From contig JAQZBQ010000012.1 of NCBI GenBank assembly GCA_029237825.1, forward strand, positions 1-64,000: DNA of 64,000 nucleotides, in the 5' to 3' direction. The notes beneath the pieces were generated by a model. That model saw nothing but the letters and a program-made list of their open reading frames with translations. It made no database searches and was not told the DNA's origin. This document shows, one piece after another, positions 1 through 64,000 of this stretch. The translations under genes were made by a program, and so were the position numbers. This DNA is from Bacteroidota bacterium. GTDB taxonomy: Bacteria; Bacteroidota; Bacteroidia; B-17B0; Aurantibacillaceae. The stretch's first letter is position 1. Every line of letters begins with the position of its first letter.

Positions 1-79
1 TTTTAACAATTTTCTCAGCGGATTTATCAACTAAGTTGTAATCGTAAGATTTTAATTTTATTCTGATTCTTTGGCTCAT
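1..79 (-). CDS. rpsJ: 30S ribosomal protein S10, N-terminal part only
   Basis: The reverse complement starts with ATG at 79 and reads [20 protein letters not shown] onward, the conserved start of ribosomal protein S10, a component of the 30S head that also acts in transcription antitermination as NusE. Only the first 26 or so codons lie in the window; the rest is beyond the left edge. The gene follows fusA by about 20 bases on the same strand. In Bacteroidota fusA is commonly followed directly by rpsJ, without tuf between them, so this looks like the normal junction of the str operon with the S10 operon. No break is visible in the part present. Confidence 0.95.
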
Positions 80-100
80 GTGAGTTGTTATATAATACTA

Positions 101-2215
101 TTATGCGTTTTCTTTTTTACCTTTTACTTTTGCGATCACATCCGCTGCAACGTTAGCTGGAGCATCAGCGTAGTGAGAAAATTCCATCGTTGAAGTTGCG
201 CGGCCGGAGGTTAATGTACGTAACTGAGTTACATAACCAAACATTTCTGACAAAGGAACCTTAGCTTTAATAACCTGAGAGTTATTTTTAGAGTCCATTC
301 CTTCAATCTGACCACGACGACGGTTTAAGTCACCCACAACATCACCCATGTTTTGCTCTGGAGTCAATACTTCAATTTTCATGATAGGCTCCATTAAAAC
401 CGGCTTACATTTTGGTAAGGCCTCACGGTATGCAGAACGGGCACAAATTTCAAAAGATAATGAATCTGAATCGACTGCGTGGAAAGATCCATCAATCAAA
501 CGAACTTTTAAATTATCTAAAGGATATCCTGCTAATACACCATTTACCATGGCCGCTTTGAATCCTTTTTCAACAGAAGGGATAAATTCACGAGGAATGG
601 ATCCACCTGTAATCTCGTTAACAAATTGTAAATCTGATTTGGTTCTGTCGAAATCAGCGTCAACTGGTCCTAATACAACTTTAATATCAGCAAATTTACC
701 ACGTCCACCTGTTTGTTTTTTGTATACTTCACGGTGTTCGTAAGAAGCAGAAATAGACTCTTTGTAAGATACCTGAGGTTCACCCTGGTTAACTTCTACT
801 TTAAATTCACGCTTCAAACGGTCAATGATAATTTCTAAGTGTAACTCACCCATACCGGAGATAATGGTTTGACCAGAATCTTCATCAGTATGTACGCGGA
901 AAGTCGGATCCTCTTCAGCTAATTTATTTAAGCCAACCCCTAAACGGTCTAAGTCACCTTGAGTTTTAGGCTCAATTGCCAAACCAATTACTGGTTCAGG
1001 GAAATTCATAGCTTCTAATACAATCGGATGTTTTTCATCACACAAAGTATCACCGGTACGGATGTCTTTGAAACCAACTGCCGCTCCAATATCACCAGCC
1101 TCAATAAACTCGATTGGGTTTTGTTTGTTAGCATGCATCTGGAAAATACGTGAAATACGTTCCTTATTTCCTGAACGTGTGTTCAATACATAAGAACCTG
1201 CATCTAAACGTCCGGAATAAGCACGGAAAAAGCATAAACGACCAACAAAAGGGTCAGTAGCAATTTTAAACGCTAAAGCAGTGAAAGGTTCTTTAGCATC
1301 AGGCTTACGGGTAACCTCCTGCTCAGTGTCAGGATTTGTTCCTTTAATGTTTTCTTTATCTAATGGTGACGGCATTAACTCCATAACCAGATCCAACATG
1401 GTTTGAACACCTTTGTTTTTGAAAGATGATCCGCATACCATTGGAACGATTTTATTGGCAACACATGCTTTTCGCAATGCGTCTAATACTTCTCTTTCAG
1501 TGATAGTTTCAGGAGCTTCAAAAAACTTCTCCATGATCTGATCATCAAATTCAGAAACTGCTTCTAACATCTTCTCTCTCCACTCAGCAACTTCTTCAAC
1601 CATGTCTTCCGGAATTGGAACAATTTCGTAAGTCATGCCTTTGTCATGCTCATTCCAAACCATACCACGATTGTTGATCAAATCAACAACTCCTTTAAAG
1701 TTCTCTTCAGAGCCGATTGGTAATTGTAATGGAACGGCATTACCACCTAAGATATCTCTTGTTTGCTTAACTACTTTTAAGAAGTCAGCTCCCTGGCGGT
1801 CCATTTTATTTACAAAACCTAAACGGGTTACGTTGTAATTATCAGCTAAACGCCAGTTAGTTTCAGATTGAGGCTCAACACCATCAACTGCTGAAAACAA
1901 GAACACTAATCCATCTAATACACGTAAAGAACGGTTCACCTCAACTGTAAAGTCAACGTGGCCCGGTGTATCAATGATGTTAATCTTGTAATTATTATCA
2001 CGGTATTTCCAGAAACAGGTTGTTGCAGCGGAAGTAATAGTAATACCACGCTCCTGTTCCTGCGCCATCCAGTCCATTGTTGCAGCTCCTTCGTGAACTT
2101 CCCCAATTTTATGGTTAACACCGGTGTAGTAGAGAATACGCTCAGTTGTTGTTGTTTTACCAGCATCAATGTGCGCAGCAATACCTATATTTCTTGTATA
2201 TCTTAAGTCAGCCAT
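101..2215 (-). CDS. fusA: Elongation factor G
   Basis: This 704-residue GTPase catalyses ribosomal translocation and, with ribosome recycling factor, subunit splitting. The G1 P-loop [12 protein letters not shown] is at about residues 14-25, followed by the G2 RGITITSA, G3 DTPGHVDF and G4 NKMDR motifs. Domains II to V follow in the usual order, with the domain IV to V stretch [12 protein letters not shown] and a C-terminal [12 protein letters not shown]. Length is normal for EF-G. The ATG at 2215 lies 8 bases after the rpsG stop, so the gene is cotranscribed with rpsL and rpsG. The complete motif set argues for housekeeping EF-G rather than a tetracycline-protection or EF-G2 paralogue. Confidence 0.98.
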
Positions 2216-2223
2216 TATTTCTA

Positions 2224-2691
2224 TTAGAATCTAAAGTGTGAGAATGCTTTGTTTGCTTCCGCCATTTTGTGAACGTCTTCTTTCTTTTTAAAAGCAGCTC
2301 CTTCTTCTTTAGAAGCAGAAACGATTTCTCCGGCTAATTTCTGAGCCATTGATTTTTCATTACGTTTACGAGCATAAGTAATTAACCATTTAATGGCTAA
2401 TGCTAATTTTCTTTCAGGACGAACTTCAGAAGGAATCTGGAAAGTTGCACCACCTACACGACGGGAACGAACCTCAACCTGAGGCGTTACATTTCCTAAA
2501 CCTTTTTTGAAAACTTCAAGTCCATCTTCGTTAGTCCGTTTTGCAACGATCTCTAAACACTCATGGAATATTTTTGACGCGGTGTTCTTTTTACCGTCAT
2601 ACATTAAACTGTTTAAAAAACGTGTTACCAAAATATCGTTATAAATTGGATCTGGTAACAGAATTCTCTTTTTAGCGGTTGATTTTCTCAT
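2224..2691 (-). CDS. rpsG: 30S ribosomal protein S7
   Basis: This 155-residue protein is ribosomal protein S7, a primary 16S rRNA-binding protein of the 30S head. It starts MRKSTAKKR and contains the conserved stretches [30 protein letters not shown] and [16 protein letters not shown], ending in the usual [12 protein letters not shown]. Length and composition are typical. It lies between rpsL (30 bases upstream) and fusA (8 bases downstream) in one minus-strand operon. In many bacteria S7 represses its own operon; no specific operator could be recognised here. Confidence 0.98.
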
Positions 2692-2721
2692 TTCCTGAAA
2701 TCTACTTAAATTTTCTTAATA

Positions 2722-3135
2722 TTATTTTTTCTTAGCGCCTTTTGCAGGAGCTGCAGCAGCACCAGCTTTAGGACGCTTAGTTCCGTATTTCGAACGTTGT
2801 TGTTTTCTACCCTCTACACCAGCAGTATCCAAAGATCCACGAACGATATGGTAACGTACACCAGGTAAATCTTTAACACGACCACCACGTACTAATACGA
2901 TACTGTGCTCCTGCAAATTATGACCCTCTCCCGGGATATAAGCAATAATTTCCTGCTTATTTGTTAAACGTACCTTCGCTACTTTACGCATAGCTGAGTT
3001 AGGTTTCTTAGGGGTTGTTGTGTACACACGTGTACAAACACCACGGCGTTGTGGACATGAATCCAAAGCGGCCGATTTACTTTTGTTAGGCGCTTTAAAG
3101 CGTCCTTTTCTTACTAATTGCTGTATAGTTGGCAT
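2722..3135 (-). CDS. rpsL: 30S ribosomal protein S12
   Basis: S12 lies at the decoding centre of the 30S subunit. The 137-residue product starts [12 protein letters not shown] and carries the decoding-site loop [18 protein letters not shown] (both lysines of TPKKPNS present, the streptomycin-sensitive form) and the [11 protein letters not shown] loop. The C-terminal tail is extended and rich in Ala and Lys ([15 protein letters not shown]), about 13 residues longer than in E. coli, which is common in Bacteroidota. It is the first gene of the operon, about 63 bases downstream of a consensus promoter at 3199-3229. No Shine-Dalgarno sequence precedes the ATG, as is usual in this phylum. Confidence 0.98.
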
Positions 3136-3198
3136 GTTAACCTGGTTGTATTGCTTGTTTTTACTGTGATTTTAGTAACCTCATGTTTTTGAGGACGG

Positions 3199-3229
3199 CA
3201 AAGATATAATTATTTTTTTCATCAACAAA
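3199..3229 (-). promoter_or_regulatory. Bacteroidota-type promoter of the rpsL operon
   Basis: On the minus strand a -33 element TTTG (3226-3229) is followed after 19 bases by a perfect -7 element TATCTTTG (3199-3206), matching the TTTG/TAnnTTTG consensus for the housekeeping sigma factor of this phylum. The predicted start is near 3192, giving a leader of about 55-60 bases before rpsL. The leader contains a small CCTC/GAGG hairpin (3179-3194). The match is seen directly; promoter activity is inferred. Confidence 0.75.
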
Positions 3230-3409
3230 AAATTTGTTGAAAAATATTGAAGATTATTTGGTTTTTTTTGTATGAATACGCTATTTTCTCTAAAATTCAT
3301 CCATTCACAATTTCATTTACCTTCTTTTTCTCAATCAATTAATTGCATCCGGTACACGAAGTGAAAGAATGCCCTTGGTTTGCCTTTTGATTGAAATTAA
3401 AGGTGCTAT

Positions 3410-3452
3410 TCCCCACCTTATTCCCACCATACTCCCACCATACTCCCACCTT
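3410..3452. repeat. Four-copy 11-base C-rich/G-rich direct repeat
   Basis: The plus strand reads four near copies of the unit CTCCCACCATA in direct succession. The minus strand therefore has four GGG runs separated by about 8 bases (GGTGGGAGTAT repeated). The array stands alone between two genes. It may be a simple tandem expansion or a weak G-quadruplex; function unknown. Confidence 0.6.
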
Positions 3453-3526
3453 TTCCCGTATAAGGTTCCGTGCCCATTTTTTAGTGAGGGCACAAATTTA
3501 CCGTTTTTTACTCAAAAGAATTTCCA

Positions 3527-3558
3527 TAAAAAAAACCTTCCGGATTGGGAAGGTTTTT
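3527..3558 (-). terminator. Intrinsic terminator after the first giant gene
   Basis: An 11-bp stem, AAAAACCTTCC (3531-3541) with GGAAGGTTTTT (3548-3558) and a 6-base loop, is followed on the minus strand by a run of Ts from the A-tract at 3527-3534. It lies 17 bases beyond the stop codon of the gene ending at 3576. Confidence 0.85.
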
Positions 3559-3575
3559 CTTTATTTAGTCGTTTT

Positions 3576-6500
3576 CTATCTAAAGAGGTTTAATGTCCCT
3601 TGTTTTTCTACGTATTGACTATCGAATCCTTCCGCTTTAATAAAATAGAAATAGGTTCCTTCCGGTACTTCCGCCCCCTGGGTACTGAGCCCGTCCCAAG
3701 CCGCTTTAGGACCGCTGAATTCATACATTTTTTGTCCCCACCGGTTAAATACCTGCAAGCTAATTTCTTTAATTCCTTTTGATTTGATGGTAAACAGATC
3801 GTTTACCCCATCTCCGTTCGGCGTAAATACATTGGGTACTTCAAGTAGAAACGGATCTTCAACTGTAATCACCGTTGTTGCCACCGAAGTACATGTGCCG
3901 GCGCTGTTCATCGCTATGAGTACCACCGAATATGTCCCTGGGTTCTCGAAAGTGTTGGATGGGTCAGATAATACTGATGTGTTTCCGTCATTGAAATTCC
4001 AGGTATAAGTTGCTGCTCCTGAACTTGTATTGGTAAAATTCACCGGAAGTGGAGATACACCCAAAATTGGATCTGCTGTAAAGGAAGCTGACACACTTTG
4101 ATCGATCACCTGCGCGCTGTCAATAGAAATACATCCGGATACGTTATCCGTAACAATCAGTGTATATGTTCCTGGTTCACTTACACCGCCCGCATTTTGG
4201 CCGGCAAATGTATAGCTGTTAGGGCCGAGCCATAAATAGGAAGTGTTTCCTGTGGTTGACGAGCCATTAAGTATAACGCTTCCACTATCACAAGGCAATA
4301 ACACACTTCCGCCTGCAGTAACACCAGCGGGTAAATTTACATTGGATGCAATTGAAAAAGTTTCGGTAGACATGCAACCGTTAGTTGTGTTTAAAACAGT
4401 CAACGTGTAATCGCCAGGGCCGGTTACTGTGGGCATTGTTGTCCCTGAATTACCCGATATGTTTCCCGTACCGCTCGTAGTCCATGTATAGGTAATATCT
4501 GCACCGGTCGATGATGCAGTTGCATCAATAGTTACCATCGTGTTTGTACAGGTAATACTTCCTGCCGTAGCGCTGTTTATCTGGGCTGTGGGTGGTGTAG
4601 TATTTAAAGCAAGCGACACCACAGAACCTGCGCTGCCAATAGTATTGGAACAGCCAGTCAGGTTATCAGTGATAGTTACAGAATAACTTCCCGCCTGATT
4701 AACAATCGGATTAGCTGTTGTTCCACCCGAAACGATTCCTGGTCCGGACCAATTATAGGAAACCCCTGTAGTTGGACTTGCACTTAATGCCACTGAAGGG
4801 GTAGCGCAGGTGATACTTGCTCCAGTCGCAGCGGAAGCCGCGGCGTTAGGTGCTACAGTGTTTTGCGAAACACTAATTGTTACCGGCACTGCGTTTGAGC
4901 AATCGCTGTTATTATCAGTAACTATAAGATTATATGTTCCTGGTTGATTCACCACCGGGTTCGCTGTATTAGCTCCGGAAGTAATTCCTGGTCCTGTCCA
5001 TGCATAACTTACACCGCTCGAAGGAGTTGCTGTTAAAGTAATTGCCGTTACATTACACGTCAATGTAGTGTTGCCGGCTCCTGATATCAATGGAGAAGGA
5101 ACGTTAATATTTTGTTGAACAGTAACGGTTGTTGAATTAGAGCATCCACTTATTGTGTTTGTAACCACGTACACGTAGTTTCCTGGTTGATTAATTACCG
5201 GATTAGTTGAAGTTGCGCCAGAAACGATTCCTGGCCCCGACCAGCTGTATGTCGAGGAAGATGAAGCCCCCCCGTTTAAATTTAAACTGGTAGCTGAGCA
5301 TGTAAGCGATCCTGTAACGCTGGCGTTGGCATTTGGTATTGCTCCGTTTTGCTGTACGATTACAGTCGCCGGTGCGCTCGAATTGGAACAACCGTTTGAT
5401 GTGTTCGTAACAACGAGTGTGTACGTTCCTGCCTGATTTACAATTGGTGAAGATGTGGTAGATCCTGAAACAATTCCAGGTCCGGACCAGTTATAAGTAA
5501 CACCTGTACCAGGGGTTGATGATAAGGCAACGGTTGCAGTGGAGCAGGTAATCGATCCATTTGCTGATGCCGTAACCCCGGCTGGTGGTGCTAAATCCTG
5601 AGGGATTGAAATGGTAGCTAAAGTCATACAACCTGAACTCGGATCCTGGATGGAAACAGAATAAGTTCCTCCACCAACACCCGCTGCGCTTTGGCTGTTT
5701 ACCCCTGAACTTACAGAACTACCCGCTGGAGCTGTCCATGTATAGGTATACCCGGCAGGCGAACAATTGAGGTTTACGTTTGTTGAGTTGCAGGTGACAA
5801 CGCTGTTGGTTGTTGCTGTTGCCGCTATAGCATTTGTATTTTGAGTGATGGTAACTACTGCCGGACTGGAAGCGTTTGAACAACCGTTTGAAAGGTCTGT
5901 GACAACCAATGAATAGGTTCCCGGTGCGTTTATGGTTGGTGATGCTGATGTCCCCCCGGAAACAATCCCGGGACCCGACCAGTTGTAGCTTACACCAGAT
6001 CCAGGAGAACCGCTTAAAATCAGCGATGTGGTACTGCAATTTAATACACTGCTTCCCGCGGCAGCAGCTGATGCAGAAGGATTGGTAATGTTTTGTGTGA
6101 TTACAACTGAGGCAGGGCTCGAAGCGTTACTACAGCCATTGGAGGTATTAGTAACAACAAGGTTATAAGTACCTGGTTGGTTAACTGTAGGATTGGCAGT
6201 ATTAGCGCCGGATGTTATTCCCGGTCCGGACCAGCTATAACTAACACCAGATGATGGTGAACCCGATAAAGACAATGAAGTTATGTTACAGGTCAAATTT
6301 GATCCGCTTACGGTTGAAGCTACTGCTGATGGAGGTGTAGTGTTTTGGGACACAGCTACTGATGTATTTGCCGTACAGCCGTTGGAAGGGTCGGTAACGG
6401 TCAAATTGTAGGTGCCAGACTGGTTTACTACTGGATTTGCAGTTGTCGCACCGGAAACAATTCCCGGACCAGACCAACTGTAGTTCACAGCAGTCCCTGA

Positions 6501-7802
6501 ACTTCCACTTAACGTTACATTTGGTGTTGAACAGGTTATAGCACCACCCGCACTCGCTGAAACCGAAGGGGGAGTAGTATTAGAAGAAACTGTTACAACG
6601 TTTGAAGAAGCACAGCCTCCAACAGGATCACTCACTGTTACTGTATAAGTTCCACCTCCTGAACCTGTGGCATTTTGTGAATTAACCCCAGCGATAATAG
6701 AACTTCCCGCTGGCGCGGCCCAAGAGTAATTCATTCCTGCCGGCGAAGCAGAAAGGTTGACAGTAGTATTCGTACAATTTACAACGCCAGAGCTCGATGC
6801 CGATGCTGCCGGGGGGATCCCGCTTTGGGTTACATTAATGGTTGAAGTCGATGCTCCCGGGCAGGCACCACCGCTTCCTGTTATTACAACAGTGTACACT
6901 CCGGGCTGATTTACCGTTACTGCATTTGTTCCATTACCCGAAACTACCCCGGGTCCCGACCAGGAATATGATGGCCCTGTTACAGATGTAGTTGCTGTTA
7001 AAACAGTAGAAAGTGTGGAACAGGTTAAATTGGTAGGGTTTGAAATTCCGGATGATAACTGGGGAAAAGGACAGGACGCAAAGTCACCAATTGTACTTGG
7101 AATACCGGAAAGAGATGTAAATGTGATGGTTGTTCCCGAGATGGTTCCTACATAGTTTCCACTCCCGCCAGACATGTAGAGTTTGTTGCCCACTATAGCA
7201 TACCCCGCACCCGAACTGGATCCTGGTAATCCTATGAGGGAATACGTACATAAAATTACTCCTGTAGGGCTGTATTTGGCTAATTTTTGGTATCCGGAAT
7301 TAGTATACAATACATAGAAGTTGCCATTGTCGTCCCCGATCAAATCATACGGCCCGTCCCAGTTAGTAAGTGTCAAAACCAACACGTCTGTACCGGTTCC
7401 ATTGTAGCGGTATACACGTGATCCTATTCCATCAAGATTATAAATATAAGGCCCCGCACCGCATATATTCACTGCCGAACCGCTGGAACAAGAGTGATTG
7501 GTGTTTACCCAGGTCGATCCGTTATAGTACCAATATTGTCCTGAAATTGTAGTGTAAAACGTTACAGCAGGGCTCGCACTATTTAGGTTATTACTTACAG
7601 CTAATCCATTTCCGGCTGCGGGACAGCTAATAGAATTTGCAACGTGTGATGATGTGGCCGGGTTATAAGTACGAATAACTGTGCCATCATGCAGATAAAA
7701 TTTGTTGCAATCAATAGGAATTTGTGCAAATGAAGAATAACTGCATACTAGTGCAATTAATAATGTCAAAGCACTAAAGGGAGAAGTAGTTTTTTTTATC
7801 AT
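3576..7802 (-). CDS. Giant secreted repeat protein with PKD domain and T9SS type-B CTD (unit 4)
   Basis: The predicted 1408-residue surface or secreted protein is exported by Sec and then the type IX secretion system. A signal peptide with a hydrophobic core (LTLLIALVC) ends at SSFAQ. About 220 residues with a propeller-like look follow, then about 12 Ig-like repeats of roughly 80 residues, each with a Y-x-W-S-G-P-G-I core and two cysteines. Next come a PKD domain (FTADPILGVSPLPVNFT to ITVE) and a C-terminal sorting domain with VPNVFTPNGDGVND, FNRWGQKMYEF and VPEGTYFYF, ending NLFR. I place the start at the ATG at 7802; a TTG at 7811 would add three residues. The gene follows a small secreted orphan by 44 bases and ends at a strong terminator. 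An adhesin or matrix role is inferred. Confidence 0.93.
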   Translation of the reverse strand: MIKKTTSPFSALTLLIALVCSYSSFAQIPIDCNKFYLHDGTVIRTYNPATSSHVANSISCPAAGNGLAVSNNLNSASPAVTFYTTISGQYWYYNGSTWVNTNHSCSSGSAVNICGAGPYIYNLDGIGSRVYRYNGTGTDVLVLTLTNWDGPYDLIGDDNGNFYVLYTNSGYQKLAKYSPTGVILCTYSLIGLPGSSSGAGYAIVGNKLYMSGGSGNYVGTISGTTITFTSLSGIPSTIGDFASCPFPQLSSGISNPTNLTCSTLSTVLTATTSVTGPSYSWSGPGVVSGNGTNAVTVNQPGVYTVVITGSGGACPGASTSTINVTQSGIPPAASASSSGVVNCTNTTVNLSASPAGMNYSWAAPAGSSIIAGVNSQNATGSGGGTYTVTVSDPVGGCASSNVVTVSSNTTPPSVSASAGGAITCSTPNVTLSGSSGTAVNYSWSGPGIVSGATTANPVVNQSGTYNLTVTDPSNGCTANTSVAVSQNTTPPSAVASTVSGSNLTCNITSLSLSGSPSSGVSYSWSGPGITSGANTANPTVNQPGTYNLVVTNTSNGCSNASSPASVVITQNITNPSASAAAAGSSVLNCSTTSLILSGSPGSGVSYNWSGPGIVSGGTSASPTINAPGTYSLVVTDLSNGCSNASSPAVVTITQNTNAIAATATTNSVVTCNSTNVNLNCSPAGYTYTWTAPAGSSVSSGVNSQSAAGVGGGTYSVSIQDPSSGCMTLATISIPQDLAPPAGVTASANGSITCSTATVALSSTPGTGVTYNWSGPGIVSGSTTSSPIVNQAGTYTLVVTNTSNGCSNSSAPATVIVQQNGAIPNANASVTGSLTCSATSLNLNGGASSSSTYSWSGPGIVSGATSTNPVINQPGNYVYVVTNTISGCSNSTTVTVQQNINVPSPLISGAGNTTLTCNVTAITLTATPSSGVSYAWTGPGITSGANTANPVVNQPGTYNLIVTDNNSDCSNAVPVTISVSQNTVAPNAAASAATGASITCATPSVALSASPTTGVSYNWSGPGIVSGGTTANPIVNQAGSYSVTITDNLTGCSNTIGSAGSVVSLALNTTPPTAQINSATAGSITCTNTMVTIDATASSTGADITYTWTTSGTGNISGNSGTTMPTVTGPGDYTLTVLNTTNGCMSTETFSIASNVNLPAGVTAGGSVLLPCDSGSVILNGSSTTGNTSYLWLGPNSYTFAGQNAGGVSEPGTYTLIVTDNVSGCISIDSAQVIDQSVSASFTADPILGVSPLPVNFTNTSSGAATYTWNFNDGNTSVLSDPSNTFENPGTYSVVLIAMNSAGTCTSVATTVITVEDPFLLEVPNVFTPNGDGVNDLFTIKSKGIKEISLQVFNRWGQKMYEFSGPKAAWDGLSTQGAEVPEGTYFYFIKAEGFDSQYVEKQGTLNLFR

Positions 7803-7846
7803 AGCAATCAAATTTTAAATTAGTAACAGGGAGATTTTACTGATGC

Positions 7847-8239
7847 TTAGTTTTTGTAGAGGTATTTTTTTAATAAGGTGTTTTTACCCGTTTCATTAAG
7901 TGAAACTTCAATTAATGACGACTTATCGTTAATCACATAGGTATAGTTTAAACCGTTAGTCGGCGACTTCACCTTATAACTTGTGGTATTGGTCTTTCCA
8001 TCATGCGAAACAGACTGCGCGGTGAGTTCAGCTTTCGATCCATCGCCAAAAACCTGCTGAATAGTTTTATTTGCTTCATTAAAAATAAAAATACTCGCGT
8101 CATTTTTTTCTATTGGTGAATCGTGCAAATGGGTTTGAGGATTCCACTCAAATTCCTGTACGTGGTAACATTGAAATTGTTGTTGCGAAAAAACGCTGGT
8201 AAGTGTACATGTAAAAAGTACTAGTAATATTCTTTTCAT
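7847..8239 (-). CDS. Small secreted protein of unknown function, upstream partner of the giant gene
   Basis: The 130-residue product has a clear signal peptide (MKRILLVLFTCTLTSVFSQQ) and a mature part of about 110 residues with no cysteine pair, membrane segment or motif that I recognise. Alternating polar and hydrophobic residues (ASIFIFNEANKTIQQVFG, NYTYVINDKSSLIEVSL) suggest a small all-beta fold. The gene ends 44 bases before the giant gene on the same strand and is probably cotranscribed with it. Two further units have a small secreted gene in the same position, although the sequences are not obviously alike. A subunit, chaperone or regulator of the giant is possible, but no function can be assigned. 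Confidence 0.8.
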   Translation of the reverse strand: MKRILLVLFTCTLTSVFSQQQFQCYHVQEFEWNPQTHLHDSPIEKNDASIFIFNEANKTIQQVFGDGSKAELTAQSVSHDGKTNTTSYKVKSPTNGLNYTYVINDKSSLIEVSLNETGKNTLLKKYLYKN

Positions 8240-8384
8240 TTCTCTAGATTTTTTTAATTAAATCACACAATTGGTGTAATATCTTTAAAAATAGGGTAGT
8301 AACAAATAGTAAAAAATGCTGGAAAATTTCTAAAAATCAGATCCGCGCTCTTAACTTATATGTTTTACATATTTTATAAGCAGC

Positions 8385-8418
8385 AAAAAAAAGCCTTCCG
8401 ATAGGAAGGCTTTTTTTT
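8385..8418 (-). terminator. Intrinsic terminator overlapping the end of the second giant gene
   Basis: A near-perfect stem, AAAAAAAAGCCTTCC (8385-8399) with GGAAGGCTTTTTTTT (8404-8418) and a 4-base loop, is followed by T residues on the minus strand. The stem begins inside the stop codon of the gene ending at 8417. Confidence 0.88.
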
Positions 8419-11400
8419 ATCTGAACAGGTTAAGTGTTCCTTTTCGTTCTATCTCTGATTTATCAAATCCGGTTGCCCTCACAAAATAGAAATACGTACC
8501 CTCCGGCACCAACGTTCCATTTGGAGCCAAACCGTCCCAAGATGCTTTCGGGCCTGTAAACTCGTATAATCCCTCTCCCCAACGGTTGAAGATCTGGAGT
8601 GTTATTTCTTTCACTCCGGTAGAACGGATTGTAAAAACATCATTTGAGCCGTCGCTGTTTGGAGTAAATACATTAGGTATCTCAAGGCTCAATCCATCTT
8701 CTACGATAATTATCATAGATGTGGTATCAGAACAAATACCGGATGAGGCAATTAAGGTTACGGTGTAAGTTCCTGTTGGAAATACATTCGTTGGGTTTTG
8801 GGAAGTTGGGAAATAAGTTACCAGCGGAGATCCATCACCAAAATTCCACACCCAGTTGTTGGCACCTGTTGTTGCGTCTGTAAAATTGACTGTAAGTGGT
8901 GATTGCCCGGTAGTTGGATCGGCTGTGAACGCTGCATTTACAACAGAATATACAACACTAACAGTGGCGGTTGCCTGGCAGCCATTGTCGTTTCTTGTCA
9001 CAGTAAGCGTATAAATTCCTGCTTCGCCAACAACTGGGAAAGTTGTCGTACTTCCGGAAAGTATAGCTGTAGGTGACGGTCCGCTCCATTCGTAGCTGCA
9101 GTTAGGAGTTGCAGATGTTCCTGTAAGGGCAACTGTTTGACTGTTACATGGAATAAATGTAGTATTCCCCGCGTCAACATACTGTGGAGGATTGGTGCTA
9201 CCAATTACAGTAAAATAAGCAGTGTCGCTGCACCCGGTTATTGGATGAATACCGATAAGTGAATACGTTCCGGCGGCAGCGGCGTTATATTGTGGCGACG
9301 ATGTTGCGCCAGGTAACCAACTAATTACGCTGTTTGTAGGACTTGTGATGGCCTCCAGCGTCACAACAGTGTTTGTACCACCACATCCAATCGTACTGTT
9401 GGTTGATATGGCATTAATGCTTAATGATGGAACCGTCTTAATTTCATTTACTGTAAACGTATTAGCAGTATTGGTGCTACTGCTAACACAGCCCGTAATG
9501 GTATTTGTTACTGAAAGCGTATAAACGCCTGCAGCTGTAAAGCTCACACTGGCTTGGTTTACAGAACCGGAAATTCCTGAGGTAGGCGACCAGGTGTAAG
9601 TATAGTTACTTCCCGTGAGACCTGAACTGACAGTTAATGAAGCACTTGAACAACTAATGGTTCCGGAATTGGTAATGGTGGTAAAGTTCGCTGTTGGGCT
9701 CGTATTATCATTTACCACAGATACCACATTGTTCGAAATGCTTGTCGCGCATCCAGTTACAGTATTTGTTACCACTACACTGTAAGATCCTTGCGCATTA
9801 AAGACAGGATTAGCAGTTGTTTCTGTTCCGCTTACAATTCCCGTTGTTGGCGACCAACTATAGGTTACCGGGCTGGATGTGGTTGTTAAAGTCAGAGTTG
9901 GGGTTGTGTTTGTACAGGTAATTGATAAAGTATTTGAACTTAATGTAACAGCCGGTGTCCCAGCGTCTACTACCACTTCCACAGTAGATTGCGCAGCCGA
10001 ACTTGCCGATGTGCATCCGTTGATAGTGTTTGAAACAATTACCGTGTAAACTCCTGCTGTTGACGGATAAATTGGATTACCCGTAAGTGTGGTAGATGAT
10101 GGAGTTATCCATGTGTATGTTGTGTTTGGGTCATCACCGCTGCTGGCCGTTAATGTTGCTGAAGGATTTGAACAAGTGGTTGTAACACTACTTGCTGTTC
10201 CCATGGTAACATTTGGGGTGGAGGTATTTGACGAAACGGAGGCAGAAGCAGAGCCGACGCAACCATCACCGTTTGTTACACTCAATGTATAAACACCACT
10301 TTGGTTCACATTTATGTTTTGAGTATTTGAACTGCCAATAATTCCCGACCCGGTCCAGGTGTATGTCACACCACTTGAAGGGCTTGAGTTAAGCGTTACA
10401 CTTGACGATGCGCAGGTGATGGATCCCGAAGGAGTGATTACCGGTATAGTAGCGATTGTATTCGCGGTAACACCGATTGTTAAAGTTGTACTACACATGG
10501 AGGTGGTGTTTTGAACAACAACCGTATATTGGCCGCCCGCGTTTACATTTGCAGTTGCGGTGTTCGCTCCAGAAGTAATTCCTGGACCACTCCAGTTAAA
10601 TGAAACTGGTGAGGAACTGGTTGTTACTATTACTTGTGAGGTTGGGTTGATACATGTAATTGGATTGGATGAGGACACTGTTACAACAGGTCCGCCATTG
10701 TTTTGACTAACGGCTTGGGAACCGGTTGTAGAACAGCCGTTTGAAGTGTTTGTAACAGTGTAATTGTATGTGCCCGGCTGATTGACTGAGATGGTTCCTG
10801 TTCCGCTTCCACTTGTTATTCCTGGTCCGACCCAGTTATAAGATACTGGTGTAGTTCCTGTGCTGGCATTTACATTTACCGATGTTACGTTGCAATTTAA
10901 AACGCCGGAAACCCCTGCCGAAACGGATGGGGGAGTATTATCCTGAGTTACATTTACGGTAGCAACTGCTGACGGGCAACCTGCATTTGAAACAACAAGG
11001 CTATAGGTTCCCGGTTGATTTACAGTTGGGCTAGATGTTGTACCACCTGAAACAATGCCGGGTCCTGACCAGGAGTACGAACTTCCTCCAGATCCCGACA
11101 GCACTGTAGTAGTATTGATGCAATTAATTATTTTAGGCGACCCCGCATTTGCGGTAGGAACCGGATTTACTGTAAATTCTACTGAGGCGCAAGCGGTTGT
11201 GTTACATGAGCCTACTGCGCGAACATAGTAAGTAGTTGTTGTTCCGGGAGAAACAGTAATTGAAGAACCGGTGCCAACAAGCGAACCGCCACAGCCTCCC
11301 GCATACCATTCCCAATTAGCTCCTACTCCTAATGATCCGCCCGATAAGGTGAGTTGAGAACTAACATTTCCGCAAACGGGATTTGGGTTTGCACTGGCGC

Positions 11401-12199
11401 TGGCCGGCGGTGTTGAATTAGTGGATAGGTTCACAGGAAAACATGTATAGGCACTATTGCCGCATAAATTCTGTGCCCTTACACAAATATTACCAGAAGT
11501 TCCTGGGGTTGCGCTGATAACGTTAGTGCCCTGCCCTGAATTAATAGTCCACCCTGCAGGAACAGTCCAATCATAAGAAGCTGCATTTGAAACAGGAGCG
11601 CATGAGAATGTCTGAGCCTGACCAACGCAAACATTTGCTGGCCCCATGACACTTGTTGGCTGCAAAGCTGGAGACGCCTGGTTAGCCGGGGCATAAGTAA
11701 ATACCAGCTGTAAGCGGTTAATGCAAACGTTTGCACCTGTACAAAGCTGCAGGGAGTTTGTTCCTCCGTTTACATAGCCAGGTAATCCGCAAGGAAAGTT
11801 ACTGGAGGATGAAGCGCTTTGACCGCATGGACTTGCAGAGCAAGGACATCCAGTATTTGCTTCGTTTACAGTTGGTACAGAGTTCCCGTTAATGGTAGCT
11901 GATAAACTTCCGCCGGTACACTGCGCACTAAAGTAGTTTACAGTTACAGACGTTACAATGTTTCCCGGTGGTACAGGATCGGTAAATGATTTGGTGTTGC
12001 AGGCTGCTGTATTTCCACAATAACTACTAATGGTGTTAAAACAATAGTAATCAGCGCCACAAACAGTACAGCCTCCACACGACTGGAACCCGGTGTACAC
12101 GATTGTTGTAGATGCAGTTTGGCCATTAGCAGTATTGATCCATAAAAAATTCAGAGTCAATAAAACTAATGCAACCAGCTTTGAGTATTTTTTTTTCAT
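8417..12199 (-). CDS. Giant secreted repeat protein with PKD domain and T9SS type-B CTD (unit 3)
   Basis: The predicted 1260-residue exported protein has a signal peptide (KLVALVLLTLNFLWINTANGQ) and then a Cys-rich N-terminal domain of about 150 residues with many paired cysteines (CGGCTVCGADYYC, CPCSASPCGQ), unlike the other three giants. About ten Ig-like repeats with YSWSGPGIVSGG-type cores follow, then a PKD domain (WVWNFGDGSP) and the type-B sorting domain (IPNVFTPNSDGSND, FNRWGEGLYEF, ending GTLNLFR). The ATG at 12199 gives the best signal peptide; in-frame upstream starts at 12208 (ATG) and 12226 (TTG) are possible. The gene follows a small secreted orphan by 42 bases and ends in a terminator. 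The repeats are extremely Ser/Thr-rich, making them plausible O-glycosylation substrates. Confidence 0.93.
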   Translation of the reverse strand: MKKKYSKLVALVLLTLNFLWINTANGQTASTTIVYTGFQSCGGCTVCGADYYCFNTISSYCGNTAACNTKSFTDPVPPGNIVTSVTVNYFSAQCTGGSLSATINGNSVPTVNEANTGCPCSASPCGQSASSSSNFPCGLPGYVNGGTNSLQLCTGANVCINRLQLVFTYAPANQASPALQPTSVMGPANVCVGQAQTFSCAPVSNAASYDWTVPAGWTINSGQGTNVISATPGTSGNICVRAQNLCGNSAYTCFPVNLSTNSTPPASASANPNPVCGNVSSQLTLSGGSLGVGANWEWYAGGCGGSLVGTGSSITVSPGTTTTYYVRAVGSCNTTACASVEFTVNPVPTANAGSPKIINCINTTTVLSGSGGSSYSWSGPGIVSGGTTSSPTVNQPGTYSLVVSNAGCPSAVATVNVTQDNTPPSVSAGVSGVLNCNVTSVNVNASTGTTPVSYNWVGPGITSGSGTGTISVNQPGTYNYTVTNTSNGCSTTGSQAVSQNNGGPVVTVSSSNPITCINPTSQVIVTTSSSPVSFNWSGPGITSGANTATANVNAGGQYTVVVQNTTSMCSTTLTIGVTANTIATIPVITPSGSITCASSSVTLNSSPSSGVTYTWTGSGIIGSSNTQNINVNQSGVYTLSVTNGDGCVGSASASVSSNTSTPNVTMGTASSVTTTCSNPSATLTASSGDDPNTTYTWITPSSTTLTGNPIYPSTAGVYTVIVSNTINGCTSASSAAQSTVEVVVDAGTPAVTLSSNTLSITCTNTTPTLTLTTTSSPVTYSWSPTTGIVSGTETTANPVFNAQGSYSVVVTNTVTGCATSISNNVVSVVNDNTSPTANFTTITNSGTISCSSASLTVSSGLTGSNYTYTWSPTSGISGSVNQASVSFTAAGVYTLSVTNTITGCVSSSTNTANTFTVNEIKTVPSLSINAISTNSTIGCGGTNTVVTLEAITSPTNSVISWLPGATSSPQYNAAAAGTYSLIGIHPITGCSDTAYFTVIGSTNPPQYVDAGNTTFIPCNSQTVALTGTSATPNCSYEWSGPSPTAILSGSTTTFPVVGEAGIYTLTVTRNDNGCQATATVSVVYSVVNAAFTADPTTGQSPLTVNFTDATTGANNWVWNFGDGSPLVTYFPTSQNPTNVFPTGTYTVTLIASSGICSDTTSMIIIVEDGLSLEIPNVFTPNSDGSNDVFTIRSTGVKEITLQIFNRWGEGLYEFTGPKASWDGLAPNGTLVPEGTYFYFVRATGFDKSEIERKGTLNLFR

Positions 12200-12241
12200 G
12201 GCGATCATTTTAAGGGAATTTATCAAATAGTCAAATATTTT

Positions 12242-12688
12242 TTACTGTATTTTAGAAATGGTCAGGTGCGAAAAAATATAGTTTTGAATCTCTTGTTTTT
12301 CCTGTTGCGACTTATTATCAAACGCTGTAAGAGTAAGATTTTGAATGTTTGGATCCGTGGAGGAACATTGTCCTTCGAGGGATTTTTGCGAGGCAATAGT
12401 AACAGATACGCGAGGCTGAGAACAACTTGTTTGGTAACTGAGTAATACCGCATAAGGATTTGTATTAATCAATTTTACAAATACAACATTCGTCCCATTG
12501 CATTCTGAATCGAAGCTATAGAACTGTATGCCATCCCGTTCATTCACTCCGTTTGTTCCCAAAGCTACAGGTTTCCACAATTCAGCAGGATGAGAAAGAG
12601 TAGCCTCTTTAAATACCAGATTTTGAGCTTTGAAAGAGGTTATTTTTAATAAAAGTAAACACGTAATAATGTAAAAACTTGCTTTCAT
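12242..12688 (-). CDS. Small secreted protein of unknown function (unit 3)
   Basis: The 148-residue protein has a signal peptide (MKASFYIITCLLLLKITSFKAQ). The mature part contains four cysteines (SECNG, TSCSQ, GQCSS among them) and a predicted beta-rich body (VVFVKLINTNPYAVLLSYQ), possibly disulfide-bonded. I recognise no family. It lies between a TMTC-like gene upstream and a giant Ig-repeat gene 42 bases downstream. A consensus promoter (12716-12745) lies directly in front, so the small and giant genes may form their own transcript. The equivalent position in two other units also holds a small signal-peptide protein. Confidence 0.8.
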   Translation of the reverse strand: MKASFYIITCLLLLKITSFKAQNLVFKEATLSHPAELWKPVALGTNGVNERDGIQFYSFDSECNGTNVVFVKLINTNPYAVLLSYQTSCSQPRVSVTIASQKSLEGQCSSTDPNIQNLTLTAFDNKSQQEKQEIQNYIFSHLTISKIQ

Positions 12689-12715
12689 GATAGGATTTGT
12701 TTAATGATCTATAAA

Positions 12716-12745
12716 CAAAATTATCACAATATTTAAAAAATCCAA
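12716..12745 (-). promoter_or_regulatory. Promoter before the unit 3 small/giant pair
   Basis: On the minus strand TTG (12743-12745) is followed after 19 bases by the perfect -7 motif TAATTTTG (12716-12723). The predicted start lies about 20 bases before the ATG at 12688. The -33 element is only the three-base core, so this is a moderate call. Confidence 0.5.
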
Positions 12746-12807
12746 GAATTCTATAGAATATTTCAAACTGTATGAGCGAAGTCACCGTTTCATTGAGTGG
12801 GTTATAT

Positions 12808-14763
12808 TTATTGAAGTTCAGGGATTCTTTCAGTATTTCCGGAAGCTGTTAAAAATGCAACAATTTGATTCTTTAAATTTGTATTGTTGGGTTCTAATTT
12901 TACCGCTTTAATAAATTGATTGATCGCATTGGTCGTATCCTTATTATTGATATAAGTGTTTCCAAAATCGATGTATAATTTCGCGTTTCCAGGATCTTTC
13001 TCTATCGCTTTTTGATCACAGACAAGCGCTTTGGTAAAATTATTTTTTTCCAAATACAAGGGTTTTAATCGCGCATATGCTTCAAAAAAGTCCTCATCAA
13101 TCCGAATGAGGTTTTCGTATGCCAGCATGGCTGAATCTTTTTGGTTTTTCCGTTCATAACAAAAAGCATAATTAAACAGGGTTTGTTTATTTTTTGAATT
13201 TGCAGCTAAACTTCTTTTAAAGAATGGGAGTGCGCTAACAGGGTCGTTAAAGATGTTTACATAAATGGTTCCGATGTTGTTTAAGGTTGTAAAGTCTTCA
13301 GGGTAACGGTTCACACCTTGCTCCATTAAATCCAAAGCCTGTTTAAAATATTTTTTCGCTTCTGTAATTAAATCTTCCTTTTGTTTGAACGCGGGAGTTT
13401 GCAGAATTTGTGAATAGAGCTTATTTCCTCCAATATAATTTAAATTGCAAGATTGGGGGAAATGCCTGAGGTCATTCCTCAGTAGGGTTAGTTCATCTTT
13501 CCATTTACTGTTTCTGCTTATTGAAGTGATCGAGTATGTGGATAGGAGGAAAAGAAAACAATAAATGAAAAATGATTTCAGCTTGATTTTTTGTCCTTGT
13601 GGCAGTCTTACCAAAGCGATATTGTTTATTTTCAGCAACCCCCAAACCAGTGCTATGCAAAATGGTAATGAAGAAAAATAGATGTAACGATCCGCAATTA
13701 TTCCGGTAGGCGTGAAAAATAAGTTGGAAAATGGGTAAATGCCTAAAAGGAATACCAAGACACAATATGATAAAACAGATTTTTCTTTAAACTTAATGAT
13801 CGCAAAAATCAGCATTCCTATATAAATCAGAGCCGACAAAATAACCACCGGATTTCCCCATTCTGCATCTGGTACAACGTTAAAGCCATAATAGCAGGAT
13901 AGCGGATACGGAAGAAACAGTAGTTTTAAATAATAGCCCAGCGAATACAGGGAAATAGGTAACCGGCTTAAGAAGTCTCCTTTGTAGAATAAGGGGTTTT
14001 CAAAAAACACGTAATCTCGTGTTACAGTATCATGTGTAACTAAACTTGATTCTATGAAGTTAAATAGTGGTACGGCAGAATATAAAAGAAGGCAATAAAT
14101 TAATGCTTGTTTCCAATTAGATTTTGAAAAAAAATAGAGTGAAAATGGCGCGAAGAAAATGAATAGTTCAGCGGTTTTTTTGCATAGAATTCCTGCCAGT
14201 AGCGAGGCGATGGCCATTAAAATAAAGTACCATTTTTTAGAATCGCAGTATCGATAAAGTAATAGGGTCGCAAGAAGGCCAAAAAAGAATCCAAGAAGCT
14301 CATCCCGGCATTTGATATTAGCTACAACCTCGGTGTGAATAGGATGTACAATGAATATGGCAACGATCAGTAAGGAAAAGAGTTCCGAATTTTTTTGAAA
14401 TATTTTTAATAGGAGAAGGAATAACAAATAGCAGGAGAGCGCATAAATCAGCACATTAATCAAGTGACTAACGAATGGATTACTTTTGAAAATTTGGTAT
14501 TCTATAGCAAATGTTGTTAATACGAGTGGCCGGTATTCAAACGATTGATCTTTTAATTCAACATAATGCGTTCGAAAAATTTCCGGAATACCGGCAATAC
14601 CTTTTTCAATCCTGGGGTTGTTAGGTTTCTCAGGCGTGGTTACTGTCACGTAATCATCATCAAATGCGTAGCGATTTTTTAACGTATTCCCATATACAAA
14701 GAACGTCAGAGCAAAAATAAATAGTAAAATTTTGTTTTTAGGGAATATCGCTTTGATTTCCAT
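12808..14763 (-). CDS. TMTC-like GT-C membrane glycosyltransferase with TPR tail (subfamily A, unit 3)
   Basis: The 651-residue integral membrane protein resembles eukaryotic TMTC O-mannosyltransferases, GT-C enzymes using a lipid-linked sugar. The first membrane helix leads into YGNTLKNRYAFDDDYVT, whose acidic cluster D35-D37 is the expected GT-C site in the first extracytoplasmic loop. The TMTC signature HPIHTEVVANIKCRDELL is at residues 140-157. About ten membrane segments follow, then roughly five TPR repeats (residues 450-650). An in-frame ATG at 14862 lies in the loop of the preceding terminator, so I use the ATG at 14763. The gene precedes a small secreted gene and a giant Ser/Thr-rich T9SS substrate; glycosylation of that neighbour is inferred. 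Confidence 0.85.
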   Translation of the reverse strand: MEIKAIFPKNKILLFIFALTFFVYGNTLKNRYAFDDDYVTVTTPEKPNNPRIEKGIAGIPEIFRTHYVELKDQSFEYRPLVLTTFAIEYQIFKSNPFVSHLINVLIYALSCYLLFLLLLKIFQKNSELFSLLIVAIFIVHPIHTEVVANIKCRDELLGFFFGLLATLLLYRYCDSKKWYFILMAIASLLAGILCKKTAELFIFFAPFSLYFFSKSNWKQALIYCLLLYSAVPLFNFIESSLVTHDTVTRDYVFFENPLFYKGDFLSRLPISLYSLGYYLKLLFLPYPLSCYYGFNVVPDAEWGNPVVILSALIYIGMLIFAIIKFKEKSVLSYCVLVFLLGIYPFSNLFFTPTGIIADRYIYFSSLPFCIALVWGLLKINNIALVRLPQGQKIKLKSFFIYCFLFLLSTYSITSISRNSKWKDELTLLRNDLRHFPQSCNLNYIGGNKLYSQILQTPAFKQKEDLITEAKKYFKQALDLMEQGVNRYPEDFTTLNNIGTIYVNIFNDPVSALPFFKRSLAANSKNKQTLFNYAFCYERKNQKDSAMLAYENLIRIDEDFFEAYARLKPLYLEKNNFTKALVCDQKAIEKDPGNAKLYIDFGNTYINNKDTTNAINQFIKAVKLEPNNTNLKNQIVAFLTASGNTERIPELQ

Positions 14764-14844
14764 CGATACGCGTTTAGACTGAATAGCAAATATATTAATT
14801 GTAAGGGCAAATTTTAGGTTGAATTCATTTAAAAGGACGTTAAT

Positions 14845-14876
14845 AAAAAAGGGCTGTTTCATTTAAGAAACAGCCC
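14845..14876 (-). terminator. Intrinsic terminator after the unit 2 giant gene
   Basis: A perfect 10-bp stem, GGGCTGTTTC (14851-14860) with GAAACAGCCC (14867-14876) and a 6-base loop, is followed on the minus strand by six Ts (14845-14850). It separates the giant gene from the TMTC gene of the next unit. Confidence 0.9.
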
Positions 14877-14896
14877 TTTTCATTAATTTTTAAATT

Positions 14897-17800
14897 TTAC
14901 CTAAATAAATTGATTGTTCCCTGTTTCTCAACTTCGGAACTATCAAATCCGGTAGCTTTAATAAAGAAAAAGTAAGTACCCTCCGGTACTTGTAGTCCGT
15001 TTGGAGATAAACCGTCCCATGAGGCTTTTGGCCCCGTAAATTCATAAAGTTTTTCTCCCCACCGGTTGAAGATCTGTAGTGAAATTTCTTTTACCCCGGT
15101 AGATTTAACTGTAAAAAGGTCATTGGCTCCATCTGAATTTGGAGTAAATACATTTGGAATTTCAAGTGAGAATCCATCTTCCACAACAATCACAACCGAC
15201 GATGTTGAGGTGCAAGAACCCGATGAAGCCGTTAATATCACGGTATATGTTCCTGTTGTGTAAATATTTGATGGGTTTTGTGAAGTGGAAGTGTTAGAAT
15301 CACCAAAGTTCCAGTTCCAGTTTGTAGCGCCTATACTGGCATCTGTAAATTCAACTGTTAACGGACTTGCTCCGGTTGTTGGGTTTGCCGTGAATGACGC
15401 GGTTACATTCGCCTGAGCTACATTCACTGTAGCTGTACTGAAACATCCGGTAAGATTGTCTGTTACAGTTAATGTGTAAATGCCTGTTTCATTTACTTCA
15501 GGGTTTGGTGAATTACTTCCTGTATTAATGCTGGTTACCGATGGTCCTTCCCACGTATACGATACATTTGAGCTGGTTGAAACACCGTTTAAAATAACCG
15601 TTTGACTACTGCAGGCCATTGTGACATTAGTTCCGGCATTCACATTTTGTGGTGGGTTTGTATTTCCACTTACAGAGTATTGAGTTGCAACTGAACATCC
15701 GTTCACTGCGTCGGTTACTATCAATGTATAAGTGTTTGATACGGTAACATCGATAGAAGGCGTAGAAATATTTCCTGGAATCCAATTGATAGTAGTCGGA
15801 TTAACCGAAGTGATTGATCCTGTTAAAGTAACCGTTGAATTTCCGGCTCCACATCCTATTACCGTATTGGTTGAAGCAACATTAATTGTGGCCGTAGGGG
15901 CAGTAGTATCAACAAAAACGGTAAATGTATTGGCGGTTGTAGTAGAAGAAGAAACGCAGCCATTTACAGTATTCGTTACTGACAGCGTATAAACACCTGC
16001 TGCTGTAAAAGTAGCACTCGCCTGATTTACCGGTGTGGAAATTCCCAAACCGCTACCAGACGTCCAGGTATAGGTTAAATTGGAACTGTTTGCCGAAGTA
16101 ACTGTTGGCGTTACATTAACTAATAAGTCGTTGCAATTAATTGTGCCTGTATTATTTCCCAGAGATAAACTAACAACCGGACTGGAATTGTCGTTTACTA
16201 CAGTAACAACATTACTGCTTGCGCTTGAAGAACATCCATTTGAATTGTTTGTTACGACTAAACTATACGTTCCGGGCGCTGTAAATGTAGGACTTGCAGT
16301 AGTTTCTGTCCCTGCTAAAATTCCGGAAGTAGGCGACCAGTCATAAGTTACCGTTGTATTTGTAGTCACAGCCAGACTTGGCGTAGGATTAGAGCAGGTA
16401 ATTGATAACGAACTCGCAGTTAACGTGGCTGTGGGTGTTCCTGCATCTGCAACAACTTCAACTGTGCTTTGTGAGGCAGCAACCGTACTCGTACATCCTG
16501 TGAGTGTATTTGTAATCGATACGGTGTAAATTCCAGTAGCAGAACTTACAATGGAACTTCCTGTTAGTGTAGATGAAGTAGGTGTAGTCCATGTATACAC
16601 AGCGCTTGTTCCTGCATTACTTGAAGCCGTCAAGGTTGCGTTCGGCGATGAACACGTTGTTAATACCTGGCCAGATGTTAATAGAGTTAGTGTTGGCGCT
16701 GAATTATCTGCCGTTACAGAAAACGTATTTGCTGTATTAGTTGATGACGTTACACAGCCTGTTACTGTATTTGTAACTGCTAAGGTATAAACTCCGGCTG
16801 CAGTAAATGTAGCAGTAGCCTGGTTAGGCGGAGTGGAAATTCCCTGTCCAGTACTTGATGTCCAGGTGTAACTTAAATTGCTGGCCGGTGTAATTGTTGG
16901 AGTAATCGTTACAGAAGGGTTATTACAGGTAATTGTTTCACTATTAACAGACGTGGAAAGTGTTACAACCGGCGCAGCGTTATCATTTACAACGTTCACT
17001 GAAACATTTACCAGACAACCATTGCTTGCAGTTAATGTAGCATTATATGTCCCCGGACTATTAAAAACGGGGTTCGCTCCTCCGGTTACCGGAGTCGGAT
17101 TCCAGTTATATGACGAAATGGTGTTGGTTGATGTGATCGCTGTTGTTACAGTTGTATTGGTACAGGTAATAGATAAACTATTTGCGGATAATGAAACAGT
17201 TGGAGTAGCGGCATCCGCAATCACTTCTATTGTTGCCTGTGATGCTGATGAACTGCAGCCTCCCGACGGTCCTGTTGCAGTAACAGTGAATATTCCATTC
17301 CCACTGGCGGTAGGGTTAGAAACGGTATAACTGTTTAATGAGCCTGAACCAGGTGCAGTCCAGCTGTAAGTTACTCCTGACGACGGTGTTGCAATTGCAT
17401 TTAATACCGCTGTTGGCGCTGTACAGGTAGTTGTTACTGAATTAGCAGCAAAGCTCATTACGGGGAGAGGGTTAACTGTAATCGAATACGTTAATTGTGT
17501 GGATGAGTTTGTTGCACATCCTCCACTGGTTGCTGTGGCTGTAACCGTTAATACACCAGTAGTTTGACTACTCACATTCGCCGCTGTAAATGTTGGCACA
17601 ATTGATCCACTACCTGATGCTCCAAGTCCAATGGCGGTATTGCTGTTAGTCCAGGTAATACTTCCGGCAGGATTTATACTGAACGAAACACCACTAACAG
17701 AAGATCCTGCACATACACTGGTGGAATTAGTGCCGCTCAGAGATGTAATTGTAGGAGTAGGGTTGACGGTAATGGTAAAAGTGCCTTGAGATGAAGCAGG

Positions 17801-20800
17801 AGTAATACATCCGGAAGCTGATGATGCTGTTATTGTATAGATAGTAGGTGAACTTGTGTTTGTTGGGTTGGCTAGTACGGTGGAACCGGATGTAGCACTA
17901 AGCCCTGTGCCAGGAGTCCAGGTATATGACGATCCGCCACTCGCACTTAAAACAACTGAGTTGCCACTGCAAATTGTACTGCTGTTAGAAGAAAGGGAAT
18001 TTGTTACCGAAATAGTTGGTGTAGGAGAAACCGTAACGGTTGTTTGTGCGGCATTCGAACAGCCTGCTGTAGTTAAACCCGTAACCGTATAAGTAACTAA
18101 GGTTGCCGTAGGTGTAATTGAAACGGTAGATCCACTTGTAGTTCCCAATCCACCACCCGGGCTACTGGTCCATGAGTAGGTTCCGGCGCCAACACCGGTT
18201 CCTGTTAAAGTGATTGAGGAACCTGAGCAAACTGAGCCTGAGTTAGAGGCTGTGACACCTATGGTAGGTGTAGTATTTACATTAACAGTAAATGTACCCT
18301 GGGAAGATGCGGTAGTATTACACCCACCCGTTGAGGTTCCAGTAACTGTGTAAATGGTGGTTGTAGTAGGTGAAGCTGTTACAGCGGCACCAGTTGTACT
18401 ACTTAAACCTGTGGAAGGACTCCAGTTATACGAAGCAGCCCCGGATGCAGTTAATGGTACAGAATTTCCACTGCAAATTGTACTACTGTTTGTACTCAAA
18501 GTATTTGTAACAGAAATGGTTGGTGTGGTTATTACTGTAACCGTTGTTTGGGCGGTATTGGTACATCCACCTGGGGCTGTCCCTAATACGGTGTAAGTTA
18601 ATGGACTTGAAGCTGGAGTTATGGTTACAACGGCGCCACTGGTGCTGCTTAAGCCACCTCCTGAAGGTGCGGTCCAAGAATATGTGCCTGCACCAGCGCC
18701 CGTACCCGTAAGGCTTATGCCTGACCCTGAGCAAACTGTTCCTGAATTAGAAGCGGTGATGCCAATTGTTGGTGTAGTATTTACATTAACAGTAAATGTA
18801 CCTTGCGAGGATGCAGTCGTGTTACAGCCTCCTGTGGAGGTTCCGGTGACTGTGTAAATGGTTGTGGTTGTCGGAGAGGCTGTTACTGCGGAACCGGTTG
18901 TGCCAGATAATCCGGTGGAAGGACTCCAGTTATAGGAAGCAGCCCCTGATGCAGATAATAAAACTGAATTTCCACTGCAAATTGTACTGCTATTTGTGCT
19001 CAAGCTGTTTGTAACAGAAATAGTTGGTGTGGTTACCACCGTAACAGTTGTTTGAGCGGTATTTGTGCAACCACCTGGCGCCGTTCCTATTACTGTGTAA
19101 GTAATTGGGCTGGCAGATGGCGTGATGTTTACATTTGTACCGCTTGTGTTGCTTAAGCCTCCGCCAGCCGGGGCGCTCCATGAATATGTTCCAGCACCCG
19201 CACCGGTTCCTGTTAAACCAATGGTTGAGCCTGAACAAACAGTACCAGAATTTGCTACTGTAATTCCAATGGTTGGAGTTGCATTCACATATACCGTAAA
19301 GGATCCCTGTGATGAGGCTGTCGTATTACATCCGCTGGTGGAAGATCCTGTTACAGTATAAATTGTGGTAACTGTAGGCGAAGCAATAACCGAAGAACCT
19401 GTAGATCCGCTTAATCCGGTTGCAGGCGACCAGTTAAAAGTTGTTCCGGCTGATGAACTTGCCGTTAATGTTGTAGAATTTCCGGAACATAGTGTACTTG
19501 TATTTGTAGAGCCCGGATTAGTTACGGTAACTGTTGGGGTGGGTGAAACTGTTACGGTTACCGTTGCCTGGTTTCTGCAACCTGTGGCTGTGTTTGTTCC
19601 CTGAACGGTGTAGGTTGTAGGCGATGCTGATGGAGTGACAGTGATAGATGCTCCATTTAAATTTCCTGGATTCCAGGTATAAGTATTCGCTCCTCCAGAA
19701 GTCAGATTAATGCTGGAGCCTGAACATACTGTGCCACTATTGGCAGCAGAAGCAGTAACAGATGGTAATGCATTTACAACTACATTTCCGCTGGCGCTCG
19801 CTCTACAGGTTGCAGAAGTTCCTACAGAATAAGTGACCGGAAACGTACCTGCGCCGGATGATGACGGACAAAATGAATTAGACGAAACCCCAGTTCCTGA
19901 CCATCCGCTGGACCCAACGGTATACGTGTTGCTTGGTGATAAAAGAGCGCAGGCAGCGTTTTCGCATAGAGGACCGGGTGGTGTAAATGCTGCATTAAAT
20001 GGATTCGTAACTGTAATCGTAACTGAGGTAGTAAAAGTAGGACATCCTGTTTTTTGGGGATCAAAAGAATAAGTAATAGTGTGTGTGCCAATACTGGCAG
20101 CTGCTGGGTTAAAAACTGCATAACCCCAGTCTTCTACACCTGTAACACATGTTCCGCAGGTCGATGACCAAGATGTTATCCCTTTTACAGCACCTGCTGG
20201 AATGACGTAACCTGCGCAAACACCGTCTGATATCCAGGTGTAGTTTGTAATTAGATTTCCTGTCGCGGCGTCAAGAATCTGTGAACCCATATCAGTACTA
20301 TTTACCGTTTCACAAAAACTGAAACTGGTTGTAGCTGAAGGGCTCACACCGATAAACATATTTTGATAACTAGTATTTGGTGTCAATTGGGAAGTAGTAG
20401 TTATTAAGCCTCCATTTTCATACCACCGGATGGTATTGCCGTTTTGCCCATTCACATAGGTTCCAATCATTATAGATGGTTGGAGTGGGTGGCCAAAAGG
20501 TGTATTGTTCGTGGGGTACATTGAAAACGGACTTGTTGTACAAGATACCGTCGCAGGTAAATTCACCGCCGGGGTTCCCGATCCGGAATCCCCCTGTTGG
20601 TTCACAATTCCTGGGCCACTTAGTATACCAGGACATGTAATATCGCAGTTTGTACCAGGCCCGCTGGTTTGTGTAAGGGTAATGTTTCCGGCTACATTAT
20701 CAAAATTTGTGATCATGATCAAAAAGAACTGGCCCGGCGCCGTTGAGACAAGGCTCATTGTCTCAGTTGCGGAAGGGCTTGATCCACAATCCTCGATGTT

Positions 20801-21199
20801 TCCAGTACATGTAACATTCGAATTGGATGTACAGTTGTCACTGCATGAACCTGTTAATGCTCCACACATGGATGAAACAGTTGCGAAAGGACCCCATGCT
20901 ACAAAATCAACATCAATACCACTTCCGCCACCGGTTGCTTGATTGATAGAAAAATTCATAGTACCAGTCGCTGTTGTTTGTAAATAAAACCAGGAGGGGT
21001 TTAAAGCATCAGTTCGGCATAAACAACCATAGGAATTACCTGTCGGTGGCAAACTTCCATTGTGAATGTTGGGGTAAGTAAAAGGTGTACCTACGGATGT
21101 ACAAAAAGGGGTTGCTTGTGCGCAGGTATTTCCTTGAGAAAAAGTTTTGGTAAAATTGAATAGTAAACTGACTAGTAAAACGATGTAGATTTTTTTCAT
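14897..21199 (-). CDS. 2100-residue secreted repeat protein with T9SS type-B CTD (unit 2)
   Basis: This is the largest gene in the window. Sec signal peptide: MKKIYIVLLVSLLFNFTKTFSQ. The N-terminal domain (NTCAQATPFCTSVGTPF, WFYLQTTATGTMNF, FFLIMITNF) resembles one found at the start of many Bacteroidota extracellular proteins. About 1700 residues of Ser/Thr-rich Ig-like repeats follow, including near-identical tandem copies of a 168-residue double unit (SNSGTVCSGS / NSSTICSGNS). A PKD domain (WNWNFGDSNTS) and the sorting domain (IPNVFTPNSDGANDLFTVKS to GTINLFR) close it. An upstream TTG at 21229 would only prefix the signal peptide, so the start is the ATG at 21199. It lies 31 bases after a small secreted gene and ends at a strong terminator. 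Confidence 0.93.
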   Translation of the reverse strand: MKKIYIVLLVSLLFNFTKTFSQGNTCAQATPFCTSVGTPFTYPNIHNGSLPPTGNSYGCLCRTDALNPSWFYLQTTATGTMNFSINQATGGGSGIDVDFVAWGPFATVSSMCGALTGSCSDNCTSNSNVTCTGNIEDCGSSPSATETMSLVSTAPGQFFLIMITNFDNVAGNITLTQTSGPGTNCDITCPGILSGPGIVNQQGDSGSGTPAVNLPATVSCTTSPFSMYPTNNTPFGHPLQPSIMIGTYVNGQNGNTIRWYENGGLITTTSQLTPNTSYQNMFIGVSPSATTSFSFCETVNSTDMGSQILDAATGNLITNYTWISDGVCAGYVIPAGAVKGITSWSSTCGTCVTGVEDWGYAVFNPAAASIGTHTITYSFDPQKTGCPTFTTSVTITVTNPFNAAFTPPGPLCENAACALLSPSNTYTVGSSGWSGTGVSSNSFCPSSSGAGTFPVTYSVGTSATCRASASGNVVVNALPSVTASAANSGTVCSGSSINLTSGGANTYTWNPGNLNGASITVTPSASPTTYTVQGTNTATGCRNQATVTVTVSPTPTVTVTNPGSTNTSTLCSGNSTTLTASSSAGTTFNWSPATGLSGSTGSSVIASPTVTTIYTVTGSSTSGCNTTASSQGSFTVYVNATPTIGITVANSGTVCSGSTIGLTGTGAGAGTYSWSAPAGGGLSNTSGTNVNITPSASPITYTVIGTAPGGCTNTAQTTVTVVTTPTISVTNSLSTNSSTICSGNSVLLSASGAASYNWSPSTGLSGTTGSAVTASPTTTTIYTVTGTSTGGCNTTASSQGTFTVNVNTTPTIGITASNSGTVCSGSGISLTGTGAGAGTYSWTAPSGGGLSSTSGAVVTITPASSPLTYTVLGTAPGGCTNTAQTTVTVITTPTISVTNTLSTNSSTICSGNSVPLTASGAASYNWSPSTGLSSTTGAAVTASPTTTTIYTVTGTSTGGCNTTASSQGTFTVNVNTTPTIGVTASNSGSVCSGSSITLTGTGVGAGTYSWTSSPGGGLGTTSGSTVSITPTATLVTYTVTGLTTAGCSNAAQTTVTVSPTPTISVTNSLSSNSSTICSGNSVVLSASGGSSYTWTPGTGLSATSGSTVLANPTNTSSPTIYTITASSASGCITPASSQGTFTITVNPTPTITSLSGTNSTSVCAGSSVSGVSFSINPAGSITWTNSNTAIGLGASGSGSIVPTFTAANVSSQTTGVLTVTATATSGGCATNSSTQLTYSITVNPLPVMSFAANSVTTTCTAPTAVLNAIATPSSGVTYSWTAPGSGSLNSYTVSNPTASGNGIFTVTATGPSGGCSSSASQATIEVIADAATPTVSLSANSLSITCTNTTVTTAITSTNTISSYNWNPTPVTGGANPVFNSPGTYNATLTASNGCLVNVSVNVVNDNAAPVVTLSTSVNSETITCNNPSVTITPTITPASNLSYTWTSSTGQGISTPPNQATATFTAAGVYTLAVTNTVTGCVTSSTNTANTFSVTADNSAPTLTLLTSGQVLTTCSSPNATLTASSNAGTSAVYTWTTPTSSTLTGSSIVSSATGIYTVSITNTLTGCTSTVAASQSTVEVVADAGTPTATLTASSLSITCSNPTPSLAVTTNTTVTYDWSPTSGILAGTETTASPTFTAPGTYSLVVTNNSNGCSSSASSNVVTVVNDNSSPVVSLSLGNNTGTINCNDLLVNVTPTVTSANSSNLTYTWTSGSGLGISTPVNQASATFTAAGVYTLSVTNTVNGCVSSSTTTANTFTVFVDTTAPTATINVASTNTVIGCGAGNSTVTLTGSITSVNPTTINWIPGNISTPSIDVTVSNTYTLIVTDAVNGCSVATQYSVSGNTNPPQNVNAGTNVTMACSSQTVILNGVSTSSNVSYTWEGPSVTSINTGSNSPNPEVNETGIYTLTVTDNLTGCFSTATVNVAQANVTASFTANPTTGASPLTVEFTDASIGATNWNWNFGDSNTSTSQNPSNIYTTGTYTVILTASSGSCTSTSSVVIVVEDGFSLEIPNVFTPNSDGANDLFTVKSTGVKEISLQIFNRWGEKLYEFTGPKASWDGLSPNGLQVPEGTYFFFIKATGFDSSEVEKQGTINLFR
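17765..19560. repeat. 504-base tandem repeat array inside the unit 2 giant gene
   Basis: Matching segments recur every 504 bases: GGTGTAGTAT-type blocks at 18267, 18771 and (diverged) 19275, and TGGTGTGGTT at 18521 and 19025. One period encodes 168 residues, that is two Ig-like domains. At least three copies are close at the DNA level and flanking partial copies are more diverged, which indicates recent in-register duplication or gene conversion. Confidence 0.85.
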
Positions 21200-21230
21200 G
21201 CTAAAAATAATAATGTTGGGTTTACACAAA

Positions 21231-21581
21231 TTAATTACTGTATTTTTCCTTGTATTGGTCGGTTAGGAGCGTGTGGTTATTCTTTAAATACGCTTTGATT
21301 TCAATGTTATAATCATCAACATTAGTACCAGAGGAATATTTAGGGAAATCTGCTGGAACAATGCCGGAAATAAAAAACCTGGAAAATTCTTCCTTTCTTC
21401 CATAATAGGGGTCATTTTCATTTACTACGGTAGCATCAACCTTGTAGCTTCTTGATGAAACTTGCCTTTGCTGCTTTAATTGATAGGGCGTATCCTTTAA
21501 TGGAGTTTGGGATTTATCCCTTTCTTGTGCAATGGTGCAAAATGAAATAAGAACGAAACAAAGTAAAAAGTAGTGATTCAT
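21231..21581 (-). CDS. Small secreted protein of unknown function (unit 2)
   Basis: The 116-residue protein has a signal peptide (MNHYFLLCFVLISFCTIAQ) and a hydrophilic mature part with many Lys, Tyr and Asp residues (YQLKQQRQVSSRSYKVDA, FPKYSSGTNVDDYNIEIK). No cysteines remain in the mature part and I recognise no family. It sits 31 bases upstream of the 2100-residue giant and downstream of a TMTC-like gene, the same place as the small orphans of units 3 and 4. Low complexity and short length make homology calls unreliable; a role as partner, anchor or chaperone of the giant is only inferred from position. Confidence 0.75.
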   Translation of the reverse strand: MNHYFLLCFVLISFCTIAQERDKSQTPLKDTPYQLKQQRQVSSRSYKVDATVVNENDPYYGRKEEFSRFFISGIVPADFPKYSSGTNVDDYNIEIKAYLKNNHTLLTDQYKEKYSN

Positions 21582-21729
21582 AAAATATAAAATAATCGGA
21601 TTATAAAACTAAATTACTTATTCTATATTTTATAAAAAAATGCTCGTAAATTCATAAAACACAGTTAATTGCGAAATAGTGAGTTAACTGAGCGAACTGT
21701 TCCCTAAAATGTTTACAAGTAGTTAAATA

Positions 21730-23397
21730 TTAATTGAGCGATTTAACTACTTGGTCGAGTTTAGGCTTAATAACAGGGTTCAGTTTTACTGTCTTCGCAT
21801 AATATTTTTTTACGCTATCCGGTTTATTTAGGCGTACAAAAGCTAAACAAAGATTTAATGGGATTTCATAATTAATGGTATCGAAACGCTGCGCTTTATG
21901 GAGCCAGTTAATTGCGCGTTGCGGCTGGTTATAAAAACTAAGGTCGATATACGCCAGTGTATTTAAACTGTTATAATATGTCGAATCGAGTTGATTAGCT
22001 TTTAACATGTGGTTATAAGCTAGCTCAACGTGTTCCGAAACTGCTTCACTTTTTATCAGGCCTGTTTTTTTTGTAATGTTCTCAATAATTTCGTTGGCAT
22101 ATAAAATGTTGAGCTTAATTGAATTCGGCCATTTTTTGACATCTGATTTATATAGCGTAAGGTTGTTATTCCATTCTGAATTCCGGTTTATCGTTTGCCA
22201 GGAGTAAATGCCGAGAATGGTAATGGTCATCAATACCAGGCCTGATTCGGAGATCAGTTTCTTTGATCTTAAGAACACGAAAACTTTTTTGAATATTTGT
22301 GTGATAATGATGGAATAGCCAACTGATGAAAAAAAGGTAAAACGATCGCCAACGATACCCGGGACTGGTTCTGCTACCTGCAAGTATAAACTGATCGGAA
22401 GTATAAATAGTATTAATCCTATCCATAACTGTTCCGGCTTTTTCAGAAACTTGAAAAAAACAAACAATGATACGGAAGCAGTTATCACACCAACTAAAAA
22501 ATAGTGACTTATACCTAACGGAATAGTATATAGCCCGTAATAACAAGCGAGTTTGGCGGGAACTACCAATTTAAGGATATAGAATCCAAGGCAATTCAAT
22601 CCTACGGATAACCGGAAAAGGTAATCGTACTGTAATTCTTCGGGGCGTTCGAAATTATAAAACGGATGATGGTCTGTGCCGCCGTCAAGTGCGGTATACC
22701 GTATAATCTGATACGAAACGAAACCTAATGGAAGAACTAAATACGTAATCCACTGCTTTTTTAAATTGAACCCGTGATTTTTAATAAGTACAATAGGTAT
22801 GATTAAAATAAATGGGAGTGCTTCGATTTTTGACAGAAATGCCAACACTGAAAACAGGTAAGCCCAAAACAGATACTTCCGTTTTTCATAAGAAATAGCC
22901 TTGTTAAGGTGCAGAAAAGATAGGAATGTAAAGATGAAGCATAAAAGTATATCTCTGTTTTTTAAGCTTGCCACTACTTCGGTGTGAAGTGGCAGCACAG
23001 CAAAAAGAAGAATAGTGCATGCAAGCTCCAGGGCATCGGCAGAAACTATCTGCTTTAGGAATTTATAGAGTAAGATCAATGCCAGCCAATAGAGCAGAAT
23101 ATTAATTAAATGACTTGCCTTAGGGCTTCCTTTGAAAAGCGTATGTTCTAATGCAAATGTTATTTTAACAAGGGGTCGGTACTCAAAATAATTGTTGTTT
23201 TCATTCTCAGCATAAAAACTCTTGAATATTTCAGGAGCAGCGCTGATGCCCTTTTTTACCGTCGCATTTAATGTCACATAATGGTCGTCAATAGTAAAAC
23301 CATTGTTAATTGTATTCCCATAAAGCATCATAGTAATGATGAAGAGAAGCGCGAACCATTTTTTTTCCTCTTTGAGAATAGTGTGAAGAAATTTCAT
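21730..23397 (-). CDS. TMTC-like GT-C membrane glycosyltransferase (subfamily B, unit 2)
   Basis: The 555-residue polytopic protein has the same build as the other TMTC-like genes: a first membrane helix, YGNTINNGFTIDDHYVT with D37-D38, FEYRPLVKITFALEH, and the signature LPLHTEVVASLKNRDILL near residue 140, in which the usual His-Pro is Leu-Pro. About ten membrane segments and a short tail of two to three TPRs follow, making it the shortest of the four. It is closer to the gene at 26672-28561 (shared SLKNRDILL and KGxSAxxEIF) than to the other two. It stands first in unit 2, before a small secreted gene and the 2100-residue giant. Acceptor and sugar are unknown; protein O-glycosylation is inferred. 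Confidence 0.83.
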   Translation of the reverse strand: MKFLHTILKEEKKWFALLFIITMMLYGNTINNGFTIDDHYVTLNATVKKGISAAPEIFKSFYAENENNNYFEYRPLVKITFALEHTLFKGSPKASHLINILLYWLALILLYKFLKQIVSADALELACTILLFAVLPLHTEVVASLKNRDILLCFIFTFLSFLHLNKAISYEKRKYLFWAYLFSVLAFLSKIEALPFILIIPIVLIKNHGFNLKKQWITYLVLPLGFVSYQIIRYTALDGGTDHHPFYNFERPEELQYDYLFRLSVGLNCLGFYILKLVVPAKLACYYGLYTIPLGISHYFLVGVITASVSLFVFFKFLKKPEQLWIGLILFILPISLYLQVAEPVPGIVGDRFTFFSSVGYSIIITQIFKKVFVFLRSKKLISESGLVLMTITILGIYSWQTINRNSEWNNNLTLYKSDVKKWPNSIKLNILYANEIIENITKKTGLIKSEAVSEHVELAYNHMLKANQLDSTYYNSLNTLAYIDLSFYNQPQRAINWLHKAQRFDTINYEIPLNLCLAFVRLNKPDSVKKYYAKTVKLNPVIKPKLDQVVKSLN

Positions 23398-23429
23398 AAT
23401 TAAATGTGCACAATGTTACGATTTTAATT

Positions 23430-23462
23430 AAAAAAGCCCCTTTATTTTGAAATAAAGGGGCT
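23430..23462 (-). terminator. Intrinsic terminator after the unit 1 giant gene
   Basis: A GC-containing stem, AGCCCCTTTATTT (23435-23447) with AAATAAAGGGGCT (23450-23462), is followed on the minus strand by Ts (A-tract 23430-23435). It lies 20 bases past the stop of the gene ending at 23482 and just before the next TMTC gene. Confidence 0.85.
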
Positions 23463-23481
23463 CACTTAAATAGTTGATCTC

Positions 23482-26400
23482 TTATTTGAACAGGTTTACT
23501 GTACCTTGTTGTTCAATTGTTTTATCATCGAAACCGATGGCCTTTACGAAATAAAAATAAGTGCCTTCCGGAACGGATGTTCCTCGGTTTGTAATTCCAT
23601 CCCATTGTGCATTTTGCCCGGTGAAATCATACAACTTTTGTCCCCAACGGTTAAATATTTGTAGTGAAATTTCTTTAATACCATTTGATCTGATAAAAAA
23701 TACTTCATTTACACCATCGCCATTCGGCGTAAATACATTTGGTATTTCCAGTGAAATTGGATTTTCAACAATAATTACCGTAGTGGAAGTAGAAATGCAG
23801 GAACCTTCGGTTACCGTTAAAGCTACGGTATAAGTTCCAACTGTAAACGTGTGAACGGGGTTTGCCGATGTAGAAGTACTTGCGTCACCAAAATCCCAGA
23901 AGTAATTTATAGATCCGGAGCTTGTATTAGTAAAGTTTACACTTAAAGGCGAATTCCCTGTTGTTGGATTTGCGCTAAAAGCAGATGTGACAGTCGCTTG
24001 AGAAATTGTTACAGTGGACGTAGACGAACACCCATTTGTCTGGTCGGTAACTGTCAGTGTATAATCTCCGGTGTCAAACGCAATTGGGTTAGCGATAGTT
24101 GAGTTACTGAGACTGCCAGCATTTGGCCCGGCCCAATTGTACGTAACTGAATTCGTAGATGTTGTAGTACCGTTCAAACTCACCGATTGTACCCCACAAG
24201 CCATCATGACGTTACCAATAGTGGCACCAGGCAATGCATTATCCTGTGAAACCAGTGTTGTGGCTGTTGCTGTACAACCATTGGCTGCTGTTGATGTTAC
24301 GGTATATATACCAGGTTGGTTAACAACGGCCGTCGATGAGGAACCTCCGCTTAAAATTCCAGGACCTGCCCATGTAAATGAATTTCCGTTAAGAGCAGTT
24401 AGAGTACTTGTGGTTGATGAACAGGTAAGTGTACCCGAATTTGAAGCAGTAGTGGCTGGCGGATTCGTATCCTCTGGTACGGTAATGGTTGCAGTTCCGG
24501 TGCAGCCTGTTACATCCGTTACACTAACAACAAAAGGCCCCGGACCATTAACAACAGGATTCGCAGTATTTGATCCGGAGATAATTCCTGTTCCTGTCCA
24601 AACATACGGTCCGCCTCCTGTAGCTGTGAGCATTACAGTTGTAGTAAGGCAGGTTAAGGTGCTATTACTTGACGCGCTAACTGCCGGCGGAACATCATTT
24701 TGAGCTACAGTTGCGGTAGCTGCCGCCGTACAACCATTTGCCGCTGTAACAATTACGGTATAAGGTCCAGTTGAATTCACAACCGGGTTTGCCGTATTAT
24801 TTCCAGAAACAATGCCTGTGCCCAACCAAGAGTACGTTCCCCCTCCTGAGCAAGATAGTGTGGCGGTTGGATTGGCACAACTAATAGTAGATGAGGAAGA
24901 AGCTGAAGCAACCGGCGGCGTTATGTCTTGAGGCACGGAGGCGTTTGCACTTGCCGTGCAACCGTTTGCAGCGGTTACTGTAACTACATAGGGTCCTGTT
25001 GAATTCACAATAGGTGAAGCTGTATTCCCTCCTGATACAATTCCAGAACCAGACCAACTATAGGTTCCTCCTCCGGTTGCTGTTAAAGTTACAGTTGGAG
25101 TAAGACAAGTAATTGTTCCGGAACCAGAAGCAAAAGCCGTTGGCGGTGTATTATCCATTGCTACTGATGTACTGGCAGTAGCAGTACATCCATTTGCAGC
25201 TGTAACTGTAACTACATAAGGTCCTGTGTTGTTTACCACTGGGTTAGCAGTGTTGCCGCCGGATACAATCCCGGTTCCAGCCCATGAATAAGTTCCCCCT
25301 CCTGTAGCGGTTAATGCCGCTGTTGGAGTGGTACAGGTGATTGTTGCGGAGTTGGTTGCAGAAGGAGTAGGTGGAGTAACATCCTGCGTAACGGCTACCG
25401 TTGAAGGAGCAGACGGACAGGGCGGTGAAGTGATGGATGACACAATTAGACTATAGGTTCCTGGTTGCCCAACAGTTGGGCTGGCTGTGTTACCACCAGA
25501 TAAAATCCCTGGGCCAGACCATGAATATGTGCCACCTCCGGTACCGGTTAAAACAACCGATGGGTTAGTACAGTTAAGAACGGCAGGACTTCCGGCATTT
25601 GCTGTTGGTGCGTTATTTACATTTACAGTCACGGTTTTCGTATCCTGGATACACCCGCCGATACTGGTTCCGGAGATCGTATAAGTGGTGCTGACCAGCG
25701 GTGAGACGACGATCGGAGCATTTACTGTACCTGTCGACCAGGTATAAGTTGGTATTCCGGAGGCGGTTAAGGTTGCCGATTGGCCAGCGCAGATAGGTGA
25801 TCCAGCCCCGACTACTGAAATGGTGGGAGTGTTACAAAATACACCGGATTGTTCCAGAAAAACATTGGAATCATAAAAACCATCAGCTCGATCCACAAGA
25901 GCCATAAAGAGGGTATAAGTTGCACAAGGTGTTACATTTGCACTTGCAGTTAATATGGAGGTCATACCATCCATGGTAATTCCTGATACGGTATGGCTGT
26001 AGTAAGCACAATTTACGCAAGGTCCGGTGTTCGAATTTCCATTGTTAATTGAGTTAACGGCTACACCAACTACCGTTGAACCGGGAACTGTTGCCATGTT
26101 GAAATTGCTATAATTTCCTCCGGAAGGGTTGGGCCCTGAAATGAAGAAACCAAATGCATCATTATAAGAGGAACCCACATATCCATTGTACTCTTCTGAT
26201 CCGAAGCGGTAGCGGATATTTAAATTATTACATTTTGGGGTAACCTGAAAGCCTAAATAACATCCATCGTAAGTACTTGATCCCATTGCAGCGATACCAG
26301 TAGCTAAATTATCTGTACTCGCGAAATTAGAAGGCGCTCCTGCTGCGTCTACTACTCTTCCTGTAGATAACACAACCCCATTGGTAAAACCTAATCCGGT

Positions 26401-26586
26401 ACTGCCACCATTTGAAAAGATTCCATTGGCCACACCAGGACAAGTAAGTGTAGGACTTGTAATGGTTACACCGCCCCCTAAGAGGTTATTAGCTAATGCA
26501 ATGGCTGTAGTGTTGGCTGTTACTGATAATTGTGCGTGTGAAAGGATTGAAACAACTAGAAATAAAAAAAGGTAGACTTTTCTCAT
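23482..26586 (-). CDS. Secreted protein with choice-of-anchor L domain, Ig-like repeats, PKD and T9SS CTD (unit 1)
   Basis: The 1034-residue exported protein has a signal peptide (MRKVYLFLFLVVSILSHAQ). A choice-of-anchor L-type domain follows at about residues 20-250 (AIALANNLLGGGVTI, FGSEEYNGYVG, YNDAFGFFISGP, TLFMALVDRADG), a domain found at the N-terminus of many bacterial surface proteins. Then come about eight Ig-like repeats, several of them 76-residue near copies (SGGNTANPVV, GPYVVTVTAANGCTA), a PKD domain (YFWDFGDAS) and the sorting domain (IPNVFTPNGDGVNEVFFIRS to GTVNLFK). It lies downstream of two TMTC-like genes and has no small secreted gene directly upstream, unlike the other giants. 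A surface or adhesion role is inferred. Confidence 0.93.
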   Translation of the reverse strand: MRKVYLFLFLVVSILSHAQLSVTANTTAIALANNLLGGGVTITSPTLTCPGVANGIFSNGGSTGLGFTNGVVLSTGRVVDAAGAPSNFASTDNLATGIAAMGSSTYDGCYLGFQVTPKCNNLNIRYRFGSEEYNGYVGSSYNDAFGFFISGPNPSGGNYSNFNMATVPGSTVVGVAVNSINNGNSNTGPCVNCAYYSHTVSGITMDGMTSILTASANVTPCATYTLFMALVDRADGFYDSNVFLEQSGVFCNTPTISVVGAGSPICAGQSATLTASGIPTYTWSTGTVNAPIVVSPLVSTTYTISGTSIGGCIQDTKTVTVNVNNAPTANAGSPAVLNCTNPSVVLTGTGGGTYSWSGPGILSGGNTASPTVGQPGTYSLIVSSITSPPCPSAPSTVAVTQDVTPPTPSATNSATITCTTPTAALTATGGGTYSWAGTGIVSGGNTANPVVNNTGPYVVTVTAANGCTATASTSVAMDNTPPTAFASGSGTITCLTPTVTLTATGGGTYSWSGSGIVSGGNTASPIVNSTGPYVVTVTAANGCTASANASVPQDITPPVASASSSSTISCANPTATLSCSGGGTYSWLGTGIVSGNNTANPVVNSTGPYTVIVTAANGCTAAATATVAQNDVPPAVSASSNSTLTCLTTTVMLTATGGGPYVWTGTGIISGSNTANPVVNGPGPFVVSVTDVTGCTGTATITVPEDTNPPATTASNSGTLTCSSTTSTLTALNGNSFTWAGPGILSGGSSSTAVVNQPGIYTVTSTAANGCTATATTLVSQDNALPGATIGNVMMACGVQSVSLNGTTTSTNSVTYNWAGPNAGSLSNSTIANPIAFDTGDYTLTVTDQTNGCSSTSTVTISQATVTSAFSANPTTGNSPLSVNFTNTSSGSINYFWDFGDASTSTSANPVHTFTVGTYTVALTVTEGSCISTSTTVIIVENPISLEIPNVFTPNGDGVNEVFFIRSNGIKEISLQIFNRWGQKLYDFTGQNAQWDGITNRGTSVPEGTYFYFVKAIGFDDKTIEQQGTVNLFK
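24480..25400. repeat. 228-base tandem repeat array inside the unit 1 giant gene
   Basis: About four copies recur at 228-base spacing: the CAACC(A/G)TTTG-type block appears at 24731, 24959 and 25187. Each period codes for one 76-residue Ig-like domain with an AANGCTA segment. Copies differ by scattered substitutions but keep length and frame, a mark of slippage or unequal recombination. Confidence 0.75.
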
Positions 26587-26671
26587 GATGTATTATAAAA
26601 GGATTAATAAACAATATTATCAAAAAAATCAATTCATACCAATTTTTTTAAGGAATACAAATCGCTAAATC

Positions 26672-28561
26672 TTATTTATTGTTTAATACGTCGATTATTT
26701 TTAATAGTTGGCCATCTCCTGGCTTCATGCGAGACGCATTGCCTAAATGCCTCAAAGCGCTTGCTGTATCAGCTTTAGCGATATACAAATTGCCAAGTAA
26801 AAGGTTCAATTTAAAACTTTGCGGATTAAGCGTTAATTGTTTTTGTATGATATTAATTCCCTCACCAGCTATTTTTTCATCCGAATAAATCACTGACATG
26901 AGTTCCAGGGTGTGATCGTCTTCAGGTTTTAGACGAAAAGCGCGATGTATGTATTTTCTTGACTGGGTAAACTCGTTTAGATTAAAATGGGCCAAGGCTA
27001 AATTATAAACGATCTCGTGCTTATTGCTGTCAATCGCATAAGCCCTGCTGATATAGGTTTTAGCTGTTTGATAGTCTCTGTAAAAGTTAAGGTAGATAAA
27101 AGAGAGATTGTTCAAAGCCTTAATATTTAAGGAATCCATACTCAAAACTGTTTTTAAAGATGCTTCGGCTTTCTGAACGTATTTTTGTTTTTCTGAATTC
27201 GGTATCAAACTATTGGGTTTAATAACTTCCGAAATAATCTCATTTCCGAAAAGGTTGTGAAGTTTTAATGAACGGGGTTGAGCTTTTATATCTTGTGTAT
27301 ATAAGTGGAGTGAATTTTTCCAATCTGAGTTCCGTGAAAAAACAAAGAGGAAATTCGCACAAAGAATTAATATAAAAACATAACGAAACTTTTTACTACT
27401 ATCTGAGAACATCTGAGGTAGCGTGTTCCCATTGAGGTTTTTAACTAATAGATATACAAACACAACTGAAAAACCAATGGATGGGATAAACGCAAACCTG
27501 TCAGCTACTATGCCTGGAACAGGTTTTAACAGATTTAAGTACATGGATAAAGAAATGAAAAAAATGACCAATCCCGCCATTATAGGATTTTTCAAGTCTT
27601 TAAGGTACACTATTATTAATGCTACCGATCCTGCTGTTCCTAAAACTGCAATTAAATTTTCAAGGGTAACGAGATCAAATACGTGTAGCGTATCATAACC
27701 ATAATACGCTGCCATGCCATATGGTATAAAAAGCATTTTGAAATAAAACCCCAGTGAGTTTAGAGCAGTTGTAAGCCTTAAAGCAAATGAATCGGATACA
27801 AACAAAGGATTTTCGTAAAATTCTACCGGGCGTTTTATTTGCGATTGATCTACCAGGATATTCATGAGTGTATCAAACGTATAATACCCAATTACTAGCG
27901 TAATTAAGATTAAAATCGCATAGGCAATGGTAACACGTTTTTGTACTATCAACAATAAAGGAAAGATAACAATGAGTGTAAGAGAATCTAACTTCGAAAG
28001 AAGTGATATAGAAAAACATAGCCATGCTGCTAATAAATAAAAAAAGTTTTTAGAGTGGCTAAATTTTAAAAGATAGAGAAAACACAAGCCTGAAAATATA
28101 AAGGATAACAAGATATCTCTGTTTTTTAAGCTTGCCACCACTTCGCAATGTAATGGGATGAATGCAAAAAAAATAACAACCAATTCTGAAAACAAGGGGG
28201 GATAGTCTGCGAATAACCGGGAACACATAAGAAAGAGAATGAAAAGGCACAAACCATACAGTAAAATATTAATGCCGTGACTTATTAAAGGTTTCACCCC
28301 AAAAATCTCGTGTTCAATAGCATAGGAGAGTTTAACCAAAGGCCTGTATTCAAACGTATTGATTCCACCTTCTTCCACTATATAATGTGACGTGAATATT
28401 TCTTTAACGGCACTGAGGCCTTTACTGGTATTGCTTCTGCTGGTGGTAACGAAGTTGTCGTCTAACGCGTAGGTGTTTTTTAGTGTATTTCCATATAAAA
28501 GAAAGGCACATAATGTAAAAAAAAGAAATTTGTAGTTGTATATAAACGAAACTGGCGCCAT
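26672..28561 (-). CDS. TMTC-like GT-C membrane glycosyltransferase with TPR tail (subfamily B, unit 1)
   Basis: The 629-residue polytopic membrane protein contains YGNTLKNTYALDDNFVT with D34-D35, FEYRPLVKLSYAIEHEIFG, and the signature IPLHCEVVASLKNRDILL near residue 140. The family's HTE reads HCE here and the preceding His is Ile. Around ten membrane segments are followed by about four TPRs (residues 440-625; NSEKQKYVQKAEASLKTVL, AKTYISRAYAIDSNKHE). The ATG at 28561 lies 7 bases after the stop of the other TMTC gene, so the two are almost certainly cotranscribed, with the choice-of-anchor L giant downstream. The HCE/HTE change may alter donor or acceptor choice or reflect relaxed constraint. 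Confidence 0.84.
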   Translation of the reverse strand: MAPVSFIYNYKFLFFTLCAFLLYGNTLKNTYALDDNFVTTSRSNTSKGLSAVKEIFTSHYIVEEGGINTFEYRPLVKLSYAIEHEIFGVKPLISHGINILLYGLCLFILFLMCSRLFADYPPLFSELVVIFFAFIPLHCEVVASLKNRDILLSFIFSGLCFLYLLKFSHSKNFFYLLAAWLCFSISLLSKLDSLTLIVIFPLLLIVQKRVTIAYAILILITLVIGYYTFDTLMNILVDQSQIKRPVEFYENPLFVSDSFALRLTTALNSLGFYFKMLFIPYGMAAYYGYDTLHVFDLVTLENLIAVLGTAGSVALIIVYLKDLKNPIMAGLVIFFISLSMYLNLLKPVPGIVADRFAFIPSIGFSVVFVYLLVKNLNGNTLPQMFSDSSKKFRYVFILILCANFLFVFSRNSDWKNSLHLYTQDIKAQPRSLKLHNLFGNEIISEVIKPNSLIPNSEKQKYVQKAEASLKTVLSMDSLNIKALNNLSFIYLNFYRDYQTAKTYISRAYAIDSNKHEIVYNLALAHFNLNEFTQSRKYIHRAFRLKPEDDHTLELMSVIYSDEKIAGEGINIIQKQLTLNPQSFKLNLLLGNLYIAKADTASALRHLGNASRMKPGDGQLLKIIDVLNNK

Positions 28562-28568
28562 GGCTAAA

Positions 28569-30509
28569 CTAATTGAAAGTGTATTTTTTAGCTAACGTGG
28601 AGTCGTTCAGCTTTTGAGCTTGTTCGGTGATATAGCCTGCCAGTTGAGGCGACGGCTTCAGTGAATAAGCTAACTCACATGCTTTTAATGATTTTCGGAT
28701 ATCACCCAAAAAATAGTAACAGTTTGCTTCCTGTGTTATTAGGTCATAATTGTTAGGGAATTGCGTGTGCGAGAATCTGATAAATCGCAAACACTGTTCA
28801 TAATGTTTAGCTTCTAAAAAAAGATTTATACACAGAATGTAAGGGCCGAAGTCGCTGGGTTTGCTGATGATAGCCTGCTTGTAGTTTTGAAACGCTAACT
28901 TTAGATTTTTTTCCTGTTTAAAACAATTTCCTAGGTTAATAAATGCCTGGGCGTAATTTGATTTATGTTTGATCGCTAAAGAAAAATATTTTTTTGCTTC
29001 ATTCAAGTCGCCAAGAAACGAATAATAAATCACCCCTGCGTTATTGTAGGCTGTGAAAAAGGATGAATCTGTTTTTAACGCGACTTGATAATGATGAAGC
29101 CCTTTTTGAATGAGTGCAGGGTTTTTATGACTTTGGTTTGGCGATCGTAAGGTTTCGAAATATTCATTCGCTATTAAGCTATTTGCTTTGGCAGAATTCT
29201 TTAAATAAGTACTATCGTGTTCAAACAGGCTCAATTTATTATACCAGTTTGTATTGCGTTTCATAACGTAAATTAGGCATATGAGAATTAGTGGAGCAAG
29301 TACAATATATGGTTTCCGTGAAAAAACGACAATTCCAGAAAACGGTTGCACTGAGAAAAACGGTAAAATGACGATAGCCATTAAAAAACAAAATGCAAGA
29401 GAACTGATAAAGGTTAACCGTTCTGCTACAATTCCTGCTACCGGCATTATAATATTTAAAAATGGAAACAACATTAGGCAGAGCCAAAGGAATCCAAATA
29501 AAAAGTTCCGATCCCGCGTCTTGTAGAAATAAATGAAACAGATGATAACAAAGGTTAAGGCAATAATTGCATATTGATTAAAATCGGTTGAAAGATCAAA
29601 AGTGTTATAGCCATAGTAATACCTTAATGGGTACGGAATTATCATCATCTGGATGTAAAAACCGAACGTTTTAATGCCAATGATGAGTTTATGAAGAAAA
29701 TCATAATGTTCAGTAGACATAGGGTTTTCAAAATGATAGTAATTTCTAAAGTTGGCTTCTGTTGGAACGATGTTACTAAAAGCATCAAAACATATGTATA
29801 AGAAATAAACGGAGGCTACTAAAAGGATAAATTTCTTTGCGCCAATCCTGCGATAAAAGAGGATAACCAGTGGTATCGAAAACATGATCAAAACAGCCGA
29901 TAGTTTTGAAAAGAACCCTAAAAACATAAAAACTCCTGCAAGGATCGCATCCTTAAATGTGGGTTTTTGAAGAAAGGATAAAATATTTTTTAGGGCAAGC
30001 AGTGAGAAAATAAGGGCTAAAATCTCGTCCCTGCATTTTAAACTGGCCACAACCTCTGTATGAAGAGGATGAATTAAAAAGAGAACGGCTGTTAAAAATG
30101 ACAAGGTAGTTTTATGGGGGTGGTCCTTCAATATCATATAGATTACCTTGAAAACCAGGCAAATCAAAATAAAATAAAGAAAAACATTTACTGAATGACT
30201 TATAAACGGATTCTGACCAAAAATACCGTATTCGATTGCGAAGGTTGTAGTAACTACCGGGCGATAATCAAAGGAAAATTCTGAATCATGGGCGTAACGA
30301 CTTAACCAGATCTTGGGGATGCTTAGAAAACCTTTTTCTATATAAGGATTATTTGGTTTATATGCTGAACCCTTTACTGGAAAATTGGTGACCGTTACGT
30401 AATCGTCATCCAGTGAATACTTATTTCTCAGTGTATTTCCGTAAAACAAAAATGTCAGGATAAAAAAACATACAAAGATGTTTTTATATTCACCAAACAT
30501 TTCTCGCAT
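28569..30509 (-). CDS. TMTC-like GT-C membrane glycosyltransferase with TPR tail (subfamily A, unit 1)
   Basis: The 646-residue polytopic protein has YGNTLRNKYSLDDDYVT (D34-D36), PNNPYIEKGFLSIPKIW, FDYRPVVTTTFAIEY and HPLHTEVVASLKCRDEIL near residue 140, the closest of the four to the eukaryotic TMTC signature. The C-terminal 200 residues form about four to five TPRs (YNNAGVIYYSFLGDLNEAKK, AFINLGNCFKQEKNLKLAFQ). It pairs with the unit 3 gene at 12808-14763 by shared CRDE and PNNPxIEKG stretches. The first ATG is at 30509 (a TTG at 30515 is in frame). A perfect -7 box ends only three bases before this ATG, so the transcript may be leaderless or the start may be the next ATG at 30500. It is the first gene of unit 1. 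Confidence 0.84.
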   Translation of the reverse strand: MREMFGEYKNIFVCFFILTFLFYGNTLRNKYSLDDDYVTVTNFPVKGSAYKPNNPYIEKGFLSIPKIWLSRYAHDSEFSFDYRPVVTTTFAIEYGIFGQNPFISHSVNVFLYFILICLVFKVIYMILKDHPHKTTLSFLTAVLFLIHPLHTEVVASLKCRDEILALIFSLLALKNILSFLQKPTFKDAILAGVFMFLGFFSKLSAVLIMFSIPLVILFYRRIGAKKFILLVASVYFLYICFDAFSNIVPTEANFRNYYHFENPMSTEHYDFLHKLIIGIKTFGFYIQMMIIPYPLRYYYGYNTFDLSTDFNQYAIIALTFVIICFIYFYKTRDRNFLFGFLWLCLMLFPFLNIIMPVAGIVAERLTFISSLAFCFLMAIVILPFFSVQPFSGIVVFSRKPYIVLAPLILICLIYVMKRNTNWYNKLSLFEHDSTYLKNSAKANSLIANEYFETLRSPNQSHKNPALIQKGLHHYQVALKTDSSFFTAYNNAGVIYYSFLGDLNEAKKYFSLAIKHKSNYAQAFINLGNCFKQEKNLKLAFQNYKQAIISKPSDFGPYILCINLFLEAKHYEQCLRFIRFSHTQFPNNYDLITQEANCYYFLGDIRKSLKACELAYSLKPSPQLAGYITEQAQKLNDSTLAKKYTFN

Positions 30510-30512
30510 ATT

Positions 30513-30545
30513 CAAATATAACTATGTTATCCAATACCAGGCAAA
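30513..30545 (-). promoter_or_regulatory. Possible promoter of unit 1, directly at the start codon
   Basis: On the minus strand TTTG (30542-30545), then 21 bases, then TATATTTG (30513-30520). The -7 box ends three bases before the ATG at 30509, which would give a leaderless message. The sequence match is good; use in vivo is unproven. Confidence 0.35.
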
Positions 30546-30570
30546 AAAAAAGCGCTTTTTGAAGCGCTTT
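30545..30570 (-). terminator. Terminator of the small secreted gene at 30591-30986
   Basis: A 9-bp stem AAAGCGCTT (30549-30557) with AAGCGCTTT (30562-30570) and a 4-base loop has an A-tract at 30543-30551 that gives Ts on the minus strand. It isolates the small gene from unit 1. Confidence 0.8.
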
Positions 30571-30590
30571 ACTATTTAAAGGTAAAAGGG

Positions 30591-30986
30591 TTATTTCTTT
30601 GCCTGTTCTTCCTTTGCCAACACTTCTGTTGCTTTCTTTTCGCCATTTACAATGATATAAGAAACATGATTATTTTGAGCCATGTTAATATAGTGGATCG
30701 CAGCAAAAGGTCTTTTCATTGATAAAATGATCCCGTAATTTCCATTTTTATTTCTTCCAAGCGATTCACAGTTTTCTACTCCTTCATTTGCTCTAATCCC
30801 TGAGCAAAAGTTAGTGAACTCCTGTTCGTTGTTTAAACCAATTACTTCAATATTAAAACGCACCATCGTACGGAACGCTTTGTCGTCAATAGTTTCTTTA
30901 ACATTCCAGGTTAAGTTATTTTGGGAATAAACCTTAGAAGAAAACATCAACAGTGCAAAAAAGGCAATCGATAAAAATTTTTTCAT
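30591..30986 (-). CDS. Small secreted protein of unknown function
   Basis: The 131-residue protein has a signal peptide (MKKFLSIAFFALLMFSSKVYSQ). The mature part has two cysteines (NFCSGIR, VENCESLGR) and a likely alpha/beta fold (FRTMVRFNIEVIGLNNEQEF, IILSMKRPFAAIHYINMAQ). The spacing hints at a ferredoxin-like or SPOR-like secreted fold but I cannot name a family. It lies just upstream of unit 1 on the same strand, but a terminator separates them. It may be the cut-off equivalent of the small genes in units 2 to 4, or unrelated. Confidence 0.75.
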   Translation of the reverse strand: MKKFLSIAFFALLMFSSKVYSQNNLTWNVKETIDDKAFRTMVRFNIEVIGLNNEQEFTNFCSGIRANEGVENCESLGRNKNGNYGIILSMKRPFAAIHYINMAQNNHVSYIIVNGEKKATEVLAKEEQAKK

Positions 30987-31160
30987 AGTATTATTTTAAA
31001 TTATAAAGCTAATATATATATGAAATTTTGTTTTTCAAAAGAAAATTTCCATTGGCTTAGTGAGGAAACCTATTTCATGAGTAAAAAAAGGTATTCCTGT
31101 GCTTTATTAATTTTAATGTGAAAACGGCGATTCGCTTTTTTCATTAAATTTACCTAACCG

Positions 31161-32147
31161 ATGTCGATCAAAATAGCTCATATCGCAACATACTGCCCAC
31201 AGCTGACCTTAAGCAACGATGATTTGTCGAAGGTGTTTAATATTGACAGTGACCGGATTTTTCAAACCACTCGTATTACCAAAAGATACATTTCCGCTCC
31301 GTCTGAGCTGTCGTCTGATATGGCGGTAAAAGCCGGTGAAAATGTTTTGGTTAAATCGCGAATCAAACCATCAGAGATTGATTTTCTTATTTTTTGCAGT
31401 GAAGGTTTTGACTTCATCGCGCCGGCTACTTCGTGTATAATTCATGAGCGCCTGGGATTGAATTCCCAAACGGGATGCATAGATTTGCCGTATGGCTGTT
31501 CTGGTTATGTGTATGGATTAGGCATAGCCTATGGGTTATTAAAAGCTGGGATTGCCAGCAAAATATTGTTCTTAACAGCCGACATTCCAACAAAAGTGAT
31601 TGGAAACGACGATCTCGAATTAAGGTCTATTTTTAGCGATATAGCTACGGCATCCATTCTAACTCAAAATGATTTACCTGGAAATACCGAGTTCATATTT
31701 GGTACGGATGGGAAAGGGGCATACGATCTGTACGTTGAAAAGAGTGCATTTCGGGAACCGCTTTCTCCTGAATTCAAAATGGCTGCCAATCTGAAGAATG
31801 GACAGATGATCATGAATGGCACAAACATTTTCCTATTTGCGGTAAAAAAAGTGCCTATTTTAATTGCGGAAATTCTTTCGAAAAACAAATTAACTTCAGA
31901 TGATATCGATTTATTTATTTTGCACCAGGCAAGCTATTTTATGCTGGAAGTAATTCGAAAGAAATTAAAATTACCGCCTGACAAGATGTTTATCAATATT
32001 GGTGAGTTCGGCAATTCTGTTTCTTCTTCTATCCCTCTTGCTTTATACGACGCTGAGCAAAAAGGGATTTTAAAACGCGGCATGAAAATAGTTCTCGCAG
32101 GTTTTGGAATAGGAAATAGTTGGGGCGCTACGGTCATTGATTATTAA
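31161..32147 (+). CDS. Beta-ketoacyl-ACP synthase III-like enzyme (first copy)
   Basis: The 328-residue thiolase-fold enzyme resembles FabH, which condenses an acyl-CoA with malonyl-ACP. The catalytic triad is complete: C113 in YGCSGYVYGL, H255 in FILHQAS and N285 in GEFGNSVSSS. The C-terminal GFGIGNSWGATVIDY is typical. It opens a plus-strand run with an ACP 23 bases downstream, a second KAS III, an SDR, a glycosyltransferase and a GNAT. It is probably not the housekeeping FabH, because the neighbours are sugar and acyl tailoring genes. Comparable KAS III/ACP/SDR sets occur in glycosylation islands that make acyl groups for amino sugars. The starter unit cannot be predicted. Confidence 0.9.
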   Translation: MSIKIAHIATYCPQLTLSNDDLSKVFNIDSDRIFQTTRITKRYISAPSELSSDMAVKAGENVLVKSRIKPSEIDFLIFCSEGFDFIAPATSCIIHERLGLNSQTGCIDLPYGCSGYVYGLGIAYGLLKAGIASKILFLTADIPTKVIGNDDLELRSIFSDIATASILTQNDLPGNTEFIFGTDGKGAYDLYVEKSAFREPLSPEFKMAANLKNGQMIMNGTNIFLFAVKKVPILIAEILSKNKLTSDDIDLFILHQASYFMLEVIRKKLKLPPDKMFINIGEFGNSVSSSIPLALYDAEQKGILKRGMKIVLAGFGIGNSWGATVIDY

Positions 32148-32170
32148 AATGTATATTTATAGAAAAGTTT

Positions 32171-32410
32171 ATGATTTCAGTTGAAGAATTTACTTATCAG
32201 TTGGCGGGAGAATTCGAGGATATTGATCCAAATTCAGTTTCTCCTGATACAAACTATAGAGACATTAAGAACTGGAGTAGCATGTATGCGTTAATCATCA
32301 TCGCCTTTATTGATGCTAATTTTGATGTACAGTTGAACGCTGAAAATTTAAAGTCGACCCAAACAATTCGCGACCTATATAACATCGTTTCACAAAAGCT
32401 GGCTTCATGA
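32171..32410 (+). CDS. Acyl carrier protein, specialised
   Basis: The 79-residue acidic protein has the length and helical pattern of an ACP. The phosphopantetheine site normally reads D-S-L; here it is NWSSMYAL with S37 in the place of the modified serine, so the Asp is replaced by Ser and the Leu by Met. The segment ENLKSTQTIRDLYNIVSQKL matches ACP helices III and IV. The gene overlaps the next KAS III by four bases (ATGA), so translation is probably coupled. Its place between two KAS III genes says it carries the acyl chain made by this cluster, not the bulk fatty acid pool. A phosphopantetheinyl transferase is not in the window. Confidence 0.88.
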   Translation: MISVEEFTYQLAGEFEDIDPNSVSPDTNYRDIKNWSSMYALIIIAFIDANFDVQLNAENLKSTQTIRDLYNIVSQKLAS

Positions 32411-33465
32411 GTGTGTTAACGGTAAAAAATGTTAGCATAAAAGGAATTGGTGCTTGTGTTCCAAAACAACTCCTTAGTAATTTATCCTATGAGCACATAA
32501 CTGAAGATGAGCGCAAATTATTTATAAAAACCACTGGAATAACTGAAAGGCGCACGGCTGGCGATTCCATTTCAACTGGCGATTTGTGTTATGCACCCGC
32601 ACTGGAACTATTAAATAAACTTAACTGGAAACGTGATGAGATAGATGTTGTAATTATGGTTACACAGTCACCGGATTTTTTTATTCCTGGGTCGGCAGTC
32701 ATCTTGCAGGACAAACTAGGATTTAAAAAATCTTGCCTTGCATTTGATATCAACCTGGGTTGCTCGGGTTACGTATATGGATTATACGTTTTAGCAAACC
32801 TGCTCAGTTCTGGTCAAATGAAAAAAGGCTTATTACTGGTAGGTGATAAATCCACTATGTCTACCTCGTTATATGATAAAAGTGCGTACCCTTTATTTGG
32901 TGATGCTGGTTCAGCCACCGCATTAGAGTTTAACGAACAAGCCAAGACTATGTTTTTTAATTTGGCTACCGACGGCTCGGGTCAAGATGCGATCACCATC
33001 GAACATGGCGGCTCTCGTCACGGAATTAGAGAAGATACATTTGATCTTGTTGAAATTGAACCTGGAGTTAAGCGGGCTAAACGGCATTTGAAACTTGATG
33101 GTATCGAAATTTTTAATTTTGCGTTGCGCGAAGTACCAGCCAACATAAATCAGTTATATGCGTTTGCAGGTCAGGCATTCTCCGAAACGGATTTTTTTGT
33201 TTTTCACCAGGCTAATAGGTTAATCAATGAATCTGTACGTAAGAAATTGAAAATTACAGACGTTTCAAAAGTTCCTTATTCTTTGAACAGGTATGGTAAT
33301 ACGAGTTCTGCTTCAATTCCTTTAACCATTATTTCTGAGATCAGGGAACAGCTTAAGGGCCGAAAAAAGAATGTGTGTTTAAGTGGTTTCGGAGTCGGGT
33401 ATTCTTGGGGAAGTGCTCTTATTGAATTTGATAATGTCGAATATTTGCCGTTAATTGAAATTTGA
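32407..33465 (+). CDS. Beta-ketoacyl-ACP synthase III-like enzyme (second copy)
   Basis: The 352-residue KAS III-family enzyme is diverged from the first copy. The triad is intact: C119 in NLGCSGYVYGL, H267 in FVFHQAN and N298 in RYGNTSSASIP. The GVGYSWGSALIEF end is typical. It starts in the ATGA overlap with the ACP gene and is followed by an SDR with a one-base TGATG overlap, so the set is one transcription and translation unit. Two non-identical KAS III enzymes on one ACP suggest two condensations, or one condensation plus one acyl-transfer step. KAS III folds also act as acyltransferases and HMG-CoA synthase-like enzymes. Confidence 0.9.
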   Translation: MSVLTVKNVSIKGIGACVPKQLLSNLSYEHITEDERKLFIKTTGITERRTAGDSISTGDLCYAPALELLNKLNWKRDEIDVVIMVTQSPDFFIPGSAVILQDKLGFKKSCLAFDINLGCSGYVYGLYVLANLLSSGQMKKGLLLVGDKSTMSTSLYDKSAYPLFGDAGSATALEFNEQAKTMFFNLATDGSGQDAITIEHGGSRHGIREDTFDLVEIEPGVKRAKRHLKLDGIEIFNFALREVPANINQLYAFAGQAFSETDFFVFHQANRLINESVRKKLKITDVSKVPYSLNRYGNTSSASIPLTIISEIREQLKGRKKNVCLSGFGVGYSWGSALIEFDNVEYLPLIEI

Positions 33466-34217
33466 TGTTCACATTAGCAGATAAAACAATTTTGATTACC
33501 GGCGCATCCTCAGGAATAGGAAGAGCGACAGCCATTTTATTTAGTGAACGCGGAGCTAATGTAATTATTACCGGAAGGAATGAGCTGGCATTAAATGAAA
33601 CCTATCTGCAGCTGAACCCTTTAAATCAAAATCAAAAAATCGTCGCTGATCTTACAAATCCCAAAGAAGTGAAATCACTAGTCGGATCGCTTCATGCTGA
33701 AGTGGACGGCTTTGTACATTGCTGCGGTAAAGTATTGCCCGTGCCGGTTAAATATATTAAGAGGGAGCAGTTGGAAGATGTTTTTAGCGTGAATTACTTT
33801 TCGGCAGTAAATTGCGTTTCCGAACTTCTTCTCCAAAAAAAAATTAACAAAAATAGCTCTATCGTTTTTATTTCGTCTGTTTCAACATTACATGCTTATT
33901 TTGGTGGAGGGCCTTATATTAGTTCTAAAGCTGCTTTAGAAGGATATGCTAAAACTCTTGCCCTGGAATTAGCACCCAAAAAAATCAGAGTGAATGTGGT
34001 ATTACCAGCTCTTGTTAATACTGCTATATTTGATAGTACGGTTGAAGCTGCAATAGATGATGAAAAGATGAACGAAATGGTAAGTAAATATCCTTTTGGT
34101 ATAGGTGAGCCATTAGATGTTGCCCAGGCGCTGGCATTTTTTATTTCCGATAACAGCAAGTGGATAACAGGAAGTTTTTTAAAAATGGATGGGGGACTTA
34201 CATTAGGATTAAGTTAA
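33465..34217 (+). CDS. Short-chain dehydrogenase/reductase, FabG-like
   Basis: The 250-residue Rossmann enzyme has the cofactor motif TGASSGIG at residues 12-19, SVN near 108-110, and the catalytic S138, Y151 and K155 (FISSVSTL, GPYISSKAAL). The likely role is to reduce a 3-oxoacyl-ACP made by the two KAS III enzymes, giving a 3-hydroxyacyl group; this follows from context, since SDR substrate cannot be read from sequence. The start is the ATG at 33465, overlapping the previous stop by one base (TGATG); a TTG just before is in frame. The next gene starts in a TAATG overlap. Confidence 0.88.
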   Translation: MFTLADKTILITGASSGIGRATAILFSERGANVIITGRNELALNETYLQLNPLNQNQKIVADLTNPKEVKSLVGSLHAEVDGFVHCCGKVLPVPVKYIKREQLEDVFSVNYFSAVNCVSELLLQKKINKNSSIVFISSVSTLHAYFGGGPYISSKAALEGYAKTLALELAPKKIRVNVVLPALVNTAIFDSTVEAAIDDEKMNEMVSKYPFGIGEPLDVAQALAFFISDNSKWITGSFLKMDGGLTLGLS

Positions 34218-35137
34218 TGGAAGAAAACAAAGAGATATCAGTAATCATTCCGGTATTCAATGCCGAAATTTGCATAGCTCAAACAGTATCGAAAATCCAT
34301 TCGGTATTGAGTTCAATGAACCTTGTATTTGAAATAATCCTGGTGGATGATGCCAGTACGGATCATAGCTGGAAATGTATTAAAGAAATAAAAGCAAATA
34401 ATACTTCCGTTCAGGCAGTTCGGTTTAACAAGAACTACGGGCAGCATAATGCTTTATTATGTGGAATAAATGTTTCTTCCGGAAAGTACATTGTCACCAT
34501 TGACGACGATCTGGAACAGGACCCCAATGATATTGAAGTCCTTTATAGGATGATTAAAAGCGAGGGGTTCGATTTAGTATATGGAATGCCTGTTAACGTT
34601 AGGAAAAATTTCTTCAGGAAAGTATTGACAAAAATCTATAAGAAAATTTCCCAGATCGAAAATAAAAACGCGGGAGGTGGCAGTTCTTTCAGGATTTTTA
34701 CAAACCAGTTGCGATCCAGCATGCTAAACCATGGAGGGTCATTATTTTTTTTGGATGAAATTGCGTTATGGTATACAGATAATATTGGTTATGCAACGGT
34801 GCGCTTTCAACGGTCAATGAAATCCGGTTCAGGCTATGGTATTAGTTCACTGTTTACATTATCACTTAGAGTTCTATCGCTTAGTTCCACGATGCCTTTA
34901 AAGTTAGTGCGCATGTTGGGACTATACATTTCTGTAATCAGTGTATTGCTTGGTTTCTATTTTTTTGTGAGGAAGTTTAGCGAGAATGTTCCCATGGGAT
35001 ACACATCAATAATTGTGGCAATTCTTTTTGGAACCGGGATAACGAGTTTTAGCCTTGGGATTATCGGGGAATACCTCGGCAACCTTATAGCCCTCTCCAA
35101 TAAGAAGCCGTCTTATAGTATTCGCGAAAAAATATGA
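34217..35137 (+). CDS. GtrB/DPM1-like family 2 glycosyltransferase (polyprenyl-phosphate sugar synthase)
   Basis: The 306-residue protein has a GT2 N-terminal domain (SVIIPVFNAE, ILVDDASTDHSW, NYGQHNALLCGI, VTIDDDLEQDP with the metal-binding D96-D98) and two C-terminal membrane helices (about 230-255 and 265-295; GIIGEYLGNLIAL). This is the layout of GtrB, ArnC and DPM1-like enzymes, which move a sugar from a nucleotide donor onto polyprenyl phosphate. Such lipid-linked sugars are the donors of GT-C enzymes, the class to which the nearby TMTC-like proteins belong. The ATG at 34217 overlaps the SDR stop (TAATG); a longer GTG-started frame would run back into the SDR. The end overlaps the GNAT gene by four bases. 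Confidence 0.88.
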   Translation: MEENKEISVIIPVFNAEICIAQTVSKIHSVLSSMNLVFEIILVDDASTDHSWKCIKEIKANNTSVQAVRFNKNYGQHNALLCGINVSSGKYIVTIDDDLEQDPNDIEVLYRMIKSEGFDLVYGMPVNVRKNFFRKVLTKIYKKISQIENKNAGGGSSFRIFTNQLRSSMLNHGGSLFFLDEIALWYTDNIGYATVRFQRSMKSGSGYGISSLFTLSLRVLSLSSTMPLKLVRMLGLYISVISVLLGFYFFVRKFSENVPMGYTSIIVAILFGTGITSFSLGIIGEYLGNLIALSNKKPSYSIREKI

Positions 35138-35778
35138 TTGTAGAGCAATATGGTTTAAGGTTTACCAGGATTACAGCATCGCATCTTGAGCTTCTCCGTT
35201 ATTGGCGCAATCAATCTTATATTAGGGAAAACATGCAATTCACGGAGTATATTACACCGCGGATGCAAAAGAAATGGTTTGAAAAGATAAATAATAAGTT
35301 TAATTATTATTTTCTCATAGAACATGCAGGTAAAAAGATCGGGTTAATAAATTGCAAAGATGCAGCACCCAATTCAAGGCTTGCCGAAGGGGGGATTTTT
35401 ATATGGGAAAAAGAATATTGGGGCACACTGTATCCGTCACTTGCTTCACTTACCATGCTTCAGGCGGTATTTGAAATATTTATGTCGGGAGAAGAATCCG
35501 TTGCAACAGTCAGCTGCAATAATGCGATTGCTTTAAAATTTAATAAAATGTTAGGTTATGAAATTAAAAGCAAAACAAGCGACGGGCAATTTTATAAGCT
35601 GCACTTAACAAAGCAGCGGTACGTTTCCCATTGTAAGAAATTAATTAAAGCTGCTGAAATATACCATAACGGAAATACAGATTTTAAAATGTATGCCACT
35701 GCCGGCGACTTATTAATTGATGAAATTAATTCCTATATCATAGCACATAACATCACGCCCTGGAAGGAAACGCTGTAA
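35134..35778 (+). CDS. GNAT-family acyltransferase
   Basis: The 214-residue protein has an N-terminal GNAT fold resembling RimJ/RimL and PseH-type enzymes: LRFTRITASHLELLRYWRN, then YFLIEHAGKKIGLINCKD, and a C-terminal segment (SCNNAIALKFNKMLGYEIK) that fits the end of GNAT domains. About 60 further residues after the domain are of unknown role. It starts in an ATGA overlap with the GtrB-like gene. In a cluster with an ACP and KAS III it could transfer the acyl group made here to an amino sugar, since PseH-like enzymes acylate sugar amines. The last 26 bases overlap the opposite-strand hydroxylase gene. Confidence 0.75.
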   Translation: MIVEQYGLRFTRITASHLELLRYWRNQSYIRENMQFTEYITPRMQKKWFEKINNKFNYYFLIEHAGKKIGLINCKDAAPNSRLAEGGIFIWEKEYWGTLYPSLASLTMLQAVFEIFMSGEESVATVSCNNAIALKFNKMLGYEIKSKTSDGQFYKLHLTKQRYVSHCKKLIKAAEIYHNGNTDFKMYATAGDLLIDEINSYIIAHNITPWKETL

Positions 35779-36424
35779 ATTCGCCGGCATTTAAAAATTC
35801 AATCCATTTTTCTTTTGGAAACATGCTCAGCATAAATTCATCGCGCAGTGTTTCTATTTTGTATCTGCATATTTCTTTTGCAGAATATTCCCACCTTGGG
35901 TTGGCAATGTCAAGCATTAATACAAATCGGTCCTCTCCACTCTCATTCCATGCTTCATGTTCAAATGAATCATCGAAAATTACCATTTTGCCAGGTTGCC
36001 AGGTTTTAATTTCATTACCCACACGTAAGCCGCAATTCACAGGAACAATCAAACCCAAATGTGCCCTCAAAACCATTTTCGTAAAACCTTTATGTGGCTG
36101 AATTTTTGTTTTAGCAGGAAGGTATGAAAAGTCTGCGGAAATAAGTTGGGGTATTTTTTCCAGTATTTCAAACGTTTTCGGACACAAACTACAATTCAAA
36201 GGGTGTTTGATGCCGAAGAATTTAAAAGTAAATACCTTCCATAAATTTTTACTGTCTGGATGCAGGTAATCGGGGAACGTATTTAACCAAAAACCGTTTT
36301 CTGAAGACTTTCGGAGGAGCTGTAACTCATTTAAAATCTCCTGGAAATTCTCCTCCAGAACTTTTAACTCAGGAACCTCAGAGATATCATAAAACCACTT
36401 GGGATTTTTGAAGTCGAATTGCAT
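35753..36424 (-). CDS. Aspartyl/asparaginyl beta-hydroxylase-like dioxygenase (minus-strand copy)
   Basis: The 223-residue protein is of the Fe(II)/2-oxoglutarate AspH fold, the family that includes lipid A hydroxylase LpxO. The iron-site stretches are visible: IQPHKGF, LRAHLGLIVPVN, FDDSFEHEAWNESGEDRFVLMLD. It starts at the ATG at 36424 (a TTG at 36430 is in frame) and runs against the two plus-strand paralogues, converging on the GNAT gene with a 26-base overlap of ends. The three copies share H-x-G and H-L-G-L motifs but are well diverged. It could hydroxylate the acyl chain or a protein side chain; context favours an acyl-glycan role, but that is inference. Confidence 0.85.
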   Translation of the reverse strand: MQFDFKNPKWFYDISEVPELKVLEENFQEILNELQLLRKSSENGFWLNTFPDYLHPDSKNLWKVFTFKFFGIKHPLNCSLCPKTFEILEKIPQLISADFSYLPAKTKIQPHKGFTKMVLRAHLGLIVPVNCGLRVGNEIKTWQPGKMVIFDDSFEHEAWNESGEDRFVLMLDIANPRWEYSAKEICRYKIETLRDEFMLSMFPKEKWIEFLNAGEFTAFPSRA

Positions 36425-36427
36425 TAT

Positions 36428-36459
36428 CAAATTTAAAATTAATCTTAATTTTATGCAAA
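36428..36459 (-). promoter_or_regulatory. Promoter of the minus-strand hydroxylase, overlapping the divergent gene start
   Basis: On the minus strand TTTG (36456-36459) is followed after 20 bases by TAAATTTG (36428-36435), a perfect -7 box ending three bases before the ATG at 36424. The -33 element lies inside the first codons of the divergent plus-strand gene. The message would be leaderless or nearly so. Confidence 0.45.
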
Positions 36460-37208
36460 TGGTAAAACTTTGGTTTAGTTTATTTGACAGATCTGATTAT
36501 AAATCAGAACTTCCATATTTTATAGAGGGTTCAACGGAGGCTTACGTAGAAAAACTCGAATCAAATTACGCTGTAATCAAAGAAGAACTTTTGGCGTATC
36601 TTCAAAAAAATGAACTTACCACGTATTTTAATTCTACCATGGTTGAGAAAAAAAATACATGGAAAACCATTTCCCTAAACTCCTGGGATATTAACCTCTA
36701 TCACAATTTTATTCATTTCCCAAAAACAACGGCTCTGATTAAATCGTTCCCTGAAATTGTCTCTTCTTCCTTCACCATGCTTGCTGCCAATTCAAGAATA
36801 AAGCCGCATTGCGGTGATACGAATGGTATTTACAGATGCCATTTGGGCCTCGTTATTCCAGCTGGTCTTCCGTCTTGTGGTTTTAGGGTAGGTGAAGAAT
36901 GGCGTAGCTGGGAGGAAGGAAAAGTTCTCAGATTTATTGATGCTAACAATCATGAAGCAATTAATTTAAGTGACCAGAATCGTTTTATTTTTTTATTTGA
37001 TGTTATTCGTCCTGAAGTAAGGCGGAAGAAGGGATTCATTTGCGCGGTTGTCCGAACTTCGTTGTTTATGCAGCGAATGGCAGAACGGATGCCTTCTCTG
37101 TACAAATGCCCCCTTTCCTTCCAGATGGCAATTGCTGGGTTTCTGGTTCCCTTGGCTTATACCGCTATTCCCGTCCGTAATTTTATTTATAAAAACATGA
37201 AATGGTAA
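36453..37208 (+). CDS. Aspartyl/asparaginyl beta-hydroxylase-like dioxygenase (second copy)
   Basis: The 251-residue protein contains IKPHCGDTNGIYRCHLGLVIP and NNHEAINLSDQNRFIFLFDV, the iron and 2-oxoglutarate site pattern of the AspH/LpxO family; the usual FEHEA reads NNHEA, so the residue before the second histidine is changed. A C-terminal extension of about 60 residues (LFMQRMAERMPSLYKCPLSF, then a hydrophobic stretch FQMAIAGFLVPLAYTAI) may bind the membrane. The frame opens further upstream but only from a TTG in the opposite gene; I use the ATG at 36453. The ATG at 36459 aligns better with the paralogue start MVKPWFSLYD. The end overlaps the next copy by seven bases. Confidence 0.85.
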   Translation: MQMVKLWFSLFDRSDYKSELPYFIEGSTEAYVEKLESNYAVIKEELLAYLQKNELTTYFNSTMVEKKNTWKTISLNSWDINLYHNFIHFPKTTALIKSFPEIVSSSFTMLAANSRIKPHCGDTNGIYRCHLGLVIPAGLPSCGFRVGEEWRSWEEGKVLRFIDANNHEAINLSDQNRFIFLFDVIRPEVRRKKGFICAVVRTSLFMQRMAERMPSLYKCPLSFQMAIAGFLVPLAYTAIPVRNFIYKNMKW

Positions 37209-37942
37209 AACCGTGGTTCAGCCTATATGATAAAGAAAGGTACAAGGGCACAGATTCGCCTTTCCCTGTACTTGCAAATTATCCCGGAATATCTGAATTG
37301 CAATCCAGCTATCTTACCGTGTATGAGGAATTAAATAAATATCTTCAAAAAAACCAACTAAAGCCTCAGTTTAATGGTACTATGGTTGAAACCCCAAAAA
37401 GCTGGAAAGTCCGATCCTTAAAAGTGTGGGGGGTTGAAATGTTTGACGTACAAGAACAATTTCCAGCAACGATGCGCTTGCTCAACAATATACCAAATGT
37501 AGTAAATGTTGGGTTTAACTTGTTGGAGCCGGGTGCTAAAATTAAACCCCATAACGGTGATACAGACGCTATTTACCGTTGTCACCTGGGCTTAAAAATT
37601 CCGGTAAATTTTAAAGCCTGTGCGTTAAAAGTATTGAATGAGGAAAAACATTGGGAACCGGGTAAGGTAATTATCTTTAACGACGCCTTTGAACATGAAG
37701 CATGCAATTACAGTAATGAGCAAAGAATTATCCTTCTTTTTGATATCCTAAAACCGCAATACCTTTCAATTCGGAATAAAATATGCGCCACCGTTTTGTC
37801 GAGTTTCTATTTACAACAGGTCGGAAATGCCTGGAAAGGAATTTATAAGATGGATCGTAGAATATTTCGTTACCTGATTTTTCCAATGGTTACTTTTATA
37901 AGAGTAATGATCCCTTTTCGAAATTGGATTAAACGAAAATAA
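37202..37942 (+). CDS. Aspartyl/asparaginyl beta-hydroxylase-like dioxygenase (third copy)
   Basis: The 246-residue paralogue of the preceding gene contains IKPHNGDTDAIYRCHLGLKIP and FNDAFEHEACNYSNEQRIIL, the full AspH/LpxO iron-site pattern with the standard FEHEA. The N-terminus (MVKPWFSLYD) matches that of the second copy (MVKLWFSLFD), and a similar C-terminal hydrophobic extension (YLIFPMVTFIRVMIP) ends in basic residues, so both may act at the membrane. The start lies inside the last codons of the second copy (seven-base overlap), a sign of tandem duplication and coupled translation. The stop abuts the stop of the convergent carbamoyltransferase with no base between. Confidence 0.87.
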   Translation: MVKPWFSLYDKERYKGTDSPFPVLANYPGISELQSSYLTVYEELNKYLQKNQLKPQFNGTMVETPKSWKVRSLKVWGVEMFDVQEQFPATMRLLNNIPNVVNVGFNLLEPGAKIKPHNGDTDAIYRCHLGLKIPVNFKACALKVLNEEKHWEPGKVIIFNDAFEHEACNYSNEQRIILLFDILKPQYLSIRNKICATVLSSFYLQQVGNAWKGIYKMDRRIFRYLIFPMVTFIRVMIPFRNWIKRK

Positions 37943-39691
37943 TTACTTATAGATAATATAATTGTTTACAACAAGGATGTCAATGCCTGATGATGTAAAC
38001 ACCCCGGCAATATCAGCCATCGAATTGACAATCGGTTTACCCATGACGTTTAAACTTGTGTTTAGCAGTACAGGCACACCACTGATTTCATGGAACGCCG
38101 AAATGAGGTTATAGAAATGTTCATTTGTTGACTTACTAACTGTTTGAAGTCTCCCCGTACCATCAACATGAGTAACAGCTGGGATCAAATGTTGCTTTTC
38201 TTTTTTAATCGTTAAAACCCTTTCCATAAAGGGTGTTGGGAAGAAATTTTCAAAATAGTCATTCCCATACTCCTCCAAAATAGATGGCGCGAATGGCCTG
38301 AATTCTTCTCTGAATTTAACGCAGCTGTTTATCTTCTCTTTCATTTGCAGGTCACCTGGATTTGCTAATATCGAACGGTTCCCAAGAGCGCGCGGACCCA
38401 TTTCAGCTTTTCCCTGAACCCAGGCTACAATTTTTCCTTCAAACAATGAAGCGGCCACGGTGCGATAAATATTTTCATAATCAGTCAATTCATATTTGAA
38501 TCCCGAATACGTTATGAATGCTTTAATCTCAGTGTTGTGTAATTCAAATCCCAGATAGGGATTGGTTTGAAAAAATGGGATTGCTTTATTGGGATTATGC
38601 TTTTTAAAGTTTAATAGTGCTGCTCCAATTGCGGAACCGTCATCTGCCGGTGCTGAAGGGACGTAGATGTTTTCGTACGGGGTTTGTGTGTGAATTTTTC
38701 CATTGGCTGCTGAATTTAACACGCAGCCTCCCGCCAATATTAAATTTGTACTAGGGTAAATTTTGTAAATATTTGTTATGAGTTGCATGAGAATGACTTC
38801 ATAAAAAAATTGACACGTAAAAGCGAGGTCAGCTTTTGAAATTTTTCCATACGCATCACGCATGACATTTTTTTTAATTTTCTGTTCGTCTTTATTCCTT
38901 TTGATATTAATTCCATCAACGGTTATCCATTTTTCCAGGTCCTTTAAGAGTTTGTGGTTTAAGGTCCCATACGGGGCTAAGCCCATCACTTTCCACTGCT
39001 CCCCTGAGATGTCACTAAAACCGCACCACTTCGTTATCTCTCCATAGTAATCGCCCAATGATGCCTTACTCGAGTTTTTATGAACTTTTTTTAGTGTATG
39101 ATCATTTGCTTTGAAAATAGAATATGAAATGTGCTCATCACCATTGCCATCGATAACTAATATTGTAGCATTACTTACCGGAGACGTGTAATAGGCATGA
39201 TAGGCATGGCAATGATGATGATCGAAATATTCATTTGGTTTGTGAGGTAATTTTAATTTTAGATATAATGCGTTTTTGAAGGAAGCTCCCACGGTTGACA
39301 ACATTGCAAATTGTGATGAGCCATGGAAATCAGCAAGGGTAGCAAACAAATTGTCATCAATATTATACAGGTTTTTTCCAATAAAGCGGTTGAGATACCT
39401 ATACTTTCTGATCAGGAATATTGCGACTGCTGCTGTTACGTGTTTGGTCAGTGTGGCAAACATTCGCCAATTGACTGCAATTTCGTAATCCAAAAAGGGA
39501 TAAGTTTCAACTAATTTATTTACAAGAAAAAAATTATCAGCTACAGTTGTTAATGCCCTCTTGTTTTGTGTAAATCTTTCGGTGGCCTCTGCGAAAACAA
39601 TTTCTCCATGATCGTTAACAAGAGCAATCGCCCCATCGTGAAACCCGCCTGCGATACCAATGTAGTATTTTTGAGGTTTCAGGTTTTTCAT
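37943..39691 (-). CDS. NodU/CmcH-family O-carbamoyltransferase
   Basis: The 582-residue enzyme transfers a carbamoyl group from carbamoyl phosphate through carbamoyladenylate to a hydroxyl of a sugar or natural product. The N-terminal Kae1-like domain starts GIAGGFHDGAIAL and contains the metal-binding DHHHCHAYHAYY (residues 157-168) and DGNGDEHISY (181-190). The second half has LAGGCVLNSAANGKI, the adenylate-site AWVQGKAEMGPRALGNRSIL, and LLNTSLNVMGKPIVN. Length is normal for the family. It lies 15 bases after the SET-domain gene and converges with the hydroxylase cluster. It may carbamoylate the glycan made there; the acceptor is unknown. Confidence 0.92.
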   Translation of the reverse strand: MKNLKPQKYYIGIAGGFHDGAIALVNDHGEIVFAEATERFTQNKRALTTVADNFFLVNKLVETYPFLDYEIAVNWRMFATLTKHVTAAVAIFLIRKYRYLNRFIGKNLYNIDDNLFATLADFHGSSQFAMLSTVGASFKNALYLKLKLPHKPNEYFDHHHCHAYHAYYTSPVSNATILVIDGNGDEHISYSIFKANDHTLKKVHKNSSKASLGDYYGEITKWCGFSDISGEQWKVMGLAPYGTLNHKLLKDLEKWITVDGINIKRNKDEQKIKKNVMRDAYGKISKADLAFTCQFFYEVILMQLITNIYKIYPSTNLILAGGCVLNSAANGKIHTQTPYENIYVPSAPADDGSAIGAALLNFKKHNPNKAIPFFQTNPYLGFELHNTEIKAFITYSGFKYELTDYENIYRTVAASLFEGKIVAWVQGKAEMGPRALGNRSILANPGDLQMKEKINSCVKFREEFRPFAPSILEEYGNDYFENFFPTPFMERVLTIKKEKQHLIPAVTHVDGTGRLQTVSKSTNEHFYNLISAFHEISGVPVLLNTSLNVMGKPIVNSMADIAGVFTSSGIDILVVNNYIIYK

Positions 39692-39706
39692 TCAATGGAA
39701 ATCGTT

Positions 39707-40123
39707 TTATTTTCTTCCCCTTCCGATACTGATATTGTAACGTACGCAATCCCAATATTCTTTCGTATAGCTCACGAAAATTTCTTCACCGGCAGCGATA
39801 TCACGTTTGGCTAAAATAAAACAACGGTTGCCATCAATTTCATATACGCAATTATTGGTTAGTCCTTTTACGCGGGTTAGTCCAGCGGCGTCGTTGGCAA
39901 AGCGGGCCTTGTGCTGCGGTGTGTTCCAGGCATCAATGCAATGTTTTTTATTTATAAAAAACAGGTAACCATCTTCATCTCTTTCAACACGTTTTTCATA
40001 TTCTTTCCAGTCAATGATTTCGCCAAGGTATTCGATAACACGTGTGCCTTTTTTTATTGGAGTTGTTGTGAAAAGCCCTTTTCCTGAATTTGGGAGTTGA
40101 GATGTTTTTACTGTTAATGCCAT
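39707..40123 (-). CDS. SET-domain protein lysine methyltransferase, short bacterial type
   Basis: The 138-residue protein consists of a SET domain and little else. Visible elements are NSGKGLFTTTPIKKGTRVIEY (the N-terminal G-x-G SAM region), ARFANDAAGLTRVKGLTNNCVYE in the position of the usual NHS/C motif, and AGEEIFVSYTKEYW (the catalytic-Tyr segment). SET enzymes are mainly known as eukaryotic histone lysine methyltransferases, and small free-standing copies occur in some bacteria. Its target here is unknown; ribosomal or nucleoid proteins are candidates, and a lysine-rich H1-like protein is coded 4 kb away. It lies 15 bases upstream of the carbamoyltransferase on the same strand. Confidence 0.85.
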   Translation of the reverse strand: MALTVKTSQLPNSGKGLFTTTPIKKGTRVIEYLGEIIDWKEYEKRVERDEDGYLFFINKKHCIDAWNTPQHKARFANDAAGLTRVKGLTNNCVYEIDGNRCFILAKRDIAAGEEIFVSYTKEYWDCVRYNISIGRGRK

Positions 40124-40232
40124 AGGTGGATAAAGATACTATCTGCAGTGCATATATGAAAAAAAACTTTCCAGGATGCTTACCAGAAATTTTTAAAAAG
40201 TTAAGGGTGGTAATTCGCCTTCAAGGTGATGA

Positions 40233-40721
40233 TTATTCTATCATTTTCGTTAGCAAGTCATAGGTAATTTTGCCCTCGTGAAATCTCGTCCACTGTTTAT
40301 TGTTCCGTGTAAATAATGTTGCAGGTATCGCGCCGCTCCATTCCGTTGAAATTTGATTGATGAAATCATTTCCGTTTACCTCGTCTAATAAAATGATCTC
40401 AGCAGAAAATTTATTTTTTTCCAGAAAGGATTTTAATTTTTTTGAAAGCTCTTCTTTAAAGTCCATGGATACTAATAAAACTTTCACTTTCTTACGTCCA
40501 TACTCCTTGTGGAGTTTTTCAAAATCAGGGAGTTCGGTTACGCACGGTTTACACCAGGTTGCCCAGAAATTAACAACATACACCGTATCGCTGTTATTAT
40601 GAACTCGTTTCATAAGATCATCTATCTTGTATACCGAAATATTTTGCGCGTCTAACGTTCCGAAACTTAGAAAAATTAATATTAGAAGTGCCAGTTTATT
40701 TATTTTTTTCCTTGTAAGCAT
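40233..40721 (-). CDS. TlpA-like periplasmic thioredoxin
   Basis: The 162-residue protein starts with an N-terminal membrane or signal segment (KINKLALLILIFLSFGTLDAQ). A thioredoxin fold of the TlpA/ResA class follows, with FWATWCKPC (C57, C60), a cis-Pro region (GAIPATLF) and a normal C-terminus. It probably reduces or oxidises periplasmic thiols, for instance those of a cytochrome oxidase copper site or cytochrome c. The start is the ATG at 40721, which lies inside the end of the SCO1-like gene (26-base overlap); an upstream TTG would lie deeper in that gene. Pairing with SCO1 suggests joint work on copper centre assembly. Confidence 0.9.
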   Translation of the reverse strand: MLTRKKINKLALLILIFLSFGTLDAQNISVYKIDDLMKRVHNNSDTVYVVNFWATWCKPCVTELPDFEKLHKEYGRKKVKVLLVSMDFKEELSKKLKSFLEKNKFSAEIILLDEVNGNDFINQISTEWSGAIPATLFTRNNKQWTRFHEGKITYDLLTKMIE

Positions 40722-41361
40722 ATTCGTCCAATAAAAGTTGAATGTCAATCAGCAACCTGTTTACCTCAAGACTGTCGGTTCCGTCATAAAAACCCCTTAA
40801 ATGAAGGTCTTTATCAACCAGCGCAAAATTTTGGGTATGAATAAAATCGTCTGCATCACCCTTTCCTTCTTCGGTATTTAACAGATAACTCTTTCGTGCC
40901 ATTTGATATAAATGCTTTTTATCGCCGGTTAAAAACAACCATCTTTTGTCGTTTACGCCATGCAGGGAAGCATACGCTTTTAAAATCTGAACCGAATCTT
41001 CCTCAGGTGCCACCGTGTGTGATAAAATCATAACATCGTCTCGGTCTTTAAACTGATTATAAACGCGTTCCAGTGCTGTGCTCATAATCGGGCAAATCGA
41101 TTGACATGTTGTGAAAAAGAAATCCGTAACATAAATTTTGCCTTTTACGGTTCGCTCGGAAACTTCTTCGCCGTATTGGTTGATGAACAGAAAGGGCTGT
41201 ATCGTATGATAGGAAGTTTCACCCGTATTTACCTGATTTTTTTCGCCGAAATAGGGCAGCGAGCGCAATGGCTTATTTTCTTTTTTTGAAATAAGATACC
41301 ACCCAAAAAATGCCAGCGGAATAAGAAGCAACAACCAATAGTAACCTTCTTTAAATTTCAT
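40696..41361 (-). CDS. SCO1/SenC/PrrC-family copper chaperone
   Basis: The 221-residue protein has one N-terminal membrane anchor (YYWLLLLIPLAFFGWYLI) and a thioredoxin-like domain with the SCO copper ligands: C86 and C90 in FTTCQSICP and H175 in DDFIHTQNF. SCO proteins deliver copper to, or reduce, the CuA site of cytochrome c oxidase. It overlaps the TlpA-like gene, a common pairing. A TAACTTTG -7 box (41366-41373) ends four bases before its ATG at 41361, without a clear -33 partner. Whether a DUF420-like or oxidase gene is nearby cannot be judged: none lies in this window. Confidence 0.93.
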   Translation of the reverse strand: MKFKEGYYWLLLLIPLAFFGWYLISKKENKPLRSLPYFGEKNQVNTGETSYHTIQPFLFINQYGEEVSERTVKGKIYVTDFFFTTCQSICPIMSTALERVYNQFKDRDDVMILSHTVAPEEDSVQILKAYASLHGVNDKRWLFLTGDKKHLYQMARKSYLLNTEEGKGDADDFIHTQNFALVDKDLHLRGFYDGTDSLEVNRLLIDIQLLLDEYAYKEKNK

Positions 41362-41439
41362 GCCTCAAAGTTAGGATTAATTGTTGCGCATTACATTAAA
41401 ATATGCAATTAAAATTGCTGGAACGATTCTATAAGATGT

Positions 41440-41898
41440 CTACTGAATACTAAGTTTCAGTTTAGGGCCGGTAAATACAAAGCCGCATTTCTCATAAAAA
41501 TTTACCGCTTTATTTAACCGTTCTTCGGTTGGTGCAGTAACATCAATCCGCTTCCAGCTCCTTTGTTTACCCATTTCTTTCATCTTTTTTATGAACGACG
41601 TGCCAATTCCGGAATTCCGGTATTGTGGTACGATGAACATTTCATCGAGGAGGGCATAGGTTCCGCCGGCGTAAATCGACTGGCTTTCGGTAAGTGTTAA
41701 TATTCCAGCGACTTGATGGTCGGGTGTTTTTGCTAAAAAAATTTCAGTTTGTTCTGAGTTCAATATGTTTTTAAGGAATTCCTCATTTAAATATATAACA
41801 GATTCCTTTTCTTCACCTAATTCGGTATAAAGCTCTTTCAATAAAAGAAGAATTTCGTGAATGTCTTTCTGGGTGGCTCTTTCAATTGATATGTCCAT
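41440..41898 (-). CDS. GNAT-family N-acetyltransferase
   Basis: The 152-residue single-domain GNAT starts ISIERATQKDIHEILLLLKEL. It carries LDEMFIVPQYRNSGIGTSFIKKM, whose RNSGIG is the acetyl-CoA P-loop motif A (Q/R-x-x-G-x-G/A), and NFYEKCGFVFTG, the usual motif B end. Substrate is unknown; GNATs acetylate small amines, antibiotics or protein N-termini. The gene lies 12 bases downstream of an MFS carrier on the same strand and is likely cotranscribed with it, which could mean acetylation plus export of a toxic amine. That pairing is suggestive only. Confidence 0.85.
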   Translation of the reverse strand: MDISIERATQKDIHEILLLLKELYTELGEEKESVIYLNEEFLKNILNSEQTEIFLAKTPDHQVAGILTLTESQSIYAGGTYALLDEMFIVPQYRNSGIGTSFIKKMKEMGKQRSWKRIDVTAPTEERLNKAVNFYEKCGFVFTGPKLKLSIQ

Positions 41899-41909
41899 AA
41901 CACTTTTTA

Positions 41910-43154
41910 TTAGAGTACATCTTTGTGCATTCTTGCTTTTATAAGTTTACTTACCCGGTAAACCATATAAATCGCAATTAGTGTTAAGATAGTAATTACA
42001 ATTCCTAATATGTTATAATTTTCCAAAGGACTGTATTTATCTTTTTGAACAACTATCATTCCGCCAATTGCCGCAGCGATCCCTCCCGCGATTTGCTGAA
42101 GTGAGGAATTAATACTCATAAAAGCGCCGCGGTCATGTAATTTGGGTAAGGCAGTAACAAGAGCCATCGATGGTACCATACGGCTCATAATTCCCATCAT
42201 CATCAATACATTTAATACCATCACTACCGAAATATGTACAGGCGTTAGGTTTGTATAAATTAATACAACTACGATGAGCCATAAAGAAGCAATAGCAAAC
42301 AATTTTAGCTTATCAATTTTATCACTTAGTTTTCCAATAACGGGCATAATAATTAAAGTTGCTATTCCAGCCACCATAAAAAGTAGTGGCAACTGCTCGG
42401 CGGTTACGTGCAGGTTATTAATCGCAAACGCACTTCCCCAGGGCATCATCATAAATCCGCCAAGAGATAACATGGCGGTTGCCAAAAATCCGATGCGGTA
42501 ATCCTTCTGGCGAACCGTATGAAGCAAATGCTTGAATGCGTTTTTTTCATTCTTCGTTTCCAGATGTTTGGTAATGGGCTTTATTTTTAGAAGAATCAGA
42601 ACCCAAACCACAAGCGCTAAAACCACGATCATAAGAAACGGTGCTTCCCAGTTCCAATGATTTGCAAGGTACAGGCTGATAGGTATGCCCAGTACCTGGC
42701 TGGCACCAAATCCCATCTGCATAAAACCCATCACGCGACCCCTTTGTTCTAAAAGAAACAAATCGGCAACAATGGCCATCGAAATGGATCCAATTACTCC
42801 GCCAAAGATCCCCGTAAAAACACGTGCAGCCACTAACATGGGATAAGTGGTTGAAATTCCACATAAAAAGGTGCCTATGATGAATCCAATATAAAAGAAT
42901 TGTAAAAGTTTCTTCCGGTCGAACTTATCCGCAAATCCTGCAGTAAGTAAACCGGAGATTCCGGCACTAAATGCGTAGCTCGACACTGAAAAACCAAATT
43001 GGGTGGTAGTCATATTCATTGATTTCATTAAAATATCACCTAGCGGTGACATTACCATGAAATCGAGGACCACAGTGAACTGTGTAAGTGCAAGTAAAAT
43101 AATAACAGTAATTTGATAAGTGGAAAATTTAGTCACCGAGTAAGGTTTCGACAT
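41910..43154 (-). CDS. MFS transporter, drug:proton antiporter type
   Basis: The 414-residue carrier has 12 predicted membrane segments. The MFS motif A loop between helices 2 and 3 reads GLLTAGFADKFDRKKLLQ, and the N-terminus (VTKFSTYQITVIILLALTQFTVVLDFMVM) resembles helix 1 of DHA-type multidrug exporters, with a V-L-D-F motif. The substrate cannot be told. The first ATG consistent with the family start is at 43154; a longer GTG-started frame would add an unlikely extra segment. A perfect -7 box TATCTTTG (43184-43191) stands 30 bases upstream without a good -33 element. It shares a transcript with the GNAT downstream. Confidence 0.87.
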   Translation of the reverse strand: MSKPYSVTKFSTYQITVIILLALTQFTVVLDFMVMSPLGDILMKSMNMTTTQFGFSVSSYAFSAGISGLLTAGFADKFDRKKLLQFFYIGFIIGTFLCGISTTYPMLVAARVFTGIFGGVIGSISMAIVADLFLLEQRGRVMGFMQMGFGASQVLGIPISLYLANHWNWEAPFLMIVVLALVVWVLILLKIKPITKHLETKNEKNAFKHLLHTVRQKDYRIGFLATAMLSLGGFMMMPWGSAFAINNLHVTAEQLPLLFMVAGIATLIIMPVIGKLSDKIDKLKLFAIASLWLIVVVLIYTNLTPVHISVVMVLNVLMMMGIMSRMVPSMALVTALPKLHDRGAFMSINSSLQQIAGGIAAAIGGMIVVQKDKYSPLENYNILGIVITILTLIAIYMVYRVSKLIKARMHKDVL

Positions 43155-43475
43155 ATAAAATAAGATTAAGCTATAGGGCAAGGCAAAGATAGAAAATATA
43201 TAAAAGGTTGTTGCAGGCACAACATATACATTAATCACCTTTGGCCGTGCGGTAATTCTGTAAATGCAAATGAAACGAAAATTTGTTATTTACAGCGCCA
43301 CCTATTATTAAAATCTTTTTAGCGATTGTTTTTTGGCACCAGACGAATGTAGCGCTCGATGGGCAATTCTCAGCTTAGTTTTACATCTATAGCAACAAAC
43401 ATTCTACTGCGTTAAAGTGTTGGTTCTATAATTAAAGAAAATAAGCAAAAATTATAAACTTTAAAATTCATTCTT
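43155..43475. other. Divergent intergenic region
   Basis: The 321 bases between the MFS carrier (minus) and the DUF1328-like gene (plus) hold a possible -7 element for the carrier (TATCTTTG, 43184-43191, minus strand) and otherwise AT-rich sequence. I see no RNA gene, strong hairpin or further ORF in it. Confidence 0.6.
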
Positions 43476-43646
43476 ATGTTAAAATGGACCGCAATTTTTT
43501 TCGTGATTGCAATTATTGCCGCAGTATTTGGTTTTACAGGTATTGCTGAGGGTGCTGCCTCAATAGCAAAGACAATTTTCTTTTTCTTTTTAGCCCTGGT
43601 GGTTATTACTGCCATATTGGGTTTTACAGTTTTTAAAAAACCATAG
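43476..43646 (+). CDS. DUF1328 / YtjA-like small membrane protein
   Basis: The 56-residue frame reads MLKWTAIFFVIAIIAAVFGF and later GFTVFKKP, with two hydrophobic segments separated by TGIAEGAASIAKT. This matches the DUF1328 (YtjA) family of tiny two-helix inner membrane proteins, which are strongly linked to stress regulons in other bacteria; the W-x-x-x-F start and G-I-A-x-x-A centre are its hallmarks. It opens a plus-strand cluster of stress-type genes. No Shine-Dalgarno site is visible. Confidence 0.88.
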   Translation: MLKWTAIFFVIAIIAAVFGFTGIAEGAASIAKTIFFFFLALVVITAILGFTVFKKP

Positions 43647-43748
43647 AGAGTCATTAAAGATGCGACGGACCTTGGCCGGATATACGAGGTGAATCAAAAC
43701 CGATGTATGGCCAGCCTTGTTCCGCGTCAATTTCAACTAAATTAAAGA

Positions 43749-44195
43749 ATGCGAATGATTAAAATGAATTTTCTGTCCGGTTTATCTACTTGCTTCCCAG
43801 TAATTGCAATTTTTTTTATGAATTCGTTGTATTCGCAAGCAGATTCAAGTCGGGTTAGAATTCAGGATTGTTGCATGATGAAAGACGGCAGGATGATGCA
43901 TGTCAGTGATGGTAAAATGGAGGTGCTTGAACGGGAGATGGTGATGAAAAACGGCACACGTTGTAATGCAAATGGAGAATGCATCACACTCGAAGGAGAG
44001 AAGACCATGATGAAAGAGGGGCAATGTATGGATTCGATGGGTCGCATTACGGATTGCAGCAATTTGATAAGGTCCAACGATAATCAAAAAGGTAAATCCA
44101 GTATTATTTATACCTGTCCGAAGCACGCGGAAGTTGAAAATGACGGACCAGGTATTTGTCCAAAATGTGGCACTACGCTAATTGAACGGGAATAA
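43749..44195 (+). CDS. Secreted DUF6799 plus heavy-metal-binding domain protein
   Basis: The 148-residue protein has a signal peptide (FPVIAIFFMNSLYSQ). Two repeats of a methionine- and glycine-rich pattern follow (CCMMKDGRMMHVSDGKM, MVMKNGTRCNANGECI, TMMKEGQCMDSMGRI), resembling DUF6799. The C-terminus is a small heavy-metal-binding domain, YTCPKHAEVENDGPGICPKCGTTL, with the paired C-x-x-H and C-x-x-C of copper and silver efflux proteins. It probably binds Cu or Ag in the periplasm. It stands alone between the DUF1328-like gene and the DUF892 gene, with no CusA- or CopA-like transporter nearby. The start may be M1 or the internal Met at residue 6. Confidence 0.85.
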   Translation: MRMIKMNFLSGLSTCFPVIAIFFMNSLYSQADSSRVRIQDCCMMKDGRMMHVSDGKMEVLEREMVMKNGTRCNANGECITLEGEKTMMKEGQCMDSMGRITDCSNLIRSNDNQKGKSSIIYTCPKHAEVENDGPGICPKCGTTLIERE

Positions 44196-44256
44196 ATGCG
44201 AAAGAGCTTAACAGGCGAAAGGAATAAGATATTTATAACAACTAAAAAAAGAAAAA

Positions 44257-44913
44257 ATGGCAACAAAAAACAAACCTGCAAAGAAAGCCTTAACTAAAAA
44301 GGCGCCGACAAGAAAAGCGCCAACAAAAAAGGCCGCTACTAAAAAGGCTGCTACTAAAAAGGCTCCTACAAAAAAGGCTGCTACAAAAAAAAGTTCACAA
44401 GGTGTTAAAGCTAAACCTGATGCTGCAAAAGGCCTGCGTGATCTTTTTGAGAATGAATTAAAAGATATTTATTGGGCTGAAAAGGCGCTTACAAAAGCTA
44501 TCCCTAAAATGATCAAAAATGCATCGTCTGAGGAATTGGTTGATGCGCTTAATGAACACTTACAGGTTACTGAGGAGCAAGTGTCACGTTTAGAAGAGGT
44601 TTTTGAAGCGATTGGAGTAAAAGCTCAGGCGAAAAAATGCGAAGCAATGGCAGGTTTGATTAAAGAAGCTGAAGAAATTATGCAGGATACCGAAAAAGGT
44701 GATGTACGTGACGCGGGGATCATTTCAGCTGGCCAAAAAGTAGAACACTATGAAATAGCTACTTATGGTACATTATGCGCTTTCGCACGCATTTTAGGTG
44801 AAGATAAAGCAGCAGCATTATTGTCTGATACCCTTGATGAAGAAAAAGAAGCTGATGAGAAATTAAGCGAAATCGCTGAATCTTCGATCAATATCGAGGC
44901 AATGGCTGACTAA
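44257..44913 (+). CDS. DUF892 (YciE/YciF-type) ferritin-like protein with histone-H1-like tail
   Basis: The 218-residue protein has two parts. Residues 1-50 are a lysine- and alanine-rich tail built from KKAPTKKAATKKA units, like histone H1 or bacterial HU/H1-like tails. Residues 58-215 form a DUF892 ferritin-like four-helix bundle (LRDLFENELKDIYWAEKALTKAIPKM, LNEHLQVTEEQVSRLEEVFE, AGQKVEHYEIATYGTLCAFA, DEEKEADEKLSEIA), with Glu, His and Asp residues suited to a di-iron site. DUF892 proteins are induced by osmotic and general stress. The tail suggests DNA binding, a Dps-like role; this is inference. Codon repetition in the tail forms a short DNA repeat. Confidence 0.9.
   Translation: MATKNKPAKKALTKKAPTRKAPTKKAATKKAATKKAPTKKAATKKSSQGVKAKPDAAKGLRDLFENELKDIYWAEKALTKAIPKMIKNASSEELVDALNEHLQVTEEQVSRLEEVFEAIGVKAQAKKCEAMAGLIKEAEEIMQDTEKGDVRDAGIISAGQKVEHYEIATYGTLCAFARILGEDKAAALLSDTLDEEKEADEKLSEIAESSINIEAMAD
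44281..44398. repeat. 15-base codon repeats for the H1-like tail
   Basis: Tandem units of about 15 bases such as AAAAAGGCTGCTACT and variants (aaaaaggcgccgaca, aaaaaggctcctaca) encode KKAAT/KKAPT. The unit varies at third positions, so copies are not identical. Confidence 0.75.
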
Positions 44914-44974
44914 TCAATTAAAAGAAAATAAAAACAAAAATCAAATAAATAATAACAATTAAAAACCAAAAAAC

Positions 44975-45286
44975 ATGAGTACAGGAAAAGTTTTATTAGG
45001 AGTAATTGCAGGTGCTGCGGTAGGAGCTGCTTTAGGTATTTTATTTGCACCAGACAAAGGTTCAAACACACGTGCCAAATTAACTAAAACCGGTGAAGAT
45101 TACATCGAAGACTTGAAAAACAAGTTTGCGGAGTTAATGGAAAGCGGACAAGAAACAATCTCCAACGCGAAAAGCAGCGCTGAAGATTTAATGGAGAAAG
45201 GCCGTTCAAAAGCTCAGGAAGTTAAATCTGATGTGAGAACAGCTATGAGCTCTTCAACAACAGGTAATAACCACAATCATGCTTAA
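44975..45286 (+). CDS. YtxH domain protein
   Basis: The 103-residue protein has a glycine-rich membrane segment (LGVIAGAAVGAALGILFAP) followed by DKGSNTRAKL and a long amphipathic helix (EDYIEDLKNKFAELMESGQ) ending in a polar His-Asn tail. This is the build of YtxH/gas-vesicle-like stress proteins, often induced with general stress genes; their exact role is not known. It is followed by a holin-like protein, and the three genes after DUF892 form a membrane-stress group. ATG at 44975 preferred. Confidence 0.85.
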   Translation: MSTGKVLLGVIAGAAVGAALGILFAPDKGSNTRAKLTKTGEDYIEDLKNKFAELMESGQETISNAKSSAEDLMEKGRSKAQEVKSDVRTAMSSSTTGNNHNHA

Positions 45287-45328
45287 TGTAGGGTTAACAG
45301 TTTAATTACATTTTAAAAATCAAGTAAC

Positions 45329-45682
45329 ATGGAAGAAAAAGCAACGCTAATAGGATCACTTGTCGATAAGGCAGAAGACTATGCAAAAACCAGTATCGAT
45401 TTATTAAAGTTAAAAGCTTTGGATAAATCAACAACGGCTATCTCGTCAGTAGCATCTATTGTAGCCATCTTAATTACTTCACTTTGTGTGGTATCTATGG
45501 TTAACATTGGTCTTGCGCTGTGGATATGCAAGTTAATGGACAGTTCGTACAGTGGTTTTTTTATCGTTGCTCTCTTCTATGCGATTTTATCTGTAATCCT
45601 GTATGTATTCAGAGATCAAATTATCAAAACGCCAATTAGTAACAGTATAATCACTTACGTTCGTAAGGAAAAACAAATTTAG
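45329..45682 (+). CDS. Holin-X / YqjE-like membrane protein
   Basis: The 117-residue protein has an amphipathic N-terminus (SLVDKAEDYAKTSIDLLKLKALDK) and two membrane helices (VASIVAILITSLCVVSMVNIG and FFIVALFYAILSVILYVF), the layout of the phage-holin-like family (Holin-X, YqjE), which despite its name is usually chromosomal and found with YtxH- and YqjD-like proteins. It begins 42 bases after the YtxH gene, and the next gene starts two bases after its stop. The function is unknown; envelope stress or membrane-associated ribosome regulation is speculated for relatives. Confidence 0.72.
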   Translation: MEEKATLIGSLVDKAEDYAKTSIDLLKLKALDKSTTAISSVASIVAILITSLCVVSMVNIGLALWICKLMDSSYSGFFIVALFYAILSVILYVFRDQIIKTPISNSIITYVRKEKQI

Positions 45683-45684
45683 TC

Positions 45685-46095
45685 ATGAAAAAGGAAACTG
45701 CATTGGATGTTCTTCGTAAGGATATCGTTAAATTGGAAGCGAGACGTAGTGAGGATTTACATTTGCTGAAAGAACAAATACATGAGACTTACGAAAGTCT
45801 TAAGCCTGTAAATCTGATAAAAGGCATTTTTAAAAGCGCTACTGATTCTCCGGAAATTTCAACTGGACTTACCAAGGCTGCAATGGGGGTTACTTCAGGA
45901 CACCTGATTAAACGCCTCCTGTTCGGTACGTCCCACAACCCGTTAAAGCGTATGGCTGGAGCAGCCGTGCAAGCAATTGTCACAAATATCGTAAGTAATA
46001 ATTCTGAAAAAATTGCAGACAAAGGAAAAGGAATTATTAATGCGATTAAATCATTAGTTACTAAAAAGAAGGAGCCTGCGCACGTTGATTTTTAA
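45685..46095 (+). CDS. Hypothetical protein of the YtxH/holin-like operon
   Basis: The 136-residue protein has a coiled-coil-like N-terminus (LRKDIVKLEARRSEDLHLLKEQIHETYESL) and an amphipathic middle (VTSGHLIKRLLFGT), but only a weak hydrophobic stretch (MAGAAVQAIVTNIVSN). The end is basic (SLVTKKKEPAHVDF). I recognise no family. It starts two bases after the holin-like gene and is clearly in the same operon; the partner proteins are membrane stress proteins, so it may be their cytosolic or peripheral companion. Confidence 0.7.
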   Translation: MKKETALDVLRKDIVKLEARRSEDLHLLKEQIHETYESLKPVNLIKGIFKSATDSPEISTGLTKAAMGVTSGHLIKRLLFGTSHNPLKRMAGAAVQAIVTNIVSNNSEKIADKGKGIINAIKSLVTKKKEPAHVDF

Positions 46096-46137
46096 ATCAG
46101 CACATTCCTTATCACTGCACTATGAAAATTGGCTATT

Positions 46138-47034
46138 ATGGCAAAGCTAGGTTTTAATACTCTTTGGCCTTTGCTTAAAGAGACTGCAAAAAAGTGGTAT
46201 GACCGTGATCCTTTCAGGGAAAGCGCGGTCATAGCTTACAACGCTATATTTTCTCTTCCAGGGTTATTGGTTGTAGTAATTACTTTAGCTGGATACTTCT
46301 TTGGGCAGGAAGCTGTTAGTGGAAAATTACATCACCAGATCTCTGGCATGATGGGACCGGAAACGGCAGATCAGGTTCAAAAAATGATAATTGCTGCTAA
46401 TAAATCACGGGAGTCAATATGGGCGGCAATCATCGGTGTAATCACAATTATTATCGGTGCCACAGGTGTATTTGTTCAATTGCAAAAGTCGCTCAACATA
46501 ATCTGGGAAGTTAAAGCAACCACCCAGAAGTCGGGCATTTGGAGTTTTTTAAAAACGCGCTTGTTTTCTTTTGGACTTATCATTTCAATCGCATTCCTCC
46601 TTTTGGTTTCACTTGTTCTGTCTTCGGTATTAGCTGCCCTCGGCGACTGGATATCGGGGAACCGTTCAGAATCTTTACTCATCCTGTTCAAAATATTAAA
46701 TTTTATTATCTCTCTGGTTATCATCACTGTTTTATTCGCATTGATGTTTAAAATTCTACCTGATGTAAAAACAAAGTGGCACGCTATCTGGGTTGGTGCT
46801 TTTTTAACTGCCTTGTTGTTTGTTATAGGAAAGTCGGCACTGGGATTGTACTTTGGAAAAGCTGAGCCCGGGTCGGGATACGGAGCTGCCGGTTCAATCA
46901 TCCTGATATTGCTGTGGGCATCATACTCTTCGATGATCGTATTTTTTGGCGCGGAGTTTACAAAAGTTTTCTCTGACTTCCGTTATGGTGAGGCACCTCC
47001 AACAAAAAATGCCGAAAAGAAATCTAGCGTGTGA
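46138..47034 (+). CDS. YihY/BrkB-family inner membrane protein
   Basis: The 298-residue protein has six membrane segments typical of the YihY/virulence factor BrkB family (formerly misannotated as RNase BN). Visible features are WYDRDPFRESAVIAYNAIFSLPGLLVV near the N-terminus, the conserved AATTQKSG-like loop (VKATTQKSGIWSF), KILPDVKTKWHAIWVGA, and the C-terminal GAAGSIILILLWASYSSMIVFFGAEFT. Function is unsettled; envelope or lipid-related roles are proposed. The ATG at 46138 gives the conserved start; the reading frame also opens at a TTG at 46129. It is followed four bases later by an AI-2E-type exporter. Confidence 0.9.
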   Translation: MAKLGFNTLWPLLKETAKKWYDRDPFRESAVIAYNAIFSLPGLLVVVITLAGYFFGQEAVSGKLHHQISGMMGPETADQVQKMIIAANKSRESIWAAIIGVITIIIGATGVFVQLQKSLNIIWEVKATTQKSGIWSFLKTRLFSFGLIISIAFLLLVSLVLSSVLAALGDWISGNRSESLLILFKILNFIISLVIITVLFALMFKILPDVKTKWHAIWVGAFLTALLFVIGKSALGLYFGKAEPGSGYGAAGSIILILLWASYSSMIVFFGAEFTKVFSDFRYGEAPPTKNAEKKSSV

Positions 47035-47038
47035 GACT

Positions 47039-48127
47039 ATGATAAAGTCAGACCATTATCCTTTCTATTTTAAATTTGCGAGTATCCTCGTTTGCATTAT
47101 TGGTTTCATTTATATCATGTGCGTTGGGCAGAATATTATAGCGCCCTTAATATTTGCCGCGATTATTTCCATTCTTCTGAATCCAATGGTGAACTTTTTA
47201 GTCCGGAAAAAATTTAACCGGTTACTGGCAATTTGTATTGCATTATTAGTGGGAATCCTGTTCACTGCCGGGTTAATATATTTTATTGCTTCGCAAATGG
47301 CTATGTTTTCTGAAGCCTTGCCACAGCTCAAAGAAAAATTTTTTACAATGTTACATGATGCTGAAGCTTGGGTTTCGCGACGGTTTAATGTCAGCACATC
47401 AAAAATTGACGCGTGGATCACAGAACAAAAAAAGGAGGGTTTGAATAATTCTACCTCGATGATAGGTGAAACCATTAGCACGGTTGGTGGTTTATTCGTC
47501 ATGATCCTTTTGATCCCGGTCTATGTTTTTCTCTTTTTATTTTACAAACCATTGCTACTCGAATTCATTCATAAAATTTTTCCTGCGCAGAACGATTTAA
47601 TGGTAAACGATGTGCTAAAGGAAATTAAAACACTAATTCAAAGTTACCTTGTTGGCCTTATGATCGAAGCCGCCATAGTGACTGCGTTATGCACTACCGG
47701 ACTCCTGATTATTGGCATTGATTATGCAATACTGATTGGAATCATAGGCGCTCTTCTAAACCTTATTCCCTATATTGGAGGAATCATTGCCACGCTTTTG
47801 CCTATGACCCTCGCAATAGCAACAAAAGAGCCTGTACATGCCCTGTACGTGTTAATATTATATTGCTCTGTTCAGTTGATCGATAATAATTTCATCGTCC
47901 CAAAAATTGTTGCGTCCAAGGTTAAGATCAATGCCCTGGTCTCTATCGTGATAGTTTTAATTGGGGGTGCGATATGGGGGGTTGCCGGAATGTTTTTATC
48001 GCTTCCACTTGTTGCTATTTGTAAAGTAATTTGCGACCGGATAGAACCTCTAAAACCTATCGGTTTCCTATTGGGTGACAATATGCCGAACGTCATGCTT
48101 TTCAGGAAACGGCCCAAAACAGCATAG
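47039..48127 (+). CDS. AI-2E/UPF0118-family membrane transporter
   Basis: The 362-residue polytopic protein has the pattern of the AI-2 exporter (TqsA/PerM, UPF0118) family: an N-terminal pair of helices (VCIIGFIYIMCVGQNIIAPL), a polar loop of about 100 residues, and the conserved end LLNLIPYIGGIIATLLPMTLA ... DNNFIVPKIVASKVKINALVSI. Members export autoinducer-2 or act as ion or osmotic-stress transporters, and many in Bacteroidota have unknown substrates. The start at 47039 lies just after the YihY stop; a longer in-frame start inside that gene is not needed. Confidence 0.88.
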   Translation: MIKSDHYPFYFKFASILVCIIGFIYIMCVGQNIIAPLIFAAIISILLNPMVNFLVRKKFNRLLAICIALLVGILFTAGLIYFIASQMAMFSEALPQLKEKFFTMLHDAEAWVSRRFNVSTSKIDAWITEQKKEGLNNSTSMIGETISTVGGLFVMILLIPVYVFLFLFYKPLLLEFIHKIFPAQNDLMVNDVLKEIKTLIQSYLVGLMIEAAIVTALCTTGLLIIGIDYAILIGIIGALLNLIPYIGGIIATLLPMTLAIATKEPVHALYVLILYCSVQLIDNNFIVPKIVASKVKINALVSIVIVLIGGAIWGVAGMFLSLPLVAICKVICDRIEPLKPIGFLLGDNMPNVMLFRKRPKTA

Positions 48128-48159
48128 GTTTGTAAAAATCATTATTTTTTTTTGGTTTT

Positions 48160-48178
48160 AAACCTTAGAAGGAGGTTT
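48160..48178 (+). terminator. Weak hairpin after the AI-2E-type gene
   Basis: A 6-bp stem AAACCT (48160-48165) with AGGTTT (48173-48178) and a 7-base loop is followed by T residues on the plus strand. The stem is short, so this is only a possible terminator for the gene ending at 48127. Confidence 0.3.
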
Positions 48179-48239
48179 TTAGCGAATAGAATGTGTACTC
48201 TCTTCTAAGCAATTTACTTTTATTAAAAAAACCAAGGCT

Positions 48240-49100
48240 ATGGATCTATCGTTAAAGATTGATACAGTAGAAAATATCAGTACTGAAAAATTCAACAGTA
48301 TTTATTTTAAAACACAAAAGCCTGTTGTAATTAAAGGCCTTTCACGTAACACAGAAGCAGCCAGGAAGTGGTCGATTCAGTATTTTAAAGATATCCTCGG
48401 CGATGTGATTGTTGATGTATACGACAACGGCAATAAGCAAAGTGCTAAATCCGCATTTACGGTTCCTGACCTTAAAATGAAGTTTAGCGAATACCTTGAC
48501 ATTCTTGCTAAAAACGAACAAACTAACCTGCGAATTTTTCTTTTTGATCTTTTTAAGTATGAGGCCAGATTGAAAAAAGAATTTCCTTGTCCCGATCTTT
48601 TCAAAGGATTATTGGATAACATCGGCCATATGTTTTTTGGAGGTAAGGACACAACTGTTAGGATCCATTATGATATTGATATGTCGAACGTTCTTCATAC
48701 TCATTTTGGAGGAAGAAAGCGTGTGGTTTTAATTGCTCCGGAGTATTCTACGCTGTTGTATTGTTTACCGTTAAATACCTATTCCTTAATTAATCCTGAT
48801 AAGCCAGATTATAAAAAATACCCGGGTTTGCAATATGTGAAAGGTTATGATTTTATATTAGAGCCGGGCGATTCATTATTTATGCCAAGCGGTTACTGGC
48901 ATTATATGACCTATCTTGAAAGCAGTTTTTCTGTAAGTTATCGGCGCATCGGACCAAGTGTTCAGGCGCCCATTCAGGGCATGCTTAATTTAGGATTATA
49001 TATGCCAACCGATAAGTTATTAAATAAAGTAATGGATAACAAATGGCTTGCAATGAAAGAGCAGATCGCCGAAAATCGAATTAACCGGTATTTTTCCTAA
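48240..49100 (+). CDS. JmjC/cupin-8-like Fe(II)/2-oxoglutarate hydroxylase
   Basis: The 286-residue protein has the cupin-8/JmjC fold of 2-oxoglutarate hydroxylases. The iron site H143-Y-D145 (VRIHYDIDMSNVLH) and the distal H221 (PSGYWHYM) are present, with EPGDSLFMPSGYWH typical of the family, and Y197-K205 near the co-substrate site. Relatives hydroxylate protein side chains such as ribosomal proteins. It is a lone gene between the stress cluster and the polyhydroxyalkanoate locus, preceded by an AT-rich gap with a short hairpin. Its substrate cannot be told. It is unrelated in fold detail to the AspH-like genes at 35753-37942. Confidence 0.85.
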   Translation: MDLSLKIDTVENISTEKFNSIYFKTQKPVVIKGLSRNTEAARKWSIQYFKDILGDVIVDVYDNGNKQSAKSAFTVPDLKMKFSEYLDILAKNEQTNLRIFLFDLFKYEARLKKEFPCPDLFKGLLDNIGHMFFGGKDTTVRIHYDIDMSNVLHTHFGGRKRVVLIAPEYSTLLYCLPLNTYSLINPDKPDYKKYPGLQYVKGYDFILEPGDSLFMPSGYWHYMTYLESSFSVSYRRIGPSVQAPIQGMLNLGLYMPTDKLLNKVMDNKWLAMKEQIAENRINRYFS

Positions 49101-49117
49101 TTCCAAAAACTTCCAAA

Positions 49118-49627
49118 TCAGTTTGTGGGATTATCGGATGTAATAACTTCAGAAATGGTTTGCGCGAGTAATCTGACGCCATTTAATTCAACCTCCGATG
49201 GTGTTTTAATTTGCCTGTAGTACGTACCAAAAGTTCCTAACACCTTCCCATTATCAGTTTTAATAGGCATGCTCCAGGCACCCGCAAAGCCAATGGATAT
49301 TGGCAAATGTTTCAGTTCGGCCCATTTATTATCCGCATTAAAATTCGTGGTAATAACTACGTTCCCCGTGGCTGCAGCAGCAGCGCAGGTTCCTAACCCG
49401 GGATCGGGTTTAATGCCGTCAATGGCCTTTATATAGTCTTCAGGCAATTTTGGAGAAATGGCGTTTCGAAGCAATCCTTTCTCGTCAAGTAATAAAATGG
49501 ACACCGCTGATTGGGATCCAAAAATGTGGTCGGCTTCCTTTGCAACGTAGATAAGAATCTTTCTTTTGCCGGTGCCTGACTGAAGCATCTTTTGAGCTTC
49601 CTGGCAAATTGTTTGGAACCGAATCAT
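49118..49627 (-). CDS. GAF-domain protein
   Basis: The 169-residue protein is almost a single GAF domain: AVSILLLDEKGLLRNAISPKLPEDYIKAI, DPGLGTCAAAAATGNVVITT, GFAGAWSMPIKTDNGKVLGTFGTYY. The GTCAAAAA and the W-S-M-P-I segment are typical of GAF sensors in hybrid kinases. It starts 15 bases after phaC on the same strand, so it may be a small ligand or redox sensor linked to storage metabolism. No output domain is attached, so it probably acts through another protein. Ligand unknown. Confidence 0.85.
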   Translation of the reverse strand: MIRFQTICQEAQKMLQSGTGKRKILIYVAKEADHIFGSQSAVSILLLDEKGLLRNAISPKLPEDYIKAIDGIKPDPGLGTCAAAAATGNVVITTNFNADNKWAELKHLPISIGFAGAWSMPIKTDNGKVLGTFGTYYRQIKTPSEVELNGVRLLAQTISEVITSDNPTN

Positions 49628-49642
49628 TCAGTATATATATGC

Positions 49643-50689
49643 TTAATCGCGTTTTTTTAACCACTGTGTAACAGCAGGCGCGAGCTCTTTCTGGGATTTT
49701 CCACCCACAAATACACCAATGTGGCCGCCCTTAAAACTATAAAGTTCTTTATCTTTACTTCCCACATGATCGTTTAAGGGGATAGTGGCCGCTGGTGGCA
49801 CCAGGTGATCCTCAGTTGCATAAATGTTAAGCAGGTTGCATGTAAGGTTTTTAAGATTCACTTTTTTACCTCCAACTTCCAGTTCTCCTTTTACTAATTT
49901 ATTTTCCTGATATAAATCGGTCATAAATTCTTTAAAGCATTGGCCAGCCTGATCAGGACTTTCACTGATCCACTTTTCCATTCTTAAAAAATTGAGGAGC
50001 TTATCTTTATCATCCAGCGCACTGGTTAGTGTTTGCTGTTTTTGTAACTTCATCATAGGTTTTAGCATATCAAATCCCTGATTTAAAAAATCGCCCGGGA
50101 TTAAGCCATTAAAACCTTCTACAATTTTCTCAAAATTCATGTCCTTGCTCCAACGGAACAGTAAGCCATCATTTGTACTAAAATCAACTGGAGTAACGTG
50201 AGTTACTAAATTTTTTATTTTGTTTGGATACAGCGATGCGTAAATAACGCTTAATGTACCTCCCTGGCAAATACTAAGGATGTTGATTTTCTCGACACGG
50301 TTTTTCTTCCGAATAAAATCCACACAGTTATTTATGTACCCATTCACGTAGTCATCTATTCCAAGATATTTATCAGATTTTGTAGGATTTCCCCAGTCAA
50401 TCAAATACACATCAAGTCCTGCAGCGAGTAAGTTTTTTATATAACTACGGTCAGGTTGAATGTCAAGCATTTTGTATGTGTTTACAAGAGCATATACAAT
50501 TAATACCGGAGTTTTATAGGTTGGATCTGTGTCCCGGTTATAGCGGTAAAGCGTTAATTTATCTTCTTTATAAACTGCTGTTTTGGGTGAAGCGGCAATT
50601 TCCACTTCTTCAATCTGGTTAAACGTTTCGTAGCTCTTAAATAATTTAGAGCTTAAAGTATTCATTTCTTCTACTAATTTGTTTTCCAT
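49643..50689 (-). CDS. phaC: Class III polyhydroxyalkanoate synthase, catalytic subunit
   Basis: The 348-residue enzyme polymerises (R)-3-hydroxyacyl-CoA to storage polyester. It has the lipase-like site with Cys in place of Ser: LSICQGGT with C141, then D294 in YATEDHLVPP and H323 in FKGGHIGVF. The C-D and C-H distances of 153 and 182 residues equal those known for Allochromatium vinosum PhaC (C149, D302, H331), the class III reference. Length (about 350) also fits class III, which needs PhaE; phaE is the upstream gene, and the two are about 170 bases apart. The GAF gene follows by 15 bases. Confidence 0.95.
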   Translation of the reverse strand: MENKLVEEMNTLSSKLFKSYETFNQIEEVEIAASPKTAVYKEDKLTLYRYNRDTDPTYKTPVLIVYALVNTYKMLDIQPDRSYIKNLLAAGLDVYLIDWGNPTKSDKYLGIDDYVNGYINNCVDFIRKKNRVEKINILSICQGGTLSVIYASLYPNKIKNLVTHVTPVDFSTNDGLLFRWSKDMNFEKIVEGFNGLIPGDFLNQGFDMLKPMMKLQKQQTLTSALDDKDKLLNFLRMEKWISESPDQAGQCFKEFMTDLYQENKLVKGELEVGGKKVNLKNLTCNLLNIYATEDHLVPPAATIPLNDHVGSKDKELYSFKGGHIGVFVGGKSQKELAPAVTQWLKKRD

Positions 50690-50796
50690 AACGCTTGATA
50701 TTACTGCTATAAATTTACATTAATTTTTTTTGTGATGTTATATAATTCCACGTATTTCTCTTACGGTAATCGCCTATTCCTAAAATTAACAAACAA

Positions 50797-50826
50797 AAAA
50801 GGCTGCCCACAAACACACGGCAGCCC
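50797..50826 (-). terminator. Terminator after phaE
   Basis: A 7-bp GC-rich stem GGCTGCC (50801-50807) with GGCAGCC (50819-50825) and an 11-base loop is followed on the minus strand by Ts from the A-tract at 50795-50800. It lies 35 bases after the phaE stop, and suggests that phaC has its own promoter or receives only read-through. Confidence 0.8.
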
Positions 50827-50859
50827 TTTCATTATTGTGCTATGAACACAAGGTGAGTT

Positions 50860-52245
50860 TTATTTCTTTTTTGCTTTTGTAGTTTTATCTTCTTCAAACA
50901 ATTCAACTGAAGCAGCATTTTGAATTGCTAATTTAGTTTGTAGATCTTTAATTGTTTTTTTAAGGTCATGCATGGTTTTATAGATCTCATCCATTTCACT
51001 TTTAAAAACAACAGGATATTGTTCAAATACATTTTCAAATTGCTTTTCAAAATGTTTTTTCACATCCATACTTAAGTTTAAAGCCTCTGCTTTCACTTTA
51101 CTGAATTCATCTGTAGCAAACAATTCAGAGTACATTTTTTCGTTTGTTTTTACCCATTCATTATATAATTCAGTTGCAGTTGGCAAACTAACTTTTCCAG
51201 CCTGGATGTCTGCCTGAACATCTTTATATTTTTCCTGAGTTTCCTTTGCTAACGTTTCCATAGAAGCCTGCATCGTCTTGTACAATTGAGATTGCAATTC
51301 AGATTGTTTGATGCTGTATTCGGTAACTTTATCAAGCAAAGCAATCGTAGCTTCAACATTTTCTTTTTCTTTCCCAGGGTTAGCTAATTTTAAAAGGGGT
51401 TCAAATGTTTTGCCGAACACATTATTCATTTTTGAATAAAGGTCTTTCATTTGTTCTGAGTTGCCAGAAAATAATTCAGGAAACTGTGCTGACATATTTT
51501 GCATCTGAGCATAGTACTCTTTTCCTAATCCATTTTGTTTCACAAAGAAATCCTGCATTTGTTTTGTTGAACTTTCAAATACATCTTTCAAAGAAGCGTT
51601 GTTAAAGAACGAACCAAAAACTTGCTCAGTCATTTGTTTCGTGTTATGCGCTGCAAATATGTTTTTCCAGGTATCAATGCTATAATCAGAATTTTTTATC
51701 GCGTTTAACATGGGTTGAAACATTTCCTGAACTTTCATATACACCTGGCCTCCTTCGTACATGTTTTTGAACATATCCTTATTGAACGGATTATTAATGT
51801 TTTTAGAAAACGTATCATAAGAGGTGTTCATGGTTCCCATCCAGCTGTTGTAGATGTTAGTCCATGCGTTATTCATGGTGGCGAAACTGTCATTGTAATC
51901 GTTTGCAGTTTTACCATAATTAACCATTGAGTTATAAATGCTTTGGTTAAAGTCTGTCATTTGCTTCAATCCGTTCATTTGCTGATTGTACCAGTTTTTT
52001 AAGAACTCTTCTGGTTTTGACTGCTCATTCATAAATGGATTCGTGAAAGGATTTGCAGAACCAGTCATTCCGCTGAACATCGCAGCTTGTTTTTCCATCA
52101 TATCTTTATAGATGGATTGACCTCCATCCAAAGGATTACCGCTTGCAAAAGCTGATTGAAATTTCTTTGCTGAATCCATCCAGGTGTTCATAGCATTAGC
52201 CTGAGCATCCATAATGTTGTCGATAATCGGATTGTTTGTTTTCAT
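50860..52245 (-). CDS. phaE: Class III PHA synthase subunit PhaE-like protein
   Basis: The 461-residue protein is rich in Met, Asn, Gln and Phe, with long amphipathic helices (FLKNWYNQQMNGLKQMTDFN, MYEGGQVYMKVQEMFQPM, LFATDEFSKVKAEALNLSMDV) and a Lys-rich end (DKTTKAKKK). This composition and helical build are those of PhaE, which activates PhaC and binds the granule surface. It is somewhat longer than the reference PhaE. Its gene lies upstream of phaC on the same strand, separated by a terminator, and divergent from phaJ. The call rests on position, composition and the PhaC class more than on motif identity. Confidence 0.82.
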   Translation of the reverse strand: MKTNNPIIDNIMDAQANAMNTWMDSAKKFQSAFASGNPLDGGQSIYKDMMEKQAAMFSGMTGSANPFTNPFMNEQSKPEEFLKNWYNQQMNGLKQMTDFNQSIYNSMVNYGKTANDYNDSFATMNNAWTNIYNSWMGTMNTSYDTFSKNINNPFNKDMFKNMYEGGQVYMKVQEMFQPMLNAIKNSDYSIDTWKNIFAAHNTKQMTEQVFGSFFNNASLKDVFESSTKQMQDFFVKQNGLGKEYYAQMQNMSAQFPELFSGNSEQMKDLYSKMNNVFGKTFEPLLKLANPGKEKENVEATIALLDKVTEYSIKQSELQSQLYKTMQASMETLAKETQEKYKDVQADIQAGKVSLPTATELYNEWVKTNEKMYSELFATDEFSKVKAEALNLSMDVKKHFEKQFENVFEQYPVVFKSEMDEIYKTMHDLKKTIKDLQTKLAIQNAASVELFEEDKTTKAKKK

Positions 52246-52492
52246 TTTTCTGGTAATTGGTTAATAGTCTTTTTAGTAATTTGGTCTTAATTGCTGAAAA
52301 TCAGCAACTTAAAGCCTCATTTCAAAATCTCGTGCAAATGTCGTCATTTTTTCCTATACATGTCAAGTAAATTCGTATTAATTTTCCGTTAAATAGTCGT
52401 AAATTTTTATTCGTTAGTCTAAATCGAAATAAGCTGCCTTTTATTTGACTTATTCATTTTTTTTTTTGATTATTACATAAAAACTAAGCCTT

Positions 52493-52897
52493 ATGATAGA
52501 AACCGGACAAACCTATTCACATGATTTTAAATTTACCCAGGATGAAGTAAATCGTTTCGCAGACGTTACCGGCGATAAAAACCCGGTACATATTGATCCT
52601 GAGTTTGCAGCCAAAAGTATGTTTAAAAAGCCTATTATGCATGGCATGCTTGGCGCTGCGCTCTTCAGTAAAGTGTTTGGCGTACTATTTCCGGGCGAAG
52701 GAACAATTTACCTAAAACAATCGCTTAGTTTTTTAAAACCAATGTATGTTGAAGTAGAGTATGAAGCTGTGTTCACAGTGCGTGAGGTTTTGCGCGACAA
52801 ACACCGTGCAGTAGTGGAAACCCTGATAAAAGATAAAGCTACTGGAAACGTTTGTACAAGTGGGGAGGCCACTGTGATGAACATGGACAAAATTTAA
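52493..52897 (+). CDS. phaJ: (R)-specific enoyl-CoA hydratase, MaoC-like
   Basis: The 134-residue hot-dog-fold protein contains FADVTGDKNPVHIDPEFAAKS, matching the MaoC/PhaJ hydratase motif with catalytic D28 and H33, followed by PIMHGMLGAALFSKV. The enzyme converts trans-2-enoyl-CoA from beta-oxidation to (R)-3-hydroxyacyl-CoA, the substrate of PHA synthase. It reads away from phaE across a 247-base AT-rich gap with no clear promoter motif. phaB lies about 100 bases downstream on the same strand. Confidence 0.88.
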   Translation: MIETGQTYSHDFKFTQDEVNRFADVTGDKNPVHIDPEFAAKSMFKKPIMHGMLGAALFSKVFGVLFPGEGTIYLKQSLSFLKPMYVEVEYEAVFTVREVLRDKHRAVVETLIKDKATGNVCTSGEATVMNMDKI

Positions 52898-53003
52898 AGG
52901 ATTTAAAATCCGAAATGGTTGATCGTTAGATTAACATAGCGGTGATGCTGAAACCAAACTAGCATGACCACAATAAATAATTCAAAAACTAAAACTAAAG
53001 GCT

Positions 53004-53750
53004 ATGGAAAATTCAAACAAACGAACAGTTTTAATTACAGGTGCTACAGGTGGTTTGGGAACCGCTATGTGTAAAGAACTTCATAAAGATGGCTACACAG
53101 TTGTAGGAAATTACCACACGAAAGAGAAAGCCGTTGCCTGGATGGACCAGATGAAGAAGGAAGGTTATCCCATTGAATTATTTTATGGCGATGTAAGTGA
53201 TTATGAAAGTGCCGGTAAAATGATCAAGGAAATTGAAGCTAAATACGGCCACATTGATACGCTTGTTAATAACGCCGGGATCACCCGCGATGGACGGTTA
53301 ATTAATATGAAAGTGGAAGACTGGCACGCGGTAATTAATACTAACCTTAATTCGGTTTTTAATTGCACGCGTCACGTCATTCAGGGCATGATTGACAGGA
53401 AGTTTGGCCGTGTGATCAATATTTCTTCTGTAAACGGGCAACGCGGCCAGTTTGGTCAAACCAATTATTCTGCAGCTAAAGCAGGTATGCATGGGTTTAC
53501 AAAATCTCTGGCTATGGAAGTAGCAAAGTACGGAGTAACCGTAAACACAATTTCTCCGGGTTACATTGGTACAGATATGGTAATGGCTGTTCCAGAAAAA
53601 GTACTTAATCAGATTGTAGCGCAGGTACCAATGGGTAGGTTAGGAGGCACCCATGAAGTAGCACATCTTGTATCGTTTTTAGCGAGTGAGGAAACCAGTT
53701 TTGTTACCGGTGCTAACTACAGCATTAACGGAGGCCAGCACGTTTATTAA
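53004..53750 (+). CDS. phaB: Acetoacetyl-CoA reductase
   Basis: The 248-residue SDR has the cofactor motif TGATGGLG (12-19), NNAGITRDG (89-97) and the catalytic triad S142, Y155, K159 (ISSVNGQRGQ, NYSAAKAG), with the C-terminal FVTGANYSINGGQHVY usual for PhaB. It makes (R)-3-hydroxybutyryl-CoA from acetoacetyl-CoA using NADPH, so the locus covers monomer supply both from acetoacetyl-CoA and from enoyl-CoA (phaJ). A beta-ketothiolase (phaA) is not in the window and may be supplied elsewhere. Confidence 0.92.
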   Translation: MENSNKRTVLITGATGGLGTAMCKELHKDGYTVVGNYHTKEKAVAWMDQMKKEGYPIELFYGDVSDYESAGKMIKEIEAKYGHIDTLVNNAGITRDGRLINMKVEDWHAVINTNLNSVFNCTRHVIQGMIDRKFGRVINISSVNGQRGQFGQTNYSAAKAGMHGFTKSLAMEVAKYGVTVNTISPGYIGTDMVMAVPEKVLNQIVAQVPMGRLGGTHEVAHLVSFLASEETSFVTGANYSINGGQHVY

Positions 53751-53774
53751 AAATTCCTTCCAATTTTCAGTACG

Positions 53775-55220
53775 ATGCCAGAGGAGCAAATTCGAGCGTT
53801 GAAAAAACGTGTTAAAGAGTTGGAAGATGAGATTCAGGCATTAAAAGGAAAGAAGGAAGCATTTTTCACAAAAAAAAAGACGGTTAAAGTACCGACGGAA
53901 ATGCGACCTCTGTTTGATGAAGCAGAAGAAGTTGTAAAACAGTATTTTCAGTCCTTTACAGCTGATCCCGGACTCGCAAAGATAGAGGTAAACGGTCAGC
54001 GTTATATTTTGATGCGCGCCGAATCACTTGCAAGTGATTTTCTTAAAAATATCGCCAGGCTGTATTCCGATTTGCCTACCAACGAAGCCATTAAAATCGG
54101 GCGCAATTTGTTATTTGATTTTGCTCACGTTATTGGAATAGAAGACGGAAAGAACTTCCATAAAAAAATGAAGTTAAAAGATCCCTTGTCAAAACTTTCG
54201 GCAGGGCCAATTCATTTCGCTTATACGGGTTGGTCGTCGGTAGATATTTTTCCTGAAAGCAGGCCTTCTCCGGATAATAATTTTTATGTTAAATATAACC
54301 ATCCGTACTCATTCGAAGCGGATTCATGGCTACTTTCCAATCAAAAAACCGATTTTCCGGTTTGTTCAATGAATGCCGGTTATTCCTCGGGTTGGTGTGA
54401 ACAAAGTTATGGAATTGAACTTACCTCCGTTGAAATTACCAGCCGTGCCAAAGGGGATAAAAATTGCACCTTTATTATGGCGCCGCCTGATCGCATAGGT
54501 GAGTACCTCGAAAAGGAACAATTGAAATATAAACCGGTTAAAAAATATGATATCCCTCTTTTTTTTGAGCGGAAAAAATCAGAGGAAAAAATTAAATCGG
54601 TTTTGCGTGAGAAGGAAACCTTATTAAAAGAAATTCATCACCGTGTAAAAAATAACCTCCAGATAATTTCAAGCATTCTTAAACTACATTCTGATCAGGT
54701 GAAGGACGAGAATTTTTCCAAGCTGGTAGTGGATAGTCAAAACCGTATTATTTCAATGGCACTCATTCATGAAATGCTGTATGCAAATTCCGATCTCAGT
54801 AAAATTAGCCTTGTAATGTACACCAAGTCTTTGTTTGAGAAATTGCAGAGTACATTTAATAAACCCTCCGTCGGGTTAAAGCTCAGGATTCCCGAAGATT
54901 TTTGCTATGAAATTGATCAGATGATTCCGATAGGGTTATTGTTAAACGAAGCGCTCAGTAATTCGTTTAAACACGCCTTTAAAAAGGGAAAAGGATTGGT
55001 CACTATTTCGGTACTGAAAGACAAACTCATTATATCAGATAATGGTTCGGGAATTCCGGATACTTACGTGACCAATGCGGATTCCAGTTTTGGAATGCAA
55101 CTGATCAGTATTTTAACCGAACAAATGGATGCTAAATTGAACATTCGCCGATTGAAAGGAACAACGATTGAACTAAACTTTAAAAACAAAACTTATGGCA
55201 AAGAAAGACGCAAGGGTTGA
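53775..55220 (+). CDS. V4R-type sensor histidine kinase (HisKA_2)
   Basis: The 481-residue protein starts with a coiled-coil stretch (residues 4-22) and has a middle sensory domain (about 45-245) resembling V4R/XylR_N, with DIFPESRPSPDNNFYVKYNHPYSFEADSW and GYSSGWCEQSYGIELTSVEI. A HisKA_2 dimerisation box LLKEIHHRVKNNLQII (H288/H289), an N-box NEALSNSFKHAF (about 391-402) and the ATP-binding SDNGSGIPD follow. No membrane segment is seen, so it is cytosolic; V4R domains sense small aromatics or other hydrophobic ligands. No response regulator lies nearby. It is downstream of phaB and overlaps the next gene by 26 bases. Confidence 0.88.
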   Translation: MPEEQIRALKKRVKELEDEIQALKGKKEAFFTKKKTVKVPTEMRPLFDEAEEVVKQYFQSFTADPGLAKIEVNGQRYILMRAESLASDFLKNIARLYSDLPTNEAIKIGRNLLFDFAHVIGIEDGKNFHKKMKLKDPLSKLSAGPIHFAYTGWSSVDIFPESRPSPDNNFYVKYNHPYSFEADSWLLSNQKTDFPVCSMNAGYSSGWCEQSYGIELTSVEITSRAKGDKNCTFIMAPPDRIGEYLEKEQLKYKPVKKYDIPLFFERKKSEEKIKSVLREKETLLKEIHHRVKNNLQIISSILKLHSDQVKDENFSKLVVDSQNRIISMALIHEMLYANSDLSKISLVMYTKSLFEKLQSTFNKPSVGLKLRIPEDFCYEIDQMIPIGLLLNEALSNSFKHAFKKGKGLVTISVLKDKLIISDNGSGIPDTYVTNADSSFGMQLISILTEQMDAKLNIRRLKGTTIELNFKNKTYGKERRKG

Positions 55221-55815
55221 CGCGTACATTAAAAATGCAGCGTCGTTCGCTCAGCCTATAATGGCACATTTGCGTAAGTTAATACATGAGGCTTGCCCTG
55301 ATGTTGAAGAAACCATAAAATGGAGTTTCCCAAATTTTGATTATAAAGGAAGCATTATGTGCAGTATGGCGGCATTTAAGAATCACATTGCGTTTAGTTT
55401 CTGGAAAGCCTCACTGATGAAACACGCCGATAAGTTTGAGTTAAATGCAAAGAGCGAAGTGTCTATGGGGCACATGGGCAAAATAACGTCAATAAAAGAT
55501 TTGCCATCGGATAAGCAGATGCTCGCTTACATTAAAGAAGCCGCTAAACTAAATAAACTTGGCATTAAAGCACCGTCTAAATCTAAAACTGTGCCGGTTA
55601 AAGAAATTGAAACACCTGTTTACCTAAGTAACGCCTTAAATAAGAACGCAAAAGCAAAAGCGACATTCGATAAATTTAGTTATAGCAACAAAAAGGAATA
55701 CATTGTCTGGTTGGAAGATGCCAAAACGGAAACAACACGTGAGAAACGCCTGGCCGAGGCCATTGAATGGATGGCAGAAGGAAAAATCAGGAACTGGAAA
55801 TATGTGAAGAAATGA
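55195..55815 (+). CDS. YdeI/OmpD-associated-like protein with DUF1801 domain
   Basis: The 206-residue protein has an N-terminal DUF1801 domain (DAYIKNAASFAQPIMAHLRKLIHEACPDVEETIKWSFPNFDYKGS) and a C-terminal OmdA-like region (LSNALNKNAKAKATFDKFSYSNKKEYIVWLEDAKTETTREKRLAEAIEWMAEGK), the full domain order of YdeI-like proteins. Their biochemical role is not established; DUF1801 is related to frataxin and YdhG-type folds. It starts inside the end of the histidine kinase gene (ATG at 55195, 26-base overlap), so the two are translationally coupled. It converges with the PAS gene on the other strand. Confidence 0.85.
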   Translation: MAKKDARVDAYIKNAASFAQPIMAHLRKLIHEACPDVEETIKWSFPNFDYKGSIMCSMAAFKNHIAFSFWKASLMKHADKFELNAKSEVSMGHMGKITSIKDLPSDKQMLAYIKEAAKLNKLGIKAPSKSKTVPVKEIETPVYLSNALNKNAKAKATFDKFSYSNKKEYIVWLEDAKTETTREKRLAEAIEWMAEGKIRNWKYVKK

Positions 55816-55828
55816 TTTCTGGAATGTT

Positions 55829-56457
55829 TCACTTTATTGTGAAAGGGACCGTAATATCATTTTTTTTCCTCAATTCTAAAATGTGGTTATATAAATTGCT
55901 TAATTCTTCTTTAACGTCTTTATTTGTTTTACGTGAATTGCCTGAAATAATTTCACTAAAACATTTCCCAATATTTTCCCATACAAGTTCACGCTCTGTC
56001 AGCAGATTTTGAATGACTTTAGTTTTTTCTAATAAAAGGGTGTCTTTTGCTTGTTCACTAGATTTCTTATCGGTTACTTCATAAATGTTAATTGAAACAG
56101 CAATAACTTTTAAATTAAATAAGATCGGAACAAATTCTGATTGAAACCAACGGATTCTGACGCATAATGAATTTCATTCTCTTTAATAAACGTTTCACCC
56201 TTAAACGCCCGTTCACAGTCTTTTCTTAAAGCATTCTCTACTTCGTTCGCCGGATCATTAGCATAAGTGAAAAGACTGTCCCCACGTTTTAAAGACTTAC
56301 CGTGTAACAAAGACGCATTTTCAAATGCTTTCCGGTTAAAAGCGAGAATCGTTCCGTCTTTTGAAACAATGAACCTTACAGACTCAGTCGAATTAAAGGC
56401 GGCTGCCAGTAAATCTGATTCTTTCGGTGCGTGAAGGTTAGTGTTTTCGTTAGGCAT
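55829..56457 (-). pseudogene. PAS-domain protein split by a frameshift
   Basis: The first part starts with ATG at 56457 and is a PAS domain (AFNSTESVRFIVSKDGTILAFNRKAFENASLL ... YANDPANEVENALRK), reading in frame to a stop at 56110. The continuing PAS end is in another frame: WFQSEFVPILFNLKVIAVSI, then NIYEVTDKKSSEQAKDT and a coiled coil to a stop at 55829. Adding one base near 56149, where the minus strand reads CGTTGG, restores a product of about 209 residues. This is a one-base loss in a short T run, either a sequencing error or a genuine pseudogene. The full length looks like a PAS plus coiled-coil signalling protein without a catalytic output. Confidence 0.8.
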
Positions 56458-56487
56458 TTAAATATATATTTCTTATTAATAAAATAA

Positions 56488-56513
56488 AAAGCCTATTCTT
56501 CCGAATAGGCTTT
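56488..56513 (-). terminator. Terminator after tRNA-Ser
   Basis: An 11-bp stem AAAGCCTATTC (56488-56498) with GAATAGGCTTT (56503-56513) and a 4-base loop lies directly downstream of the tRNA gene, with an A-rich tract giving Ts on the minus strand. Confidence 0.85.
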
Positions 56514-56529
56514 AATACTCTAAACTAAG

Positions 56530-56614
56530 CGGAGAAATAGGGATTCGAACCCCAGGAACCTCACGGTTCAACAGTTTTCAAGACTGCCGCAATCGACCAC
56601 TCTGCCATTTCTCC
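56530..56614 (-). tRNA. tRNA-Ser (anticodon TGA)
   Basis: On the minus strand the acceptor stem GGAGAAA pairs with TTTCTCC. The anticodon stem and loop read GCAGT CTTGAAA ACTGT, with anticodon TGA (plus-strand TCA at 56578-56580). A long variable arm (AACCGTGAGGTTC) and the GGTTCGAATCC T-loop complete a type II tRNA of 85 bases. The discriminator is G; CCA is not encoded. It decodes UCA and other UCN codons. Confidence 0.96.
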
Positions 56615-56622
56615 AGAGAGGG

Positions 56623-56651
56623 CAAAAATACTACTTTTTTTTATTCCACAA
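56623..56651 (-). promoter_or_regulatory. Promoter of tRNA-Ser
   Basis: On the minus strand TTG (56649-56651), then 18 bases, then TATTTTTG (56623-56630), a TAnnTTTG match. The predicted start falls within a few bases of the tRNA 5' end at 56614, as expected. Confidence 0.65.
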
Positions 56652-56725
56652 CTAATTTCCGAAAAATATTTTTTATCACTAACTTTATAGAAATTTACAT
56701 CCCTGTAATTTTTACAACTCAAGTC

Positions 56726-58198
56726 ATGCAACGTTTTTTCTTCATTTTTTTTATTTTCTGTTATAATTTCCTGTTTTCAAACATTACCGTGTATTTTAAT
56801 TACGGTGTGTTTAGTTCTGGGGGGTCAAAACCCTTTGTTGAAACCTATCTCACTGTTTCGGGAAATTCAGTTAAGTTTATCCCGGTAAAAGGCGGGTTTC
56901 AGGCAAGTGTAAATATTTCATGGAAAATTGTAAAAGGTTCTGAAGTTGTGAAGACATCCAATTATAACCTCCTGAGCCCGGTCGCATCCGATTCCTTGCA
57001 CTTTCCTTCATTTATTGATAACCAACGGTTTGCATTAGCTAATGGTGAGTACAGCCTTGAACTGTTAGTTACCGATAATGCCAATCCGGAAAAAAAATCA
57101 AGCCATACTGAGAAAATAAACATCCTCATTCAGCGTGAGCGTAAAATTTATAATTCGGATATTCAAATTCTTGAATCTTATCAAAAGGCAGGTAATCAAA
57201 GTTTGCTCACGAAGAATGGGTATGATCTTGTTCCTTACAACATTAATTACTTTCCTAAAAATCAAAACGCCCTTAAATTTTACACGGAAACGTATAATCT
57301 TGATACCGTTTTAGGCAAATCCAGTAAGTTTGTGTATTCCTATTACCTTGAAAATAGCGATAATTTGAAACGGCATCCGGATCTTTCAGGTTTCCAAAAG
57401 CAATCATCAGCGCGCAGCAATCCTCTGTTAGCGCAGTTTGACATTACTCGGCTGCCCTCAGGGAATTATAATCTGGTAATTGAGGTAAAAGATTCATCAA
57501 ACAAAATACAGTCTCAAAAAAAATGGTTCTTTCAGCGACAAAGTGATTATCAGGCTGGGTTATATGCCGATAATTCTTATCGTACGATTGAAGAATTTTT
57601 CAACTCGGTACAGGATGCCGATTCATTGAAACAATTTGTTGAATGTTTATGGCCAGTTTCAGGTACTAAAGAACGAGAATGGCAGCAGGTTCAGATTCAA
57701 AACAAAGAGCCAAATTTAATGCGTGGTTACCTTGTAAATTATTGGAAGCAACAGGCAGGAGATACACTGGATCCGTTGCCGTTATGGTACAATTATTACA
57801 AGTTGGTGCTGGAGACAAATGCCCTGCTGAAATGCGGAAAACAAAAAGGATATTATACCGACAGAGGCCGGGTGTATTTACAATACGGCAAACCCGACCA
57901 GCGTAACCAGGTAAACAGCGAACCAACAACGTATCCGTATGAGATTTGGCATTATTACAGGGTATTTGATAAAACAACAGGGCGTTTTTTTAGCAATAAG
58001 AAATTTGTATTTGCTAATTTCGCCATAGCCGATGATTGTTATAAACTCATACATAGCGACGTGAGAGGTGAAATATATGACGAGCGGTGGAGATTTAAAC
58101 TGTCTAACCGTTCACAACAATCGTCAAATATCGACGATACCCATCCGGTTAAAACTTATGGTTCCAATATTGAAGAAAACTTCAACAACCCACGCTAA
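56726..58198 (+). CDS. GWxTD-domain protein
   Basis: The 490-residue protein has a signal peptide (FFFIFFIFCYNFLFSNI) and a beta-rich N-terminal half (ITVYFNYGVFSSGG, VKFIPVKGGFQASVNISW). The C-terminal half is the GWxTD domain common in Bacteroidota: RTIEEFFNSVQDADSLKQFVECLW, LPLWYNYYKLVLETNALLKC, GYYTDRGRVYLQYGKPDQ. The name-giving motif GWxTD reads GYYTD here (about residue 375), a Trp-to-Tyr change, while the following DRGRVYLQYGKPD is intact. The function is unknown; a protein-protein or surface role is supposed. It is followed three bases later by a GT2 gene. Confidence 0.88.
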   Translation: MQRFFFIFFIFCYNFLFSNITVYFNYGVFSSGGSKPFVETYLTVSGNSVKFIPVKGGFQASVNISWKIVKGSEVVKTSNYNLLSPVASDSLHFPSFIDNQRFALANGEYSLELLVTDNANPEKKSSHTEKINILIQRERKIYNSDIQILESYQKAGNQSLLTKNGYDLVPYNINYFPKNQNALKFYTETYNLDTVLGKSSKFVYSYYLENSDNLKRHPDLSGFQKQSSARSNPLLAQFDITRLPSGNYNLVIEVKDSSNKIQSQKKWFFQRQSDYQAGLYADNSYRTIEEFFNSVQDADSLKQFVECLWPVSGTKEREWQQVQIQNKEPNLMRGYLVNYWKQQAGDTLDPLPLWYNYYKLVLETNALLKCGKQKGYYTDRGRVYLQYGKPDQRNQVNSEPTTYPYEIWHYYRVFDKTTGRFFSNKKFVFANFAIADDCYKLIHSDVRGEIYDERWRFKLSNRSQQSSNIDDTHPVKTYGSNIEENFNNPR

Positions 58199-58201
58199 TG
58201 T

Positions 58202-59239
58202 ATGTTGAATGATAAGGTAGCTGTTGTTATTTTAAACTGGAACGGTCGGGTATTTTTAGAAAAGTTTCTTCCATCAGTAATTGAGCATTCTTCAGGGGCG
58301 CAAATTATTGTCGCCGATAACCAGTCGTCCGATGACAGCATCATATTTCTTAATGAGCATTATCCTCAGGTGCGGGTTATCATCAATCCTTCTAATGACG
58401 GCTTTTCCAAAGGATATAATCTGGCGTTGAAACAGGTACAAGCAAGCTATTATGTTTTGTTAAATTCGGATGTTGAAGTTACAGAAAACTGGATTCAGCC
58501 GATTCTTGAGTTAATGCGTTCTGACGATTCAATCGGTGCTTGCCAGCCCAAGATACTGGACTATAACCATAAGTCTCTATTTGAATACGCAGGTGCTTCA
58601 GGCGGGTTTATTGACAAGTACGGTTATCCGTTTTGTCGTGGAAGAATTTTTAATGTTCTTGAATCTGATAAGGGGCAATACGATTTCACTACGGAAGTTT
58701 TTTGGGCAACAGGCGCATGTATGTTTGTGAGAGCAGAAGCGTTTTGGAAGGTCAATGGTTTTGATGACGATTATTTTGCTCACATGGAGGAAATTGATTT
58801 GTGCTGGCGCATGAAAAACATTGGGTATAGAGTTTTTGTTGAACCAAAATCAACCGTATACCACGTTGGCGGCGGCACACTCAACAAATTGAGCCCCCGG
58901 AAAACATTTTTAAATTTCAGGAATAACCTCATTACGCTGACTAAAAATTCTAATGCGCCATTGCTATTCCTCAAAGTATTTTACAGGATGCTGCTCGATG
59001 GCGTCGCGGCTATAAAATTTTTGTTAGAAGGACATGGCGCGCACTTTTTTGCAGTCATTAAAGCGCATGGCTCATATTATTTGCTTTTAAACTCTACATT
59101 AAAAAAAAGAAAAGCTATGAAAGCGATGCCTGGATTCAGAAACTCTACCAAAGGAGTGTACCGGAAGAATATTGTGTTTAGTCATTTTATAAAGGGAAAA
59201 AACTACTTCACTGAATTAAGTGATTTCAATGAATCCTAA
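58202..59239 (+). CDS. Family 2 glycosyltransferase, rhamnosyltransferase-like
   Basis: The 345-residue cytosolic GT2 starts VAVVILNWNGRVFLEKFLPS and has IIVADNQSSDDS, the donor-site YYVLLNSDVEVTENW, ACMFVRAEAFWKVNGFDDDYFAHMEEIDLCWRMK (acceptor-side acidic motif) and VEPKSTVYHVGGGTL. This pattern fits the WbbL/rhamnosyltransferase branch used in O-antigen, exopolysaccharide and glycoprotein glycan assembly. It forms a two-gene unit with the GWxTD protein. The donor cannot be told; it could also serve the glycosylation genes 25 kb away. No C-terminal membrane pair is present, unlike the GtrB-like GT2. Confidence 0.88.
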   Translation: MLNDKVAVVILNWNGRVFLEKFLPSVIEHSSGAQIIVADNQSSDDSIIFLNEHYPQVRVIINPSNDGFSKGYNLALKQVQASYYVLLNSDVEVTENWIQPILELMRSDDSIGACQPKILDYNHKSLFEYAGASGGFIDKYGYPFCRGRIFNVLESDKGQYDFTTEVFWATGACMFVRAEAFWKVNGFDDDYFAHMEEIDLCWRMKNIGYRVFVEPKSTVYHVGGGTLNKLSPRKTFLNFRNNLITLTKNSNAPLLFLKVFYRMLLDGVAAIKFLLEGHGAHFFAVIKAHGSYYLLLNSTLKKRKAMKAMPGFRNSTKGVYRKNIVFSHFIKGKNYFTELSDFNES

Positions 59240-59255
59240 TCTTGGTTTCATTGAT

Positions 59256-60821
59256 TTATTTAGATTCTTTCCATTTGGTGTGCATTCCTTTTTGAGGGTC
59301 AAATTCTTTCCCGTTCTTTTTACAAATGAGTTTTGACACATCCCTGGCTTGTATCAGTGAAATGGGGATTCCGCCGCCGGCTTGTCCCCAATGGCTGGCG
59401 TAGTAGAAGTTCTTTAAATGAGGTAACGTAAATTTCACGGGCGATGAAGCAACCATGTTTTTCCCCGGCAGCCATCCTTGAGCACTTCCCTGCCAATTGT
59501 TTGTATAACGTAATACGGTTGCAGGTGTCGCAAAATCGATTACTTCTATATCATCTTTTATTCCCGGGAATTTTACTTCCAGTAATTCAATTAAAGCATC
59601 GGTAAATTTTTTTTTCTCCAGGCGGTATTTTGCCCGTTCGTTCTTTCGCAAATCAATCCAGTATTTTCCATTGGTGGTATAAAAACTGCAGGCCATTACG
59701 GTTTTACCTTCCGGCGCCAGGGTAGGGTCGTAATGGTAGAAATGTGCTTCCAGTCTGTCCCATGATTTGCCGCAGGGTGAAACAAGTTTTACGTCAGTAG
59801 GAAATCGCGAAAAGTGCGGATGCTCCTTGTAACTCTTTTTCAACCCAAATGAAACCAATAAAATGGAATAATACACCTCCAGTATCTTTCCATCCCTTAA
59901 CTTAAGGATCGTGTCGTCTGTGTACTTTCCATTTAGGTATTCAAATACGGTTTTATACCAGTCGGCAGTTGAAAGTACAATATCACTGTGATGAACCACA
60001 TCGTTTCGAACAAGCAACCCTTTTGCTTCATGGTTTTCTGTAAGAATTTTTTTTACTGGTGTGTTGTAATGGATTTTTCCACCCAGTGAAACGTAATTGT
60101 CAGCGATTCTTTGAGCCCAGCTTAACGACCCGCCAATCGGGTATCCTGCACACTTTTGGTCAAAAAACGACATGGGGAAATTGAGTACCATCATTTTAAT
60201 TTCTTCACCATCAAAAAGTAATTCAAAACTTTCTTTCAGGAAAGGACTCTTAAATTTTCTTGCAATATCAAAATTGGTAATTCGTTTTTGTTTCGAAAGG
60301 TATTTTAAGAATTTGAGGTACTTTGCCATTTTAATTCCCCTGATAATGGAAGGGATAAAAGGTAATTTGTACATCACCGGAGGCAATTCAAATTGCTGAA
60401 GGTTGCGGATGTCGTTTATTACTTCATGAATTACGCCACTATCTTCGGGCGACAAATCCAACATATAATCACGGAGTTTATTTAAATCGGTGTATAATTT
60501 GAAAGTGCGGCTACCATATTTATCACGCGTATTTTTTACTTCAACGTGTAATCGGATATCGTGATTATGAAATGGTACTTTTTCCATATCAATCAATTCC
60601 GACCACATTTTGTAAAAGCCACTTCCTTTATTAGAACCCAAGATCCAATGAATGGAACCGTCAATGGTATATTCACCATTTTGCCAGCTTGTACATAAAC
60701 CACCAGGAATAGAATGTTTCTCGAAGATCTGCGTCTCAAATCCGTTCATTTGTAAATAGCTGCCGGCAGATAAGCCGGAAATTCCGGCACCAATGATATT
60801 GATTTTGATCTTTTCCCGCAC
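59256..60821 (-). CDS. FAD-dependent phytoene desaturase/carotenoid isomerase-like oxidoreductase
   Basis: The 521-residue flavoprotein has the dinucleotide-binding start INIIGAGISGLSAGSYL, with FEKHSIPGGLCTSW, and the carotenoid-enzyme C-terminal segment NFYYASHWGQAGGGIPISLIQARDVSKLIC. It resembles CrtI/CrtISO-type desaturases and isomerases, but also other NAD(P)/FAD amine-oxidase-like enzymes, so the substrate is open. No carotenoid partner gene is near. No ATG precedes the FAD motif: the frame opens with GTG at 60872, and I use the GTG at 60821, which leaves seven residues before the Rossmann strand. It follows hpf on the same strand across a terminator. Confidence 0.8.
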   Translation of the reverse strand: MREKIKINIIGAGISGLSAGSYLQMNGFETQIFEKHSIPGGLCTSWQNGEYTIDGSIHWILGSNKGSGFYKMWSELIDMEKVPFHNHDIRLHVEVKNTRDKYGSRTFKLYTDLNKLRDYMLDLSPEDSGVIHEVINDIRNLQQFELPPVMYKLPFIPSIIRGIKMAKYLKFLKYLSKQKRITNFDIARKFKSPFLKESFELLFDGEEIKMMVLNFPMSFFDQKCAGYPIGGSLSWAQRIADNYVSLGGKIHYNTPVKKILTENHEAKGLLVRNDVVHHSDIVLSTADWYKTVFEYLNGKYTDDTILKLRDGKILEVYYSILLVSFGLKKSYKEHPHFSRFPTDVKLVSPCGKSWDRLEAHFYHYDPTLAPEGKTVMACSFYTTNGKYWIDLRKNERAKYRLEKKKFTDALIELLEVKFPGIKDDIEVIDFATPATVLRYTNNWQGSAQGWLPGKNMVASSPVKFTLPHLKNFYYASHWGQAGGGIPISLIQARDVSKLICKKNGKEFDPQKGMHTKWKESK

Positions 60822-60878
60822 CTTCAAATTTAGGAAAAAATGCACAGCCAAAGTGAGGAAATCTTGACGCACACTACA

Positions 60879-60909
60879 TAAAAAAAGAGCCTGAAAACTC
60901 AGGCTCTTT
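60879..60909 (-). terminator. Terminator after hpf
   Basis: An 11-bp stem AAAGAGCCTGA (60884-60894) with TCAGGCTCTTT (60899-60909) and a 4-base loop has an A-tract (60879-60886) that gives Ts on the minus strand. It ends the rpsU-xerC-hpf unit. Confidence 0.85.
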
Positions 60910-60929
60910 AAAAAATAGTATGATAAGGA

Positions 60930-61265
60930 TTAAATATCCAGGTCAGCGTTATTCATCCCAAGATTATTAGTAGGAGACGCTTTTTCTTTATGTTTTTTGA
61001 TTTGGGTTTTCAATGCTTCGCAAGCCAAATCAATGGATTCTTCAAAGGATGCAGATTGTTTTTTAGAAAACAACTCCTGGCCTTTCGCCAGTATCTTAAT
61101 TTCTGCTACTTTATTTTCACTGTTAGACGATTTATCAAGACGCATAATCACTTCGCCATTTATTAACCCGTCGTGTAAAATTTTTAATTTATTCATTTTA
61201 TCGTTTGCAAAGTCAATCAGTTTTTTGTCTGCATCGAAATGAATGGATTGAATGTTCGTTGTCAT
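60930..61265 (-). CDS. hpf: Ribosome hibernation promoting factor, short form
   Basis: The 111-residue protein of the HPF/RaiA family starts with MTTNIQSIHFDADKKLIDFAN and has the conserved VAEIKILAKGQELFSKKQSASFEESIDLACEALKTQIKKHKEK, placing it in the decoding site of idle ribosomes. It lacks the C-terminal dimerisation domain of long HPF. It lies after xerC on the same strand in the common rpsU-xerC-hpf order. A Shine-Dalgarno sequence AAGGAGG stands 7 bases before the ATG, exceptional in this window. Confidence 0.93.
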   Translation of the reverse strand: MTTNIQSIHFDADKKLIDFANDKMNKLKILHDGLINGEVIMRLDKSSNSENKVAEIKILAKGQELFSKKQSASFEESIDLACEALKTQIKKHKEKASPTNNLGMNNADLDI

Positions 61266-61272
61266 AATAAAT

Positions 61273-61279
61273 CCTCCTT
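61273..61279 (-). promoter_or_regulatory. Strong Shine-Dalgarno site of hpf
   Basis: On the minus strand AAGGAGG (61273-61279, inside an A-run) precedes the hpf ATG at 61265 by 7 bases. It is near-perfectly complementary to the 16S rRNA 3' end, whereas the other starts in this window lack such a site. Confidence 0.75.
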
Positions 61280-61317
61280 TTTTTTGGTTTTTAATTTATA
61301 CTAGGTTTATTTAAATT

Positions 61318-62208
61318 TTAGTCTCCTCTTGGATGGGCTTGTTTGTATGAATTCTTTAATTTTTCAATAGTATTATGTGTGTAAATCTGTGTCGCGCTGA
61401 GGTTTGCATGGCCTAATAAATCTTTCACAGCGTTTATGTCCGCCCCATTATTTAAAAGGTGGGTTGCAAAAGTGTGACGTAATACATGAGGGCTTTTTTT
61501 CTGAATTGTTGTAACCTGCGAAAGGTATTTCTTTACAGATCTGTAAACCGCGTTTTCGTTTAATGCTTTCCCGTTCTCGCTAACCAACAACATCATATTC
61601 GGTAAGTTTAGTTCCTGTTTAACTTTCAAATACGATTCAAGGTTTCGTTTAAGGCTTATGGAAATCGGAATGATTCTTTCCTTATTTCTTTTTCCAAGCA
61701 CTTTGATCGTAGAATTAAATAAGTCAATATCCTTATCCTGTAAATGTGTAAGTTCCGATCTTCGTATTCCTGTTTGATATAATAAATCAAGAATTAATCG
61801 GTCCCTTGTCCCATTAAAACCTTCTCCAAAGGCAACTTGTGAAAATAAGTCTTCCATTTGGTGCTCATCTACAAAAACCGGTAAACGTTTAGGTGTTTTT
61901 GGCCCCGATATTTTCGACATGGGATTAACCTCTATCACTTGCTGCCGTTGGAGGAATTTAAAAAAGGATTTGAGCGAAGATAATTTGCGGTTAACAGACC
62001 GTGCTGAAATTTTGTCTTTCAGTAAGGACGCTATCCACGCGCGTACATTCTGGTAATTGATTTCCCCAATGGGATAATCTTCGTGCTCTGGATTTATAAA
62101 TGAGACGAATTGGTTAAGGTCATTTTTGTAGGAAGTAATCGTGTGGGATGAGTACCTTTTTTCGTAGGTTAAGTAATCGATAAAAGAATATAGATGCTTC
62201 TCTAACAT
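61318..62208 (-). CDS. xerC: Tyrosine recombinase XerC/XerD type
   Basis: The 296-residue tyrosine recombinase has all catalytic residues: R149 (TGIRRSEL), K173 (VLGKRNKER), H241 and R244 (HVLRHTFATH), H267 (LGHANL) and Y276 (TQIYTHN). The N-terminal SAM-like domain (LYSFIDYLTYEKRYSSHTI) is that of XerC/D, which resolves chromosome dimers at dif. Size, intact site and conserved housekeeping position after rpsU argue against a prophage or integron integrase. XerC and XerD cannot be told apart here. It starts six bases after a terminator T-run. Confidence 0.92.
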   Translation of the reverse strand: MLEKHLYSFIDYLTYEKRYSSHTITSYKNDLNQFVSFINPEHEDYPIGEINYQNVRAWIASLLKDKISARSVNRKLSSLKSFFKFLQRQQVIEVNPMSKISGPKTPKRLPVFVDEHQMEDLFSQVAFGEGFNGTRDRLILDLLYQTGIRRSELTHLQDKDIDLFNSTIKVLGKRNKERIIPISISLKRNLESYLKVKQELNLPNMMLLVSENGKALNENAVYRSVKKYLSQVTTIQKKSPHVLRHTFATHLLNNGADINAVKDLLGHANLSATQIYTHNTIEKLKNSYKQAHPRGD

Positions 62209-62262
62209 AAAAAACCTAAGGGTATAACGAATTTACTTTTTAAATCCGATATACCCTTAGGT
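62208..62262 (-). terminator. Terminator or attenuator between rpsU and xerC
   Basis: A 12-bp stem ACCTAAGGGTAT (62214-62225) with ATACCCTTAGGT (62251-62262) surrounds a 25-base loop; the A-tract just before it gives Ts on the minus strand, right at the xerC ATG. The long loop makes it less typical; partial read-through would allow xerC and hpf expression. Confidence 0.65.
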
Positions 62263-62287
62263 AAAATTATAAATTTTGTGAAATGTA

Positions 62288-62485
62288 TTATTCAGCAGCT
62301 AAACCCAGTTGCATTTTTTGCTTGTAAACAGCTTTAATGCGGGTTTGTCTGTTTGTGATCGATGGTTTTTCGAAGTTTTTGCGGCTACGTAATTGCTTAA
62401 CAACACCTGTTTTTTCAAATTTCTTCTTGAACTTTTTTAAAGCTTTTTCTATGCTTTCACCTTCTTTTACTGCTACTATTAACAT
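62288..62485 (-). CDS. rpsU: 30S ribosomal protein S21
   Basis: This 65-residue protein is bS21 of the 30S platform: MLIVAVKEGESIEKALKKFKKKFEKTG followed by the basic LRSRKNFEKPSITNRQTRIKAVYKQKM. In Bacteroidia bS21 with bS18 and bS6 has been reported to cover the anti-Shine-Dalgarno sequence of 16S rRNA. The gene has no Shine-Dalgarno site; a consensus promoter (62517-62548) precedes it by about 30 bases. xerC and hpf follow. Confidence 0.95.
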   Translation of the reverse strand: MLIVAVKEGESIEKALKKFKKKFEKTGVVKQLRSRKNFEKPSITNRQTRIKAVYKQKMQLGLAAE

Positions 62486-62516
62486 TATATGATTTTATTA
62501 AATTTAAATTGGGCTG

Positions 62517-62548
62517 CAAATATAGAGGCTAAATCACAAAAAACCAAA
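62517..62548 (-). promoter_or_regulatory. Promoter of rpsU
   Basis: On the minus strand TTTG (62545-62548), 20 bases, then TATATTTG (62517-62524), a full match to the Bacteroidota consensus. The predicted leader is about 25 bases. Confidence 0.72.
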
Positions 62549-62583
62549 TTTTATTAGCAATTAATTGTTTATTTTAGCCTGAA

Positions 62584-62784
62584 ATGACCAGCAGAATGAA
62601 ATATCTTTTTGTGTTCTTATTGAATATGATAGTTTTTTGCTCCTGTAAAAAAGATCGCGTTTGTCGGTGCGAAAATTCTCTTGGGGCTTATGATTCAGGA
62701 AGCCTTGAGTCCAGTAAATCCTATGCAAAAAAGTATTGTAAGTCGCTCTCGTCAGGAGAAACAGTTTGTAAATTGAAAGACTGA
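62584..62784 (+). CDS. Small cysteine-rich lipoprotein
   Basis: The 66-residue protein has a hydrophobic start (MKYLFVFLLNMIVFCSC) with a lipobox-like F-C-S-C, so it is probably processed to a lipoprotein of about 45 residues. The mature part has four more cysteines (VCRCEN, KYCKS, TVCK), suggesting two disulfides. I recognise no family. The ATG at 62584 or the internal Met at 62596 may be the start. It converges with the gamma carbonic anhydrase gene (stop 62784, other stop 62785: no gap) and diverges from rpsU. Confidence 0.75.
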   Translation: MTSRMKYLFVFLLNMIVFCSCKKDRVCRCENSLGAYDSGSLESSKSYAKKYCKSLSSGETVCKLKD

Positions 62785-63297
62785 TTATTTAAACCAGGTA
62801 CTGTACATCAGGTAATTGTTGGCAATACGGTTAATTTCTCCATGTATAAGTTCCTCTGAAATGTCTTTGACTTTCCTGGCAGGAACACCGGCAAAAATGC
62901 AGCCACTCGGAACAACCGTTCCTTCCGTTAATACCGCCCCTGCGGCAATGATTGAGTTTGAACCAATTTCACAGTTATCCATAACTATCGCTCCCATCCC
63001 AATCAATACATTATCGTGGATGGTACTTCCATGTACAATGGCGTTATGGCCCACCGAAACATTATTCCCTAAAACCGTTTTGGTTTTTTGATAGGTGCAA
63101 TGTATTACTGCTCCATCCTGTATATTTACTTTGTTTCCTATACGAATCGAATTCACATCGCCCCGAACCACGGCATTGAACCAAAAACTGCAATCGTCGC
63201 CACAAATAACATCGCCAACAATAGTTGCGTTTGGGGCAATAAAACTGTTATTGCCAAGCGATGGTTCAATACCGTTAACCGGAAGAATAAAAGCCAT
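62785..63297 (-). CDS. Gamma carbonic anhydrase-like hexapeptide-repeat protein
   Basis: The 170-residue left-handed beta-helix protein has hexapeptide repeats (ATIVGDVICGDDCSFWFNAVVRGD, VNIQDGAVIHCTY, VSVGHNAIVHGSTIHDNVLIGMGAIVMDN) and three histidines in the zinc-site positions: H66, H84 and H89. The family includes gamma carbonic anhydrases and YrdA/PaaY-like proteins; many are not active as anhydrases. The C-terminal helix (HGEINRIANNYLMYSTWFK) is normal. It follows the cut gene at the right edge by two bases on the same strand, so they are likely cotranscribed. Confidence 0.9.
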   Translation of the reverse strand: MAFILPVNGIEPSLGNNSFIAPNATIVGDVICGDDCSFWFNAVVRGDVNSIRIGNKVNIQDGAVIHCTYQKTKTVLGNNVSVGHNAIVHGSTIHDNVLIGMGAIVMDNCEIGSNSIIAAGAVLTEGTVVPSGCIFAGVPARKVKDISEELIHGEINRIANNYLMYSTWFK

Positions 63298-63299
63298 AC

Positions 63300-64000
63300 T
63301 TATTTGGTTGAAATAATCTGGTTGCGCAATGTGGTGATCTTGGTATCCAGTGGTTGCAAAGCAGATAGGGAATAGTTGGAGTCGGATTTGTTATCGAGTA
63401 GGGTTTTGATGTCCTTAAGATCCGTCAATACATATTCTGCTTCAGTATTTAGTTTCGCTGACCCCAGCAGTTCAACGAGGTTAGCCAGTGATTCTTTTTG
63501 GTTAAATACTTCTTTGATAATGGCTTCGTTTTTTGTTTCTTTCGCGGTTTGGCAAGCCACATATAATCCTTCAATCCATGCGCCTGCAACTAACAGGGAG
63601 GATGTGCCTGGACGACCATTTTTCCTTAAGGTGTTATCGGCACTTTTAAAGGCCTGTGTAATAATATTTAACGTAGAATCGCGGTTGGATTGATTGGCAA
63701 TCATACGGTCGCCCATATTTTCCCCGAATGAATTACTCACCCCCAGGCTTTTTGCAATGATGCTCACGCATTTGAAAAACAACATCGATTCCTGTGTTTG
63801 TTCATAGATGCTGGCTACATTTAAATCGGCGCCATACACTCCCAGGTTTAATGCACGGCTGCTTTCAATCGCATATTTACTCACATCGTCAGGACTATTG
63901 AGGTAAGCAACATTATATTCTGAGCCGGCCTGTCTTGTCAATTCTAATATGGTTGCACGGGACGGAATGGTATTAAAAACATTTTGAGCAGAAATTTTTT
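63300..64000 (-). CDS. Conserved hypothetical protein, N-terminus cut by the window
   Basis: The frame is open to the right edge (reading KISAQNVFNTIPSRATILEL before an internal TTG at 63941), so the true start lies beyond the window. The visible 233 residues are helical: YAIESSRALNLGVYGADLNVAS, AWIEGLYVACQTAKETKNEAIIKEVFNQK and LYPLDTKITT-like ends (SALQPLDTKITTLRNQIIS). No motif, signal or membrane segment is seen in this part. It may belong to a family of secreted or peripheral all-helical proteins of Bacteroidota, but I cannot name it. The stop is two bases before the gamma carbonic anhydrase gene. Confidence 0.7.
   Translation of the reverse strand, partial: KISAQNVFNTIPSRATILELTRQAGSEYNVAYLNSPDDVSKYAIESSRALNLGVYGADLNVASIYEQTQESMLFFKCVSIIAKSLGVSNSFGENMGDRMIANQSNRDSTLNIITQAFKSADNTLRKNGRPGTSSLLVAGAWIEGLYVACQTAKETKNEAIIKEVFNQKESLANLVELLGSAKLNTEAEYVLTDLKDIKTLLDNKSDSNYSLSALQPLDTKITTLRNQIISTK

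Follow-up and report, generated by a model that had tools for sequence, protein, structure and literature searches.

The window analyzed here is a 64-kb stretch (64,000 nucleotides) of a Bacteroidota contig in which four genes for giant proteins, together with TMTC-like genes and small genes, form an array encoded entirely on the minus strand. On the right, the array is bounded by rpsL (2722-3135), rpsG (2224-2691), and fusA (101-2215), which were identified with Pfam and lie on the same strand (101-3135), and on the left by a divergent, plus-strand block (31161-35778) encoding two KASIII-like proteins (a and b), an SDR, an ArnC/PgfS-like GT2 (34160-35137), and a PseH-like GNAT (35134-35778). 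The GT2, GNAT, and KASIII matches of this block fall below the NCBIfam cut-offs. The KASIII/SDR/GT2/GNAT block recurs in relatives, some of which keep the array at the same address between it and rpsL-rpsG-fusA; rpsL also adjoins an array or a TMTC gene in loci L038, L062, L104, L247, and L250.

Nearest to the KASIII genes is S4 (30591-30986), a small signal-peptide protein of 131 aa with its own terminator (30570-30549). It is followed by a pair of TMTC-like GT-C enzymes, the first with TPRs (28569-30515; PMT_2 at 25.6 bits, slightly below the cut-off) and the second (26672-28561) with no PMT_2 match at E <= 0.01, and then by giant 1 (23482-26586; 1034 aa), which has a choice-of-anchor L head (NF038133, E 1.5e-53), Ig-like repeats, PKD, and a CHU_C type-B CTD (E 8.9e-23). 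A third TMTC-like GT-C enzyme, of 555 aa and with a short TPR part (21730-23397; PMT_2 at 33.7 bits, cut-off 26.1), precedes the small signal-peptide protein S2 (21231-21581) and giant 2 (14897-21229; 2110 aa), with an H2a head ('GNTC.QATPFCT'), Ig_7 repeats, and CHU_C. The fourth TMTC-like enzyme, assigned to clade D (12808-14862; probably starting from the Met near 14763), is followed by the small signal-peptide protein S1 (12242-12688), with two invariant Cys, and giant 3 (8417-12226; 1269 aa), which has a Cys-rich H1 head, PKD_6, Ig_7, and CHU_C. Last come the small signal-peptide protein S3 (7847-8239) and giant 4 (3576-7811; 1411 aa), with a head without a Pfam match, PKD, and CHU_C.

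A hairpin with a T run, read on the minus strand, lies no more than about 50 bases past the end of each of the four giants: at 23434-23463, at 14847-14880 (a 14-pair stem), at approximately 8385-8418, and at 3531-3558. Three of these are in the terminator scan and that of giant 3, missing from the scan list, was read from the sequence, in agreement with the initial annotation that every giant ends at its own hairpin. Terminator-like matches are near chance in number (14 versus 9.7, sd 3.1, and 15 versus 16.2), and the weight therefore rests on the location of the long stems rather than on their number. In the window, matches to a Bacteroidota-type promoter pattern occur at chance frequency (6 versus 5.2), as do sigma-70-type matches. 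One match to the former pattern, at 30545-30513, precedes the first TMTC gene and was not relied on.

In each giant, a distinct head is combined with an Ig-like/PKD repeat shaft and with a type-B T9SS anchor closely resembling those of the other three. CHU_C was detected with Pfam in all four (72.9-80.7 bits versus a cut-off of 27), and TIGR04131 scored above its cut-off in both giants scanned. In a comparison of 44 of the 48 anchors of the genome, those of the four giants are 66-80% identical, whereas the heads differ. A small secreted protein is encoded directly upstream of three giants, and a TMTC-like GT-C enzyme upstream of three. The initial annotation had described four repeated units on one strand, the first with two TMTC genes and no small gene. 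The strand, the type-B CTD giants, the TMTC-like genes, the small signal-peptide genes, the hairpins, and the TMTC pair are all borne out, but S4 now supplies a small gene upstream of that pair, and the notion of repeated units does not hold: identity among the TMTCs is about 30%, the small families are unrelated, the heads differ, and the anchors alone are alike. Recent tandem duplication of one operon, with parts lacking functional specificity, would account for the similar gene order and the 66-80% identity of the CTDs, yet it is very improbable given the unrelated small proteins and heads of the different units and the separate clades and branches of the TMTCs, whose tree largely refutes it. 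The best explanation, which we adopt tentatively, is that four distinct surface-adhesin modules, with one anchor type in common, make up a chromosomal array of long standing.

Predicted fold and kinship of the TMTC-like proteins

The three other TMTCs of the window are 29-31% identical to the first (28569-30515). In the TMTC tree, the genes at 12808 and 28569 fall in separate starred clades, each with members from other genomes. The genes at 21730 and 26672 sit on separate branches within one larger group. Eight contig-edge rows were left unlabelled in this tree, and L100, a duplicate of L081, was omitted from it, from the TMTC-head and composition analyses, and from the GT2 tally.

The clade D protein was modelled with 51 relatives (pLDDT 92.8). 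The model matches a yeast oligosaccharyltransferase chain (8agb_A; VIA Z 18.9, rmsd 4.5, 322 aligned), Pmt4 (VIA Z 17.0, rmsd 4.5, 345 aligned), and ArnT (VIA Z 16.1, rmsd 4.9, 329 aligned). Searched by sequence against solved structures, the membrane part gave nothing at E <= 5, and with the TPRs included, the matches listed were TPR proteins; TPR proteins also lead among the 50 matches listed by Foldseek for the model. Since these searches return either nothing or TPR-led matches, the GT-C match rests on the structure-comparison Z values. From the model, the protein is confidently predicted to be a GT-C enzyme with TPRs, a fold that indicates GT-C generally and not TMTC specifically. The protein-glycosyltransferase-like enzyme of the initial annotation is therefore supported insofar as one modelled TMTC is predicted to have the GT-C fold of protein glycosyltransferases.

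TPR_2 was found in 50 of the 52 family members at E <= 1, and the 555-aa protein of the window has no TPR match at E <= 0.01. DUF1736 (PF08409) matches 25 of the 52 at E <= 1, with a best value of 4.8e-7, and none of the four window proteins at E <= 0.01, one of them reaching E 0.066 at a looser limit. The DD motif of the first external loop (D35 D36) is invariant in the 52-row alignment; its role in TMTC O-mannosyltransferases is described in PMC7801869. Inspection of this alignment by eye, without a human sequence, suggests that a YRP, an R, a K, and a later R resemble equivalents of the SHKSYRP/RxD/KE(T/Q)xxT/DW/ERxxY motifs. Eukaryotic TMTC1-4 are O-mannosyltransferases (PMC7801869), and, as described in the respective sources, the human enzymes target cadherins (PMC11292533), whose EC domains are immunoglobulin-like (PMC13123603). 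Measured against these accounts, the bacterial family is similar in its predicted GT-C membrane part with a DD motif, its C-terminal TPRs, and, in part of the family, a DUF1736-like segment. It differs in that the window proteins have no significant DUF1736 match, part of the human motifs is not evident by eye, and there are several paralogs, with one clade accompanying one type of adhesin head.

Small secreted proteins and giant heads

The tightest link in the array, missed in the initial annotation, is that between small protein and giant head. S1, S2, and S3 belong to unrelated families, have signal peptides as judged by eye, and gave no Pfam or NCBIfam match at E <= 0.01; for S1 and S2, Pfam at E <= 1 indicated no coherent family. 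The S1 model has a compact, mostly beta predicted fold (pLDDT 86.5), with no Foldseek match at E <= 0.001 and a best Z of 5.8, a value within the range of common beta arrangements, and so we claim no fold family for it.

In a whole-genome search, S1 directly preceded a giant rich in S/T/G/N in 24 of 26 cases (18 of 20 without the seeds), and S2 in all 27 (22 of 22 without the seeds). The S1 count derives from 28 rows, two of which (L166 and L173) were weak, not small genes, and excluded; the S2 count derives from 33 rows, from which were excluded L199-L201 (another family), a truncated fragment, a further fragment of the same gene, and a weak row without a locus. The S2 family has a row at E <= 0.01 in 28 of 100 genomes. 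Close relatives account for many of the pairing rows (e.g., L040-L042, L087/L088, and L092/L093). The 48 clustered pairs fall into head clusters with 18, 14, 12, and 4 members, and no cluster contains more than one small family. On the S1 tree the head label changes once (shuffled mean 3.8) and on the S2 tree three times (shuffled mean about 8.9), with none of 500 shuffles as low in either case. Small family and head type therefore go together, in relatives, for two of the three small proteins, S1 and S2. The S3-giant pairing rests on three loci, the window and those of the orthologs L247 (55%) and L049 (44%), each of which directly precedes a giant.

The converse fails for S1 and H1: outside the 17 members of the H1 profile, 11 H1-like heads (94-165 bits) lack S1 and one has it. 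Locus L044 has a clade D TMTC and an H1 giant without S1, and L167 has S1 without a giant. The presence of S1 before 18 of the 20 best H1 rows was set aside as circular, since 17 of the 20 are the profile's own members, selected as following S1, and the count is thus no evidence. S4 accompanies a TMTC, not a giant. Its relatives were found in 12 loci by tblastn (26-46% identity), and in 13 other loci it precedes the first TMTC, flanked in 10 of them by a KASIII gene on the opposite side. Two weak candidates, L056:13611-14099 and L091:2053-2487 (E 0.004 in a single comparison), gave 20.8 bits and no match, respectively, in a second comparison, and their reading as S4 relatives was dropped.

TMTC genes, giants, and the KASIII block

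The enrichment of giants beside TMTC genes that the initial annotation anticipated holds for close TMTC homologs outside the window, 25 of 31 evaluable cases having a giant alongside compared with 4 of 151 control genes, and weakens with distance, to 4 of 38 in the score band that follows and 0 of 18 in the band below; the lowest band (score under 150) comprises nine rows, three at edges and one with a giant. Contig edges led to the exclusion of 12 TMTC rows outside the window (3, 2, 4, and 3 in the respective score bands) and, among the 161 control genes, of 10. The six misses among the 31 are L043, L049, L083, L062, L095, and L096. At L043 a 255-aa giant fragment lies at the contig end and was later scored as H1, and at L049 the region is broken by N.

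As a general rule the pairing is not supported. In a survey of the other large type-B giants of the same genome, covering those of at least 678 aa except one running off its contig, 0 of 30 follow a TMTC gene, and no giant lies downstream of 15 of the 24 evaluable TMTCs adjacent to KASIII genes (e.g., L062, L104, L071, L095, L097, and L099). This last count would suit positional hitch-hiking, in which the TMTC belongs to the KASIII/GT2/GNAT block and modifies a lipid or envelope glycan, the giants having merely accumulated between the TMTC and rpsL. GT-C relatives of the ArnT type modify lipid A, and the order KASIII-TMTC-rpsL occurs with nothing in between in L062 and L104. We consider hitch-hiking unlikely, though a serious contender: the window, L045, and L056 have TMTCs away from KASIII genes that are interspersed among giants, and clade D accompanies an H1 giant under changed flanks in the window array, L073, L040-L042, and L044 (without S1).

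Clade D TMTCs precede an H1 giant in 11 of 11 evaluable cases, and were seen before no other head type in these, compared with 0 of 19 other TMTC-giant pairs (Fisher p 1.8e-8, related rows included). The H1 profile includes six of these 11 heads and leaves out five (L040-L044). This co-segregation argues against a reading in which the small proteins alone are functional partners of the giants, as chaperone, export factor, or tip subunit, with the TMTCs acting separately from small proteins and giants alike. That reading, which we regard as rather improbable, draws on the tighter and wider small-giant pairing. A recognized TMTC lies directly upstream of 6 of 26 S1 genes (all six being seeds, with 0 of 20 among non-seeds) and 9 of 27 S2 genes (5 of 22 non-seeds), and of the 30 other giants of the genome, four have a small signal-peptide gene directly upstream (signal peptides judged by eye) and none a TMTC.

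A possible function of the modules and known systems

Beside the observed gene order and its conservation and the predicted enzyme fold, TMTC clade, small family, and head type co-segregate. We tentatively favor head-specific modules, each with a dedicated glycosyltransferase and small partner that would, respectively, glycosylate and bind the giant; bacteria may in this way service each surface protein with dedicated helpers. Against such modules, genes co-inherited as an operon co-segregate without contact between their products. In the proposed sequence, the ArnC-like GT2 of the adjoining block would load an amino sugar, possibly N-acylated, onto polyprenyl phosphate, and the inner-membrane TMTC would transfer the sugar to Ser/Thr of the head or repeats during entry of the giant into the periplasm, where the small protein might bind the matching head as chaperone, recognition adaptor, or tip subunit, before the T9SS would export the giant and the CTD anchor it. 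In favor of this scheme, an ArnC/PgfS-like GT2 is present in 23 of 81 TMTC loci, each of which also has KASIII genes. A stricter version, with one enzyme for one adhesin, is doubtful but deserves consideration: each TMTC paralog would modify only the giant with the matching head, the head-binding small protein would supply recognition, and heads on a common T9SS anchor would be decorated separately.

In SprB/SprF-type systems, as described in PMC12618676 and PMC9143113, the CTD of the type-B adhesin is handled by a cognate partner, a PorP/SprF-like shuttle whose gene commonly lies immediately downstream; in F. johnsoniae there are, in addition, orphans served by a common shuttle (PMC12618676). 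The array resembles this arrangement as described there in its CHU_C/type-B CTDs, giant repeat adhesins, and dedicated partner next door, but contains no PorP/SprF gene (a genome search gave 17 clear and one partial, the nearest on the contig at C5:84080-84967), and its partner is an upstream-encoded small secreted protein matching the N-terminal head. Known cargo specificity of type-B T9SS proteins lies in the C-terminal anchor and shuttle, and here a second, N-terminal specificity appears. Unannotated small-protein families track the giant head across several Bacteroidota families, and one GT-C clade tracks one head type.

The encoding of a polyprenyl-phosphate GT2, by sub-threshold similarity, near a GT-C transferase recalls the Arn pathway (ArnC/ArnT) and streptococcal Pgf O-glycosylation, which combine these two enzymes; unlike those systems, the locus has KASIII/SDR genes, a TPR-bearing GT-C enzyme, and adhesins. 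General O-glycosylation in Bacteroidota, which uses the motif D(S/T)(A/I/L/V/M/T), is comparable in that exported proteins are possibly O-glycosylated, but the motif is not enriched in these giants. In 18 complete TMTC-linked giants it was seen 45 times, where shuffling gives an expectation of 58, and in 27 other giants 145 times, versus 141 expected; it was dropped as a marker. Ser/Thr richness, which the initial annotation had noted in the TMTC partner, gives no clear separation (31.6% in TMTC-linked giants versus 29.4% in others, p = 0.056) and was likewise dropped. Thr alone, one of six features tried, is 18.4% versus 17.1% (nominal p = 0.038). If the TMTCs act on the giants, the array would be a bacterial counterpart, simple in its genetics, of the O-mannosylation of cadherins by eukaryotic TMTCs, with enzyme and candidate substrate adjacent, allowing a direct test of recognition by the TMTC family.

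Gene order, anchors and heads of the array

The array lies in a draft assembly of 3.55 Mb in 33 contigs. On the minus strand it starts with the small signal-peptide gene S4 (30591-30986) and its own terminator, followed by two genes for TMTC-like membrane enzymes, giant 1 and a terminator. A TMTC gene, the small gene S2, giant 2 and a terminator come next, then a TMTC gene, the small gene S1, giant 3 and a terminator, and finally the small gene S3, giant 4, a terminator, and rpsL, rpsG and fusA. The initial annotation described this gene anatomy correctly, except that it assigned no small gene to the first unit, where S4 sits 5' of the TMTC pair. Thirteen other loci also keep S4 5' of the first TMTC, and at L083 it is present although the usual kind of giant does not come next. 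The opposite flank, divergent from the array, carries two KASIII-like genes, SDR, GT2 and GNAT.

The order KASIII-(S4)-TMTC-giants-rpsL-rpsG-fusA, with a varying number of giants, is found in the window and in the related genomes G005 (L086 and L038) and G024 (L045 and L250). In G003 the KASIII-to-rpsL order is split over two unlinked contigs (L055, L247), and L062 and L104 have KASIII-TMTC-rpsL with the giant absent. G+C is near 0.47 in the giants (4001-6000, 10001-12000, 18001-20000, 24001-26000) versus about 0.35-0.39 in neighbours, probably because of Ser/Thr/Gly-rich codons.

All four giants end in a type-B (CHU_C) domain (72.9-80.7 bits). The same genome has 48 CHU_C domains above the cut-off, so type-B giants are common there. 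Pairwise identity among the array anchors is 66-80%, and a quick tree of 44 of the 48 anchors places them in a single group (support of 0.70); the closest anchor outside the array is 59-66% identical to them. PorP/SprF shuttle genes lie close downstream of 13 of the 48 type-B domains, as judged by eye from coordinates, and none of the 17 clear PorP/SprF genes of the genome is within the array. The heads are of different types: choice-of-anchor L in giant 1, H2a in giant 2 and the Cys-rich H1 in giant 3, with no Pfam match for that of giant 4.

TMTC-like enzymes and the giants that follow them

Besides the four TMTC-like genes of the array, the genome has two divergent ones outside it, and a TMTC match was found in 54 of 60 related genomes. 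Two window TMTCs pass the PMT_2 cut-off, a third narrowly misses it and the fourth has no match. Among 52 aligned relatives, PMT_2 was detected in 26 and DUF1736, a TMTC segment, in 25 (E <= 1), and a DD pair in the first loop is invariant; a passage in PMC7801869 places a DD pair in the first loop of human TMTCs as well. The AlphaFold2 model of TMTC 12808-14862 (pLDDT 92.8) matched a yeast oligosaccharyltransferase chain (Z 18.9), Pmt4 (17.0), ArnT (16.1) and a Pmt1-Pmt2 chain (16.0); these alignments span 322-345 residues, and the TPRs come after. The window TMTCs are predicted GT-C enzymes of TMTC-like build.

TMTC genes in contigs of two collections were ranked by a score of likeness to the window TMTCs. 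A TMTC was counted as paired when an S/T/G/N-rich giant lay 3' of it in the same orientation, separated by no more than one small gene and any TMTC. Outside the window, a giant followed 25 of 31 evaluable TMTCs in the best score band (34 rows, three at contig edges), versus 4/151 control genes of at least 300 aa (161 genes, 10 at edges) from 20 arbitrarily placed 20-kb regions, seven in the window's own genome and 13 in 11 related genomes; several TMTC rows are near-copies in sister genomes. The fraction was 4/38 in the second band (40 rows, two edges), 0/18 in the third (22 rows, four edges) and 1/6 in the lowest (9 rows, three edges). The recurring pairing proposed in the initial annotation is therefore enriched in the subfamily close to the window TMTCs and does not extend to TMTCs in general. 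The label "giant downstream" required 12 changes on a tree of 99 TMTCs, versus a shuffled mean of 27.1. No TMTC precedes any of the 30 other type-B giants (at least 678 aa) of the genome, and composition did not clearly favour heavier glycosylation of giants linked to a TMTC. A divergent TMTC-like gene of the window's genome (L117, C3:24810-26411) lies 92 bases from an opposite-facing ORF of 463 aa that carries a type-B T9SS domain.

On the TMTC tree, the genes at 12808 and 28569 belong to two distinct clades, both well supported, and the genes at 21730 and 26672 share one larger group, on different branches. Clade D, which contains 12808-14862, has 12 rows and extends to records titled Flavobacteriales. 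An H1-headed giant followed 11 of 11 evaluable clade D rows and none of 19 other giant-paired TMTCs (Fisher p 1.8e-8, from rows that are not independent); the H1 profile included six of these 11 heads but not the other five (L040-L044). In 11 of the 12 rows an S1 gene separates TMTC from giant, L044 being the exception, and several of these S1 genes are S1 seeds. Clade D and H1 stay together amid different flanks (the window array; L073; L040-L042; L044), which counts against mere shared position.

Small proteins and the heads of the giants they precede

The S1 and S2 seeds (six and five genes) were taken beside giants, and whole-genome searches then ignored neighbours. They returned 28 S1 rows (E <= 0.001) in 21 of 199 genomes and 33 S2 rows (E <= 0.01) in 28 of 100; 26 S1 and 27 S2 genes remained after partial rows and non-small genes were dropped. 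An S/T/G/N-rich ORF (fraction 0.40 or more; -28 to 55 bases away) lies directly 3' on the same strand of 24/26 S1 and 27/27 S2 genes, or 18/20 and 22/22 with the seeds excluded. A recognised TMTC lies directly 5' of six of 26 S1 genes, all seeds (0/20 new genes), and of nine of 27 S2 genes (5/22 new). In 20 longer regions with no TMTC upstream of S1 or S2, a recognised type-B domain ends the giant in 18; at L242 the giant end lacked a match to the type-B profile used, and at L244 the ORF after the small gene likewise lacked a match and fell short of the giant threshold. An opposite-strand TMTC lies one or two genes past the giant in three of these 20 regions (L237, L238, L243). At L167 (G027:C16:71655-72095) an S1 gene occurs without a giant, and the next ORF is of ordinary composition.

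S3 orthologues at L247 (55%) and L049 (44%) are each directly followed by a giant. Elsewhere in the window's genome, small signal-peptide genes lie directly 5' of four of 30 other giants (L206, L210, L214, L221; gaps of 4-21 bases), so the small-plus-giant arrangement extends beyond the array. All four fall outside S1-S4, save for a weak S2-like score of L206, and L210 precedes the giant (L293) whose anchor is closest to the array anchors. S1 is predicted to be compact and mostly beta, with two invariant Cys; structure comparison of its model recovered no recognisable fold relative.

Clustering of the first ~175 residues of ORFs after S1 or S2 gave head groups of 18, 14, 12 and 4 plus five singletons, and each group was pure for one small-protein family. 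Two head types on the S1 tree required one change versus a shuffled mean of 3.8, and head types on the S2 tree three versus 8.9 and 8.8, with 0/500 shuffles as low in either case. Of 199 genomes searched with the H1 head, 32 gave a match, with 42 rows in all; 17 of these rows are the profile's own S1-linked members. S1 precedes one clear H1 row outside the profile (G187:C52) and is absent before eleven (94-165 bits): G153; two each in G043, G033 and other G187 contigs; G066, G152:C96, G064 and G139. Absence was read from the neighbourhood for six (L268, L270-L274) and, for the other five, from a contig without an S1 row in the S1 search. S1 therefore goes with H1 or a smaller head group, yet H1-like heads occur without S1. 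At L270 the ORF 5' of the H1-like head has 381 aa and an ordinary composition.

The best reading is one of head-specific modules with a putative small partner and a putative glycosyltransferase. The array would then consist of adhesin modules built on a common anchor, with a dedicated small partner and, for three of the four, a GT-C enzyme dedicated to the module. Inheritance as an operon is enough to yield co-segregation, and so contact between small protein and giant, and glycosylation of the giant, stay putative. Among the open-licence papers listed on TMTC, T9SS and type-B CTD, no title or abstract start contained a description of a TMTC/small/giant module.

A possible sugar-donor block

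The KASIII-KASIII-SDR-GT2-GNAT block recurs beside TMTC genes, even without a giant. Of 81 TMTC loci, 32 have KASIII genes and 23 have GT2, every one of the 23 together with KASIII; L048 and L071, among the nine KASIII loci without GT2, are long yet lack it, and the rest mostly end early. The 20 control regions gave a single weak GT2 match (42 bits). GT2 (34160-35137, plus strand) has two C-terminal hydrophobic stretches and resembles ArnC (120.7 bits) and PgfS (113.0 bits), far below the cut-offs of 529 and 500, and GNAT resembles PseH at 47.2 bits versus a cut-off of 93.1. The block is possibly a lipid-linked sugar donor pathway. ArnC and ArnT act in a polyprenyl-phosphate sugar route, and by analogy with their biochemistry the window TMTCs could plausibly use a polyprenyl-phosphate sugar as donor. 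Three adjoining genes of the Asp/Asn-hydroxylase family, like LpxO/OlsC lipid hydroxylases, lie at 35753-37942, one on the opposite strand, and a NodU-like carbamoyltransferase (37943-40123, minus strand) lies beside a 138-aa SET-domain protein.
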